Shown piece after piece: positions 1 through 64,000 of a DNA stretch of 64,000 nt (positions are counted from its first letter, which is position 1; each line of letters starts with the position of its first letter). The notes beneath the pieces are model-generated. The model was not told the origin of the DNA. It did no database searches and worked only from the letters and a program-made list of their open reading frames with translations. The stretch covers positions 239,391 to 303,390 of the forward strand of contig PUQB01000296.1 in the NCBI GenBank assembly GCA_003024785.1, given 5' to 3'. The position numbers were made by a program, and so were the translations under genes. Origin of the DNA: Selaginella tamariscina. Its lineage: Eukaryota > Streptophyta > Lycopodiopsida > Selaginellales > Selaginellaceae.

Positions 1-3000
1 CCGCGCAGTCATGATAGCGGCCATTGAAAGCAAAAGCTGGTCTACGTCCTCAATCGTGATAATGCGCACGCCTCACCATCTCCTCGCCCCTCGAGGCTCA
101 CAAGTCCACACCATCGTCTACTCACTTGTTGGGGTGACTGTGGATTTGACAACCCGATGTTCGCTGCCATTGAGTTGGACTACTATGATGCCGATCAGGA
201 CTCAACCGGTCAGGCCGCCCATCAGGCAGAAGCACCTCACGCTCTACGAGCTGGACCTGGGCTTAAACCACGTAGTGCGCAAGTGGAGCGATCCCGTCGA
301 AATGGTGCCAACATGCTCGTCACTGTCCCCGGTGCTGATGGCCCAACGGAGTTCTTGTCTGTGCAGAGAATTTCGTCATCTACAAGAGCCACAACCAGGA
401 ACAGCGGGAGCTTCGTGCTCTCGTTCCCAGGCGGGCAGACCTTCCTCACGACAGGGGTGTTCCATTGTCTCTGCGGCCACGCACAGAATGAAGAGCGTCT
501 TCTTCTTTCTACTACAGCAGAGTACGGGGACGTGTTTAAGGTGACACTCAAGTTCAATGATGACATGCTGGAGCGAGGTAAAGGCAAGTACTTTGACACC
601 ATTCCAGTTACCTCGGCAATGTGCGTCCTCAAGAGTGCTTTCTCTTGGCAGCATCAGAATTTGGCAATCATGCGCTCTATCAGTTCCAGGGAATTGGCGA
701 GGAGCCGGACGTGGAGTCGTCGTCGGATGCACTGAGGAGACCGAGACGGTTTTAAGCCTGTTTACTTCCAGCCTCGGAAACTCAAGAACTTAATCCAGAT
801 TGACGAGCTTGAGGCCTTATGCCCATCATGGACATGAAGATTGCAAATCTGTTCGAGGAGAAACTCCGCAAATCTTCTCTGCGTGTGGGAGGGGCCCGCG
901 GTCGTCTCTGCGCATATTGAGACCGGGCCTTGCTGTGTCGGAGATGGCTGTGTCTCCGCTTCCCGGAGTGCCCAGCGCAGTATGGACCGTGAAGAAGAGC
1001 GTAAATGACGAGTTTGATGCGTACATTGTCGTTTCCTTTGTCAATGCGACGCTGGCTATCCATCGGCGAGACAGTGGAGGAAGTGAATGACAGCGGATTT
1101 CTGGACACGATGCCGTCGCTCGCAGTGTCCTTGCTGGGAGAAGACTCGCTGATGCAGGTGTACCCCAATGGCATCCGCCACATCCGCTCTGACCGGCGAA
1201 TCAACGAGTGGAAGACACCTGGCAAGAAGACCATCGTCAAGGTTGGATCCAATCGGGTGCAGGTTGTGGTAGGCCTGAGCGGGGGGAGCTCATCTACTTC
1301 GAACTGGACGTGACTGGGCAGCTCATGGAGAGGGAGAAGAGGGAGATGTTTGGTGATGTGGCATGCTTGGCGATTGCCCCCGTTCCTGAGGAAGGCAGCG
1401 CTCGCGCTTTCTGGCGGTTGGGTCCTACGACAACACCATTCGGATTCTCTCCTCGACCCCAACGACTGCATGCACATCTAAGCCTTCAGATGGTAGCTTC
1501 CCCGCCAGTCGCTGCTCTTGCTTCAGGTGCAGGCTTCCATGGGTGGGGACGACGGGGATTACCCGGCCAGTGTCTTCCTCAATGCCGGGTTGCAGAACGG
1601 TGTCCTCCTCAGAACTGAGGTCGACATGGTTACAGGTCAGCTATCCGACTCACGAACCAGGTTTCTGGGACTGAGGCCCCCCAAGCTCTTCTCTGCGTCG
1701 GTTCGAGGCCGTCAGGCGTTGCTCTGCCTCTCCAGTCGGCCATGGCTTGGCTACATCCACCAGGGACATTTCCTGCTCACTCCCCTTTCATACGAGACTC
1801 TCGAATAGCAGCCTCCTTTTCATCGGACCAGTGCGCGGAGGGTTTGTCGCTGTTGCAGGAGAGGCGCTTCGAGTGTTCACCATCGAGAGGCTTGGCGAGA
1901 CATTCAACCAGACATCTATACCGCTACGTTAAACGCCGAGGAAGTTCATTCTGCATCCCAAGCGCAAGTTCCTAGTCCTCATCGAGACTGATCAGGGGCC
2001 TTCTCCACGGAAGAGCGTGAGCAGATGAGCAAGAATGCGGCACTTGCACAACAAGAACAAGGACCCGGAGACAACATGCAGGTGGACAGCCAGGAAGGTA
2101 ACGAGCAGGAGGAAGCAATGCCTGACGAGCAATACGGCTTCCCTAAGGCCGATGCCAGAAGGTGGGTGTCATGCATCAGGGTACTGGATCCCAAGGCATC
2201 GTCACAACCTGCCTCTTGGAGCTGCAAGAGAACGAAGCTGCTTTCAGTATTTGCTGCGTCCACTTCCATGACACAAAAACCTGGGCACTCTCTTGCGGTC
2301 GGTACTGCAAGGACTTGGAGTGGTGGCCTAAGCGAAGGGCGACGGCAGGCTTCATTCATGTATACAGGTTTGTAGAGGACGGCAAATCCTTGGAGTTGAA
2401 TGCACAAGACTCCGATAGACGGTGTGCCTACGGCTATGTGCCAGTTCCAGGGGCGTTCTCGTGGCATTGGACAAATACTGAGGATATACGACTTGGGAAG
2501 AAGAAGCTCTTGAGGAAATGCGAAAACAAGAACTTCCCCAACACATTGTTCCATCCACACATACGGAGATCGAATCTACGTGGGCGACATCCAGGAGGTA
2601 AGCGTTTATGCGGGCGGATGTGTGCGTTTGTGTGTGTGTGGGTGGGTGGATGTTTTACCACGGTGATTCAGTCTATCCACTACATCAGTATCGCGGATGA
2701 GAATCAGCTGTATACCTTTGCGGACGACAGCAGCCCGAGGTGGTTGACTGCGGCCCTGCACGTTGATTTTGATACAATGGCTGCAGGGATAAGTTTGGCA
2801 ACGTCTTTTTCGTGAGGCTGCCGCAGATCTGTCCGAGGAGATTGAAGACGATCCGACTGGGGGAAAGATTAAATGGGAGCAAGGCAGACTTAACGGGCGC
2901 CAAATAAAGTGAGGAGATTATCCAGTTCCACGTGGGTGAGTGGTCACATGTATGCAGAATGGCATCACTTATTCCAGGAGGAGGTGAGAGTGTGATATAT

Positions 3001-3340
3001 GGTACAGTCATGGGCTCCGTGGGAGCGCTGCTGCCATTTTCTTCCCGGGAAGCGTTGATTTCTTCTCGCCTTGGAAATGCATTTGCGCCAGGAGCATCCA
3101 CCTCTGTGTGGGAGGGATCACATGGCTTTCCGCTCCTCTTATTTCCCTGTCAAGGTAAGGCCTTTTCATAAGAAGAAATAAACAAAACTTGGTGTTTGTG
3201 CAGGATGTCATTGATGGTGACCTTTGTGAACAGTATCCCACCCTGTCTCCCGAGCTACAGCGTAAGATTGCCGAGGAGCTTGAACGCAGTCCTGGCGAGA
3301 TCATGAAGAAACTAGAAACATCAGGAACCGCATCATATGA
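1..3340 (+). CDS. SF3B3: Splicing factor 3B subunit 3 (SF3B3/SAP130), 3' part, frameshifted
   Basis: Encodes most of the beta-propeller scaffold subunit of the SF3b complex of U2 snRNP, which acts in branch-point recognition in the nucleus. Segments in all three forward frames follow the family in order: [10 protein letters not shown] near 255, [10 protein letters not shown] near 520, [10 protein letters not shown] near 585, [24 protein letters not shown] near 955-1020, [23 protein letters not shown] at 1738-1808, [14 protein letters not shown] near 2490 and [12 protein letters not shown] near 2850. The usual C-terminal IRNRII followed by TGA ends at 3340. The 5' end lies outside the window, so roughly the first tenth is missing. 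Two introns interrupt it at 2598-2671 and 3155-3203, so it is not a processed copy. There are about twenty frameshifts but few radical substitutions. Given indel errors elsewhere in the window, I favour a real gene with poor consensus over a pseudogene, but cannot exclude an unprocessed pseudogene. Confidence 0.9.
2598..2671 (+). other. Spliceosomal intron in SF3B3 (74 nt)
   Basis: The conserved DIQE codons end at GAG just before a GTAAGC donor. The reading resumes with the conserved SIHY after an ATTCAG acceptor. The insert is rich in GTGT and has no counterpart in the protein family. Confidence 0.85.
3155..3203 (+). other. Very short intron in SF3B3 (49 nt)
   Basis: The exon ends at TATTTCCCTGTCAAG (YFPVK), followed by donor GTAAGG. 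The acceptor TTTGTGCAG precedes GATGTCATTGATGG (DVIDG), which is contiguous in the family. At 49 nt it is short for a plant intron; lost bases in the consensus could contribute. Confidence 0.85.
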
Positions 3341-5132
3341 ATGGATGCTTTTGTCTTTAAGCAAAACATTGTCAACTAATGTGATTGTATCGCGGTTGGA
3401 GTTTTCTGTGACGCATATTATTTGTTTCAAAGTCCGCTACCCTCTTATTTGCCCCAAAACTGTAGTGTCATTCCACGTGGTACCACCTTCTCGAGTCCTC
3501 TATAGACGTATGGTGGTTCCCATGTAAAAGGAATCACAGACCATTTTGTTATAAGTCACTGTAGATGAGACGGGATGTAAAAATTAAAATATGTTAGGCT
3601 TATATATTATGCTCCTAACCACAAAATAAATGTAATCGAAATATTCTAATCTCAAATCTCTTCAAAAAGTTATTCTAGATAAAGATGAAAATCCGAAACA
3701 TAATTTTCTTTAAAGATAAAACAAAATTAAAAGTTCTAAAAATCACAATAAGCTTTGTTGAGTAATATTAACAATCAGATCCGAAACACTTTGAAGCTAA
3801 AAAGGAACGACAAGATTGATCCATTAAACAATGGAAGAGAGTTTGAATCCCAAACACTAATTAATTAGATCTAAAACATGTTAATATCTAGAAATTGTTT
3901 ACTCGGAGGATAACACAACCAAAGAGAGTTTGAAATCCAAGATAATAGGAGTTTAAAGTTGAATTCACCTGCAATAATGAGATATGGTACTGAAGAAATA
4001 ACCATGTTGGATTATTAAACATCAAAAGGTCACTATAACATAATTGAAAAGAACGCGAACATTGATAATCAAATTTGTGAGTTTTGACCTGATATCATCA
4101 CTCATGATCCATCTCCCAAAGTTGGGCCATGTGTTCTTATGAAATTCTTAATACTGGTTTGCATTTATAATTGGCAGTTGTAACTAATTGTATAGTTGAA
4201 ATTGTGAGCCGTGCGTACAAAAATTATCATATTATGGATAATTTAAAAACATTAACCAAGTCAAGCAAGGCCTCAATTTGCTAGTGTTTCTTAGACAGAC
4301 GTGAACTTCCAAGGCGAAACATTTAACCTTATGCTATAGAGATTATGAAATGGGGCAACACAAGGTTACTAAGCTGACCAAGGTTTTGATCATTTCTATA
4401 ATGCTTCTCTTGCTTACTCCAAACTTATCTATAGATATTCCCATGTTGTTAGATAGTTGGGACATGAAAATGAGGTAAAGTTATAAAAGTACTAGCTTTG
4501 CCATAGTTTTTTAATTAGCATATAATTGTATGCAAAGTCAGTAAAAAGTTCACATAATTATCATTATCCCTCCTGAATTATATGAAACCAAGTACTTTAA
4601 AATCATTGTTCACTAAGTGATAAACTCAACTACCAGAAACACCACTTCTAATATAAAGTCACATGGAGATCTTTGCACATTTACAAAGTCTGTCACTTAA
4701 TGCAGATAACATAATGGTTAATTTTTTTACTTACTAGAATTTACATTGTAGGCTTCTAATTAATGTTCATTGCCAACCCTTAACCAGAAATAAAGTTTTA
4801 CTTTATTTCTTCACTTAAAACACACTTGATAACCCTATCGTCAAGCACAAAACAAGCAATTTGAGTCCATTTAAAATGCTTAACCCAACGCTTTCACGTT
4901 TCTTTAATTTCCAATGATTCCACATCTCTGCATGTTATAATATTATAACCTCACATTTCTTTATCCCTCAATGTTTTTCATACTCCTTGCAGAAGGGTTT
5001 GCTACCATACCTATCCCTAGCTTCGCTTGAATATGTATGAGACTTTTATTGTACTATTCCTGAAATCTCACTAGAGGCGATCCCAAAAGCACATGGCTAT
5101 ACACATAGCAATCCCACAAAGTATTACATTGC
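3341..5132. other. AT-rich intergenic stretch, no gene seen
   Basis: Downstream of the SF3B3 stop. The sequence is strongly AT-rich with stops in all frames. I see no recognisable protein, RNA gene or clear repeat unit. Confidence 0.6.
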
Positions 5133-8100
5133 TCCCCAAGTAATGTATTAAAAAACTATTTCTCAATTCTCAACTAATTTGAAGATCACATTTCAATTTA
5201 TAACACTAAAGTATTACTTTACTAAACTGTTAAACTAAAATTCCCTCTTTTGAGTCTTTTTATTTCATGATTATGGTCACCCCATGTTAACATAACCAAC
5301 TGAACACTCCAATTAATACTATGTATTTAACTAATTTAAAGAAATTATCACAAATATTTCTAAAGTTTAAAGTATAAGTATTTCAATAAATAAGGTGATG
5401 AGAAACCTCATATTCTTGAACATGAATATTAGATTATATGTTAGGGATGCTGGATTATGATCATCAAGAAAGAACATCATCTTTTTGAGCTATCTTAACA
5501 ACTTAACATTATACTTTCATGTATATAAAACTAAACTCAAGGAACACCATCAATATTTAAATTAAGTAAAATCATATTTTTGTATGATTTTTAAATTTTC
5601 ACATTTGCAACCATAATGCAAAGTCAAGAAACATATTCGATTTTAAAATAAAGTAAATACTAAAACCAATACCAACTTCTAAATTTCACCAAATATTAAC
5701 TCTCTAAGGGGGTACATGTACTTAAGACTCCAAAATGAATATTCGACTATTTTTTGTCCATCAACATTTCTAAACATAACTTACTGAACTTAGCAAGTTT
5801 CCTTAACAAGCAAAGTGGAAAATCTTAATTGATGCTCTTATTAACTAAGGAATCACCCTTTTTCAAGAGTTTATTTCCATAATGCAAATAACATTTTAAA
5901 TTTCAAGCTTAAAAAGTTAATAATGTAAATGCATAAATGTGTGCTGAATGCCTTCACTATGTAAATCATTCATTACTCAATAAACTAAAATGTAAACATA
6001 TGTAATAATATTTCTAGTAAATCACCTAAAACAATATTAATAAGAATGCAGAATCAACAAGTTACTATCCCAAATTTCCCTCATGATCTGGTATAAGATA
6101 CAACTATAACTAAGTTATAGCCAAGTTAACTAACTTAAAAACAGAGTGCGAACTCACAACTAACTAATGTTTGATGTTATACTTTGTTCAATTCAAGGGA
6201 CTTAAATTCAGCAATACAATCAACTTAATGTCACTTGTAACTAACATCATCAAAAAATGTGAACATCAAACAATATTTTGATTATATTGCATCTTTGATT
6301 CAACTACTTAATATATTTACTATATGTTAATACCCAACTTTTTATCGTATCATAAGTCCAACACCATAGCTTTTTTGAGTTACACTTTGAAAACATGTAC
6401 TATAATGAGAACTCGTTTTACACTTTCTGTTATATATGATATTCACTTTTATGTTTGAATATGCCCCTTTTTTCGAAGTCAAACACACATTTGAACATAA
6501 GCCTTTCCTCATTTAAACAACATTGCCAAAACCGACATTAAATCATGACCTAAATCAAAACATTGTCCTTTTTCTAAATCACGTGTTATTCCAATTTCAA
6601 ACACTTTAAAGGAAAAGAATTTTTTTTAATAACATGCATATTTAACATATCATAATCTACTTCACAATACTAATTTCTAAGCCAAAACAAACTAACATTT
6701 TATGCCTTGTGAAAGTGTATAATATGTTAGCTTGCATAAACATAAGGTAAAATAACATGGACAATTGTAAGGTAAAGTAACATGGACAATTGTAAGGTAA
6801 AGTAACATGGGCAAATGTAAGGTAAGGTAACATGGCATGCAACTTAGAAGTTATTTTGAGTGCTATCTTCAACATTAAAGTTTATAACCCACACCCACTT
6901 ATCAAGTAGGTGTTTTTTAGAGAGTTATAAATTTCAGAGCCAACTCTTCACGTAGAATTTAGATTTGTTAATCGAAAATGATAAAGTACTTCAAAAATTT
7001 AGAATTAACTAAACACTAAAAACTTTAGACAGTCATATTGATCGTAGAGAATAGGCTCTAATACCATTGTGATAATTTAACCCGAAGGGTCAACACATGG
7101 CTACCAAGAGGCTATTTTAGGTCAACACCTTATGTGAACAATGCTAAACCTTCCAAGACAACCCTATAAGTTTGACTCAAATGCCCAAAGACATGAGACT
7201 TAGGTTTTTCGTAAGTCAGGTAAATTGACTATCCTCAATCCTTGGAGAATAATTTAAGTAGACTTTAGAATTTTATCCCAAGAAACCTAGGTAGGCTCAT
7301 GTCCTAACCCCACTATGGAGACATGCATTGCACATACCCCATGATAGAGCTAAGGCATCAAGACTTATCTCTTGAGGAATCACCCTCATTTGAAATTATC
7401 ACACCTTTAGAGCGACAAGGGTTACCTTGACCCACAACTAACCCCTAAGGGTTTGAGGCCAAGTCATACCTTAGACATGTAGTTTGTACCTAGTGAGGAT
7501 GTGCGCTGCAAGTGGACATAAATGTTCTGCTAAGTAAAATCCCTAGTTATGTTTGAATAACCCTAAGAACACGACCTTGTGAATGGGCTATTGCTAATGA
7601 GCTTAGGTCATTGAACCCTTGGATCTCAAGGAAAACCCCCCTAACCAAGTGTGTCACTAGCACATTTAGTTACAAGACCTAGCCTCCCTTGAGTAGATGC
7701 CAAGGGTTAACACCTTGATGTAAGCATAAACATGCCTACTTGCTTGAGTACCTAACCCCTTGACATTAAGCCCATGAGAACAACCCCAAAGGATGTGCCT
7801 CATGCATTGTACTATGTGCCATGTAGCCTAGTGTCACATTTTCATCTGACATTGTTCCCAAGATGTGGACTATCTCACTATAGCCCAAGAGTTACACCTA
7901 GTGCCGTGAACATGGTTCACATATGTCACATCTAGAACCCATATGTGAACTCTCAAGATTTGGTAAAAGAACATATCAGACGAGATCCCATGCTTACAAT
8001 TGGTTAAGGTTATTTTGAAGGTGGGATATACCCCTATCATTTGCAAGTTAAAACAATGCAACATAAGATTGTGCCTTGACGACACAAACTAGAGTTTAAA
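5133..8100 (+). repeat. Left arm of a large imperfect inverted repeat
   Basis: Segments here recur as reverse complements at 8510-11115 in mirrored order. The stretch near 5133-5215 (CCCCAAGTAATGTATT...AACACTAAAGTA) pairs with 11030-11115. GATCATCAAG near 5458 pairs with the CTTGATGATCATGATT stretch near 10756. The GTAAGGTAAAGTAACATGG units near 6775 pair with CCATGTTACTTTAC near 9781. The LTR-like block at 7190-7900 pairs with 8830-9470. Divergence and indels are substantial, so this is an old structure. Confidence 0.65.
7070..8100 (-). mobile_element. Decayed LTR-like block, minus orientation
   Basis: About 1 kb of non-coding sequence found in several copies: 7070-8100 (-), 8510-9590 (+), 12345-13195 (+) and 13600-14420 (-). 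Shared landmarks in minus orientation include the GGGTTAGGACATGA stretch, CCCTAAGTCTCATG, and a tail resembling the 3' half of the complete LTR at 48307-49256 (CTTGTGTCGTCAAGG through a GGCACC...GTAAAACTCTGACA-type end). Interpreted as LTR remnants of one Ty3/gypsy family. Confidence 0.55.
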
Positions 8101-8189
8101 GAATAACGAGCTCAATCATAAACTTAAGAACTCTCATTACATATAGTACTTAATATATGTGAGAGAGCATAAACCCTAAACTAGGGTTT

Positions 8190-8500
8190 TATCCTAAGTC
8201 ACATAAATTGACTATCCTCAAACCTTAGAGAATATTTAAGTAGACTTTAGAATTTTATCCTAAGAGACCCAAGCGGGCTCATGTCCTAACCCCACTATGG
8301 AGACATGCATTGCACATACCCCCATGATAGAGCTAAAACATCAAGACTTATTTTCCTTGAGGAGTCACCCTCATTTAAAATTATAACCCTTTAAAGCAAC
8401 AAGGGGTACCTTGACCACAACTAACCCCTAAGGGTTTTGAGGCCAAGTCATACCTTAGACGTAGGGTTTTACTTAGTGAGGACACGGGTGTGCACCATAA
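8190..8500 (-). mobile_element. Partial direct copy of the LTR-like block
   Basis: Reads almost the same as 7190-7500. The AAATTGACTATCCTCAA, AGACTTTAGAATTTTATCC and CCCACTATGGAGACATGC stretches are all shared. It sits at the centre of the large inverted repeat. Confidence 0.6.
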
Positions 8501-8509
8501 GTGGACAAA

Positions 8510-9590
8510 CTTAAGCTTGTGTTGTCAAGGCAAACATTTAAATAATAAGAGTACGTCTCACCTTTGGGGTAGCCTACCCTTAACGTTGACAAATCCGTGC
8601 TTGGGAGGTCTTATTAAAATATATGTTTTAAAGGTTAAAGGTTAAGGCATGTTTCCAGCCTTCTCCTCCACATCAAGTTAACTTACAATTACTCATATTC
8701 TTGTCCAATTATGAGCGTGAGATCTTGATTACCAAGTTCCTAAGGATTCACAAAAGGGTTTTAGAGTTGGCATTTATGAGCCATGTTCATGACACTATGT
8801 GTAACTTTTAAATTTAAGGGCTATGGCAAGATAACACACATCTTGGGAAATAATGTCATATGAAAATGTGACATTAAGTTAAATGGTACACAACAATACT
8901 TGAGGCACACCTTTTTGAGATTGCCTCATGAGCTTAATGCCAAGGGTTTAACAAGTAGACATGCTTGTGCTTGCATCAGGGTGCTAAGCCTTAAGCATCC
9001 ACTTAAGGAAGGTTAGGTCACATTTTAGATATGCTATTAGCACACTTGGCTAGGGTGTTCTCCTTGGAATCCAAGGGTTGAATAACTTATGCTTCTTAAT
9101 AAGAGCCCTTACACGAGGCACTCATGAGGTCGTGTACTTAGAGTTATTCAAACTTAAGCTTAAGGAGTTTACTTAGTAAAACACTTGTGTCCACTTATGG
9201 TGAACACTCAACTCCTCATTAAGTACCAGCTTTAGGGTTAGAGTACTCCTAAACAAGGGTGATTGATTCCTCAAGGTATAGAATGATAATGCTTAGTTAT
9301 GTCATGGGGTATGTGTGGAACATGTCTCCTCGGTGGGGTTAGGACATGATGCTATTCAAGTCTCTTAAAACACGATCTTAAAGTTTATTCGGGTTATCCT
9401 ATAAGGTTCAAGGAGTAGTCATTATACGAGACTAAGGTAAGACCCTAAGTCTCATGCCTATTTGGACATCTGAATAAGATTCTCAAGGTTATCTTAAAAG
9501 AATTAGTGTTGCTCGTACATGGTGTTGATGTTGGATGACCACTTAACCACAAAACTCTGACATTGGTATTTATCTGTAGTCTAGGACTTC
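8510..9590 (+). mobile_element. Decayed LTR-like block, plus orientation
   Basis: Starts with an AAGCTTGTGTTGTCAAGG-type segment and ends near AAAACTCTGACA at about 9585, matching the terminal TCTGACA of the complete LTR at 48307-49256. It contains the TGGGGTTAGGACATGA and CCCTAAGTCTCATGCC landmarks shared with the other copies. Confidence 0.55.
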
Positions 9591-11115
9591 ATAAAGTTTT
9601 AATGTGTTTTAGAGTTTAATTAGTTTTATGTTCTTGAAGTAATCTATCACTTTCAATTAACATATTTGAATTTTGCATAGAGAATTGGTCTTAATATTTA
9701 TAACTCTTTAAAAAACACCTACTTGGTAAGCAGGTGTGACTTATGAACTCTAATGTTAAAAGGCAACTTTTTACATGTCCATGTTACTTTACATTTTATT
9801 TGCCCATGTTGCTTAAGTTACTTTACTTTACGGTTGCCCAAGATATAAAATGAACATTACATTTTAATAAAAAGTGCAAAATGAGTTTTTCATTATATCA
9901 TATGTTTTTTAAAGTGTAACTCAAGAAACAAATTATTAACCTATGGTCGACAAAATAGTTAGGTATTAACATATGATGTAGTTCATTCATGTAATGTAAC
10001 CAAGAGATTGTTTAATATTTGCACTATTTTGATGGCGTTAACTACAAATCATACACATTGTATTCAAGTTAGCTAATTTAACTAGCTTAATTAATTATAG
10101 TTGTATCTCATATGAGATCACAAGGGAGACTTGCAATAATAGCTTATGGATTCTGCATTCTTACAGTATAGTTTGAGGTAAATGGCATGATCTACCAAAA
10201 ACAAAAATGTTGAAAATATATGTTTTATATTTTTAGTATATTAAATATAAGTAGTGAAGGTGTTTGGTGCACACTTGTGCATTTCATTATTAATTCTTTA
10301 AACTTATAATGTTATTTTGCAAATGTGGGATTAATTAGTTTAATCTCTTAAACAAGTGTGATTCTTTGATTAACAAGAGCATTAAGTTAAGGATCTTCAC
10401 TTTGCTTAAAATTAGGTAAAATAAACTTGTTAATTTTTAAAAGTATGTTAAAATGTTCATGACGTGGGAATATTATGGGTATATGAAGGTTTTGGTGCAT
10501 GTACCTCTTTAAAGAAATTAGTATCCGATGGGATTTAAAAGTTGGTGTTAGTTTGTAATATTAACTTCATCTTAAAGTCAAATATGGTTATTTAAAAAGT
10601 CGGTCATAAATGTGGTCTCTTATTTTGTAATATCGAAAAATAAAATTGGTTGTTGTTGGTTTTATCTTAAGGATTAATGATGTTTCTTGAGTTTGGTTCA
10701 ATATTCATGAAAGTATAATGACAAATTATTATATTAGCTTAAGAAGGTTTCTCTTCTTGATGATCATGATTCAAGGTTAAGGCATATGGTTTGATATTTA
10801 ATTCGATAACATAAAGTTTTTTATTACTTCAACTATTAAGATATTTATACTCTATACTTTGGAAGTATTTATAATTGTTTCTTTGAGATTACATATAAAT
10901 AACCTAGCAAAGTACAATATAATATTTAATAAATATTGGAATAAGAACACTTAGTATTGCAACTTGGTTAAGACCACATGGAGTGAATATAAAGACTTAA
11001 ATGAATATGAGTTTAACATTTTGGTAAGTGGTACCTTAGTGTTGTAGTTTGAAATGCATATTTAAGTTAATTGAGAAATGAAAAAAAGTTTCTAAATATA
11101 TTACTTGGGAAGCAA
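8510..11115 (-). repeat. Right arm of the large imperfect inverted repeat
   Basis: Mirror copy of 5133-8100. The axis is near 8300, where a partial direct copy of the left-arm block (8190-8500) has been inserted or duplicated. No coding sequence is preserved in either arm. Confidence 0.65.
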
Positions 11116-12340
11116 GCTGATACTTTCTAGAATTGTTAAGTGTCCAAAATGAATTATGTATCTTACTAAACTAAATATTTTACTCACGTTTAGGGAGTTT
11201 TACTAAATTATAAAATATAACTAAAACATGGGGTTAATATGGCATTTCAGTGTCATTATTACATTATTCAAAAGTAATATTTTATTAAATTAGTTAAATG
11301 AATAAAACATTGGTTCATGATTTCTCTTAATTTCTGAATTATTACTTGAAAGAAATACTAAAATAATATTATATTTTCATCTCAAAACTAAATTCAATTT
11401 GTTTTAACTAAATCCATATTCTTAGTAGAACCTTTGTATTTTGATGAATTGATACCTTTATAAAGTTATATCCACTAAATATAATAATTTGTCAGAAAAT
11501 TTGGGATTTAAAGGTTAGTCAATATACATGAGCTTGAGTGTATCAATATTGAAAATATAGTTGTTCATTAACTTGGAATTAATTTAAAGGTGCTTATCAA
11601 AACACTAATTGCCTAAATTGGTGCAAATGTTATACTTTGGTATAGTGTCAAGGGAATATTTACATAATTAATTTGAGAGTTAGAAATGAATATAAATTAA
11701 ATGTTACAAAAGTGTGCAATATTACGAGTTCATGGAAACTTTTATTGTAGGAATTAAGTTTTAAGATTCAGTATTTAAACTTAGTGAAATAAAGAGTTAA
11801 GAATTATTTAATGAACCTAATTATGTGCTCTTTGAGGGATGAGTACAATGTGATTGCTACTTAAGGCACTAGATATAAGTTGAGTTTCCTGATTTTCATA
11901 TCAATTCGATATGTCTATTCATGAACTAGTCAATGTTGTGAAATAGTAATTAGTTGCAAAAGGTGAATGATAGTGCTATGACACTTGGAAGTAAATTTGA
12001 CTTGAGTTTAATTCTCATCGGGAATGAATTTATATCCATGACACACCAAGTGAATGGGTTAATTTTAGGTTAGCAAGACCTTGTTATATACATATGTATA
12101 GCCATGTGCCTCTGGGATTGTCTCTGGCCATATTTGAAATGTTTACAAAGAATAGAGTTTTGGGAATAGTACTCTTGTATCAAAAAATGCTTGAGCTTGT
12201 TCTATTAAAAAGTATATTTATATTGGAAACGGATTTTGTGCTAGCCCACTTTACAAAACAAGAAAATATGAGGGAGAGCTTATGTCATATATATTAAGTA
12301 GAATATGCTTAATGAAAGTTTATGGTTCATAATTGAGTTC
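11116..12340. other. AT-rich stretch, no gene seen
   Basis: Outside the right arm of the inverted repeat. The longest open stretch (12094-12297, 67 codons) has no recognisable motif and ordinary AT-rich composition, so I treat it as chance. Confidence 0.5.
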
Positions 12341-12344
12341 ATTA

Positions 12345-13195
12345 TTCTTTTGCTAGTGCTAAGCTTAAACTTGTTTCATCAAGACACAACCCTCTATTGT
12401 GCCACCTAAACTTTCAGACGATAAAGGCACATCCCACCTTTGGGGTAACTTATCCATAGCATTGATGAATTGGCACATGGATCTTGTCAGAATACATGTT
12501 TTGAGGGTCATAGGTCGAGGCATGTTTCTAACCTCCTCCTTTATATCAAGCTAAAAGCAACACTCACAACTAAGGGATATTCGTGTTTTTGTTTCAAATG
12601 TGGGTATGAGATCTTGGTTGATAAGTTCTCTTTACCAAGTTTCTAAAGGTATAGAGAGGTTTTAGAGTTAGATTTGTGGAAGTCACATTCGTGGAACCAG
12701 GTGTAACTCTTGAATATGAGGATAGTCCACATCTTAGAAAATAATGTCATATGAAGATATAACATTAGGTTATATGACACACAATGCACTCATGTCCTTA
12801 CTTAGAACTAGACCTAGGTCTAGGGTATGACTTGTCCACTCAAACCCTTAAGGGTTAGTCATGCTTCATGTACCCCTTGTTGCTCAAAAGGATAGAACTC
12901 CTAAATGAAGATGACAATGCCTTAGCTATGTCACAGGGGTATATGTGGGACACATTTCTTTAATGGGATTAGGGCATGAGTCTATTTAGGTCTTTTAGGG
13001 TAGGATCCTAAAGTGTACTTAGCTTATTCTCTAGGGTTCAGGAGGTGGTCATTCTAAGGAATTTAGGTAGGACCCTAAGTCTCATGCTTATTTGAGCATT
13101 TGAGTCTCAAGCTTTTTTTTGGAAGACTTAATGTTGTTTATCTAAGGTGTTGACTCTAGATGACCACTTAGCAACCATGTGCTGGTCCTTTGGGT
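12345..13195 (+). mobile_element. Decayed LTR-like block, plus orientation
   Basis: Contains GCTAAGCTTAAACTTG...TCAAGAC, CCCACCTTTGGGGTAA and a GGAACCAGGTGTAACTC-type segment in the same order as 48790-49250 and 8510-8820. These are followed by the GGGATTAGGGCATGA and CCCTAAGTCTCATGC landmarks. Confidence 0.5.
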
Positions 13196-13599
13196 TAAAC
13201 TCTAACAGAAGGCATGATAAGTTCAAGTAGATCAACTTTGACAATAATGGTGAAGTATTTTCAAGATTATATGTGGAAGGGGGTGAAGGATACGTGTTAT
13301 AATTTCATGAACATGCATTGCACCCACATCTTTGAAGCATGAGGAGAATTATCACTTGAAGCAACAAAATGCATCTTTGTATGATGAAGGCAATGACAAT
13401 CAACCATTTGAAGTGGATACATGTGTTGAAAGAGAAAAATTGAAGTTGAGGGTGGAAACTTTATTTGACAACAATGTTGAGAATTGTAGCCAAGGATAGA
13501 TCAATATGTAGAACAAGGGTATGCTAACATCAATCCAGCCTTTCAACATAACATTATTGCTAATTGTGTCCCTTATAATGATTATTCCCTGAATCCCAA

Positions 13600-14420
13600 A
13601 GGATAATCTAAGTAAACTTTAGGATCCTGCCCCATATGACCCTAGACATGATTATGTTATAACTCCACAAAGAAGATTGTATCTCACACATACCCTCATG
13701 ACATACTAAGGTATTATCATTTACCCTTAAGAAATCATCCTCATTCAAAAAAACAACCCATTTAGGGTGAGAAGGAGTACCTTGACCCACGTCTAACTCC
13801 TAAGGATCTATGAAGTCAAGTTATACCTTAGTCCCCAGGTTAGTACTTAGTATTAACATGAGTTTGCACATGAGGTGAACATGAGTGTTGTGCTAAGAAA
13901 ACCCTAAGGTTAAATTTGAAGAACCCTAAGCATGCGGTCATGAGAGTGCCTCATGAAAGACTTTTGCTAACGAGCTTAGGTTATTCAACTCTTAGACATA
14001 TTCACATAACTCTAAGAAGGACACCCCTAGCCAAGTGTGCTTGCTAACACACTCAATTACAAGACCTAACCTCTCTTGAGTAAATGTCCAAGACTTAGCA
14101 CCAAAATGCAAGCACAAGCACTCATACTTGTAGAGTATCCAACTCCTTGGCATTAAACCAATGACACGACCCCAAAAACATGCATCAAGCATTGTACCAT
14201 GTGTCATATAGCCTAGTGTCACATATTCATGTGACAATATTTTTCAAAGATGTGGACTATCTCGCCATATCCCCTTAGACTCAAGAAATACACTTTGGTA
14301 CCATGAAGGTGGCTCACAAATGCCAACTCTAAATCACATATGTGAACCCTTAAGAATTTGGTAAAGAGAACCCATTTGATTAGCAAAATGTGTACTCCAT
14401 CAAGACCTCCCATGTGCAAA
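13600..14420 (-). mobile_element. Decayed LTR-like block, minus orientation
   Basis: Reverse-complement counterpart of 12345-13195. The AAACTTTAGGATCCTGCC, CACACATACCCTCATGACA and CCTAGTGTCACATATTCATG segments parallel 7260-7850. With the preceding block it forms a second, smaller inverted pair around 13400. Confidence 0.5.
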
Positions 14421-14495
14421 CGGGTATTGAATAAAAAGAGTTAGTTAACTCCTTGGATGCGGCATACTTGCACACAATAGTGTGGATCACAACAG

Positions 14496-14556
14496 TAAGG
14501 GTAGGTTATCCTTAGGGTGTGGCCAACACTAAAGGTAGGTTATCTTTAGGGTGTGA
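14496..14556 (+). repeat. Short two-copy tandem repeat
   Basis: A GGTAGGTTATCYTTAGGGTG unit occurs twice, near 14500 and 14534, with degenerate flanks. No further function can be read. Confidence 0.6.
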
Positions 14557-14838
14557 CATAAGAAGTTAGGGTGGCACAAAGGATGTGCCTTAAAAACATA
14601 AGATAGGCTTATGCCAATAGGGAAGAAAAAACCAAACACCTTTGTATGCTTTCCCCACACTTATTTACTTATTGTATGTGACAAAACCCCTTTAGTTTTC
14701 ATGTTTTATAAAGTGAGTTAGCATGGAATTTTATTCCCAATAGAGATATACATTGTGAGTTTTAATTAATGACTCACTAACCCAAGTTGTTTAGGATGTG
14801 GCAATGTTTCGAGGTGTTTTGAGCACCTTCATGGTACC

Positions 14839-14918
14839 AAATCCATGTATTAAGACACCACTTGCAAATATTCCAAAACCAAAACATATTTGCAAGTGAT
14901 GTCTTAATACATGGATTT
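14839..14918 (+). repeat. Near-perfect hairpin, 33-bp arms, 14-nt loop
   Basis: Left arm 14839-14871 (AAATCCATGTATTAAGACAC...) and right arm 14886-14918 are reverse complements with one mismatch (32/33). The loop is 14872-14885. If transcribed it would fold into a long stem of the size range of a small-RNA precursor or the tip of a foldback MITE. No flanking terminal repeats were identified. Confidence 0.85.
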
Positions 14919-14929
14919 GTTTCTTTCAC

Positions 14930-15900
14930 CTCATGCAGACCTAAGAGCTAGAGTGAAATTTGCTTCCACAATGAGCTTTTTTTTCAGGTAGATAAGGTTT
15001 TATAAGATGTTGCATTGACAATCATGGTTTATATGCAGATTTTGGTGCTTGTAGGTTCTAAAAGAAGGAAATGGAATATTCAAAAAAACTTCATGAAAAA
15101 AGAGACATCTTGTCAAATGTTGTGTTACTTATAAGCAGTTTAGAGATTTTCATAGTGACCAATGCTCAAAATTGAGGCATAATTCAATATGTTGCATGAG
15201 CATGAACAAGTGGAACATGTAAAAAAGTTCAAATCTTAGTTATTGTAGATGGAAACTAGGTTTTGCAAAGCAACTCGCATCAGCAACTTAATTGGTTTTC
15301 AAGGATAGATTGGCCAAAGTAAAGAGCAACATGCGGAGTCATGATCCTTGAAAGCAGCTAAATGCAGCTACAACTTTGTGTGGGGGCAAATGTTTTATGT
15401 GGTTTGAAAACAAGTTCCAATTACAAGGGCGGATGGAGGATGCATTGTTTGGCATTTTGGCTGAGTTTTGAGCATGAGAAGGAAAATTAGGCAACACATG
15501 GAAGGATAGTTGGCTTGGCTGACCTCTTGACCTTTGCAGCTGAAGGTAAACATTGAGTTCAACCTTGCTTATTACAAACATGTTGAGATTGATGGAGCAT
15601 GTGTAAGCTAGTATACACATGACTTTCATGACAATGTTCTTGTGAACATAAGCAACCTTATTTCACTTGCATCAATGAAATATTATCTTGAGAAGGGAAG
15701 ATACATGTTGGAGGCTTTTGAGCAAGCTATTATTGATAACTTTGTAACTCCAAAACTGCAAACAATAAATGAAAGGGTTAGAGGTTACTCCAACTTACAA
15801 ATAAGGTTTGGGAATTGTTTTTGAAACTTTAAAATTTCCTAACAAATACATTTTTCTTCACAAGTAGAAAATGTTGATACTAGGGGGCCTAATTTAGACT
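14930..15900. other. Unassigned stretch upstream of gypsy remnants
   Basis: Contains short open stretches (15339-15629 minus, 15642-15824 plus) with no family motif that I recognise. It probably belongs to the decayed retroelement that follows. Confidence 0.4.
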
Positions 15901-15904
15901 CTAT

Positions 15905-16180
15905 GCACAAAGGTGTTGCCAGATGCTTATAATGAGTGAACTCCTCATGGGACTATGCAACCAAGCGGGTAGTGGCAAAGGCACTATGGGAAGATTCATC
16001 TACGAGAATGTTTTGGCAAGATTCAGTTATCCACTAGAAGCTTTGTTAGGCCAAGGGAGCCAATTCATCAATAAGACATCTAAGAGTTTGTTATTATATT
16101 TATGATCAAGCAATGCATGTCCACAGCGTATTACCCACAAGGGAACAACTAGGTAGAGTTCACCAACAAGGTGATGATAT
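15905..16180 (+). pseudogene. Ty3/gypsy integrase core fragment
   Basis: Across small frameshifts the reading gives a retroviral-type integrase core: FIYENVLARFSYPLE, then a GQGSQFINKT segment (family D-G/R-G-x-x-F), then STAYHPQGNN at 16120-16150. The family uses these residues for strand transfer of cDNA into the chromosome. It is isolated from its own RT and clearly decayed. Confidence 0.75.
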
Positions 16181-16259
16181 ACCCATTATTAGGAAGATAT
16201 GCCATGAGGAGCCTTGATAGTGGGAGGAGATGCTGCCATTTTTCCTCATATTGGACAAT

Positions 16260-17500
16260 GTACATGACAATAATAAAAAGCAACACCATTCCAATTGGCT
16301 TATGAAATGAAGGCTATCATGCCATAGGAGTTCACCATTCCCAACTTAGTACAAAGATGCAGCATGCTGATTTAATAGTGCATTGGTTGGCATTCTAAGA
16401 AAAGAAGGCACAAGAGGTAGATCAGCATATCCACAAGTTTAACCAAGTGTGCAAACTCCAAGAAGTCACTAACAATGCATGGAAACTCAGCATCTTTGGC
16501 TGCAAGCTAGAAGGTAAAGCTCATGCTTGGTGGATGCAGTATCATGGCATCAACAATCAAAGTTAGGTGAGAGAAGACCTTCTTTGACACCTTTTGACAA
16601 GAGAGAGAGAGGAGGAAGTCATCCAGATCCGTGCAATGTAGGGACATGCTAAGAACCCCAACCACCCTCAAAGAGAACTCAAGCTTGCTCCCAATCTACA
16701 AGCCATGGTGGGCGTTGTGTCTAAAAATAGCTAACCCTAACCTTAAAAATTCCCATAATTTATCCTCTATTTGCTACTTATTTCCCTATACAATGGTTTC
16801 GGGAAGGTCACAATCCGTTCCAAATCAAAGATGAATTCAATTTTCTATAATTAAATTGACTAAACTATGGGAGTCTTTTGGGAGCCACAACTATAGTAGG
16901 TTATGTGGACAATCTACCACTAGTCTGGGATACAACAAGTTCCCAACACCATTGTGGACAACAGATCAGGATGAATATCATATTACCACACCTCCACCTC
17001 CATGAAGCCAAACCCTACATTATTCCTCATCCAAATGGCAAACCAAGTAAAAATAGCATCACAAGGAATATTGTGGGAGTTAAGGGTTTGAATCTAGGGA
17101 ATCCCCTTCATGCTCAACATCATAGTGTTGGACATGCACGTGAAGAATGGTTACCAACTATGGTTAGGACAACCTTGGCCATGAGGATAAACACCAAATA
17201 CTCCAATTATTCCACATCGAGCGGCGACAAGCACGCCCACCACTATTGGATGTAAGGCCAACCAAATACACCATGTTTTAGTGTCAAAAGAGGGACTTAA
17301 AGATGAGGAGGAGGACATCATTTTAAGATGCTTACCAAACTTGTTTGTGGTAGGCAAGGTCGACCTAAAGGCAGTGACGTCCTACTAAGAAGTGATATAT
17401 TTGGAGACATTGGAGCCTCAACTCTCTTGTTATTGGAGAAGGACATTGTGGGAGGAGTTTCGTGACCAACCAGCATTCAGATGAAGCATTGGATGCACAC
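16260..17500 (+). pseudogene. Gypsy gag-like remnant
   Basis: Around 16380-16560 the reading includes HIHKFNQVCKLQ, GCKLEGKAHAWWMQYHG and a following acidic/Arg-rich helix, which resemble the retrotransposon gag domain (capsid) with its conserved AxxWW. Downstream to 17500 the frames are open only in short pieces. No zinc knuckle is clear. Confidence 0.6.
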
Positions 17501-17759
17501 TGTAAGGGTTAATGTTCAAGGAGATCCACATGTGATTGAAGATTGTCCAGTTGCAATGCCAGAGCACAAAGAGGTCTTTGCATGGACGTACAAGGTCTAC
17601 AAGGAGTTCCTACCCAGCTAAGCACACACAAGATTTGGCTCAAGCTTGACACAAAACCAACCCAACTACAATGATACTTGACGAACCCCAACTATGCCAA
17701 AAATGTTGAGGAGATCAGCAAGTGGCTGGTAGTGGAGTTCTTCTACTCCATCATCTAAT

Positions 17760-18900
17760 CCCCATTCTTATTTGAGAGGTGTGGATAAAGAAGGCTGAAG
17801 CCCTCTGATCAACTACTCACTTGCTACCCTCAGCAGATTTCTAATGTTCATGCTAACAAAGACCACGTTCACCTCGGACTAGGGAGTGTTTGCATTCCAA
17901 GTCATGCATTTTGGGATATGCAACGCCTCAGCAACATTCCAAAGGCTAGTAGTACAACATGTGTTCCCCAAAACCCTCACCACCTTTGTGAAGGCCTTCC
18001 TAGACAACATTACAATGTATGGAGATGTAGAGAACCATGTATGACATCTATAATGGGTGTTCATGAGTTTGGTGTATCCTTAACTCGGCAAATTGCATTT
18101 TTAGGATGACATTTGGGGCATGCCTTCGACATATTGTTTATTATTGGGAAGGAATTCTGTGGAAACAATAGACATGTTGGGACCCATGAACGTCATTGAA
18201 CCTCATTGATTCCTCAATAAGGCAAGATTCTACAAAAAGTTCATTAGGTAGTTCGCCAGCAAAGTTCCTAGCCAAGGAACACTGGATAGAGGTATGCTAG
18301 ACCACATTCAAGGGACTTATTTGAGGCACCCATCTTTGTACCACAGCACTAAGACAAGGAGTTCCACTTACAAAGCTATTGATTAAGTGTAGCAGCAAAA
18401 ACAAACATGAGCATGCTCAAATTGATCGCCTACTCAAGCTAGTTGATGACCGCATAAGAACAACACCATCAATAAGAAGTGTATATTTGTGATTTACGTA
18501 GTAACTAGGTTCCATCACTACTTGCTCAGCAACCACTTCATTCATGTGGTGGACCATTATGAGTTGTTATACATAGTCAGCAAGCCACAATTAGTATGGG
18601 GACCAGCCCAATGGGTATTGATTCTATAAGAGTTTAACTTCATGATGGTATACAAGGCCATTAAGAGGCATGTATCCCATGATCTCCTCTAGAGGATCAC
18701 GTCATGCAAACCACCAGTGGCCCTCTAGCTCTAAAAGATACCCGACATTGACTTGTTTTAGGTTTGCACTAACTAGTTACAACAAGACCCACAAGATGTA
18801 CAAGATTTCACAATGGCATACCATATTGGCAATAGCCTATCCACCAATACTTGCTCAAAAATTGACAACCAGAAGAGGAGGCTGGTGATGAAGGCATTGC
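17760..18900 (+). pseudogene. Ty3/gypsy reverse transcriptase and RNase H remnant
   Basis: At 17870-18020 the frames read GVFAFQVMHFGICNASATFQRL and AFLDNITMYGDVENH. This is the RT palm region; the family normally has a D-D pair here and this copy shows LDN. An RNase H-like reading follows to about 18720. Several stops show that it is dead. Confidence 0.75.
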
Positions 18901-19019
18901 CATTCTAGCTCATTTATGATCAAATGTACAATGGGACAACATCTCTCTTAATTATAAAATTCCTGAAGTTTTGTAGGCAACGCATAAAGGGGGAGAAAAC
19001 AACATGCAAGGTCCTATCG

Positions 19020-19300
19020 TGGCCCATTATTTTTCATGATGAGGTAGGTGTAGCACACAATTGTAATGTATTGGGAGATCAATAGCCCAAGCAGGACTCT
19101 CAGCTTTCGAGAAATAAGGACTAGACTTCATGGGATAGATCAATCACCAATCCTCAAGAGCAAGACACATCATGATGGCAACAAACTATGTGATGAAGTG
19201 GGCAAAAGTGAAGGCTTTATGATCAGCAATAGGTTCATCTATGAGCACATACTGGCAAGGTTTGAATGTCCATTAAAAAAAATAATAGACTAGTGTCACA
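19020..19300 (+). pseudogene. Second gypsy integrase fragment
   Basis: Reads WEINSPSRTLSFREI and then FIYEHILARFECPLKKIID. The latter parallels the integrase segment at 15990-16040, so this is a second copy or a displaced continuation of the same family. It ends close to the left boundary of the palindrome-array unit. Confidence 0.7.
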
Positions 19301-19789
19301 TGTTCTATGACATCATTTCGCAAGACGTAGGCTATTTTGCCATAGCCCTTTATACTCAAGAGCTACACATGATGCCATGAATGTGGTTCGCAGATGCCAA
19401 TCTAGAAACCCTACTTGTTAACACTTAATGAACATGGTAATGAGAACCTTTCAGCCAAGATCTCATTCTCATAATTAAATGAGGGCACAAATAATAATGC
19501 ACGTTGTAACTAAAATGGGCATGATATGTGAAAATGGGAATATAAAATAAATTGCAAATTAATACTTAAGTTTTTAAATATTAATTAATTATTTAATTAA
19601 TATGTAATTAAGAATATTAATTAACTAATAAATTAATCCTTCAATAACCTTACTTAGTAAGGAATATTCCTAAAATATTTAAAATATTCATATTATTCTT
19701 CGTTCTAAAAATAGTTTACAATAATTAAAAAATACTATTAAACATAATTACAAATGAAATCATTTTTTCATCAACATGTTAATTTATTT

Positions 19790-20157
19790 ATAAATACTTT
19801 TGTCCTAACCATACAGAGAAATCTCTCATTTTGTTTAAATCATCACTCTCCGGATTAATTGAATCATTTTGGTCAATATATTGGTGTTGTTGCCACTACT
19901 TAACACTCTTACGAATGCAATTAGGAGTTGTCATCCTTGTTAATACATAAGATGTAATAAGACTATGTCTGCATAAAGGCTCATCTAAAAAATGATGTTC
20001 TTTAAGAATAATATTGTAAAATGCCTAGTTGCTATCCTTTATTTTATAAAACTCAAAATCACGAGAAAGAAAAGCGTTAGAAAATGTTTGATATGGTGGA
20101 TACTGCTCACAAAAGTTTTCGAGATTCTTCTTTCTGAGGCACGTTCCCATATCCTAG
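19790..20157 (-). pseudogene. C-terminal remnant of HAD phosphatase-like gene, unit 1
   Basis: Nucleotide-level match to 29600-29957 of the intact copy, with frameshifts and stops. Homology stops abruptly at about 20142. It is followed by a stretch of about 18-22 nt (AAAACATCGTTACCATGG) that is the reverse complement of 30713-30730 in unit 2. Homology then resumes at the counterpart of 31424. The copy thus carries a deletion of about 1.47 kb with an inverted filler. Confidence 0.7.
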
Positions 20158-20158
20158 C

Positions 20159-22335
20159 TTAAAACATCGTTACCATGGAAATGGACCCCCTAGTGTAGTA
20201 GTAAAAAACCCATGCATCACTATGAGGACCCCTGATCAAGTTGACGATGCTCCGTGCCGCTTGACTTGTGATGTTTGGATAATGTACATTGCCAAATATG
20301 TCCCTCTCAACTATCAATGTATCAGATGGAGGTTCAGGCCCGTTGGAGTGCAAACAGATGCCTGGTCAGTCATTTAGAAGTTTGAAATTGTTTGGTGCAT
20401 TCTTAACAACCAAGTGAACAACCGTATCAATGCACTTGGGATCAGCATCATTCATATAAAATCCGAAAACATAGGTATCAGTGAAGAGTGCAAGCATGAA
20501 TTCAATAATAAATACCTTTTTTGTACATGCTTGCACGGCTAAGTTTGTCCATCAAATCCTCTAGTGTCCTATATGTCGAAGGATTTTTTGACAACCTCTG
20601 ATCCATCACGAACAATTGAAACGGTTTCTTACAAGCAATGATGTTACCCCATAAAGTAACATTATTGTACAAGCATATCATTATCTGTCACATGCAAATA
20701 TTTGCTGACCTCTTCGTATGTTGAGGCCGAGGTCCAACCCAGTTTGTGGCAGTGTATTCCCAACCACTCTTTGAAGTGCTTGATCATCTTCAACTCCATT
20801 GCCTTGACATGAAAAGCAGAGGTGGGGCTACTGTTGTTAATCTGTAGTTTGTCATCAATCACCAAATCAATCAAAACTTCCATCTCCTCCATCGTTGTTT
20901 CATTTAAAGGCTTCTATCATATGAGCTTAAATCGTTGTTACATCCTTTGTAATTGAACAGACTTAGCCTTCGGCGTCTTACTAGGTTTCTTTGCAGACTT
21001 CTCTAAGGGTTCCTCTTCACTTGTCTGCTTCTTCTTCAGTGTTCCTTTTGAAAAGAATTCCATAATCCTCAACCATTTGGCAAAGATCTTATCCTCGGGA
21101 CAAGAAATCAACATCATCAAAAAGGATATTTCCTTCCTACCCACATGGGCAAAATCAGCTGCTACAAATTCTTCAACTCTTGAAAAAAAGAAACAGATTA
21201 ATATACCGACAAGATAAATCCCACCCAAACAATTTACTTCCCGGTACATTGCACATTGTGCCTGCAGTAGCTCTTTCTGGTCACCCAAGATGTTCCCACA
21301 TGGCTCGCGTGTGTTTAAACTTCTCCCATATTTTGCTGTTGTATGGTTGATGTCGATAGCGTCCCATTCCGCCAATAACTTATGGTACTGCTCGATTATG
21401 AGATTTGGCTTAGCTAAAAACACCGATCTTTTTGTCAACTTCTCACGAGTATGCTCGAAAAGTTTTGTTGCCATCGTTCCTTTGTTGTGTTCATCAAGAA
21501 GTCATTGGGCTGCCGTTATTGTGTGTTGGCCACTAATGATGTAGTACTTGATTGATTTTTTATTCTTCGTTTGAATCTTCATGATTTGTTCTGGTGTTGT
21601 CACCCACACTTTATCAGTACCTTTCTTTCTTTTGTAGTATGGGCACAAAACAACATTATGTGAAATGGTATAAGAATTGTTGTCCTTCATCTTCTCCATG
21701 AGCTCAGCTACACGTTCCTGGTTAAGTGGCTTGTAATTGAAGTTTGGGTTGACGTTGCAATACTTAACCCTACACTCATAAATCCTATCATCCAACATCA
21801 TTTCCTTGTGGCTTATTGCAGCATGGGAAGTAGACATCTAATTGGATCCCCTTTATAGATGGGCTTTCGTTGAGTTGAAGAAGAACTCCACGGTCAACAT
21901 CATTAGTGAACATGTGAAGATCATTATCCACAAGTCGATAAGACCACCCGAGATTAATGTTGTAATTGGTGACCTCTGGATCGAGAACGTGACATTGGAT
22001 GGAACAAGGCATATGTGTCGAGCATCATCCAATCTGGGTTCATAGACTGCTTTCAGGTGCTTGATTAGTAAATCTATTTTCCATTGTTTTGCTTGTTTAT
22101 GCGATGTGACAGAGGTTAGTTTGACAGCAACCATGGTTGCTCCAATGCGCTTCCCATTTATTTTGAAATATGGCCAAGTTGATTCCAAATCCCCTACCCA
22201 TCTCTTCTCCTACTCTCATCTTTAATGTCACCTCAATTCCACATCTGAATACAAAAATGATTAGTTCTTCAAGCACATATCCGAGTATAATATATTTTAT
22301 TTTAATTCTTACCTAGAATTTGACGACGACTCTAT
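20159..22335 (-). pseudogene. ParB-like gene, unit 1 (degenerate)
   Basis: Collinear with the minus-strand gene at 31042-34142. The ParB-fold segment is readable at 21502-21837 with VNPNFNYKPLNQERVAEL and IISGQHTITAAQ. The helical middle (EHTREKLTKRS, YHKLLAEWDA) is at 20938-21474, and the Lys/Ser-rich KKPSKTPKAKS segment and downstream part at 20662-20892. Compared with unit 2, roughly 300 bp between the N-terminal region and the ParB domain is deleted near 21840, the acidic C-terminal tail is gone, and the inferred in-frame ATG is ATA at 22333-22335. It is therefore a pseudogene even allowing for consensus errors. Confidence 0.65.
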
Positions 22336-22659
22336 ACTAATGACTGAATCTCCTTGTTTGATCAAAATCGTCCTTCTGCACAATAATACACTATAAATAC
22401 AAATCATATAAAAACGCACACACACTTGTATAAACCCAAATAACAAAAATAATACACTAAAATTCACATACACCCTGCTTTGTCTCAGAGAGAAGTGGAC
22501 GAGATTAACTGTTCAAAGCTCAGTTTTGTGAGACATATAACATTTCGTTTTAAAACCACCACAAACGTGAGCTTTGGACAGTTTCACATATGGTAAAATG
22601 ATAGAAGTAAATAAAATAAGATATGCAACTTATATATACTAATACATATATTTCACATA

Positions 22660-23725
22660 GAAGGTGGGGCAAGATTTATCTCGCCATACTTTTATGCCTC
22701 CTAAAACAGTGGGCAGGATTAATCTCGCCACCTTTCTCAATCCCCTAAATGGGTGTGCGGGATTAATCCCGCCATTGGCTTCAGAGAAAACTGGTTGGGA
22801 TTTATTTGGCACATCCATTTAGGGGAAAGAGAAGGGTGGCAGGATTAATCTCGCCCATCATGAAGGATGATGGAATTAATCTCGCCACCCTTCTCAGTCC
22901 CCTCAATTGGTATGTAGTAACACTTCTCCGTCTCAGACAGAGGTGGTCAGAATTGATTCAATTCACCAATAGAGGAAAAAGAGAAAGGTGGCGGGACTAA
23001 TTCAGCCACCCCTTCCATGCCTGGTGGGCGGGATTAATCCCGCCCACGACACTCTCATATGGATTAAGGCAATTGGCGGGATTAATTCCGCCACCAGGCA
23101 TAGAAGGGTTGGCGAGATTAATCCGGCTGCCCTCTCGTAAATCATGCACACACACACACATATATGGGTGGCGGGATTAATCCCCCTGCCCTTCAGAAGG
23201 GATGAGTGTGGGGCAGATTAATCCTGCCGCACACCCATGCCTTGTGCAGAAGGCGGCAGGATTAATCCCACCACTCATGGCATGTGTGAAGGGCCTGGGC
23301 AGCGGGATTAATCCCGCCATCTTCTGTGCAAGGCATGGGTGTGCGACGGACCTAGGCTCTTCACGCAGGCCATGGGCAGCGAGATTAATCCCGTCGCACT
23401 CCGCATAGGGCATGGGCGTGCGGTGGGATTAATCCCGCCACCTAAGCCCTTTACGCAGGCCATGGGCGGCGAGATTAATCTCACCGCTCTTTGGTTAGCC
23501 TCATGGGCAGCGAGATTAATCCTGCGCTCATGAGGCTAACCAAATAGCCTGCATGAAAGGCGGCGGGATTAATCCTGCCGCTGAGGCTAACCAAATAGCC
23601 TGCGTAAGGGCGCGGGATTAATCTCGTTGCTCATGAAGCTAACCAAATAACGTGCATGAAGGGCGGCGGGATTAATCTCGCCGCTCATGAGGGTAACGGA
23701 TGAGTGGCGGGATTAATCCCGCCAC
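22660..23725. repeat. Palindrome array 1
   Basis: About 23 copies of GGCGGGATTAATCCCGCC or close variants (for example at 22757, 23027, 23300, 23560 and 23703), usually 35-55 bp apart. The spacers are themselves repeated: GCATGGGCGTGCG-like pieces and GAGGCTAACCAAATAGCCTG-like pieces recur. The array is GC-rich inside very AT-rich DNA. It lies upstream of the ParB-like gene of unit 1 and is homologous to array 3. More degenerate at its left end. Confidence 0.9.
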
Positions 23726-23744
23726 CCATATACGGGAGTGTGCG

Positions 23745-24640
23745 TGTGTGCAGAGACAGAAAAATCAATAAGATTATATAGATACAAACACATATATATA
23801 TTTTATATATGTGTATATTATATATATATATATATATGGATATGTATTTCATGTGTGTGCTAAATAAATTAAATTATACATATACACACACATATATATT
23901 GTATATGTATATGTGTGTGTAGGAGAGTGCGTGTGTGTGCCAGAGATAGATAAATCAAATAAAATTATAGTGATACACACACACATATGTATATGTATAT
24001 ATATGTATATCATGTGTGTGTGCTAAATAAATTAAATTATACAGATACACACACACACACACACACACACATGTGTGTGTGTGTGTGTGTGTATGTATAT
24101 ACATGAGTGTGCGTGTGTGTGCGAGAGATAGATAAATTAATTAAATTATACAGATATTGGTACACATAATATGTATGTATATATGTATATATATGTGTGT
24201 ATATGTATAACATCCCGGGAAGAGGATCAGTAGTCTGGTCCGGGTTCGACGGGACGACCATCGGCGAAGCAGTTGGTTTCCGAGGCCAGGCTGGCCGCGG
24301 CAGACCAGCCCCGGTTGGTTTTCGTGGATGGGGGCAGGCCCAGCAAGGGAATGGCTCGGGGGCCTATATCGCGTGTATGCGTGTGTGAGCAAAATAAATA
24401 AAATCATACAGATAAACAAACCACACACACACACACATATATATACATGAGTGTACGTGTGTGTGCGAGAGATAAAGACATATACACACACATATGTGTG
24501 TGTGTGTGCGCGAGAGATAAATAAATAAATTTTATTATTAAGATACACACACATATAAATGTATATGTGAATAAAAATAAATAAATAAATACATGAGTGT
24601 GTGTGTGAGAGAGAGAGAGGTCTCACCTGTGTGTGAGAGA
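23745..24640. repeat. CA/TG and TA microsatellite tract
   Basis: Interleaved (CA)n, (TG)n, (TA)n and GAGAGA runs, with repeated TAAATAAATTAAATTATACAGA-type units near 23860, 24020 and 24130. Open stretches on the minus strand here, such as THTHTH/VCVCVC runs, are low-complexity artefacts. Confidence 0.9.
24212..24366. other. GC-rich island inside the microsatellite tract
   Basis: About 155 bp of complex GC-rich sequence (starts CCCGGGAAGAGGATCAG, contains TCCGGGTTCGACGGGACG and CTGGCCGCGGCAGACC) with sharp borders to TA/TG repeats. It is not a palindrome-array monomer and matches nothing else I can find in the window. The origin is unknown; it could be an inserted fragment of another element. 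Confidence 0.6.
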
Positions 24641-24672
24641 AAAGGAGATTTCACAGCTGCCGCCTCTGCCAT
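24627..24672 (-). other. Candidate first coding exon of the ParB-like gene, unit 1
   Basis: On the minus strand an ATG follows a TTAGGGTTTC telo-box-like leader and opens a 46-nt exon (MAEAAAVKSPF...) ending CACACAG before a GTGAGA donor. The next acceptor on this strand is the TGCAG just upstream of the KDDLIKQGDRVIS-type exon near 22380. The frames do not join without a one-base shift, so this remains tentative. The equivalent in unit 2 falls in the N gap. Confidence 0.35.
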
Positions 24673-24699
24673 CTTTCTTCTTGAAACCCTAAGAATATA

Positions 24700-26090
24700 C
24701 TTAAACCCTAAAAGGAATAAAATATATATTAACCCTAATTAAATATTCCTTCTAAGAATATACTTAAACCCTAAAAAGAATAAATATAAATTCACCCTAA
24801 ATGAATATTCTTTTATTATATTATCATAATTTTAAATTTGGTGTGTGGGTGTATCACATACACCTTAAAAATATAAATCATGCAGGGGTTTAACATGTGT
24901 GTGTCCATGAGAATGTTAAATTTTCATGTGTAGTAATACATATATACACACATAGTATTATACACATAAACATACATACATATTAGTATATATATATTGT
25001 AATATTATGTACGATGTGTATGTCTTAAAGAAGAGAGATAGACTACATATTATGGATCATGTATAGTAATATGTTTGAGAGAAGAGAGACAGTACATATT
25101 AATATGGATCATGCATGGTGTGTATGTATGAGAGAAGAGAAAGAGTGTTAACAAATTAAATTCATACACATTGCATATATTATATACACATGTATACATA
25201 CACACATACATACATACATATTACATGTGTAAATTCAATGTGTTACATACACACAAACTGAGTACATATATATCATACATGCGTTGAACATGATGTTTTC
25301 AATAAAAAAGCAACATATTTCTCCAGTTTGGTTTAGGGTTTAAAACCCAATGCAAGTATTTTATTATAAAATTTTATATGGTACATAATATATATATTAG
25401 TATAAAATCTTTATACTAATAAAACTAAATGCATGCACATTTTTTTTAATTATTTACTCTAAACACTAAAGTGTAGAGTGTTGTAACTATAATATTATAT
25501 AGTTTTAATAATATATATTAATTTAATATTGATAATAAGGTTTAACATAGGAATAATTTTGAAATAATAAGAAATTAATTGAGAAAATCTCATTAATATA
25601 TACAAATGTAGAATAATTATTGAAATAATTAAGAATAAGACTAATTTAATATGATAATCATGTTTAATATTGGAATATTCTTTGAATATTAAGAAAGTAA
25701 TAAAGAATATCCCATTAATAGTAGGAAATGTAAATTAATTACTCGAGTAATTAAGAATAATATTAATAAACAGACTATAAATATATTTTAAATGATACAT
25801 AATAATATATCAATTTATTTATTGTAAATGTATATATATATAATATAAACTTAATAATATATACTTGAATATTAAGAATGTAAATATATTACTAAAATTT
25901 CATATATTAAACAACTTGAATCATTTGAATTATATTAAATGCAATTTTATTAAACTCATTGAAATTGGAAAGTATATATATCAGAGTGTTGGTTATTTGT
26001 GTCAATTTATTTTAAATTTAATTTTGTTCTTTTCAAAAAATTTGAATTTTTAACATAAGTATTGTAGGTCTGATATATGAATTTAAAAAT
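24700..26090. promoter_or_regulatory. AT-rich core between divergent genes, unit 1
   Basis: Very AT-rich, with many TATATA and AATATTCTTGAAATAATAAG-type repeats and telo-box-like AAACCCTAA motifs at 24685-24780. It separates a candidate minus-strand first exon from a candidate plus-strand first exon, so it is the plausible bidirectional promoter. It is strongly similar to 35822-37387 in unit 2. No coding sequence seen. Confidence 0.4.
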
Positions 26091-26095
26091 ATTTA

Positions 26096-26270
26096 ATTTC
26101 CCACTCAAATTCAGATCTGGTTCTTTCTCTAGCAAGGGTTTCTTTATTTCTGTAATTTTCACTCTTCAGATCTTCTTTTTATCTTGATAGTGATTAGCTC
26201 AGGAGCGACATTAAATTGAGTGTTATTGTTTATAAGAAAGCACGGCGCCTTTAGTGTTATTTACAAGTAA
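26096..26270 (+). other. Candidate 5' untranslated exon of DUF7869-type gene, unit 1
   Basis: A block better conserved between units than its surroundings (matches 37388-37566). It contains CAGATCTGGTTCTTTCTC and GGAAAGCACGGCGCC-like segments and ends TTACAA before a GTAAGTATT donor. No long reading frame, so probably leader sequence. Confidence 0.5.
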
Positions 26271-26424
26271 GTATTATAAATAAATTTAGATATACTTATA
26301 AAGATTCATTCTTTTACATTCTCTCTTAAAATTAAAATTTAGGGGTTTAAAATGCATTAGGATTACATTATATTTCGTTAGGATTTATCCCGTTTAAACA
26401 TCCTTTTAACTTAATATTCTCGGT

Positions 26425-27235
26425 TAGCCGGGGCAACAGGATTAATCCAGCCATTTCTTTTCGCCTCTTAGAAGAGGTGGCAGAATTAATCCTGCCACCA
26501 TCTCTTTAATAGCTAGTCCGGGCAATGCTTTTCCGCTTTAAAAAAGAGCAGCAGGATTAATCCCGTCGATAACTCTTTTAACTGATAAAGAGTTATCTGA
26601 ATTTATTAAAAGAGTTATTGACAGGATTAACCCCGCCAACCATTCTAGAAAGAGAAGGGGTGGCGGGATTAATCTCGCCATCACTTCCATGTTTTAAAGA
26701 TTTGTGAGTAGGATTTATCCTGTCAATCAGTTTTGGATGCAGAAAAGCATTGGCGGGATTAATCCCACCCCCCAAGATCTCTTTGAAATCATAGTTTCAG
26801 AGAGAGTTGTGGGCGGGATTAATCCGCTAACTCTTCCTCATCGGAGAGTTTCTTGAGGTACCTAGTAACAGTCGGCTAGACTACCCTTAAACACCTAAGT
26901 GCACTAAGCAGGGCTATTGCCACTCCTCCTCGTCGGAGGGAGTTCGTGCAGGATTAATCCCGCCTCCTCTCTTCGACGAGGAAGATCCGACGGCGGGATT
27001 AATCCCGCCGCCTCTCTCCGATGAGGAAGATCCGGCAGCGGGATTAATCCCGCCGCCTCTCTCTAACAAGGAAGATTTGGCGGCGGGATTAATCTCACTA
27101 GCTCTTTCCCGTTTGAGGGAGTCAGCAATGGGATTAATCCCGCCACGAACTCCGAAGGGGTAGAATCGGCAGTGGGATTAATCCCGCCCACTGTTCGTCA
27201 TTGGAGGGAGTCGTGGGCGGGATTAATCCCACCCA
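26425..27235. repeat. Palindrome array 2
   Basis: About 16 palindrome copies, degenerate at the left (26430-26760) and near-perfect at the right (26990-27218). The spacers there are CTCCGA/TCGGAG-type and recur. It lies in the inferred first intron of the unit 1 DUF7869-type gene and is homologous to array 4. It is interrupted at 26846-26917 by a retroelement fragment. Confidence 0.9.
26846..26917 (-). mobile_element. LTR fragment inside palindrome array 2
   Basis: About 70 bp reading TTTCTTGAGGTACCTAGT...CACCTAAGTGCACTAAGC, the reverse complement of 48402-48472 within the complete LTR at 48307-49256, with few differences. It is absent from the homologous array 4. Confidence 0.85.
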
Positions 27236-27367
27236 TCAGTTGTATTAATCACGCATGAGATATTATCCTTATACATAATTATGTATTATTGCACATGCAA
27301 CTGCAGTTATGATTTTTTAAAAATTGCATAAACAGATATCATAAATAACACAATTATTTTTGTGCGG

Positions 27368-28880
27368 GACAATATCTATAATACTGGAGATAAAGTATGT
27401 CTTCTTCGGAACAATGACATAGTTGGCACTGAAACTGTAGAAGTTTGAGATGATAATGCATCATGTCACAATATTGCCCAAGGATCTTGTGTGTACGTAT
27501 GGGTGAACACCATTTATAAGCATGTTGAGGTTCTGGGAATGGAATTTGAGGAGGGTTCTCATGTATTGTGAAATTTGGAATGAAGTCAAGGTTGACACAG
27601 AATATGCAGAGGAGAGTTCTCATGTATTATGAAATTTGGATGAAGTTAAGGTTGACACAGAATATGCAGAGTCACAAACAAATAATAGTACGAGTTCACC
27701 AAATGATGGCTTGCCTGCTGTGATGGATGAGGTGATTCTCTTTCTTCATGATATTGAGGTTGGGAAAGGCATCATCACAGCTATAAATCCAATGGAAACA
27801 GTGTTAGAAGATAAACTAGGGGTCAACTTCGTGGGTGTAGTTGTGACAGAGGTTTCACTTAATGGCACATTGCATCCTGGATCCCTCGTGAGGTGGCGAA
27901 CATTTGAATTAAGACGGCAAGATGGTTCTACATATTCTGGGTTGGATTTCAATAATAACAACCCGGAAGAACAACTCATATTTGAAAGGTTCCTTGCATT
28001 GGTCCTATTGTAAAAAAAAGGCGATTCATGGGTTGCAGATCTTTCTCTGCAAGTTTTGGTAAGAGGGTCAAGATGGATACTACATCTTTCAAAAGTGTTA
28101 CAAGCATTTGCATGATTGACTGCTGCAAGAAGAAGTGTTGTCAGATGGCAAACTGGAATCAAATTACCCAATGTAGACATGTTTTTCATATGCTCACCCA
28201 AAAGCAAATGCATGAGTTTTATATGCTGCACTAACTGAGTGTATTGATGGAATGGCCTCGGACACAAGTTATCAGAGTACATCCATGGTATTTAATAAGG
28301 TGGCCATCTGCATCAAAGCTTAGTACTATATACGGGATCCCAAAGACCACGTTTTACCGTCGGAGGGATGAGTGGCTAGATGGAGCGCAAACCTCAGTAC
28401 ATGGGAACACTCGCCTGGTCAAAACCTGCTCTCACTTTATGGTAGCCATAGAGATACTCAAGGCTTTTATGGAAGCAAATGCAGACAAGATGCCTCACAA
28501 ATGCCGAACCACAAATGCAAGGGTTAGGGAAAATCTCAAGGTTTTGCCTTTAATTTACACTCAATTGAAGCTGTGTGAACATGTGAACAAGTGCCTCAGT
28601 TTGATGGGGCTCAAACAATTTGCACTGGTACCTTCAACAACATATGGAATACTCATTTTAAGGATGTGGAGATTGCAAAACACTCTAGCTTTTCCAAGTG
28701 TGACACTTGTACATCATTGAAGGCTGCAAAGGCTTGTGCAAAAACCTTGGTGGAGATCACTGCCATTCAAAAAAAAGACGGAGGCCTACATGATTGCACA
28801 ACAAACTTGCCAATCTCAATACTATGCACACCACATGCTTTTTGTCTCATGCCCATCAGAATGCTTGATCCATGACAATA
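27368..28880 (+). pseudogene. DUF7869-type transposase-like gene, unit 1 (5' half only)
   Basis: Collinear with 38792-40240: TGDKVCLLRNN-type N-terminus, then MDEVILFLHDIEVGKGIITAI near 27725-27790, then FYRRRDEWLDGAQTSVHGNTRLVKT near 28345-28430, then SKCDTCTSLKAAKAC near 28700. The sequence stops matching at 28880, just after the first putative catalytic Asp region, so the RNase H-like core with GHTHEDID is absent. The splice acceptor reads GCGG instead of GCAG and the start reads ATC instead of ATG. Dead copy. Confidence 0.75.
27548..27668 (+). repeat. 61-bp tandem duplication in the unit 1 transposase-like gene
   Basis: GAGGAGGGTTCTCATGTATT... through GACACAGAATATGCA occurs twice with an offset of 61 bp. 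The unit 2 copy has it once. The offset is not a multiple of three and shifts the frame. Confidence 0.85.
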
Positions 28881-29309
28881 AACTCTTTAATAATAGTACC
28901 AAATTGTTTACTTAAACTATATAAATTTAATATAAAAATATGGAAGATCGACTATATTATTATAGGATTTTATATATTATATATATATTATTACTAGTAC
29001 AAATTTTTAATTAATAATGTTATATTTAAATATTAATATTTTAATAACAACATTAATATTTATATAATGTACCTCTTATGCTCTTCCTTAATTTTTATAT
29101 TAGGCCCATACAATCTTAAATATAATATATTATATATTTAATACCTTCTACTTTTATAATGTTATTAATTTTATTAAAGGGTCGATTATAAAATAGAATA
29201 TTCTAAAGAATATTATGTTTTCAAACATATATTCTAAAGAATATTCCTTTAATATTAGATAATGTTAATTAAATAGCTAAAATTGCTAATTATTATGAAA
29301 TGAGACTAT
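28881..29309. other. AT-rich junction between units 1 and 2
   Basis: Almost pure AT sequence with TTATATATTATATATATTATT-like runs and AGAATATTCTTTA inverted motifs. No gene. It marks where unit 1 is truncated and unit 2 begins. Confidence 0.6.
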
Positions 29310-29597
29310 ATGCACGTTGTAACTAAAGTGGGCATGATACGTGAAAATGGGAATATAAAATAAATTACTAATTAATACTTAAGTTTTAATTATTAATTAA
29401 TCATTTAATTAATATGTAATTAAGCCTTAAATATTAATTAATTAATTAATTAATCCTTCAATAACCTTACTTAGTAAGGAATATTCCTAAAATATCTTAG
29501 AATATTCATATTATTCTAAAAATAGTTTACAATAATGAAGAAATACTATCAAACATAATTACAAATGAAATCATTTTCTTATCAACATGTTAATTTT

Positions 29598-30769
29598 TTA
29601 TAAATACTTTCTTTCTATCATACAAAGAAATCTTTTCATTTTGTCTAAATCATCACTCTCCGGATTAATCAAATCATTTTGGTCAATATCTTGATGTTGT
29701 TGCCACCACTTAACACTCTCACGAATGCAATTGGGAGTTGCCATCCTTGTTAATACATAAGATGTGATAAGAGAAGGTCTGCATAAAGGCTCATCTAAAA
29801 ACTGACGTTCCTTAAGAATAATATTATAAAGCGCCCGGTTGCTATCCTTCATTTTATAAAATTCAATATCACGAGAAAGAAAAGCTTCAGGAAATGTATG
29901 ATACGGTGGATACTGCTCACAAAAATTTTCGAGATTCTTCTTTCTGAGGCACGTATCCAAGTAGTTCACTAGCTCATCCATGATATCGGTATCAGAATAT
30001 GGATCGAAAGTGATTGGATGAATACAAGCAATGTTTTGGTTGAGCATAGCCTTCTGAGGAGAGTCGTCTACTACTAAGATATGTGCATTCTTCGTTATCC
30101 TTAAGCGACTGATCTCCCCATGAGTCCCAATTATTCTTTCATTCTTGAAGAAGTATGGCTTGCTTTCCTTTCTTATATTGTGAAATTCGAGAGGTTTATA
30201 CACATTCGCTGGTCAAAAATCCAATCTTTACGAATCACCTCTTCTGCAACACTACAATGTTTCTTAAGTAAACTCAACAGCGGTGTTAAGTTATGAATCT
30301 GCATGCATGACCAAATCCCCACAAGCGCACCCATCTCCTTAAGCTTTTGAAAGAGACGATCCAACCCTGGACGAAAAATAATATCATATCGAAATTTACC
30401 ATGACAAGGAATGAAATCTCCTTGTTTGATTTCTGTTTTTCTATCCTGGGCCTTTGTCGATGAAGCAGAACACCATTGACATCCAACAACACAATATGGC
30501 CATGAGTAACATGAGATAGCGTTGCCTCTTGAATACTTTGCAAATCACTTGTTTGCTCCCTTTCACATTTATCCGTTGCCACTATTCGTTGCCTATCCCT
30601 TCATCATTTAATTGTACATCATCCTTACAAGATTCAGATATTGCATGCGCTGAAGAAATTGATTTCGGAACTGAAGCCAATAAAAATGATGATGAAAAAC
30701 TGAAGTGGCCCCCATGGTAACGATGTTTTGAGCTGCATTATTATCCATTTCCTGCATGAACTCTGTCAT
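29598..30769 (-). CDS. FCP1/SCP-type HAD phosphatase-like protein (frameshifted)
   Basis: Reads in minus-strand pieces of about 390 codons in total. The nucleophile motif VLLDVNGVLLHR is near 30490 (HAD motif I; the second acid is Asn, as in several plant FCP1-like proteins). Then GLDRLFQKLKEMGALVGIWSCM follows near 30360-30300, and VVDDSPQKAML near 30065 (HAD motif with the DD pair). A family-like C-terminus, KNLENFCEQYPPYHTF, leads to the stop at 29598. Known members dephosphorylate phosphoserine on nuclear proteins such as the RNA polymerase II tail. Whether this one is catalytic is unsure given the DVN motif. The start near 30769 (MTEFMQEM) follows a possible intron acceptor. Frameshifts fall within otherwise conserved text, which suggests consensus errors. 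It lies tail-side of the ParB-like gene on the same strand. Confidence 0.65.
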
Positions 30770-31041
30770 TCTGACATGTGGCACAAGAAATTGTCGCCAA
30801 ACCCCTCTCTTACCTCATGGCAATGCTGAAAATCCATGTTCTCAATTATTTCATTACATCTGCAAAATGATAATTAGCTGACCTTAAAATTATCAAGGTA
30901 TATTATTTACCTTGTTAATGTGTGACCCATGTTTGAACTAAAAGCTTCATTAATCCTTGAGAATTTATTTTCTGTACAAATATAAAAGAAATATACAAAA
31001 ATGCCTTATGTTACACTCATTTACAACTATTCATCACTCTA
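30770..31041. other. Spacer between the phosphatase-like and ParB-like genes
   Basis: AT-rich. It contains a possible short upstream exon on the minus strand (TTTTGCAG acceptor near 30865, a CATGAG/GTAAGA donor near 30815) that could extend the phosphatase-like gene. Not otherwise coding. Confidence 0.35.
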
Positions 31042-34000
31042 TCAATTCATTATCAATTCTTCTTCGCTATTACCTTCTGAGTGAGGCGAAGAAGGTCTAA
31101 GCCGCTTGTGAGATGGTTCAAGATCTTCTGCATCTTCTATTGATGTTTCCATGGGTCCTGGAGTGTGCGAATGTTCTGTACTCCTCGAGATAACTTCCGG
31201 TCTAATATCTGATTGAAGTTCGTTCTCAGACTCCGAGATTGAACCAGATTCACCTTCAGAGCTATCGCACTTATCTGGAGGGAACTTTCTCAAATACGCC
31301 TTTATGGATTCGTTGGGGTACTCAGTTGAGACCCAATCTATCCACTTGTTCAGGTCCTCAACCATGGTCTTATCCTTTCAACGGCAAACACACATGTATG
31401 CCGAAGGTAACACTCCTTCAAGACGGACCCCCTAGTGCAGTAGTCAAAAACCCACGCATCACTGTGAGGACCCCTGATCAAGTTGACGATGCTCCGTGCC
31501 GCTTGACTTGTAATGTTTGGATAACGTACATTGCCGAATACGTCACTCATACCTATCGGTGTATCGGATGGAGGTTCAGGGCCGTTGGAGTGCAAACAGA
31601 TGCCTGGCCAGTCATTTGGAAGCTTGAAATTGTTTGGCGCATTCCTAACAACCAAGTGAACAACGTATCAATGCACTTGGGATTAGCATCGTTCATATAA
31701 AATCCTGTCCAACGATGTCTATTCTTCTTGGCGAAGGCGAAGGCAAAAGTATCGGTGACATGAGCAAGAATCAAGAAATAAATACCTGAAAAAGTAGGTA
31801 TCAGTGAAGAGCGCAAGCATGAATTCAATAATAAATACCTTCTATGTATATGCTTGCACGGCTAAGTTTCTCCACCAGATCCTCTAGTGCCCTATCTGTC
31901 GAAAGATTTTTTGACACCCGCCGATCCATCACGAACAATTGAAACGGTTTCCTACAAGCAGTGATGTTACCCCATAAAGTCTCCGAATCTAACAACAAAC
32001 ATCTGTAGGGCTTGTCGTGATTCGTAGCATCCTCCTTTATAAGGTTCAATTCGGTTCTCCGCTGCTGAAGGACTGCCATAAGAGAAGGCGTCATCCCAAT
32101 GTTCTCCTTTTTGGCGTTGGCGTGCAATAGATTCTTGCCTAGATCTTCCGATTGGTTCACCCATTCGACAAGCATATCATCGTTCGTCACATGCAAATAT
32201 TTGCTGACCTCTTCATATGTTGAAGTCGAGGTCCAACCCAGTTTGTGGCAGTGTATTCCCAACCACTCCTTGAAATGCCTGACCGTCTTCAACTCCATTG
32301 CCTTGAGATGAAAAGGAGAGGTTGGGCTGCTGTTATTAATTTGTAGTTTGCCATCGATCACCAAATCAGCCAAGACTTCCATCTCCTCCATCGTTGTTCC
32401 ATTTAAAGGCTTCAACCATGTGAGCTTGAAATCGTTGTCTACATCCTTTGTAGATTGAACAGACTTAGCCTTCGGCGTCTTACTGGGTTTCTTTGCAGAC
32501 TTTTCTGAGGGCTCCCCTTCACTTGTCTGCTTCTTCTTCAGTGTTCCTTTTGAAAAGGATTCCATAATCCCCAACCATTTGGCAAAGATCCTATCTTCGG
32601 GGCAAGAAATCAACATCATCAGAAAGGATGTTTCCTTCCCGCCCACCTGGGCAAAATCAACTGCTGCAATTTCTTCAACTCTCTGAGGAAAAAGACAGAT
32701 TAATATACCGGCGAGATAAATCCCGCCCAAACAATTTGCTTACCCGGTATTCCGCAGATTGTGTATTCCCTGCGGTAGCTCTTTGTGGTCGCTGAAGAGA
32801 TTCCCACACGGCTCGCGTGTGTTTAAACTTCTCCCATATTTTGCTGTTGTAGTGGTTGGTGTCGGCAGCGTCCCATTCCGCCGATAACTTATGGTACTGC
32901 TCGATTGTGAGATTCGGCTTAGCTAAAAACGCCGATCTTTTTGTCAGCTTCTCACGGGTATGCTCGGAAAGTTTTGTTGCCATCGTTCCTTTGTTGTGTT
33001 CATCGAGAAGTCGTTGGGCTGCCGTTATTGTGTGCTGGCCACTAATGATGTAGTACTTGATAGATTTTTTATTCTCCGTCTGAATCTTCATGAGTTGTTC
33101 TGGTGTTGTGATCCAGACTTTGTCAGCACCCTTCCTTCTTTCATAGTATGGACACAAAACAGCATTATGTGGAACGGTATAAGAATTGTCGTCCTTCATC
33201 TTCTCCATGAGCTCAGCTACACGTTCCTGGTTGAGTGGCCTGTAATTGAAGTTTGGGTTGACGCTGCAATATTTAACCCTACAAGGATAAATCTTATCAT
33301 CCAACATCATTTCCTTGTGACTTATTGCAGCATGAGATGCCACAGGTGCAGCTGACAAAACGATTGATGATTTTCTTTTGCGATCCGAATCAACATGTGT
33401 GATCCCCGACTGCAGCTGTTCTAGTGTTCTCGGCACACTCTTCCAGCTCCCGAAGCTTCCTAAGCAAATTGAACGTGATCTGTAGAGAACCTGAGACCGA
33501 GCCACCTCTCAATCTCCCTTATGATGTCGCTGTGTTCTTCTTCAATGTGAAGAGGGAAGATTGCTCCACTTGCTGATTTTCTGTATTGTGAAGCAATATC
33601 TCCTGACAATACACCTACTCGATGAGTCTGAAGATCTTCGAAGTAGACATCCAGATGGATCCCCTCCATAGATGGGCTTTCGTTGAGTTGAAGAAGAACT
33701 CCAAGGTCAACATCATTAGTGAACACGTGAACGTCATTATCCACAAGTCGACAAAACCACCCGAATTAATGTTGTAACTGACGACCTCTGGATCCGAGAA
33801 CGTGACATTGGATGGAACAAGGCATATCTGTCGAGCATCGTCCAATCTGGGTTCGCAGCCTGCTTTCGGGTGCTTGACTAGCGAATCTACTTTCCATTGT
33901 TTTGCTTGTCCATGAGATGTGACAGAGGTTAATTTGACAGCAACCATGGTTGCTCCAATGCGCTTCCCATTTATCTTAAAATATGGCCAAGTTGATTCCA

Positions 34001-34142
34001 GAATCCCCCTGCCCATCTCTTCTCCTGCTCTTGTCTTTAATGTCACTCAATTCCACATCTGAATACAAAAATGATTAGTTCAAGTATCCGAGTATAACAG
34101 ATTTTATTTTAATTCTTACCCAGAATTTGACGACGACTCCAT
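31042..34142 (-). CDS. Long protein with ParB/sulfiredoxin-like domain and acidic tail
   Basis: Not a family I can name. From the start ATG at 34140-34142 (MESSSNSG) a 23-nt coding exon is spliced over a 61-nt intron to CGIEVTL-type sequence. An in-frame open stretch (KDDLIKQGDRVIS) precedes the ATG up to a TGCAG acceptor at 34182, so the true start may lie further upstream. Around 33280-32995 is a ParB-N-like segment: VNPNFNYRPLNQERVAELMEK, then IISGQHTITAAQRLLDE, matching the G-x-H/R-x-x-x-A box of that fold. In ParB this box binds CTP; in relatives it has nuclease or kinase-like roles. Downstream are a charged helical region, a KKPSKTPKAKS basic patch near 32490, and a Ser/Glu-rich acidic C-terminus (31042-31365). 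Several frameshifts interrupt it. Confidence 0.55.
32683..32743 (-). other. 61-nt intron of ParB-like gene containing a palindrome
   Basis: Donor GTAAGC follows GAATACCGG and acceptor CCTCAG precedes AGAGTTGAAG on the minus strand. Positions 32710-32727 hold GGCGAGATAAATCCCGCC, a two-mismatch form of the array palindrome, filling about a third of the intron. The unit 1 copy at 21208-21225 holds a further degenerated version. Confidence 0.8.
34059..34119 (-). other. 61-nt intron near the start of the ParB-like gene
   Basis: Donor GTAAGA after TCTGG and acceptor TGTATTCAG before ATGTGG join codons into NSGCGIE. Unit 1 has the same splice signals near 22240-22310, which supports the assignment. 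Confidence 0.7.
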
Positions 34143-34484
34143 ACTAATGACTCGATCTCCTTGTTTGATCAAATCGTCCTTCTGCAAAATAATACACTAT
34201 AATATAAATTATATAAAAACGCACACACACTTGTATAAACCCGAATATACAAAAATAATACACAGAGAGAAGTAGACGTAATTAACTGTCCGAAGCTCAC
34301 ATTTGTGTTAGTGCAAAAGAAAGATAACATTTCGTTTTAGAACCACCACAAATGTGAGCTCTGGACAGTTTTACATAGATTCCTAGCTTTTACTCGAAAT
34401 ATTATGATAAGATGATAAAAGTAAATAAAATGAGATATGCAACTTATATATACTAATACACATATATATTCACATGGAAGGTGC

Positions 34485-35298
34485 ATTAATCTCGCCACCC
34501 CTTCAATGCCTCCTGAAAGAGTGGGCGGGATTAATCTCGCCACCTTTCTGGAGGCCTTGAACGGGAGTGCGGAATTAATCTTGCCACCCTTCTCGGTCTC
34601 AGAGAGAACTGGGCAGGATTTATTTCTCACACCCCTTCAGTGACTCCAGAAAGGAGGCGGGATTAATCTCGCCCACCATGTAAGGATGGTTAAATGAATT
34701 TCCCACCCTTCCCAGTTCTCTCCATTGGTATGTTGAAACCTTCTACGTCTCAGACAGAAACGTTTGGGATTGGTCCGACTCACCAATGGAGAAAAAGGAA
34801 GGGTGGCGGATTCATTCCTCCAACAGGCATTGAAGACTCGGCGGGATTAATCCCGCCGCCCAGGGCCTTCACTCGGTCCCTATGCGGCGGGATTAATCCC
34901 GCCGGACGCCAATTCCCTGCGCGGAATCGGGCGGGATTAATCCCGCCGCCTAGGCACTTCAGGCAGGCCAATGGCGGCGGGATTAATCCCGCCCGATTCC
35001 GCAGGGAATTGGTCGGCGGGATTAATCCCGCCTCCCAGGCCCTTCACTCGGGCCTTAGTCGGCGGGATTAATCCGCCGAACGCCAATGCCCTGTGCGAAA
35101 TCTTGCGGGATTAATCCCGCCGCCTAGGCCCTTCAGGCAGGCCAATGGCGGCGGGATAAATCCCGCCGACGCCATGCCGTGCAAATCGCGGGATTAATCC
35201 CGCCGCCTAGGCCCTTCAGCAGGCCAATGGCGGCGGATAAATCCCGCCCGATTCCGCGCAGGCATGCGTACGCGACGGGATTAATTCCCGCCACCATG
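34485..35298. repeat. Palindrome array 3
   Basis: About 17 copies. Those at 34840, 34886, 34930, 34976, 35015, 35061, 35103 and 35150 are near-perfect and spaced 39-47 bp (mean about 44). Spacers recur (CCTAGGCCCTTCAGGCAGGC and GATTCCGCGCAGG types) and contain their own short dyads. It lies upstream of the unit 2 ParB-like gene, probably within its 5' intron, and runs into the assembly gap. Confidence 0.92.
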
Positions 35299-35305
35299 TA
35301 AGGGA

Positions 35306-35821
35306 NNNNNNNNNNNNNNNNNNNNNNNNNNNNNNNNNNNNNNNNNNNNNNNNNNNNNNNNNNNNNNNNNNNNNNNNNNNNNNNNNNNNNNNNNNNNNNN
35401 NNNNNNNNNNNNNNNNNNNNNNNNNNNNNNNNNNNNNNNNNNNNNNNNNNNNNNNNNNNNNNNNNNNNNNNNNNNNNNNNNNNNNNNNNNNNNNNNNNNN
35501 NNNNNNNNNNNNNNNNNNNNNNNNNNNNNNNNNNNNNNNNNNNNNNNNNNNNNNNNNNNNNNNNNNNNNNNNNNNNNNNNNNNNNNNNNNNNNNNNNNNN
35601 NNNNNNNNNNNNNNNNNNNNNNNNNNNNNNNNNNNNNNNNNNNNNNNNNNNNNNNNNNNNNNNNNNNNNNNNNNNNNNNNNNNNNNNNNNNNNNNNNNNN
35701 NNNNNNNNNNNNNNNNNNNNNNNNNNNNNNNNNNNNNNNNNNNNNNNNNNNNNNNNNNNNNNNNNNNNNNNNNNNNNNNNNNNNNNNNNNNNNNNNNNNN
35801 NNNNNNNNNNNNNNNNNNNNN
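35306..35821. other. Assembly gap (516 Ns)
   Basis: A run of N that begins within palindrome array 3 and ends in AT/microsatellite sequence equivalent to about 24960 in unit 1. By comparison the gap should hold the rest of the array, the CA/TG tract and the candidate first exon of the ParB-like gene. Confidence 0.98.
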
Positions 35822-37387
35822 ATACATACATACACATTGGCATATATTAATACACATAATATTACATACACGTGACCACAGACATACACACATATTAGTA
35901 CATATATTAGAGAGACCGGTAATATTATAGATCATGCATGGTGTATATGTTTGAGAGAGAGAGACAGTACATATTAACATGGTCATGCATGGTGTGTATG
36001 TATGAGAGAAGACAGAAAGTACACATATATACATCAGAGTAACATATATACATGCACACGTGTATACAACAGACATACATACATATTACATGAGTAAATT
36101 CATTGTGTTACATATTAGGGTTTAGGGTTTAGGTTAGGGTTTGCTCCAAACAAGCTTAATATAAATATTACACATGTAAATTCAATGTGTTACATACAGT
36201 CACACAGATTGAGTAATATATCATACATGCGTTGAACATGATGTTTTCAATAAAGAAGCAACCTATTTCTTTCAGTTTGGTTTAGGGTTGTGCATGTGTG
36301 TGCATATGTGTTTTTTGTAAGTTCTTGTAATGCGTGTGTAAATTTATGATTGTGTTTATATATGTGTGCAAAACAAACATCGGAATAATTAAGAAAATAA
36401 TATAATAAACACACTAGGAACATATTTTAAATTATACATATATATATGATTTTATCTAATATATAGCCATATATAGTTTTAATAATATATATTAATTTAT
36501 ATTGATAAAAAGGTTTAACATTGAAATATTCTTGAAATAATAAGAAATTAATTGAGAAATCCCATTATATATATACAAATGTAAATTAAGTACTCAAATA
36601 ATTAACTAATTAATTATCATAATCATGTTTAATATTGGAATATTCTTGGAATAATAAGAAAATTAATAAAGAATATCCATTAATATAAGAAGATTAATTA
36701 CTCAAGTAATTAAGGAAATGATAATTAATATATATTATTAAAACTATATATGACTATATATTAGATAAAATGATGTATTTATTATGTATAATTTAAAATA
36801 TGTTCATAGTGTGTATTAATTTAATATTGATAATAGGTTTAACACATGAATATTCTTGAAATAATAACAAATTAATTGAGAAAATCCCATTAATATATAC
36901 AAATGTAGAATAATTACTGCAATAATTAAGAACAAGACTAATTTAATTATGATAATCAGGTTTAATATTAGAATATTCTTCAAATATTAATAAATATTAA
37001 AGAATATCCCATTGATACTAGGAAATGAAAACTAAATACTCGAGTAATTAAGAAAATAATAATTAAACAGACTATGAATTATTTTAAATGATACATAATA
37101 ATATATCAATTTATTTATTGTATAAGTATATATTATATATATATATATATAAATATACTTGAATACTAAGAATGTAGAATATAGTCTAAAATTTGTAATA
37201 TTAAACAGCTTGAATCACTTGAATAACATTAAATGCAATTTTAAAATACTCATTGGAACTGGAGAGTATATATGTCAGAGTGTCGGATATTTGTGTCAAC
37301 TCATCTTAAATTTTATTTTCTGTTCTTTTTAAAAATTTGAATTTCTGACATATGTATTGTCGGTCTGACATGTAAATTTGAAAATGC
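35822..37387. promoter_or_regulatory. AT-rich core between divergent genes, unit 2
   Basis: Similar to 24950-26090 in unit 1 and dominated by GGAATATTCTTGGAATAATAAG-like and TAATTAAG-like repeats. It is located between the two arrays and upstream of the conserved plus-strand leader exon. Plausible bidirectional promoter; no single core element can be defended. Contains the telomere-like run at 36115. Confidence 0.4.
36115..36142 (+). repeat. Interstitial plant-type telomere-like repeat
   Basis: Four consecutive TTAGGGTTT-type units (TTTAGGG phase, one copy short by a base). It is too short to be a telomere remnant with certainty; telo-box motifs of this type are also common in plant promoters. 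Confidence 0.7.
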
Positions 37388-37566
37388 ATTTAATTTCCCA
37401 CTCAAATTCAGATCTGGTTCTTTCTCCGGCAAGGGTTTCTTCATTTCTGTATTTTTCACTCTTTAGATCTTCTTTTTTCTTCATAGTGATCATCTCAGGA
37501 GCGAGATTAAATTGGGTGCTATTCTTTATAGGAAAGCACGGCGCCTTCAGTGCTGTTTACAAGTAA
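37388..37566 (+). other. Candidate 5' untranslated exon of DUF7869-type gene, unit 2
   Basis: Conserved with 26096-26270. It ends GCTGTTTACAA before the donor GTAAGTATT. Paired with the acceptor at 38790-38791, this implies a first intron of about 1.2 kb that contains the whole of array 4. Confidence 0.5.
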
Positions 37567-37727
37567 GTATTATAACAAATTTAAAAATACTTATTAGATT
37601 CACTCTCTTACATTCTCTCTTAAAATTACAATTTAGGGGTTTAGAAATGCATTAGGATTATAATATATTCCGTTAGGGATTTATCCGTTTAAATATCCTT
37701 TTAACTTAATATTCTAGGTTAACCGGG

Positions 37728-38648
37728 CGGCGGGATTAATCCGGCCATTTCTTTTTGCCTCTTCGAAGAGTGGCGGGATTAATCCCGCCACCATCTCCCG
37801 GGCAATGCTTCTCCGCCACTGAAAAAGAGTGGCGGGATTAATCCCGTCGATAACCTTCTCAACTGATGAAGAGTTACCAGATTTATTAGAAAGAGTTGTC
37901 GGCGGGATTAATCCCGCCAACCATTTTAGGAGGCAGGGAAGGGGTGGCGGGATTAATCTCGCCACCACTTCCCTGTTTTAAAGATTTGGGACAGGATTTA
38001 TCCGAGATCTCTTTGAAATCATAGTTTTGGAGAGAGTTATGTGCGGATTTAATCCCGCCACCCATTCCCCGTCGTAAGAATTGTGGGCGGGATTAATCCC
38101 GCCTTGGACTCCCTCCGACAAGGAAGAGCCGGCGGGATTAATCCCGCCGCCTCTTCCTCCGGGGGAGTCCGGCGGGATTATCCCGCCGACTCTCTCCGGC
38201 GAGGATGAGTCGGCGGGATTAATCCCGCCGGACTCCCTTCCTCGTCGGAGAGAGTCGGCGGGATTAATCCCGGGACTCCCCCGAGGAGGAAGAGGCGGCG
38301 GGATTAATCCCGCCGGCTCCTTGTCGGGGAGTCAAGGCGGGATTAATCCCGCGACTCTCTCCGAAGGGGTGAGTCGGCGCGGGATTAATCCCGCCGGACT
38401 CCTTCTCGAAGAGAGTCGGCGGGATTAATCCCGCGGACTCCCCGAGAGAAGAGTCGGCGGGATTAATCCCGCCGGACTCCCCCGAGGAGGAAGAGGCGGC
38501 GGGATTAATCCCGCCGGCTCTTCCTTGTCGGAGGGAGTCCAAGGCGGGATTAATCCCGCCGACTCTCTCCGAAGGGGTTGAGTCGGCGGCGGGATTAATC
38601 CCGCCGACCGTTTCTCGGAGGGATTCGTTGGCGGGATTAATCCCCCAT
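37728..38648. repeat. Palindrome array 4
   Basis: About 21 copies. The 14 consecutive copies starting at 38086, 38131, 38171, 38212, 38257, 38297, 38336, 38377, 38418, 38456, 38498, 38543, 38588 and 38630 have a mean period of 41.8 bp, close to four helical turns. Spacers are also dyadic: GACTC...GAGTC framing CTCCGA/TCGGAG. Most copies match the palindrome exactly; a few lack one to three bases. This is the best-preserved array. Confidence 0.93.
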
Positions 38649-38797
38649 CAGTTGTATTAATCAAACATGAGTATTATCTCTAAACATAATTATGTATTAT
38701 TGCATATGCATATTATTAAGTAACCGTAATTCAGATTTCTTAAAAATTTGCATAAACAGATATCATAAATAATACAATTATTTATGTGCAGGACAAT

Positions 38798-41688
38798 ATG
38801 TTTAATACTGGAGATAAAAGTATGTCTTCTTCGGAACAACGAGATAGTTGGCACTGGAACTGTGGAAGTTCGAGATAATAATGCATCATGTCACAATATT
38901 TCCCAAGGATCTTGTGTGTACGTATGGGTGAACATTTACAAGCATGTTGAGGTTCTGGGAATGGAATTTGAGGAGGGTTCTCCTGTATTGTGGAATTTGG
39001 ATGAAGTCAAGGCTGACACAAATATGCAGAGTCACAAACAAATAGTAGCACGAGTTACCAGATGATGGCTTGCCTGCTGTGATGGATGAGGTGATTCTCT
39101 TTCTTCGTGAGATTGAAGTCGGAAGAGGCATCATCACAGCTATAAATCCAATGGAAGCAGTGTCAGAAGAGAAACTAGGGTCCGACTTCGTGGGTGTAGT
39201 TGTGACAGAGGTTTCACCTAATGGCACATTGTATCCTGGATCCTCGTGAGGTGGCGAACATCTGAATTAAGACGGCAAGATGGTTCAACATATTCTGGGT
39301 TGGATTTCAATAATAACAACCGGAAGAACAACTCATATTTGAAGAGGTTCCTTGCATTGGTCCTATTGTAAGAAAAGGGCGATTCATGGGTTGTAGATCT
39401 TCCCCTGCAAGTTTCAGCAAGAGGGTAAAGATGGATCCTACATCTTCCGAAAGTGTTACGAGCATTTCCACGATTGACTGTTGCAAGAAGAAGTGTTGTC
39501 AGATGGCAGACCGGAATGAAATTACCCAATGTAGACATGTCTTTCGTATGCTCACCCAAAAGCAAAGGCATGAGTTTGTATATGCTGCACTAACTGGGTG
39601 TATTGATGGAATGGCCTCGGACACAGGTTATCAGAGTACATCCATGGTATTTAATAAGGTGGCCATCTGCTTCAAAGCTTGGTACAGTATATACGGGATC
39701 CAAAGACCACGTTCTACCGTCGGGGATGAGTGGCTAGATGGAGCGCGAACCTCAGTTCATGGGAACACTGGCTTGGTCAAAACCCGCTCTCACATCATGG
39801 CAGCCATAGAGATACTCAAGGCTTTTGTGGAAGCAAATGCAGACAGGATGCCTCACAAATGCCGAACCACAAATGCAGGGGTCAGGGAAAATCTCAAGGT
39901 TTTACCTTCAATCTACACTCAATTGAAACTGTGTGAACATGTGAACAAGTGCCTCAGTTTGATGGGGCTCCAAGCAATCTGCACTGGTACCTTCAACAAC
40001 ATATGGAATACTCATTTTAAGGATGTGGAGATTGGCAAAACACTCTAGCTTTTCTAAGTGTGACACTTGTACATCATTGAAGGCTGCAGAGGCTTGTGCA
40101 AAAACCTTGGTGGAGATCACTACCATTCAAAGGAAGATGGAGGCCCACATGATTGCACAACAAACTTGCCGGTCTCAGTACTATGCACACCGCATGCTTT
40201 CTGTGTCACGCCCATCAGAGTACCTGTGCTTGATCCATGACAAGATGGATCATTCAAAGACCAGCATTCCAAAGCTCTTTGCAACACCAAAGTGCCTTGG
40301 AAATGTCATGAACTTCCGATTTCATTGACAGGTGTGCTAACACATGGACACGGTTGTGAGTCATATGGACACTTTTCACTTCCACATTGGTCTAGCGACT
40401 CCAATTTCACTATTGGGTCGTTAGCCATGTGTTTCAGAAACCTTGAAGCCCACTCACAGACAAGTCCTATCAGTGATCTCAAAGTGAAGAAACAACACCT
40501 TCAACCTTTACATAATGCCTCTCATGAACACATCTCACTTGAGGCTACTTGGGAATAGAAGGCATTGTCGCAACCTGCACAAAAAACAGATGGCCTGTTG
40601 AGAGTTTAGGTTCAGTGGAGGGATCTAGCTCAAATAGTGTACATGTGTCCTCAACATCAAATAAGCTTCCTCGTCATTTGCTTTTACAGATGGATAATTG
40701 TGCAGGCGGAACAAAAATAGGTAAATCATTTTACTTAAGGGTTTCTCAGCTCATACTTACTTTATTTTCTAGATATGTGCTAGCATACTTGTCACTGGCT
40801 TGTTGCCAAAGGTGTGTTTGAAACAATCACGCTCAGTTCCTTATGGTTGGTCACACTCATGAAGATATTGATGCGTTCTTCAGCAAGGTCTCCAACTCTA
40901 CAAAAAGGACAAGTGCACTTACCTTACCGCATATGATGAATCTTTTTGAAAATTGCATCTCCAAAAAAAGTTTGTGCTTTGCTTGTGACTGAGGTGCCAG
41001 ACTTCAAAAAATTTCTCAAGGAGTATATAAAAGAAGGGAGTGATTCTTTAGTTGGTCACCTTGTGCCGCTACAATTCTTTTTCTCCATACGAGATGGTAT
41101 ACCTATTATGCAGTACAAGTTACGGCCATCAGAGCAGAAGTGGTTACCGAAAGAGGGCTTAATGCTCTTCAAAAGTGGAGAGGATGGAAAGCCACTTCTC
41201 CCAGAAGGACAACCAGACCCTATTCCATTGAGTGCCCAGCTCAAGGAACAAGAGGTTATTATTGATGGCATCAAAAAATATGTGGCATGGGTTCAAAAAT
41301 CAATGCCAAAGAATTCTGATAAGGCAACTGGTTACTCAGAACTATATAAGCATGTGGTCAACTATTGGAGACTGTTGTTCGAGAGTTGGAAGGGCCTACT
41401 GTCCAAGTACAGAATTGCAACACCCTTTCTGGCCTAAAACAAGGTGGCGAGAGGAGATTGAAATGACATCACTGAGCACAAACGACATAGAAGCCAGTAG
41501 TGATGTGGAAGTGCAAACCCCACATTTTGTTGGACAAAGGAACCAAAAACTAAAGCATACTTTGATTGCTGCAAGGATCTTCAAAAACTAATGATGGTTC
41601 TCATTACTCCAGATGCGTCATATAATCAGCCTATTTGGATGGGTCAAATTATCGACACACCTGAAGTAATCACAAAAAATAGAATTTG
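38798..41688 (+). CDS. DUF7869-type protein, probable DDE-like transposase (frameshifted)
   Basis: Exon begins after TGTGCAG at 38791 with start ATG at 38798; about 940 codons if frameshifts are ignored. In order: TGDKVCLLRNN N-terminus; FYRRxDEWLDGA near 39710; SKCDTCTSLKAA near 40055; LIHDKMDHSKTSIPKL near 40230; LLLQMDNCAGGTK near 40680; a 52-nt intron; FLMVGHTHEDIDAFF near 40840; then a C-terminal region ending PIWMGQIIDT near 41640. The three acidic motifs (HDKMD, LQMDN, GHTHEDID) fit an RNase H-fold DDE arrangement, although the family is formally uncharacterised. The C-terminus is cut by an LTR at 41689. About ten single-base shifts break the frame, yet protein text is preserved around them. 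Confidence 0.7.
40721..40772 (+). other. 52-nt intron in the DUF7869-type gene
   Basis: Donor GTAAATC after ACAAAAATAG and acceptor TTATTTTCTAG before ATATGTGCTAGC. Splicing joins the LQMDN block to RYVLAYLSL and GHTHEDID, the usual family order. An adenine appears missing before the donor. Confidence 0.75.
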
Positions 41689-43002
41689 TGTAAGAAGAAC
41701 TTACAAGTAACTTAGAGTCAAATTATTATCTTCAAGACCAATCACCAAGGTACTAAGGATGGCACACGTGGAGGTGTATTAAATTATTAGGTTAGGAGGA
41801 CAGGTCATAGGGTGGCGGCCTAGTGGGGAAGTGCCACCTATCCTACATTCTAGTACTATCCAACCACTATATAAGTAGGGAGGTAAACAGTGATCGGGGT
41901 CCTTTAAATTTAGTCCATCTTCTTGTGTGTGTCTTGTTCCGGCATCTCTAGGAAAGGGTTCGTCTTGTACTTCTAAGAGGCAATATATACATATCTTTTG
42001 TGTACCATTGCCCACCTCTCCAATCTCCCTTCCTCCTCTCCTCTTCCTACTCCCTTTAGAGAAAGCTCACACACCACCAAGAGGGAAGCTGTACACAGAC
42101 CCTTGCAGCATATGGGTAGAGGCCACTACAACACTTTTGATACATCCCAAAGTAACGGCCAGACCCCCGGCTTGGAACTCCGGAAGTGGGCATTGGCAAC
42201 AATGTCTTGGCGACCACCGAGACCACATAAGTCACCCCACATCTGGCATGCAAATCCCTGACGACCATTTGTGGCAACCACGAAGGGATAGTTATCATAT
42301 GTGGATGGAGTTCACTCTAGTAAGCAGAGTTGTAACCCAAAAAGAGATCAAAAAGATGGAATTATTTGTTTAAACAATTGGAGATCAGTGAATACCAATT
42401 GGCCAGAAAGATGCATCATGCTGTCTGGGAGAGGCCACTGGAGGGTAGGGAGGTACCTCAAATGCCATAGTCAACCCAGCCTTGCCCGTCCAAGTTCATG
42501 ACTCAAAAACCACATGAGAAGTGGAGCACTTAGCAAAACACCAACCTCACGAGAAGTGGAGCACTCAACACAACACCATTAAAGTCCGTTGCAAGCCACA
42601 TACGATGAAGAAAGGTATGAAGAACCCCTATCACGACCTAATGAAATCCAAAGTGTAGAAACATGTGGGAATGAGCAACACCTAGATGGGTGAGACTACC
42701 TGGTAATGGCCTATGAGGTAGAGTGGGACATATGACAAGACAAAGGAAGAGGAAGTATTTGACGAATACCTTCGAGGGAGGAGATCTCGTGCAGAAGGAC
42801 CCAAAACATGGAAAGCTTGCGCTGGAGGTAGGAACTTGAACCGGCAATGACAATGTAGAGAGTGATGATGGACAAGAGTTGAAGGTTCCATGTGCGAACG
42901 CTATGAAGGACGCATGGTAGTAGACCCACCAGTAGGGCAAGGCAGGTTGGCCATAGATGCTTGGAAAGAGAGGAGGAAGAGCCTCATTCAGAAGGCCCCT
43001 AT
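41689..43002 (+). mobile_element. Ty3/gypsy LTR plus leader/gag segment, truncated
   Basis: Begins TGTAAGAAGAACTTACAAG and matches 61727-63017 in reverse complement over about 1.3 kb; both copies start at the same terminal base. It has a TATA box at 41868-41874 and leader sequence, then gag-like coding pieces (KERRKSLIQKA near 42975). It inserted into the 3' end of the DUF7869-type gene and is itself cut at 43002 by another LTR element. Confidence 0.75.
41868..41874 (+). promoter_or_regulatory. TATA box of the LTR
   Basis: CCACTATATAAGTAGGG, about 180 bp into the LTR. It is conserved in the inverted copy at 62827-62833. This fits a core promoter for the retroelement RNA. Confidence 0.6.
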
Positions 43003-43560
43003 TGTCAAGCCACGAATCAGGAACCAGGAAGAGAGCAGGATTCCAAGAACAGAAGGCTTGACTCAGGAGCAGGATAGAGAGCAGGATAGGAACTAGGAAC
43101 TCAGGAGCAAGACAGGCGCAGGACAGGATCAGGAGCAAGACAGAATAGGATAGGATCCGGGAGCAAGACAGGAAAGCGCAGGACAGGATCCAGGAACAAG
43201 ACAGAACAGACAGGATCCAGAAGCGAGACAAGGAACAAGAAACAAGAGCAAGACAAGAAAAGACAAGACAAGATTGATCGTAGTAAGACTGGTGTTGATA
43301 GTAACTGATTGTACAACAATTAGGTCGGAGCTTTTATGCTCACAACTCCAAGAGCTAATCTAGGCATGAGTGCTAAAAGTGGTTGCATGCATGTAAAGTG
43401 GCTGCATGCATGCAGAGGCTAAGATGAGTCCACATGTCCCTTATCCTCTAGGCATATCCTGTGGTATATCCTGTAGGAATATCCTAACAGTATCCTGTAT
43501 CCGGAATCCTGTAGGAATATCCTGTATCCGGAATCCTGTATCCTGTATCGGGTCGTGACA
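43003..43560 (-). mobile_element. 3' LTR of the minus-strand chromovirus
   Basis: 558 bp bounded by TGTCA and TGACA (minus strand starts TGTCACGACCCGATACAGG and ends GGCTTGACA). It is preceded on the minus strand by a purine tract, AGGGAGGAGGTGC. The U3 part is made of repeated CCTGTA/TACAGG motifs, and the U5-side part of repeated CTTGTCTTGCTCCTG-type units. The partner 5' LTR is missing. Confidence 0.75.
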
Positions 43561-46500
43561 GCACCTCCTCCCTAAAGACGAGTTCCACGAGTCTTGGGAC
43601 CTGGTTTAGCAGGATAATGCCGATGGAAGGCAGCAACTTTGGAAGAAGCATGGAGTAAGTTGGATGCAGGTTCCCAAGTGCGATCAGTAGGCAAATAACC
43701 TTTCCAATCCACCAAGTATTGGAGTTGGCGCGATGAAGACGAGAATCAAGGATGGCTGCAACTTCGTACTCAGGTTCAGTGTCAATGACCACAGGAGGGG
43801 GAGGAGAAGAAGCACGACCGGAAGAGAAGAAGGATGATACGGCTCCAACAAGGAGGTGTGAAACACAGGATGAAGTTTCACCGTAGATGGTAACTCGAGT
43901 CGGAAAGCTACAGGATTTACCTCCGCCACAATCCTGTAAGGGCCCAATCGTTGAAAATCCAACTTAGAAGAAGGCCTGTTGGTGCGAATGTGTCGACGAA
44001 GAAGCCACACGAGATCACCAATCTTGTATGCAGGTGCCGGCTGACGGTGAGCATCAGCATGATGCTTGTATCGTTCCTGTGCCTGCTGAAGATGAACCTG
44101 GAGATCATCCTGTACCTGACGAAGATGCTGGAGACGATCCTGTACTGCAGGAGCGGAAGAAGGAGAAGCGGGAGGAGCAAAGTCAAAACGTGGATGGTGG
44201 CCTGTAAGAGCAAAGAAAGGTGTCTGTCCTGTAGATGCGTGAACGGAGTTGTTGTAGGCAAACTCCGCCATTGGAAGAAGGTCCAACCAGTTGTCCTGTG
44301 GTAACTGATGAAGCAACGAAGATACTGTTCCAAGGTCTGAATTGTGCGTTCGGACTGCCCATCAGTTTGCGGATGATATCCTGAAGAAAGATCCGCTTTA
44401 ACCTGTAGACTCCGAAGAAGCTCTCGCCAAAACTTGGACATGAATTGTGGACCTCGATCGGAAACAATGCTCTCAGGAAGACCATGATGTCGGAACACTC
44501 ACGGATCACCAACTCAGCAGTTGTCTGACCTGTAGCTGTCTTGTTGCAGGGTAGGAAATGAGCCTGCTTGGTGAAACGGTCAACCACCACAAGAACTGCA
44601 TCGAATCCACGAGAAGGAGGAAGATCTGTGAGGAAATCCATAGAAATGGATCTCCAAGGAGCAGAAGGAACAGGAAGAGACGAAGAAGACCAGAGGGTGC
44701 ATGATGAGGCATCTTCGACCTGTTACAAGTGTCACAACTCCGTACAAACCTTTCCACAAAACCTCGCAACCCAGGCCACCAATAGTTGCGAGTCACCAAC
44801 TCCACTGTCTTGGCCACACCAAAATGTCCTGTAGCCGGGGTATCATGACAATCCTGTACCACACGAGTCCTGGAAATACCAACAGGAACGTACAGGAGAC
44901 CTTCCCGGTACAGGAGTCCATCCTGTATGGTGAACAGGTTGTAGTCTGGACGGGAACTGGAGGAAGAGGAACTTGCAACGTCAGGATGAATGTGTGAGAA
45001 CACATTCTTTGCCAAGTCGTCTGTAGCCAACTGCGAACGGATGTCCTGTAGGAGTGTTGAATTTGCTGGAGCCTGATGAACCTGTAGTGCCGCAAGCCGG
45101 AATCGATCAGGACCCAACAACACTTGCCTTTGACAGTCAATGCAGGATCGCCCGGGCTTGGTGCAAGGTAAGAGCGCCTAGACAATGCGTCCGCCTTGCC
45201 ATTCCGAAAACCGGGCCTGTAGACGATGACGAAGTCAAAACGTGATAGGAACTCCGCCCACCTAGCCTGTCGCCGACTGAGAACTCGAGCCGTTTGAAAG
45301 TACTCCAGGTTCTTGTGATCCGTAAGAACTTGTACAGGATGCAGCACCTTCCAGGAAATGCCGCCACTCCTCAACGAATCCACAATGGCCTTGAGTTCCT
45401 TGTCATGAATCTCGTAATTGATCTCCGCCGAAGGAACTTACGAGAGTGAAAAGCTACAGGATGAAGCAACTTGTCTTCTCCAACTTGTGATAGGACGGAT
45501 CCTACTGCAAAATCCGAGGCATCTGCTTCAACGAAGAAAGGATGAGAAGGGTCAGGATGTGCTAAAATCGGAGCTGTCGTGAAGGCGTCCTTGAGTGTTG
45601 TGAATGCATGTTCCGCCTTGTCGGACCAAGAGAAAACCCTGTGCGCTTGGTGAGTTCCGTGAGTGGAAGTACACGCTTGGAGAAGTCCTGTATGAACCGC
45701 CTGTAGAAGTTTGCAAAGCCAAGGAAACATTGTACATCTCGTACAGACTTGGGCCTCTCCCACTCCACGATGGTCTTCACCTTGTGCATGTCCATGGAAA
45801 CGCCAGCAGGAGAGACGATGTAGCCCAAGAACTCCACAGAATCCCTATCGAAAAAACACTTCTCCAACTTCGCATACAGGCCATGCTCGCGAAGCCGCTG
45901 TAGAACTAATCGTACATGCTTGTCATGTGCCGCCTGGTCCTTGGAGAAAATCAAAATGTCGTCGAGGTAGATCACCACAAACTGGTCCAAGAAGTCACGA
46001 AAGATCGTTCACCATGTGTTGGAACACGGCTGGGGCATTGGTAAGGCCGAAAGGCATCACCGTGTACTCAAGTGTCCATACCTTGTACGAAAGGCAGTCT
46101 TCCACTCATCGCCTGGACGAATCCGTACAAGGTTGTAGGCCCCGTAAGTCGATCTTCGTGAACACCTTTGCTCCTCGCAGCCGATCGAGAAGTTCCGGGA
46201 TCAATGGCAACGGGTACCGATTCCGAATGGTGACTTGATTCAAACCCCTGTAGTCCACAACCAAACGTAAACTCCCATCCTTCTTCTTGACAAAGAAGAT
46301 AGGCGCTCCTGCAGGGGACTTTGAGTGACGAATGAAGCCGGATGCCAAGTTGTCCTCGATGTACTGACGAAGAACCTCCAACTCTGTGGGTGACAATGCA
46401 TAAATCGGTCCGAATGGTGGAGTCTTTCCTTCCGCAAGATCAATAGGACAGTCGTAGGACCTGTGAACAGGAAGAACTGCAGCCTTGTGCTTGTCAAAAA

Positions 46501-47790
46501 CGTCCTTAAAGTCGTGATACTTGGATGGTAGGGAAGAAGGAGGAGAAGGAGAAGGAGTAGGAGAAGGAGATTGAAAAACAGGAGAGTCGGATACAGGAAA
46601 GGTAGAAGAGGACGTAGGAGTTACTTGAAAGGCAAAAAGGTGGAAGGAGCAGGATCAGTGGCGAGTTCATGCATGGTAGTGGTAAGAACTCGGAGAGGAG
46701 AAGGAGGGAGCTGTGACTGAAAAAGAGGAAGGATCTTGGGGGGTGGAACAGAAGCAGAGTAACAGAAAGAGGCAGGATTGGAAAAACCTGTGTGGATGTT
46801 GACGAGTGTACAGGATTGGAAGAATCCTGTACAGGAGTCCGTGGTTGCGCAGGAGTGGGGAAAGCCTGCGAATGTGCTGACGAATCAACAGGAGGTGGAT
46901 CCTGTTGAGGAGGAACCTTCGACACTGATACAGGATTGGAAGAACCCTGTACAGGAAGCAAACTTACAGGAGTGGAGAGAGCCTGCGGATGTGCTGAGGA
47001 ACTGACATGAGGTGAATCCTGTCGAGGAGGAGTCTTCAACACTGGTACAGGAACAGGCACGGTCAATCCTGTAGCTTGTACTGCCTCAGATACTAAGGAT
47101 GTATCCTGCACACAGGAAGGTACAGGATTGATCCTAGCTGTGGAGAGGAAAACGTGAGCGTCCTAGACCTCCAGTCGATCTGCGGATTTGCAACAACGAA
47201 CCATGGCATGCCCAAAATGATGGGAGTCGACCGAGTCTTGATCAAGTTGAAGGAAATTGAACAGTTGAATGTGCCATGACTGCAGGAGAGAGGTTCGGTA
47301 GCATGGGTAACTGCGCCAGAAGCAATCAGACGCCCATCGGCCACCTCTACAGGAACTGCACGCTTCAACTTCACCACCGAAATGCCATGTTGAGTTGCAA
47401 AAGTGTCATCCATGAAGCATGCATTTGCACCAGTGTCTAACAGGCAAACTCCTTGAGCTCTCGATTATTAAATGAATGTGTACAGGAAACTTGAGTGATG
47501 GAATGGTATGAGCAGCACCAATGGAGCCTGCACCTACGTCCAACTTCGCGGCTCCTAGACGAAGTGGACATTGAAGTTTTTGACTGAACTTCAGCTTCAA
47601 CTTCACGCGTCTTGAACTTCCTGGCTTTAATAGGACATCTGCCACCTTGTGTCCTGCTTCACCACAATACAAGCATAGGTTCTCACTGCACGACGTTGCT
47701 TCTCAGCAGCGGAAAGAGAGCCACGCTTGGATTTCTCAACCTCCATAGGAACTATCCAGAAGGTGGTGCAGGAACATGTACCACAGCTGC
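43561..47790 (-). pseudogene. Ty3/gypsy chromovirus pol (5'-truncated, frameshifted)
   Basis: Minus-strand order: zinc knuckle LCLYCGEAGHK near 47680; protease with LLDTGANACFMDD near 47440; Pro/Ser-rich linker 46500-47050; RT with [20 protein letters not shown] near 46300 and FVVIYLDDILIFSK near 45980, with the YLDD catalytic motif intact; RNase H around 45450; integrase zinc-binding GHFGVAKT...CDTCNRSK near 44830-44710, core [15 protein letters not shown] near 44640 and [12 protein letters not shown] near 44450; chromodomain with YEVAAILDSR near 43770 and a WKGY-type segment. Lengths fit a full pol. Most of gag and the 5' LTR are lost at 47790, so the element cannot be autonomous as assembled. 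The chromodomain in this family guides insertion into heterochromatin. Confidence 0.85.
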
Positions 47791-47792
47791 AG

Positions 47793-47940
47793 GATTGAAT
47801 ATCTTGTTAAGTGGAAGGGTTACCCGGCATGCGAGTCGACATGGGAACCATTGGATAATCTACAAAACGCAATGGAGATAGTGAAGGAGTTTGAGGCAAG
47901 GTCTCAAACTGTTACTAATGATGATGAGAAAATAAAGTGA
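47793..47940 (+). pseudogene. Integrase C-terminal chromodomain of a plus-strand gypsy element
   Basis: Open for 48 codons in one frame: EYLVKWKGYPACESTWEP and then an acidic tail ending at TGA 47938-47940. This is the aromatic-cage half of a chromodomain. The rest of its pol is missing; the sequence joins abruptly to the minus-strand element at about 47791. It is followed about 370 bp later by a purine tract and LTR in the same orientation, so it is the 3' end of the element owning that LTR. Confidence 0.85.
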
Positions 47941-48306
47941 ACTTATTCTTATTAACCTAGGGCCGACAACAACCTTAACTAAAGGCCTCCAATATAAATT
48001 CTAGTTAACTTAAAGAAATTAACTAACTTATTGTCTGTGTTGGGTGACAAATTTTGCAGACGTGCAAAAGGTCTCCAAGTGACTTCTTGTTGTAGGTGGT
48101 GCCTCCAATAGCTGAGTTGTCGCTCAATGAACGATGGTTCTGAAGTACTTGGCTTCGCGTAATGCAAGGGGGGTAATAAACTTGTGAACTTTTTGCTGAC
48201 TCCGCATAGAGTGATAGCATTAGTTTTCAGTTAATTTTTCCTAACCTAGTCTAGTCTTGGAGTTAGACGTCAAGGAGGACGTTGACATTTTCAAAGGCGG
48301 GGAGTG
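47941..48306 (+). other. 3' non-coding region and polypurine tract before an LTR
   Basis: No coding content. It ends CAAAGGCGGGGAGTG immediately before TGTCATAG, a typical polypurine tract used to prime plus-strand cDNA. Confidence 0.6.
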
Positions 48307-49256
48307 TGTCATAGTTTTTACTATGACTCGACCCTTTACTTTGGGGTTTGACTGTTGTTACCTACCGAGTTGTGTGACGAACCCTAGTTATAGTGAGAAA
48401 CAGCCCTGCTTAGTGCACTTAGGTGTTTAGGGGTAGTCCGGCCAGCTGTCACTAGGTACCTCAAGAAACTCTAGGCGAAGGTAGTACATACCCTCTAGAA
48501 AACTCTCCCCAGTTTGACGTTACAAAGATAGGTTTTCCATTTAAATATAGCTTGTCAAAAAGGGTGAGGGACACCCCTAGGGTTGCCCTAACCCCATGCC
48601 CTAATACCCCTCCTAGGGGTTAGGTTTAGGGTTAGGTTAGGACAACCATTTTCTCTAAGGGTTGGCATTTCTGTGCCAGCCCACTTACTTAGGTAAATGG
48701 GGGGGGGGGGTTCCGTCACATAATAAGGTAGAGTATATGTAGTGAGGCTTCCTAGGTTCAAAAGAGAGCTCGTTAACCTCCTACCGGTGCAAGCTAAGCT
48801 TGTGTCGTCAAGGTGCAACCCTTCGTTGTGCCGCTCAAACTTCCACACGACAGGGGTACAACCCACCTAGGGTTAGACTATCCTTATCGTTGGCAAGATT
48901 TTGCCTTTGAGATAGGGGCACGTCACTTCCAAGGAGTTAGTCAATTCCTTGGTCCGAAAACCTGTCCGCAAGCTCAAAGGCATTGCCCGAGTTCACGTTC
49001 CGCAAAACTAGTGGTTGAGGCCTTGCTCCGGCACCTCAACCATGCCAAGTAGGAACGACACCTAAAGCTCGGCTAGTCAGTGTATCCTGATTCACAAGGT
49101 GAGTCTCGTTCGTGGACTTAGTCAGCTAGGAGTTTGATTCCTAGGGCTTGGTTCTTAATACAGGTTATTTTACCAGAATTCCGTGGGGTTTCCAGAAGGG
49201 TTCCAGGGTTGGCACCTAGCAAGCTGCCTTTGTGGCACCAGGTAAAAACTCTGACA
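48307..49256 (+). mobile_element. Complete LTR (950 bp) of a Ty3/gypsy family
   Basis: Starts TGTCATAGTTTTTACTATGAC and ends CTCTGACA, with a TGTCA/TGACA terminal inverted repeat and a polypurine tract just upstream. Its 3' half resembles the decayed blocks at 7-14 kb, and an internal 70-bp piece (48402-48472) recurs in palindrome array 2. With a pol end on its left and gag on its right, it may be shared by two elements in tandem. Confidence 0.75.
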
Positions 49257-52200
49257 ATCGTGCTCGGCAATAACCTACGACGTAGAGGGGGACAGATGGC
49301 ATGACATGGAAACCTCCACCTCCTCTTGGTGTAGGTAAAAGTGATGGCTATGACAAGCCCTCACACAAGAGAGTTGAACCCGTGTTCAATGAGTACCCAT
49401 GAGGAAGGAGACCCTGTGCAAGAGAACCCCAGAAGGGAAGGCCTACGTTAGAGGCAGGAATCTCAAGGCGGAGAAATTAGCACGAATAGCGACAGGGGAC
49501 AAGAGTCGGAGGTCCTGTGTGCCCAATGCCATGAGGACGCAAGGTAGAAAACCCAGAGTCGCCGTCACCCACCAAGGTAAGGCGGGTGGAGTGGATGCCC
49601 AGAAAGAGGAGAGGAATAGCCTCATCCAGAAGGACCCCACAAGAAGGGGCACCGATTATCAAAAAACAACCTTCGCACCAGGAGTTCAGCCGATCGGATG
49701 ATGTAACAGGCTGAGGTAGTGCCAGAATGAGAGCCCAAGGCTCTGAAAGGCCAAGTTACACATGGGACAACCACCCACGTGAAGGTGACTAGACGTCGAC
49801 GAGCTGACGGACTGGTACCAACAAGGGGGGCCACACAATGGTCACTTTGGGCAAGGGATGAGGGGATCCGTCCTAGGGAGAGGGAAATCCGCCCGAGCGA
49901 GCAAGACCGTCCTCTACGGGACTCCCACACCTTCTCCACGGGACCCTCACACCTTCTCTATGGGGACCCCGCACCTCCTCTACGGGACCCCCGCACCTCC
50001 TCCATAGGGACCTCTATGGTTGTCCCCCTATGGACCTCCACCTTATTGTTGAGGAGCACTAGCTGTCAACATAAGTGATAACCACAAGAAGCTAAGTGCA
50101 TTTACCTGCACTCTAGACAAAAAGGCACACGCCTGGTGGATTGTGATTCCATGAGGCAAACGAGGAAGCTTGCTAGAAAACCACATGGAGGGCGTTTTTG
50201 GATACCTTCTGAGAGAAAAAAAGCGAGGAAGAGGTAATCCATAAGCTCACTAGCTTGAAACAAAAAAGTGAGAGAGTCGGTCAACGAATACACAGTTCCA
50301 TGTTGGATACATCGCCCGACTAAAGGATGCCCCAATCGACTTGATCAAGAAAAATGTGGTACCAAAAGGGCTTGCGGCCGGAGATTCGCAAGTGGTTGGG
50401 CTAGATGATGATCGGACGTCTAACAAGTTGCTTTGATACGCCAAGAAGGCTGAGAAGTGAGAAGCGGAAAGACTCCATGAAAAGAAGATGCAGGACAAAT
50501 CAAATGCTGAGGGGCAAACGACACTGCCATGGATGAGGAAAACCTCTTAGACATCCCAAAAGCCTGCCAGAAAGGAGAGATGGTCGGGAGTCAAAGGACA
50601 CATGCAGCTACAGTGAGGGGAAACCCACCAAAGGGTAGCATGGAAGAAAGACTTAACTACAACATTGGCTCAACTGGGTTTACGCCGCACACAGGGATAA
50701 GTATTGTCAAGTATGTAACATTCGCAAGTCCCACAACACGAACGACTGCTATCAATTGGCCGAACTTTTGAGTGGAAGGCAACCGCAGGCAGCCACATTG
50801 ATGGTAGAACGGAAGGTAGAGGGGGATGCAAACAACTGGGGAAGTTATGGGCATAGAATGGAAGGGAACAACCAAACTCGTAGGAGGTCACGGTCAGGAG
50901 ATCGGAGTCAAAGGTCTTGTTCCCAAGAAACGGGCATCCCTACCGACCTAGGTACAATGATAGGGAGAGGTAGTTGAAACATAGGGAGATGACATGTGCT
51001 CTATGCGGTGGCCAGCACCCACCTTACCGATGCTCCTAGGCATCATTAATCAAAACCCATGTTGGAAGTGTAAGCATCCGGCACTACAAGGGCAACAAAC
51101 GAACAAACCACTGCCAGCCTAACACCAATCCCTAAACTGCAGGCAAACTAGGTAATGGTAGTACTACTAGGATGGGACAATGGGATGAACATGACACCAC
51201 ATGCCCCCCTAATGGAAGAAACAAGGGGATTGCACATGTGTTAGAACTAGGGGAACTGGGCACCACGAGAAGGAACAAGCAACAAAACACTCAATATTGA
51301 GCAGTGGGTGAGGAAGCAAATCAATGTACCAACCACTCTAGGACTGGCAAAGCCCAACCAGAGCCAAGGTCGAGGGGAGCAATGAGGAGGCGGAGATGCC
51401 GCACCTTTAGCAGAGGAGAGGGCCAAGGCATCAATAAGACAAGAAGAGCCACTCCGTCCAACCACACTATGCAGGGCTTGGCCACAAGGATCAAATAGGC
51501 CCTAGCCAAGAGTCACTACAACCACAATAGACTTTGTGGATGATGTACCAACCATTTCGGTAAGAATGACGGGCTGCATAATCAGCAATGTGATTATAGA
51601 TGGTGAGTTAGCAGTGAACATAATGTCAACGAAACTCCATTTTGCTGAATATGCCAACCCTGGAGCCCACTCCTTTCCAGGTATGCATGGCAAATCAAGC
51701 CATGGTAAAACCCAAGGGTATCCTAAGGGCAGTGGAAGTCAAAATCCAAGTTGTAAATTTTGGATAAACATCATCATCTTCGACATGCACACCAGGGGGG
51801 ATTCAACCTACTTCTTGGTCGCCCCTAGCTCAGTTGTTGAAGGTGTAGCACAACTAGGAGCACCAGAAAATAAGATTCCCCACCAAAAAGGACTAAGGTC
51901 AGTGTCCTCAAGGCAACCGGGCACCCACACAACGAGTCAAAACGCTAGAACACTATGCACCAGGCAGGCACGAAGGATTGCACAATGATGAAACAACGCC
52001 CCTCCTACACCCATCCATCATGTTCGAGCCGCGTTAAAGTAGGTGGACCCCCATCAAGGTAGACACACATGGGCAGAACGAGGTCACATGGGGAGTGCCC
52101 CAAGCTCGAAAACAATACGAACACAATCGGTAGCTCAAGGACTAGATCACCAACCACCTTCGCAAGTCAAAGGAGCCACCTAGACACACCACAACTAGAC

Positions 52201-53149
52201 AACAACGCCACCTAACTGGACTGATTGAAGATCAGCTCCGGTGGGAGAAGAGCCCCGGCAGGGACATCTCCTATTAGTAGTAAGGCACAAAGTCCTAGAA
52301 GTGGAATGCGTGAGATTGGCGGTGAAAGGCCTCGGTAGGGAGGGACCAACATGTAAAGCCCTATAGTTAAGACTAGGGTGGGCTCTACCAGATGTCAGTA
52401 ACGGCAATGGTAGAGAAGCACTATGACAGACAGCTAACAGTAAACTACATTGGGTCGGATACCCACTCAAACCAAGGCACCTCGGGGCAAGGCAGCTACT
52501 ACGACGGGAACTCCCAAGGAGGCACAGCATGAAGGACAGTGCAGCCGAGAGAAAGACCTCTAGACACACGTGTGGCCAACTCACCAAGTCACATGATCCA
52601 GAGGATGGACCGCATGTGTGAAGCACATACTACAAGGCAATGATGGTCAGGTGTTGCCATCATTGCAAATCTAGGCATAGGGATAGGCGCCCCAGTCACC
52701 TCAAATGACATCATGAGGGCTGCCACATTGACAGTAACCAAGAGATATACAGTGCAATACCTTAGCCACCATGACGACGGAGCAGACCATGCTAGTGGTC
52801 ATCCAAGAGATTCGTGTGTCCATTGAAGGCTAGGAGAGGAGGCGGAACTCGTGTCACTTAGGTATTCAAGGTTTTGAAGAGTTGATCGGCTGACCCGATG
52901 TTTTGGCGGATCAAAAGATAGATACTCCTGGACGAGTTCTTTGACCTTCCGTGGCGAGAAGTGGAGAATCCAAGATTCACCAAAAGGGTTCATCCAGTCC
53001 ATGGAATTGGTAGCCAACCAGACCGGACATAGAGGGATCCAATTCCGCTTGGGGAGACGAAGCCACAAAGGTCCGCCACTAGAGGCAACGAGGCATTATG
53101 GGGCATACAAGAACCTCAGGAAGCAGCTGAGTTTTGTAGCATTGGTGGC
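49257..53149 (+). pseudogene. Gag-protease remnant of a Ty3/gypsy element
   Basis: Downstream of the LTR. Gag-like Lys/Arg-rich pieces (QKEERNSLIQKD near 49590), a capsid-like stretch with KKAHAWWIV near 50120, and a zinc knuckle CALCGGQHPPYRC near 50995-51033 are readable. Around 51540-51640 a protease-like MTGCIISNVIIDGELAVNIMS follows (family D-G-G/S with the following VN). No reverse transcriptase could be read from 52000 to 53149. Many stops. A younger element is inserted at 53149. Confidence 0.65.
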
Positions 53150-53824
53150 TGTTAAAGGTAAAATATTAGGAGCATAGGACATCCTACTGAGAGAGAATAA
53201 GGGTAGGAAGGTCTGTAGTAAGCATGGAAGGGAAAGGCTGTGAAGGAGGAAAATCCTTACGAGAGGAAAAGGTGCGTAAGGAAAAGGAAAGAAAGGTGTA
53301 AGTACCGAGAGGAAAAGGTGAGTAAGGAAAAGGAAGGAAAGGCTGTGAAGAAGGAAAATCCTTACCGAGAGGAAAAGGAAAAGGAAAGGATGACGTGGCG
53401 AGAGGAAGGGTAGTTAAGGAGTAGTTAGGGCAAGGAGAAGGGTCTCCAGAAGGGTCTCACAGAAGTTCTAACAGGAGAAGGGTCTCCATTTGAAGTTTTA
53501 GCAGGAGATAAAGGTTCTCTACACTTTGTCTTTTGTATTCATGTTAGTAATGAAAGGTGCATATTAGAGAATCTTGTGTGTGTGTATGTTACTCTCAATG
53601 AATGGATCTAACAAGGCAATAGCCAAAATCCGTTCTTGCCCTTGACTTTGGAGACCAGTCATAGTGGCACTGGGAGAAGTCTGATATATATACAGATATA
53701 TTGAGAGTTGAGAAAGGAAAGGGTGTAGCCTTTCCTGTACGTTGTATGAAAGGTTTCCTGTCTGCGTGAAGGAAACAGGTTAAATAGGAAAAGGTGAGGC
53801 AGAGAGCCCTTTTCCTGTTTAACA
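53150..53824 (+). repeat. 5' LTR of the gag-only element
   Basis: 675 bp, TG...CA, rich in GAGAGGAAAAGG and AAAGGCTGTGAAGRAGGAAAA units in its U3 half. I count roughly 16 differences from the 3' LTR, all small insertions or deletions and no clear substitution. Confidence 0.92.
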
Positions 53825-53826
53825 AT

Positions 53827-53843
53827 TGGCGACCACGGAGGGA
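53827..53843 (+). other. Putative primer-binding site
   Basis: TGGCGACCACGGAGGGA begins two bases after the 5' LTR, with the expected TGG complementary to a tRNA CCA end. I do not assign the tRNA. Confidence 0.6.
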
Positions 53844-53955
53844 TTTCGCCATTGCAGTGTTAGCATTCATTGAGAAAAGAGGCTAAAAAGATAGAATCTC
53901 ATTCTGAAAAAGGCTCGGAAGGTGTAGAGCCAGATGTGTAAAGGAGAAGGAATGA

Positions 53956-55640
53956 ATGGAACCGTGGAGGAACCATCGTCCTGATCCAGCCTTAGCTGAT
54001 CAGAGGAACCAAAGGCAGGCCAATAGAGTGGCTGCCCAACAGCAACCTGAAACTGACGAAAATAGACGTCAAAATATCCTTGGCAAGATAGTAGAGGATA
54101 TTGCAGAAACAATACAGAAATCTGAGGCTGATCCAGAGAATTGGAGGCAGTATCAAACAGCTGGTTTAGAGGAAACAGTGAGAGGAGGGAGTGCCTGTTC
54201 ATATACCGAGATTGCAAGGAGAAGGATCTCCTGAGAACTCCCGAAGAGGAAGGGAGGAAGGTGTAAGAGGAAATACACCAGAGCAAAGGGTTATTACAAA
54301 TATGGCACTTTTCCCGGGAATGTTTGGGGGTACGGTGATGTATCCCACATTCTCTGCAGGAAAGAAGGAAAATCCGAAAAGGCACTTACAACAGTTTGAA
54401 GAGGTAGTAAAACTGTATAAGGTGACGGATGCAGAAAGGCTGCTTATATTTCCACATACATTGAAAGGAAATGCCTCTGACTGGTATTATGATTTAGAAA
54501 AGGAAGTCAGGAGAATTATCAGAAGGTTACTGATGCATTTAAGGAATATTTCAGAAAGGAGGAATTGCCGGAGGAACATTTAGAGAAGTTAAGGACTATC
54601 CTTCAAGGCAAAACAGAAAAGATAGATGAATATACACACCGTTTTAAGAAACATGAGAAAAAGTGTAAGGCATATGTGAAGATGGATGCCTTATTGCAAT
54701 GGTATAAGCAAGGGTTGCTAAAACCATATAGAGATCTAGCACTTACTATCAATGAAAAGGATAGAGAGGATCTCATTAATCAATTAAAAATATATGAGAA
54801 GAAAGAGCAAAGATAGAAAAGATTGCAGAAGGAAAGCTGAAAGTATATGGAAGAAAGGAAGAATCCTCTGATGAAGAGGAAGAGGAAGCTGATGTAGTAA
54901 AAGTTCGAAAATATCCTATAGATGAGAAAGCATTGGCTCAAATGATGAAAACTTTAAAAGGAATGACAGTTAAAGAGGAGTTAAAGGAAAAAGTATGGTG
55001 TACTAAATGTAACAATCCTGGTCATACGGTAGAGGAATGTAGCTGCAATTGCCTACATGCCAAATATGCGGAAAGGAAGGACATGTAGGAACTGCAACAT
55101 TTCCTAAATCAGAATGTGGCTAGTATAGAGAGAGAAAGGAGAATGGATGAACGTCCACCTCCTAGAAGGTTCCCACCTAATAGGAATCGTGGGAATGATA
55201 GGAATGATAATGCATTCCTTATGAGAACAGGAACAATATATATGGCAGAAGGAATGAAGTTCCTTATCAGAATAGGAAACGGATATTATGACGAAGGAAT
55301 GATAATCCTTACGAAATTAGAGAGGAAATTATTATGCAGGAAGAAATGGTCCATATAAGGTGTGGCAGAATGATAGACCTTATCCTGAAAGAAATGATAG
55401 GCAATATAGAGGAGAGGAAAGACCATATCAAGGTCAAAGAGGCAGAAATGATTCCTATAACAAGGAAATGATAAACAAGGATTGCAGGGTAGGAATTTTC
55501 CTTCCCAGGTTTGTTATACATGTGGTGAAACAGGACATATCTCTAGGGAATGTCCTAGGCGGAAGGTACAACCTCCTACTTCCACCAGAACGACTAATGT
55601 GCAGCCTACAACACGGCTTATTCAAATAGAGGAGGAAAAG
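53956..55640 (+). CDS. Gag polyprotein of the gag-only element (frameshifted)
   Basis: ATG at 53956 (MEPWRNHRPDPALAD) opens a Gln/Arg-rich N-terminus. A retrotransposon capsid domain follows at about 54350-54810: NPKRHLQQFEEVVKLY, HTLKGNASDWYYDLE, EYTHRFKKHEKKCKAY, WYKQGLLKPYRDLA. Three CCHC-type knuckles come next: CTKCNNPGHTVEEC near 54997, CQICGKEGHV near 55048, and CYTCGETGHISREC at 55512-55553. Capsid assembles the particle and the knuckles bind RNA. At least five frame changes interrupt it, all consistent with single-base indels. Confidence 0.8.
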
Positions 55641-56109
55641 ATGAGTATCCACCCGTAAGGGCAGTTATAGCTCTTCAAGAGAAGAAGAAGGAATCCTCTT
55701 GTTATGGAGAAGGTGAGGTAGTTACTATTCCTAACAAGAAGGAGAGCTTGTTACAGGAAAATGTAAGCAAAGGAGCAGGATTCTGACCAGAAAGGTCAGA
55801 CTGATAACGAATCAGAAGGTACAGATAAAGGTGATATAGATAAAGGTGAACAAAGTTTTTCATTATTACCATTACATGATAAAACAATGGACTCCATGTA
55901 TCACCAAGCTATAAATCAGGAGATAAAGATTACGCTTGGACATTGATAAAGGTAGCTCCTTACATAAGAAACCAGATATTAAATGCATTAAGTTTAGTTC
56001 AGCAAACATCACCTTCACGTGAAGGATATACAGTTTGTAAAATGGATAAGGAAGTACTGTATGAAGGTGATTATGATGGACAGTTCCTTGCATCACAGTA
56101 TATGGGAAG

Positions 56110-56600
56110 GAATAAGTTAAAGAGTATTAATAGATGGAGGTTCAGGTGTGAATTTTATTGAAGAAGGTGAATGTAAAAGGATGGGTTTAGGACCAATCCA
56201 ACCTGCTCCATTTAACCTTAAAATGGCTGCAACGAAGTGTAAGGTCATTAAGCATAATGAGAGGAGTCACTATCACAGTAAAAGGATTCAAATATAGGAT
56301 ATCCTTGCTTGTCCTACAAAAAGAAGAAAAGGATACTGTTTATACTATGTTCTTAGCCAACTATGGATTAAGTCTGATAAGGTTATTCAGAATGGAAGAA
56401 CAGGAAAGATGATGGTAGAAGAAGGAGAAGGAAAACTAATGATCTATAATCATACTAAAAGGTATGTTAAAAAGGAAATCCGACCTCTTGTTTTAGAAGG
56501 ATATGATTGGTTTAATGGGCTAGATAATCAGGAAGAAGTAGAAATCCTGAAAGCATATCCTAACTTAAAGGTCTTTAAAATATTGACCTTCACGTAGTGC
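56110..56600 (+). CDS. Retropepsin-like domain and following segment (frameshifted)
   Basis: VLIDGGSGVNFIEEGECKRM near 56125-56185 has the aspartyl-protease D-G-G with downstream hydrophobics, as in Athila/Tat-type proteases. The following segment to 56597 includes LVLEGYDWFNGLDNQEEVEIL (56489-56551), reminiscent of the GMPWL-like flap region that ends retropepsins. It is the last recognisable domain before a short Lys/Glu-rich tail and the polypurine tract. Confidence 0.6.
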
Positions 56601-56999
56601 TGAAAGGAAAGAAAACTGTTCAGCAGAAGGAAAACGACAGACCTGATTACAGGAAAAGTTTTATAAGGCAATCCTGTATAAGATTGATTTGCAGGAACAA
56701 CCTTCAGAGTATACATATGTGTATACCAAGATCCTTTAAAGCAAGTGAATATAAACACAGAAAAGAAGCCAAAGGAACAGGAAGGAAAAACTATTCAGGA
56801 ACAGGAAGAAAGCAAATGATCCTAAGGAACAAGATGCAGGAAAGCAAGTGCTGCAACTTAAGGTATCAACTTCCAACCAAGAACTTAGGAAAGTGAAGAA
56901 CAACTTTTGGAAGTATAAAGGAGAGAATCCACAGTACCATGAAGATCAACATCCAAAGGAAGGAGTAGGATAGTTGCCGTGAGGACACAGCAACAAATA

Positions 57000-57011
57000 A
57001 GGAGGGGGCAG
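57000..57011 (+). other. Polypurine tract of the gag-only element
   Basis: AAGGAGGGGGCAG lies immediately upstream of the 3' LTR start TGTTAAAGG. Confidence 0.75.
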
Positions 57012-57691
57012 TGTTAAAGGTAAAATATTAGGAGCATAGGACATCCTACTGTAGAGAGAATAAGGGTAGGAAGGTCTGTAGTAAGCATGGAAGGGAAAGG
57101 CTGTGAAGGAGAAAATCCTTACCGAGAGGAAAAGGTGCGTAAGGAAAAGGAAAGAAAGGTGTGAAGTACGAGAGGAAAAGAGTAAGGAAAAGGAAGGAAA
57201 GGCTGTGAAGAGGAAAATCCTTACCGAGAGGAAAAGGAAAAAGGAAAAAGGATGACGTGGCGAGAGGAAGGGTAGTTAAGGAGTAGTTAGGGCAAGGAGA
57301 AGGGGTCTCCAGAAGGGTCTCCACAAGAAGTTCTAACAGGAGAAAGGGTCTCCATTTGAAGTTTAGCAGGAGATAAAGGTTCTCTACACTTTGTCTTTTG
57401 TATTCATGTTAGTAATGAAAGGTGCATATTAGAGAATCTTGTGTGTGTATGTGTTACTCTCAATGAATGGATCTAACAAGGCAATAGCCAAAATCCGTTC
57501 TTGCCCTTGACTTTGGAGACCAGTCATAGTGGCACTGGGAGAAGTCTGATATATATATACAGATATATTGAGAGTTGAGAAAGGAAAGGGTGTAGCCTTT
57601 CCTGTACGTTGTATGAAAGGTTTCCTGTCTGCGTGAAGGAAACAGGTTAAATAGGAAAAGGTGAGGCAGAGAGCCCTTTTCCTGTTTAACA
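57012..57691 (+). repeat. 3' LTR of the gag-only element
   Basis: 680 bp, TG...CA. It is identical to the 5' LTR apart from small indels, and identical over roughly the last 150 bp. Followed directly by the GTGGC target duplication. Confidence 0.92.
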
Positions 57692-58330
57692 GTGGCCTTC
57701 ATGCTCACATAAAGAATGGGAGAAACAAATCATTAAGCGGTTGGCAAACGGACTCTATAGGGCTTGGGAAGGAGTTGTAGTGAATTGGGCAAACTCGATT
57801 TATGGATGATAGTCGAAGGAAAGTTTGCACTATGTTCAAGATCTCAAGTAACCATTTTTAAAAATTAGCAAAAAGATGATCACTAACAATACTCTTTGGA
57901 AAGCCATATATAGTCAAAACACCTCTCGTATCACTAAATTGATAGTCCCCTCACTTGTGATAGACTTGGTGCATGGTACGAAATGGACCATCTTGGAGAA
58001 CCTATCCACCACAACAAGGTTGAGTCAAAACCTTTATACCTAGGAAGATATGTGATGAAGTTCATGGAAATCAATTTACAAAGGGCCACTCGAAATAGGT
58101 AGTGGTTGGAGTAGTCCATGTGAACAATGGTGAGAAACATTGGATTGACAACATATATCACAAGTTTGTACGAAAGTTGGCTATGTACTTACAGAGTGGA
58201 GGCCACCAGTACTCACAAGTAACAAGTTGGAATGTTTTGTGAACCTAAAATCTCTAGCAATAAGACATCATGACAAGATTGTAATACCTAGAGATGACAA
58301 GGCCTTCTGCTATATGTTTGTAAAAAAGCA
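57692..58330 (-). pseudogene. Gypsy integrase fragment, minus strand
   Basis: Minus-strand readings include MNFITYLPRYKGFDS near 58050-58090, the D-F-I-T-x-L-P-x-x-x-G-x-D integrase core start, a VVDRFSKMVHFVP-like stretch near 58000-57970, and an upstream C-x-x-C-type piece near 58155. It is decayed and truncated at the insertion site of the gag-only element. Confidence 0.65.
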
Positions 58331-60340
58331 AACCATCTCGTTTTTATTAATGTAAATATATAAATATAATTCTTGTTGTACTATATTATTCAATACTCTT
58401 ATATGTATATTAATATAATTAAATTTTATAACTATCTTCAATATATTTTAACATTCATTTTATTTCTATTCCAATTAGAATTCATAAACTAACAATTGAA
58501 ATTAAATATAGGGTAAATAAAAGTAAAATTATTTAATAATTAAAGCTTATTTTCCTTTATTTAAATAGGGCATTTATTTTCAATTGACTTTAAATTAATA
58601 TGGAAAGATGTGTTTACAATTTCTTTTTTTATGAAATTTAATTTTTGTAAAAAATATACTTAAATATATTGTTAAATTTTTTTTTAATCAGAATTATTAA
58701 TTTTTATAAAGTTCAATATTAAAATATAAGAAAAAAATAAAAATAATATGAACATGTTTTATGAATAAATGGAAATAAGCAAAACTAATATTAAATATTG
58801 TCCATTATAATAATCCAACAATAACATAATTATAAGATAAACATGCATGATTTTTCATTAAAAGAAAATATATTAAAGTTAGGAGACATAAAATTCTTGG
58901 TATAAATATTTAATAAAGCTGATTTTAAAAATGCACGTTTATTAATACCTCATGCTATAATAATTCTTGCATTCGGTGACATATGCATGCGAATGTTTAA
59001 TAAAACCCACTTGTATATATAAATAACCTCTTTTAATTAATCTCCACTTTTATAAGTACACATATGTTTCTTTAATAAAATACTATGCCTTTAAGGCCTC
59101 ACAAACTGAATAAGTAAACAAAGGAATACATAAAAAAAAGAACAAAATGGAGATTGATTATTAATTTAATTTATAAAATTTAAATTCATTAAATCTTGAT
59201 GTTATTTATTTAATGAATATAGATTTAAAATTTATTATATGTATATATAGGGGACACTTATAGAACACGACCCCCCCTTAGGACGTGTATAATAAATTCA
59301 AGGGAAATTAACATTACACTAATTCCCAGGGTTTCTTGAGTAACAAATACTCTTTACATAAGAAAAGTACACATGCTATTTTTAAGGTAATCACAAGGGT
59401 ACGATGAAAAATAAATATCCTTTATATAGGAAAATGCTAACACATACTACTTTTAAGGTAATCCAAAAGGTATAATAAAAAAATAATAGGAGAAGGCTGA
59501 CATAGTACTTCTTTTTTATTTTTTTTCTTAATTTGTTTTATTAGGGTTTTTTCTCATATCATATCACTTATGCATCTTAAATCCCTCCAAGGATGGCCGT
59601 ATTCTGCAAACTAGCCATATATAGATATTATATGTTAATCTAATATTCATAAACATAATACACAAACAATAGGGGTGTATTTGATGTGATATATCTATAA
59701 TACATATTTATTTACGTCCTTTTATATATATATATATATATATATGACAATTTATAAGACATTTAAGCATTGATATTTATATTGTTTATAGTGCTTAAAG
59801 AGTTTGAGATTATATGGAGTGTAACATAATAAAAGTGCATGTGTGTTGTTTAATAGCTTACTAATTGTGGCTAATTTACTTATGGGGTGATTATTTTCTG
59901 CACATGTATTGTGTGCATTGTGCATCCTAAATGCACATTTGTATAGTATATTTTTTATAATTATATACTATTTAGATTTAACTTTAATTGCTTGTTAACC
60001 ATAGAGAACTTTAAACATTTTAATTTAAATTTGTTGAAGTTATTTTTATAAATCTTTATTCTAATGGTTATGCATTGATGCAAACTTTAACATTTGATTT
60101 TAAAGACAATAAAATATGTTGGACTTGTAAATACTTATAATTAAATGTTAAAAAGTCATACTTAAGATTTTATAATTGGAGGCGGATTATAATAATAAGA
60201 ATACTTGTTAACTTTATTTTCTTTTCAAAAAAATTAAATCTAAGTCTCACATTGTCCAATTAAAAGATATTTAAAAATAATTATTAAATAATAAAATATC
60301 CTAAATTTAATAATTATTACTTTAAAAAATTATAATAGCC
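58331..60340. other. Very AT-rich stretch, no gene seen
   Basis: Mostly A/T with stops in all frames, a (TA)n run near 59726-59745 and a degenerate two-copy tandem at about 59358-59490 (ACTTTTTAAGGTAATCCAAAAGG-type). Nothing coding recognised. Confidence 0.6.
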
Positions 60341-60344
60341 TATT

Positions 60345-61290
60345 TATTGTATTCATTTCTTTATTATAAATATTTCAATCTTCACTCCTGCATTAACTTT
60401 GCTGACACAAAGTTATCACTACTCTCGCTATCCATGACGATTTGCACTGGACACTTACCAAGTCATCCCTGCACCATAATAACACGTGTGTGGCTCCTCC
60501 TATTGGTTTACTTGTCAAATAAGCACAAACAAAAATTTACCTCATGGTTTAGAATTGTCTTCCCTTGTGCTCCTCTTCATTCTCCATCTCCTCCTTGTCC
60601 TTGTTACCATTAAAACTTTTGCTCCTTATCCTCTCTTTCCCCCCATCTTGAACTTGGCTCCTATACCAATTTGTTAGGCATCAACACATACAATATTAGA
60701 GACCCTCCCAAAACCATGCAATCACCCCCGAGCTCCACATGCTGCTCTTCAAAAAGGCATCTCCACCCAAATCTATATTAGATTATCTTCCTCATCAGCA
60801 ATACTAGTGCATCAAATGTAGACTTGCTTGGTTATATGAAGCCATATTTTAAATAGCTCCATCACTTGTCCCTAACCTCTTGCTGCTTAACATGGTTCAA
60901 TTATGATAAATGGCTTTCTTACCTAGTTCCAACACAATTTCATTCTCCGAAAAGGAATATGTTAGCAAACTACTTAAGGACAATTCTCACAACAGCTTAT
61001 CTTGATGTGACAATAAAAAAAATCTTACTCTCGTATATAGATACTTGTTTGGAGACTCAAACTTTGTTCCAAACCAAGTGTCTTTCACTCCTGTACTCAA
61101 GCTTCACTCGCTTGATGCTTCACTTAATCTTAGGACCCACACACTCCCAAGGATGAGATCCACACATGCTAGCTTCGTAAGAAAGAAAGTCTCTACAAGC
61201 TAGGTTCTGCCAACCTCAGCTATAACTTCTCCATATAAGGACTCGTGTGACAGCAACTAAACCTCAATCTCGTATTGAAGCGTAGTCTTT
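60345..61290 (-). pseudogene. Gypsy protease fragment, minus strand (copy 1)
   Basis: On the minus strand 60390-60480 reads QIVMDSESSDNFVSAKLMQE. The D-S-x-S-x-x-N-F-V-S pattern is a retropepsin active site of chromovirus type. The remainder to 61290 has only short readings. The segment 60676-60760 recurs at 63697-63780. Confidence 0.6.
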
Positions 61291-61299
61291 GTGGGCAAG

Positions 61300-61726
61300 C
61301 TACACTTTTACACTAACTTTACTAACCCAAAGTTATCGCTACTCTTGCTATCCACAAGGATTTGCACTAGATACTCACCAAGTTGTCCCTCAATCACAAT
61401 AGCACATGTGTGTGGCTCCCATGCCATGCAGTTTTGCCTTTGCAGAATCCCCTCGTTTGGTTGGCATGATCTCGCTCGCCCTAGGACAGAATCCCCTTGT
61501 CCCTAGCCCAGAGTGCCACTGTGTGCCCCCCTCACCAATGCTCCTTCCCAATCTTTCAACTTGTCAATGTCCAATCACGTTCTTGTGGGTGGCCTTCCCA
61601 TGTGTTTCCCAACCTTACGGAGCCTCGGGCCACCATCCTGGTATGCACCTTGGCCTGCTGCATCATCTGATCTATTGAACTCCTAGTTCCGAGGTCTCTT
61701 TGTAGGTGGTTGGCGCCCCTCCTAGC
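61300..61726 (-). pseudogene. Gypsy protease/gag fragment, minus strand (copy 2)
   Basis: Minus-strand 61310-61440 reads QILVDSKSSDNF, parallel to copy 1 and preceded by the same CAIVIEGQLGE-type residues. Above it, 61560-61720 is gag-like and continuous with the LTR/leader copy at 61727-63017, so LTR, gag and protease are in the expected order on this strand. Confidence 0.6.
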
Positions 61727-63017
61727 AGGGGCCTTCTGAATGAGGCTCTTCCTCCTCTCTTTCCAAGCATCTATGGCCAACCTGCCTTGCCCTACTGGGT
61801 GGGTCTACACCATGGCGCATGCGTTGGCCATGCGGAACCTTCAACTCTTGTCCATCATCACTCTCTACATTGTCATTGCCGGTTCAAGTTTCCTGCCTTA
61901 GCGCAAGCTTTCCATGTTTTGGGGTCCTTCTGCACGAGATCCTCCCTCGAAGGTATTCGTCAAATACTTCCTCTTCCTTTGTCTTGTCATATGTCCCACT
62001 CTACCTCATAGGCCATTGCCAGGTAGTTTCGCCCGTCTAGGTGTTGCTCATTCCCGCATGTTTCTACACTTTGGATTTCATTAGGACGTGATAGGGGTTC
62101 TTCATACCTTTCTTCATCGTATGTGGCTTGCAACCGACTTCGATGGTGTTGTGTTGAGTGCTCCGCTTCTCGTGAGGTTGGTGTTGTGCTAAGTGCTCCG
62201 CTTCTCATGTGGTTTTTGCGTCATGAACTTGGACGGGCGAGGCTGGGGTTGACTATGGCATTTGAGGTACCTCCCTACCCTCAGTGGCCTCTCCAGACAG
62301 CATGATGCATCTTTCTGGCCAATTGGTATTCATTGATCTCCAATTGTTTAAACAAATTAATTCCAGCTTTTTGATCTTTTTTGGGTTACAACTCTGCTTA
62401 CTACAGTGAACTCCATCCACATATGATAACTATCCTCTGGTTGCCACAAATGGTCGTCAGGGACTTTGCATGCCAATGTGGTCGCCAAGACGTTGTTGCC
62501 AATGCCCACTTCCGGAGTTCCAAGCCGGGGGTCTGGCCGTTACTTTGGGATGTATCGAAAGTGTTGCAGTGGCCTCTACCCATATGCTGCAAGGGTCTGT
62601 GTACAGCTTCCCTCTTGGTGGTGTGTGAGCTTCCTCTAAAGAGGGAGTAGGAAGAGGAGAGGAGGAAGGGAGATTTGGAGAGGTGGGCAATGGTACACAT
62701 AAAAGATATGTATATATTGCCTCTTAGAAGTACAAGACGACCCTTTCCCAGAGATGGCCGGAACAAGACACACACAAGAAGATGGACTAAATTTAAAGGA
62801 CCCCGACTTACTGTTTACCTCCCTACTTATATAGTGGGTTGGATAGTACTAGAACGTAGGATAGGTGGCACTTCCCCACTAGGCCGCCACCCTATGACCT
62901 AGTCCTCCTAATCTATTAATTTAATGCACCTCCTTCACGTGTGCCATCCTTAGTACCTTGGTGATTGGTCTTGAAGATAATAATTTGACTCTAAGTTACT
63001 TGTAAGTTCTTCTTACA
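61727..63017 (-). mobile_element. Ty3/gypsy LTR plus leader/gag segment, minus strand
   Basis: Reverse-complement partner of 41689-43002. It starts at the same terminal base (TGTAAGAAGAACTTACAAG on the minus strand) and has the same TATA box (62827-62833). The two copies lie in inverted orientation about 18.7 kb apart. The LTR 3' end within this stretch cannot be placed with confidence. Confidence 0.75.
62827..62833 (-). promoter_or_regulatory. TATA box of the LTR, minus strand
   Basis: CCACTATATAAGTAGGG on the minus strand, at the same distance from the LTR start as 41868-41874. Confidence 0.6.
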
Positions 63018-63690
63018 AAATTCTAAATGTTCTAAGCTCACCACTCAGATCTTTAACTTCATCATCCATTTTGCCATGGGCCTTCTTACTTGCTAACCCC
63101 ATCTCAAAAGCTATCTTGGGATGTCATCCAAACATGGCATAATACGGGCTCATCCTAGTCCATTGTGCTAGCTATTGTTGTAGGCAAAGTCGAGTAATGG
63201 AATATACTTATCCCACTCGCCTTCATTCTAGTTGATATTACACCTTAGCATATCTTCTAGAACTTGAATTACTCTTTTCTGTTTATCATTTGTCTTAGGA
63301 TGATCTTCATTACACAATTTAAGATTCACTTCAATGCAAGAAGAAAAGCCTCTTCATAAATTAAAAGTGAACTTGGAGTCTCGATCACTTGCAATATCAT
63401 TTAAAATCCGTGGATGAGAAATACATGTTGTAGATACATTGTAGCTAGCTCTGATGCATTCACATTCTTTCCTAAGGAAACTAACTTAATAAACTTTGTC
63501 AACATGTACAATGACCCACACATGCTCATTTTGCCTATATGTCCTTAGTAAATGAGTGATAAAGTCCATAGAGATATGCCCCACTACTTGCCTGGAATAG
63601 GTAATGATACTAATAGCCCACCTGATTTCTCCTTGGGTTGTTGACACTTGTCACAAGTCTTGTAGTACTTTATAAAGGCTTAGAGGGATG
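63018..63690 (-). pseudogene. Gypsy integrase fragment, minus strand
   Basis: Minus-strand pieces read YYKTCDKCQQPKEKSGGL near 63660 (zinc-binding half), SMDFITHLLRTYRQNEH near 63560, ASDRDSKFTF near 63380 and a WDKYIPLLDFAYNNS piece near 63210. The order is that of an integrase ending just before the LTR at 63017. Frameshifts and stops throughout. Confidence 0.7.
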
Positions 63691-64000
63691 CTCAGCATTA
63701 TTAGGCACCAACACTTACAATAATAGAGACCCTTTCAAAACCCTAAACCACTTTCAAGTTGCTTCTAGTCCCCACATGCTACTCCCCTCTCTTTTAGGTT
63801 ATCTTCCTAGCTTTCTAAGGAATAAGCCATATGTCAATAAGTAGCAAAATAAGTTTTGCCATTTATTTTTATATGTAATATTATAATTAAAAAAATTAAT
63901 GAATTATTGAAAGATCTATTAATATAAATAATATCAATTTGTAGTAATATTTTAACAAATAAAATGTGCAATCAAATTGAAAATATCACACTTTTAAAAT
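63691..64000. other. Repeat remnant then AT-rich sequence
   Basis: 63697-63780 resembles 60676-60760 (CACCAACACTTACAATAATAGAGACCC-type). The rest is AT-rich without coding signal. Confidence 0.5.

Follow-up and report, generated by a model that had tools for sequence, protein, structure and literature searches.

A high-copy DNA transposon of Selaginella tamariscina that carries a DUF7869 transposase, a phosphatase cargo gene and palindrome arrays that may form a regulator-binding platform

Genes that travel together with dense arrays of a short palindrome raise two questions: whether genes and arrays form a single mobile unit, and what the palindromes do for it. Both arise at a locus of Selaginella tamariscina that was analysed as a stretch of 64,000 nucleotides (the window; contig PUQB01000296.1, assembly GCA_003024785.1). 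A first-pass annotation, made from the sequence, had described two head-to-tail copies of a composite unit encoding a DUF7869-type transposase, a ParB-fold protein and an FCP1-type phosphatase, together with arrays of an 18-bp palindrome, GGCGGGATTAATCCCGCC. It had proposed that one of the encoded proteins binds the palindrome for transposition, silencing escape or copy maintenance.

The unit is a DNA transposon of about 14.8 kb. Its terminal inverted repeats of about 27 bp, ATGCA[C/A]GTTGTAACTAAA[G/A]TGGGCATG, were defined from near-identical copies in the same assembly; all 17 left ends read carry the left repeat, and of the 13 right ends retrieved 12 carry the right one. Target duplications of 4 bp are exact in five of ten copies, include one extra base in two more and fail in three, compared with a 4-bp match in 6 of 90 wrongly paired flanks. 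This test was run without the copies on contigs C468 and C514, which have both ends present and are nested or rearranged (with them included, 5 of 12 are exact). Duplications of 2 bp were found in 3 of 10 copies (18 of 90 wrongly paired flanks), of 3 bp in 1 of 10, and of 5–8 bp in none of the ten. At two empty sites, the flanks joined with a single copy of the duplication match uninterrupted sequence, in one case a gypsy pol gene of the window, in the other a further copy of the transposon. The claim of a composite mobile unit is thus borne out by terminal repeats, target duplications and empty sites together, and the first two, which the annotation had wanted defined from complete copies, now are. 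The element is a high-copy cut-and-paste transposon, recently active as judged by 12 private substitutions in total across eight copies of about 4.8 kb each, and it is probably autonomous. A literature search found no description of it, and an Rfam search of the window gave no match.

The two copies in the window, both on the forward strand, start at 19497 and 29310 and share an identical gene order as described, but they are unequal. Copy 1 (19497..29309) is older, about 90% identical to the young copies (~10% diverged) and internally deleted. Copy 2 (29310..41691) is young, with 98.6–99.9% identity to other copies over 29310–35204; it inserted into the right end of copy 1, cutting the right terminal repeat of the latter, and is itself truncated at ~41690, the start of a long repeat, with about 690 bp of its right end missing. 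The left terminal inverted repeats lie at 19497..19523 in copy 1 (+) and 29310..29336 in copy 2 (+; ATGCACGTTGTAACTAAAGTGGGCATG), and the right-end partner was read in other copies. Relative to the young copies, copy 1 shows 141 C>T/G>A changes and 43 of the opposite type, with the excess relatively highest in CG and CHG; judged from these substitutions, its decay is of the methylation type.

The transposase gene of copy 2 lies at 38798..41691 (+; the start and an intron at ~40721–40772 are interpretations, and the 3' end is cut), and its decayed counterpart in copy 1, with the 3' part deleted, at approximately 27373..28878 (+). The predicted assignment holds, as the protein matches the DUF7869 domain (Pfam PF25273, E 4e-36). 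Its relatives P0001–P0003 are 29–30% identical over 56–77% of the query and share with it the motif order D-K-M-D-H-S-K, M-D-N...N-K-N and G-H-T-H-x-D-I-D; the alignment shows the acidic motifs conserved in the transposase. A structure prediction with P0001 and six further rows was too poor for a fold (mean pLDDT 31.8). Among five copies checked, the first exon is open for about 660 codons in two, the second over 390 codons in one and over 247 in three, and no copy has both exons fully open; some of these frame breaks are probably assembly errors. No paper on DUF7869 was found in the literature search, and this domain of unknown function now has a place in a transposon whose ends and target duplications are defined and which carries cargo.

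That cargo is the phosphatase. The gene (29601..30600 in copy 2, −; in copy 1 only a 3' piece is left, up to ~20147) was correctly recognised as FCP1-type, matching the NIF/FCP1 domain (PF03031, E 2.1e-11) in a translation that has X placed at two frame breaks. NIF/FCP1 phosphatases have the catalytic motif D-x-D-x-[TV]. The protein here shares the domain with that family but has D-V-N-G-V as its first catalytic motif, with D-V-N-G in place of D-x-D, and the frame is interrupted between the motif and the main part of the protein in all eight copies read.

The third gene encodes an orphan protein. It was read in each of the eight young copies as well as in another of 95% identity; in copy 2 it occupies 31045..34142 (−) in several exons, the start and splice sites being interpretations, and a decayed version lies at approximately 20198..22330 (−) in copy 1. 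The earlier assignment to the ParB/sulfiredoxin domain is weakly supported. For the N-terminal domain, a G-Q-H-x-x-x-A box stands in the expected register of a weak profile match, and HHalign against eight plasmid ParBs gave a weak score of 19.3; one of 200 shuffles scored as high, and none of 56 real windows did. On the other side, no ParB match was found in Pfam, PHROGs, NCBIfam or PDB sequences, no homologue at E<=0.001 among 7,992 scored candidates, and none in viral contigs, where three pattern matches failed confirmation. Prediction of the exon gave no usable model (mean pLDDT 33.8). The C-terminal part has no homologue at E<=10 among 607 candidates, and its PDB matches, to designed or calcium-binding proteins, look like chance. 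A reading of this part as a degenerate class-beta methyltransferase was good by eye but failed the profile test, in the wrong register: against nine methyltransferases, HHalign scores as high came from 112 of 200 shuffles for the C-terminal piece and 11 of 150 for a longer piece.

The palindrome occurs in the window as 18 exact sites, or 39, 59 and 72 sites with at most one, three and five mismatches, all within 19497–41700. Up to 50 shuffled palindromes gave three sites altogether at <=3 mismatches, so the dense arrays noted earlier are specific to this motif and, in the window, confined to the two copies. A count based on ATTAAT cores, which leaves the outer bases free, agrees: in the young copy on contig C463, 35 of 66 cores match 8–12 of the 12 outer bases, while none of the 25 cores elsewhere in the window do. 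The five longest copies carry 10–28 exact sites each. Delimited by sites with <=3 mismatches, array 1 of copy 2 spans 34524..35305, interrupted by a run of 516 Ns where the C463 copy is longer by about 2 kb, and array 2 spans 37729..38647; those of copy 1 are at 22712..23723, with decay chiefly C>T/G>A, and 26479..27233. The arrays adjoin the upstream sides of two divergent genes. Array 1 starts about 0.4 kb 5' of the ParB-like gene and array 2 stops about 150 bp 5' of the transposase gene, both distances depending on interpreted gene starts. One palindrome-like site (32710, <=3 mismatches) falls within an intron of the ParB-like gene of copy 2. In viral contigs the palindrome was found once, at one site in one contig.

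Genome-wide, about 4,300 transposon ends, 2,200 transposase marks and 1,700 phosphatase marks were counted (reversed controls 0), placing the transposon at about two thousand genomic places, alongside 27,128 exact palindromes (reversed control 0). The alternative that the palindrome is a general satellite finds no support: among the matches listed for contig C1 (first 100 sites, 0–2.08 Mb), 11 of 11 clusters have a transposon end or a transposase or phosphatase mark no more than 12 kb away, whereas 15.7% of random positions do.

Judged by its duplication, repeats and size rather than by transposase sequence, the transposon is most like the Sola superfamily. Sola elements make 4-bp, often AT-rich target duplications, as here, and the excerpted text of PMC10741241 reports terminal inverted repeats of 11–1124 bp. 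That text and the matching excerpts of PMC3627910 describe large elements (some >15 kb) with a DDD transposase, reported in Physcomitrella and able to pick up cargo genes; a phosphatase, a ParB-like orphan and palindrome arrays, all present here, go unmentioned in those excerpts. For the arrays, the closest parallel in the sources cited is with Arabidopsis VANDALs, their best worked-out sequence-specific anti-silencing system (PMC5735166, PMC10398659, both in excerpt). In these, the element's own VANC protein binds short motifs in tandem arrays in its non-coding and intron DNA (PMC5735166), and as here the arrays are element-specific, dense only in one family and located in non-coding, intron and upstream DNA. 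The same excerpts report that maize Spm TnpA and MuDR MURA lower methylation. The elements themselves differ: VANDALs are described in part of PMC13317346 as non-TIR Mutator-like elements, and Mutator-type duplications are given in the excerpts on Sola as 7–12 bp, whereas the present element has terminal inverted repeats, duplicates 4 bp of its target and encodes a DUF7869 transposase. The motifs differ too, a single-orientation 9-mer for VANC21 against a palindrome of 18 bp here; binding by the encoded protein, proven for VANC, is in the present case a candidate function read from sequence. Bacterial ParB–parS likewise combines palindromic sites with a G-x-[RH]-x-x-x-A box in the expected order, but differs from a chromosomal transposon with so many exact sites per long copy and a weak overall domain match; the comparison is a weak one, resting on that match.

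What, then, are the arrays? They might be host E2F sites, paired half-sites GGCGGGA/TCCCGCC driving S-phase transcription while the ParB-like protein does something else. The arms resemble plant E2F sites (WTTSSCSS) with one mismatch, and the arrays lie directly 5' of both genes. However, an E2F site requires neither an ATTAAT centre nor a period of about 45 bp, and among sites within four mismatches the arms are no more uniform than the centre. Transposons are known to have amplified E2F sites in Brassicaceae (review PMC12595863, in excerpt), and this explanation is a serious rival, if an unlikely one. Passive, functionless slippage of a minisatellite inside the transposon would account for the period (neighbouring spacings are 44–46 bp in 21 of 37 cases), for site numbers that vary between copies and for the spacer likeness that larger array units partly keep. 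Yet site by site the flanks are only 31–32% alike while the palindromes are 90–92% alike (partly by site choice), which counts against slippage because slippage alone would keep both; together with the presence of two separate arrays, each 5' of a gene, this leaves a minisatellite rather improbable.

Some DNA transposons have clustered short sites to which their own proteins bind, and the palindromes could in principle be transposase sites used in transposition, like those of Spm TNPA or Mu MURA. Binding for this purpose, one of the roles first proposed, is quite improbable because the ~27-bp terminal repeats lack the palindrome and the arrays, at about 5 kb from the left end and about 3.7 kb from the right, are not subterminal. 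Maintenance of the plasmid type, with the ParB-like protein loading at the palindromes to segregate or maintain an extrachromosomal form, draws on the box, its register and the palindromic sites. It is very improbable for an element that lies in chromosomal contigs with target duplications and carries 10–28 exact sites in each long copy; no ParA was noticed by eye when the frames of one full copy were inspected.

The leading explanation, which we hold at somewhat short of an even chance, is that of a Sola-like autonomous transposon with cargo, the arrays of which serve as a regulator-binding platform for VANC-like anti-silencing reached independently. The DUF7869 transposase would excise and insert the element. 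Two divergent units point outwards, the transposase rightward and the ParB-like protein with the phosphatase leftward, and the two arrays would be their upstream regions, forming a dense platform to which a sequence-specific protein would bind; the likeliest candidate is the ParB-like protein that the element itself encodes. Once bound, this protein would keep the non-coding DNA of the element open against host cytosine methylation, and both element genes would therefore stay expressed. Among the roles first suggested for palindrome binding, silencing escape is the best fit. A more specific version, in which a ParB-type clamp loads at the arrays, spreads as from parS and shields the transposon from methylation, is a long shot; if true, a plant nucleus would harbour an anti-silencing system of the ParB–parS kind, one for which the search of the protein collection gave no relative.

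With its 27,128 exact sites, the palindrome could serve directly as a probe in DAP-seq or EMSA. The means by which transposons escape methylation of plant DNA are an active question, and an unrelated transposon with element-specific motif arrays directly 5' of its genes would suggest a further origin of the strategy seen in VANDALs.

The unit is a transposon; as the first-pass annotation proposed, its terminal repeats and target duplications were defined from other copies. Its limits were set from seven other copies with their flanks and from the ends of ten further copies. The left end is ATGCACGTTGTAACTAAAGTGGGCATG, and the right end is its inverse, CATGCCCATTTTAGTTACAACTTGCAT. Three full copies measure 14.7–15.0 kb and one 17.8 kb. 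The left terminal repeat is present in all 17 left ends and the right one in 12 of 13 right ends for which sequence was obtained, with one of the 12 degenerate; a fourteenth, lost to a contig end, lies outside this count. Both ends were read in twelve copies, and ten were tested for duplication after those on contigs C468 and C514 had been excluded as nested or rearranged. An exact 4-bp target duplication flanks five of the ten (ATAT twice, ATAA, TTAG, and ACAT), two more carry a duplication with one additional base at its left, and in three it is absent. Wrongly paired flanks, used as a control, gave a 4-bp match in 6 of 90 cases.

Empty sites were matched for two insertions: the first lies in a pol gene of gypsy type (88.9% across 198 bp, junction unbroken), and the second in a further copy of the transposon (96% across 150 bp). 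Nested or directly adjoining copies were seen at several of the loci read. On contig C468, two stretches (L044 and L045) have different element ends at one site in the 3' region of another copy, between AAAACTAAT and GATGG, hinting at a hot spot for insertion of the element into itself.

Comparison with other copies places the start of copy 1 at 19497. Copy 2 starts at 29310, within the right-end sequence of copy 1, and has no right end, its likeness to other copies ending at 41694. A 1.3-kb sequence at 41680–43000 begins at this cut and occurs a second time, inverted, at 61727–63025 (93% identity); the pair looks like the long terminal repeat of a retroelement. Reading frames at 43684–47464 (minus strand) are, judging by their motifs, what we take to be Ty3/gypsy-type pol, and a relative of them elsewhere in the genome was the target of one element insertion. 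The window also holds a direct repeat of about 680 bp (53150–53824 and 57012–57691, 97% identity) and a GC-rich stretch (1–3500) with exon-like pieces, which presumably resemble the splicing factor SF3B3.

The family is large. In the surrounding assembly (300.7 Mb, 1,391 contigs), a 1-kb piece of the unit found 2,133 candidate places, and the 40 of these that were scored showed 98–100% identity over essentially the full query. Genome-wide counts were 2,201 + 2,114 for the terminal-repeat core (up to 1 mismatch), 1,100 + 1,095 for a transposase 29-mer and 874 + 857 for a phosphatase 32-mer (both up to 3 mismatches), and 27,128 for the exact palindrome; every reversed control gave 0. Ends, transposase, phosphatase, and palindromes travel together, at rates that are lower bounds because each count lists no more than its first 100 places, all exact matches. 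Among the matches listed, a right end, spaced and oriented as expected, accompanies at least 32 of 54 transposase places; at least 20 of 27 phosphatase places are paired with a left end, and at least 18 of 27 have a divergent transposase mark 7.5–20 kb away. In the listed part of contig C1, all 11 palindrome clusters have a mark within 12 kb, vs 15.7% of random positions. A partial copy on that contig (L048, 4850–7950) carries terminal repeats and palindromes and is 95% identical over the ParB-like gene; among the matches listed, no exact transposase or phosphatase mark falls between its ends, and it is possibly an older or altered subfamily.

The transposase (plus strand) matches DUF7869 (E 4e-36). 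Four other proteins share this domain, three being 29–30% identical over 56–77% of the query and sharing its order of motifs, and the fourth 34% identical over 15%. Exon 1 is open over about 660 codons in two of five copies checked (C862 and C769), and exon 2 over 390 codons in one (C936) and 247 in three; none of the five has both exons fully open. The phosphatase (minus strand) matches the NIF domain (E 2.1e-11), with D-V-N-G as its first motif, and in all eight copies read this motif and the remainder lie in different frames. Eight young copies show 37 private indel columns vs 12 private substitutions, a threefold excess, with 16 further variable columns that are shared and mostly indels. 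Such an excess among near-identical copies suggests assembly errors, and single frame breaks therefore prove little; the window copy's break near 31664 is missing from four of eight copies.

No family or homologue was found for the ParB-like protein (minus strand), nor any ParB match in Pfam, PHROGs, NCBIfam, or PDB sequence searches. It contains N-P-x-F-N-Y-R...L-x-x-x-R-V-x-E-L...Y-Y-I-I-S-G-Q-H-x-x-x-A-A, an order of motifs that we take to agree with the ParB boxes. HHalign against a profile of eight plasmid ParBs scored 19.3 in ParB-box register, a value reached by 1 of 200 shuffles and by none of 56 windows taken from the other proteins of the element and from relatives of these. The match is only suggestive of a ParB-type domain, since HHalign's own probability is 2.3% and the 120-aa window was picked after the motif had been seen. 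A methyltransferase reading of the C-terminus failed the same kind of profile test.

On our reading of the gene starts, each array lies upstream of a gene, array 1 of the ParB-like one and array 2 of that for the transposase, and on our gene model one palindrome-like site falls in an intron of the ParB-like gene; the terminal repeats contain no palindrome. The young copy on contig C463 has 28 sites in array 1 and 11 in array 2 (up to 4 mismatches), with neighbours spaced 44–46 bp apart in 21 of 37 cases. Its palindromes are 90–92% alike vs 31–32% for the flanks, partly by construction, because sites were selected for likeness to the palindrome. The count of the ATTAAT core is bimodal without selection on the outer bases. 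In the window, array 1 contains a run of 516 N (35306–35821), whose size is probably not real because the C463 copy has about 2 kb more DNA there.

In an alignment to a young copy, the left genes of copy 1 carry 141 C>T/G>A vs 43 T>C/A>G changes, and its transposase 65 vs 22. C>T or G>A accounts for 65 of the 82 palindrome mismatches in copy 1 vs 19 of 51 in the young copy on contig C463. The 141 changes divide into 43 CG, 35 CHG, and 63 CHH, against 298, 307, and 1,371 sites of these classes within the first 4.9 kb of the young reference copy, figures of which only the ranking counts because the stretches compared differ somewhat. This decay suggests that the old copy was probably methylated in a plant-like pattern.

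The element may belong with the Sola transposons, which it matches in duplication length, terminal repeats, size, and occurrence in an early land plant, as PMC10741241, PMC3627910, and the table of PMC9033089 describe them. It resembles VANDAL elements in the proposed mode of working of its arrays, but is not a VANDAL, because target duplication and transposase differ. A serious alternative is that host E2F binds the palindrome arms, since each arm resembles what we take to be an E2F site, and transposons are known to amplify such sites (PMC12595863, in part). Under the anti-silencing reading, the closely packed motifs, which are specific to the element and lie ahead of each of the two genes as well as in the intron, would act like those of VANC. 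Taken together, a recently multiplied family, motif arrays, and methylation-type decay of an old copy look like VANC anti-silencing, as portrayed in parts of PMC5735166 and PMC10398659.
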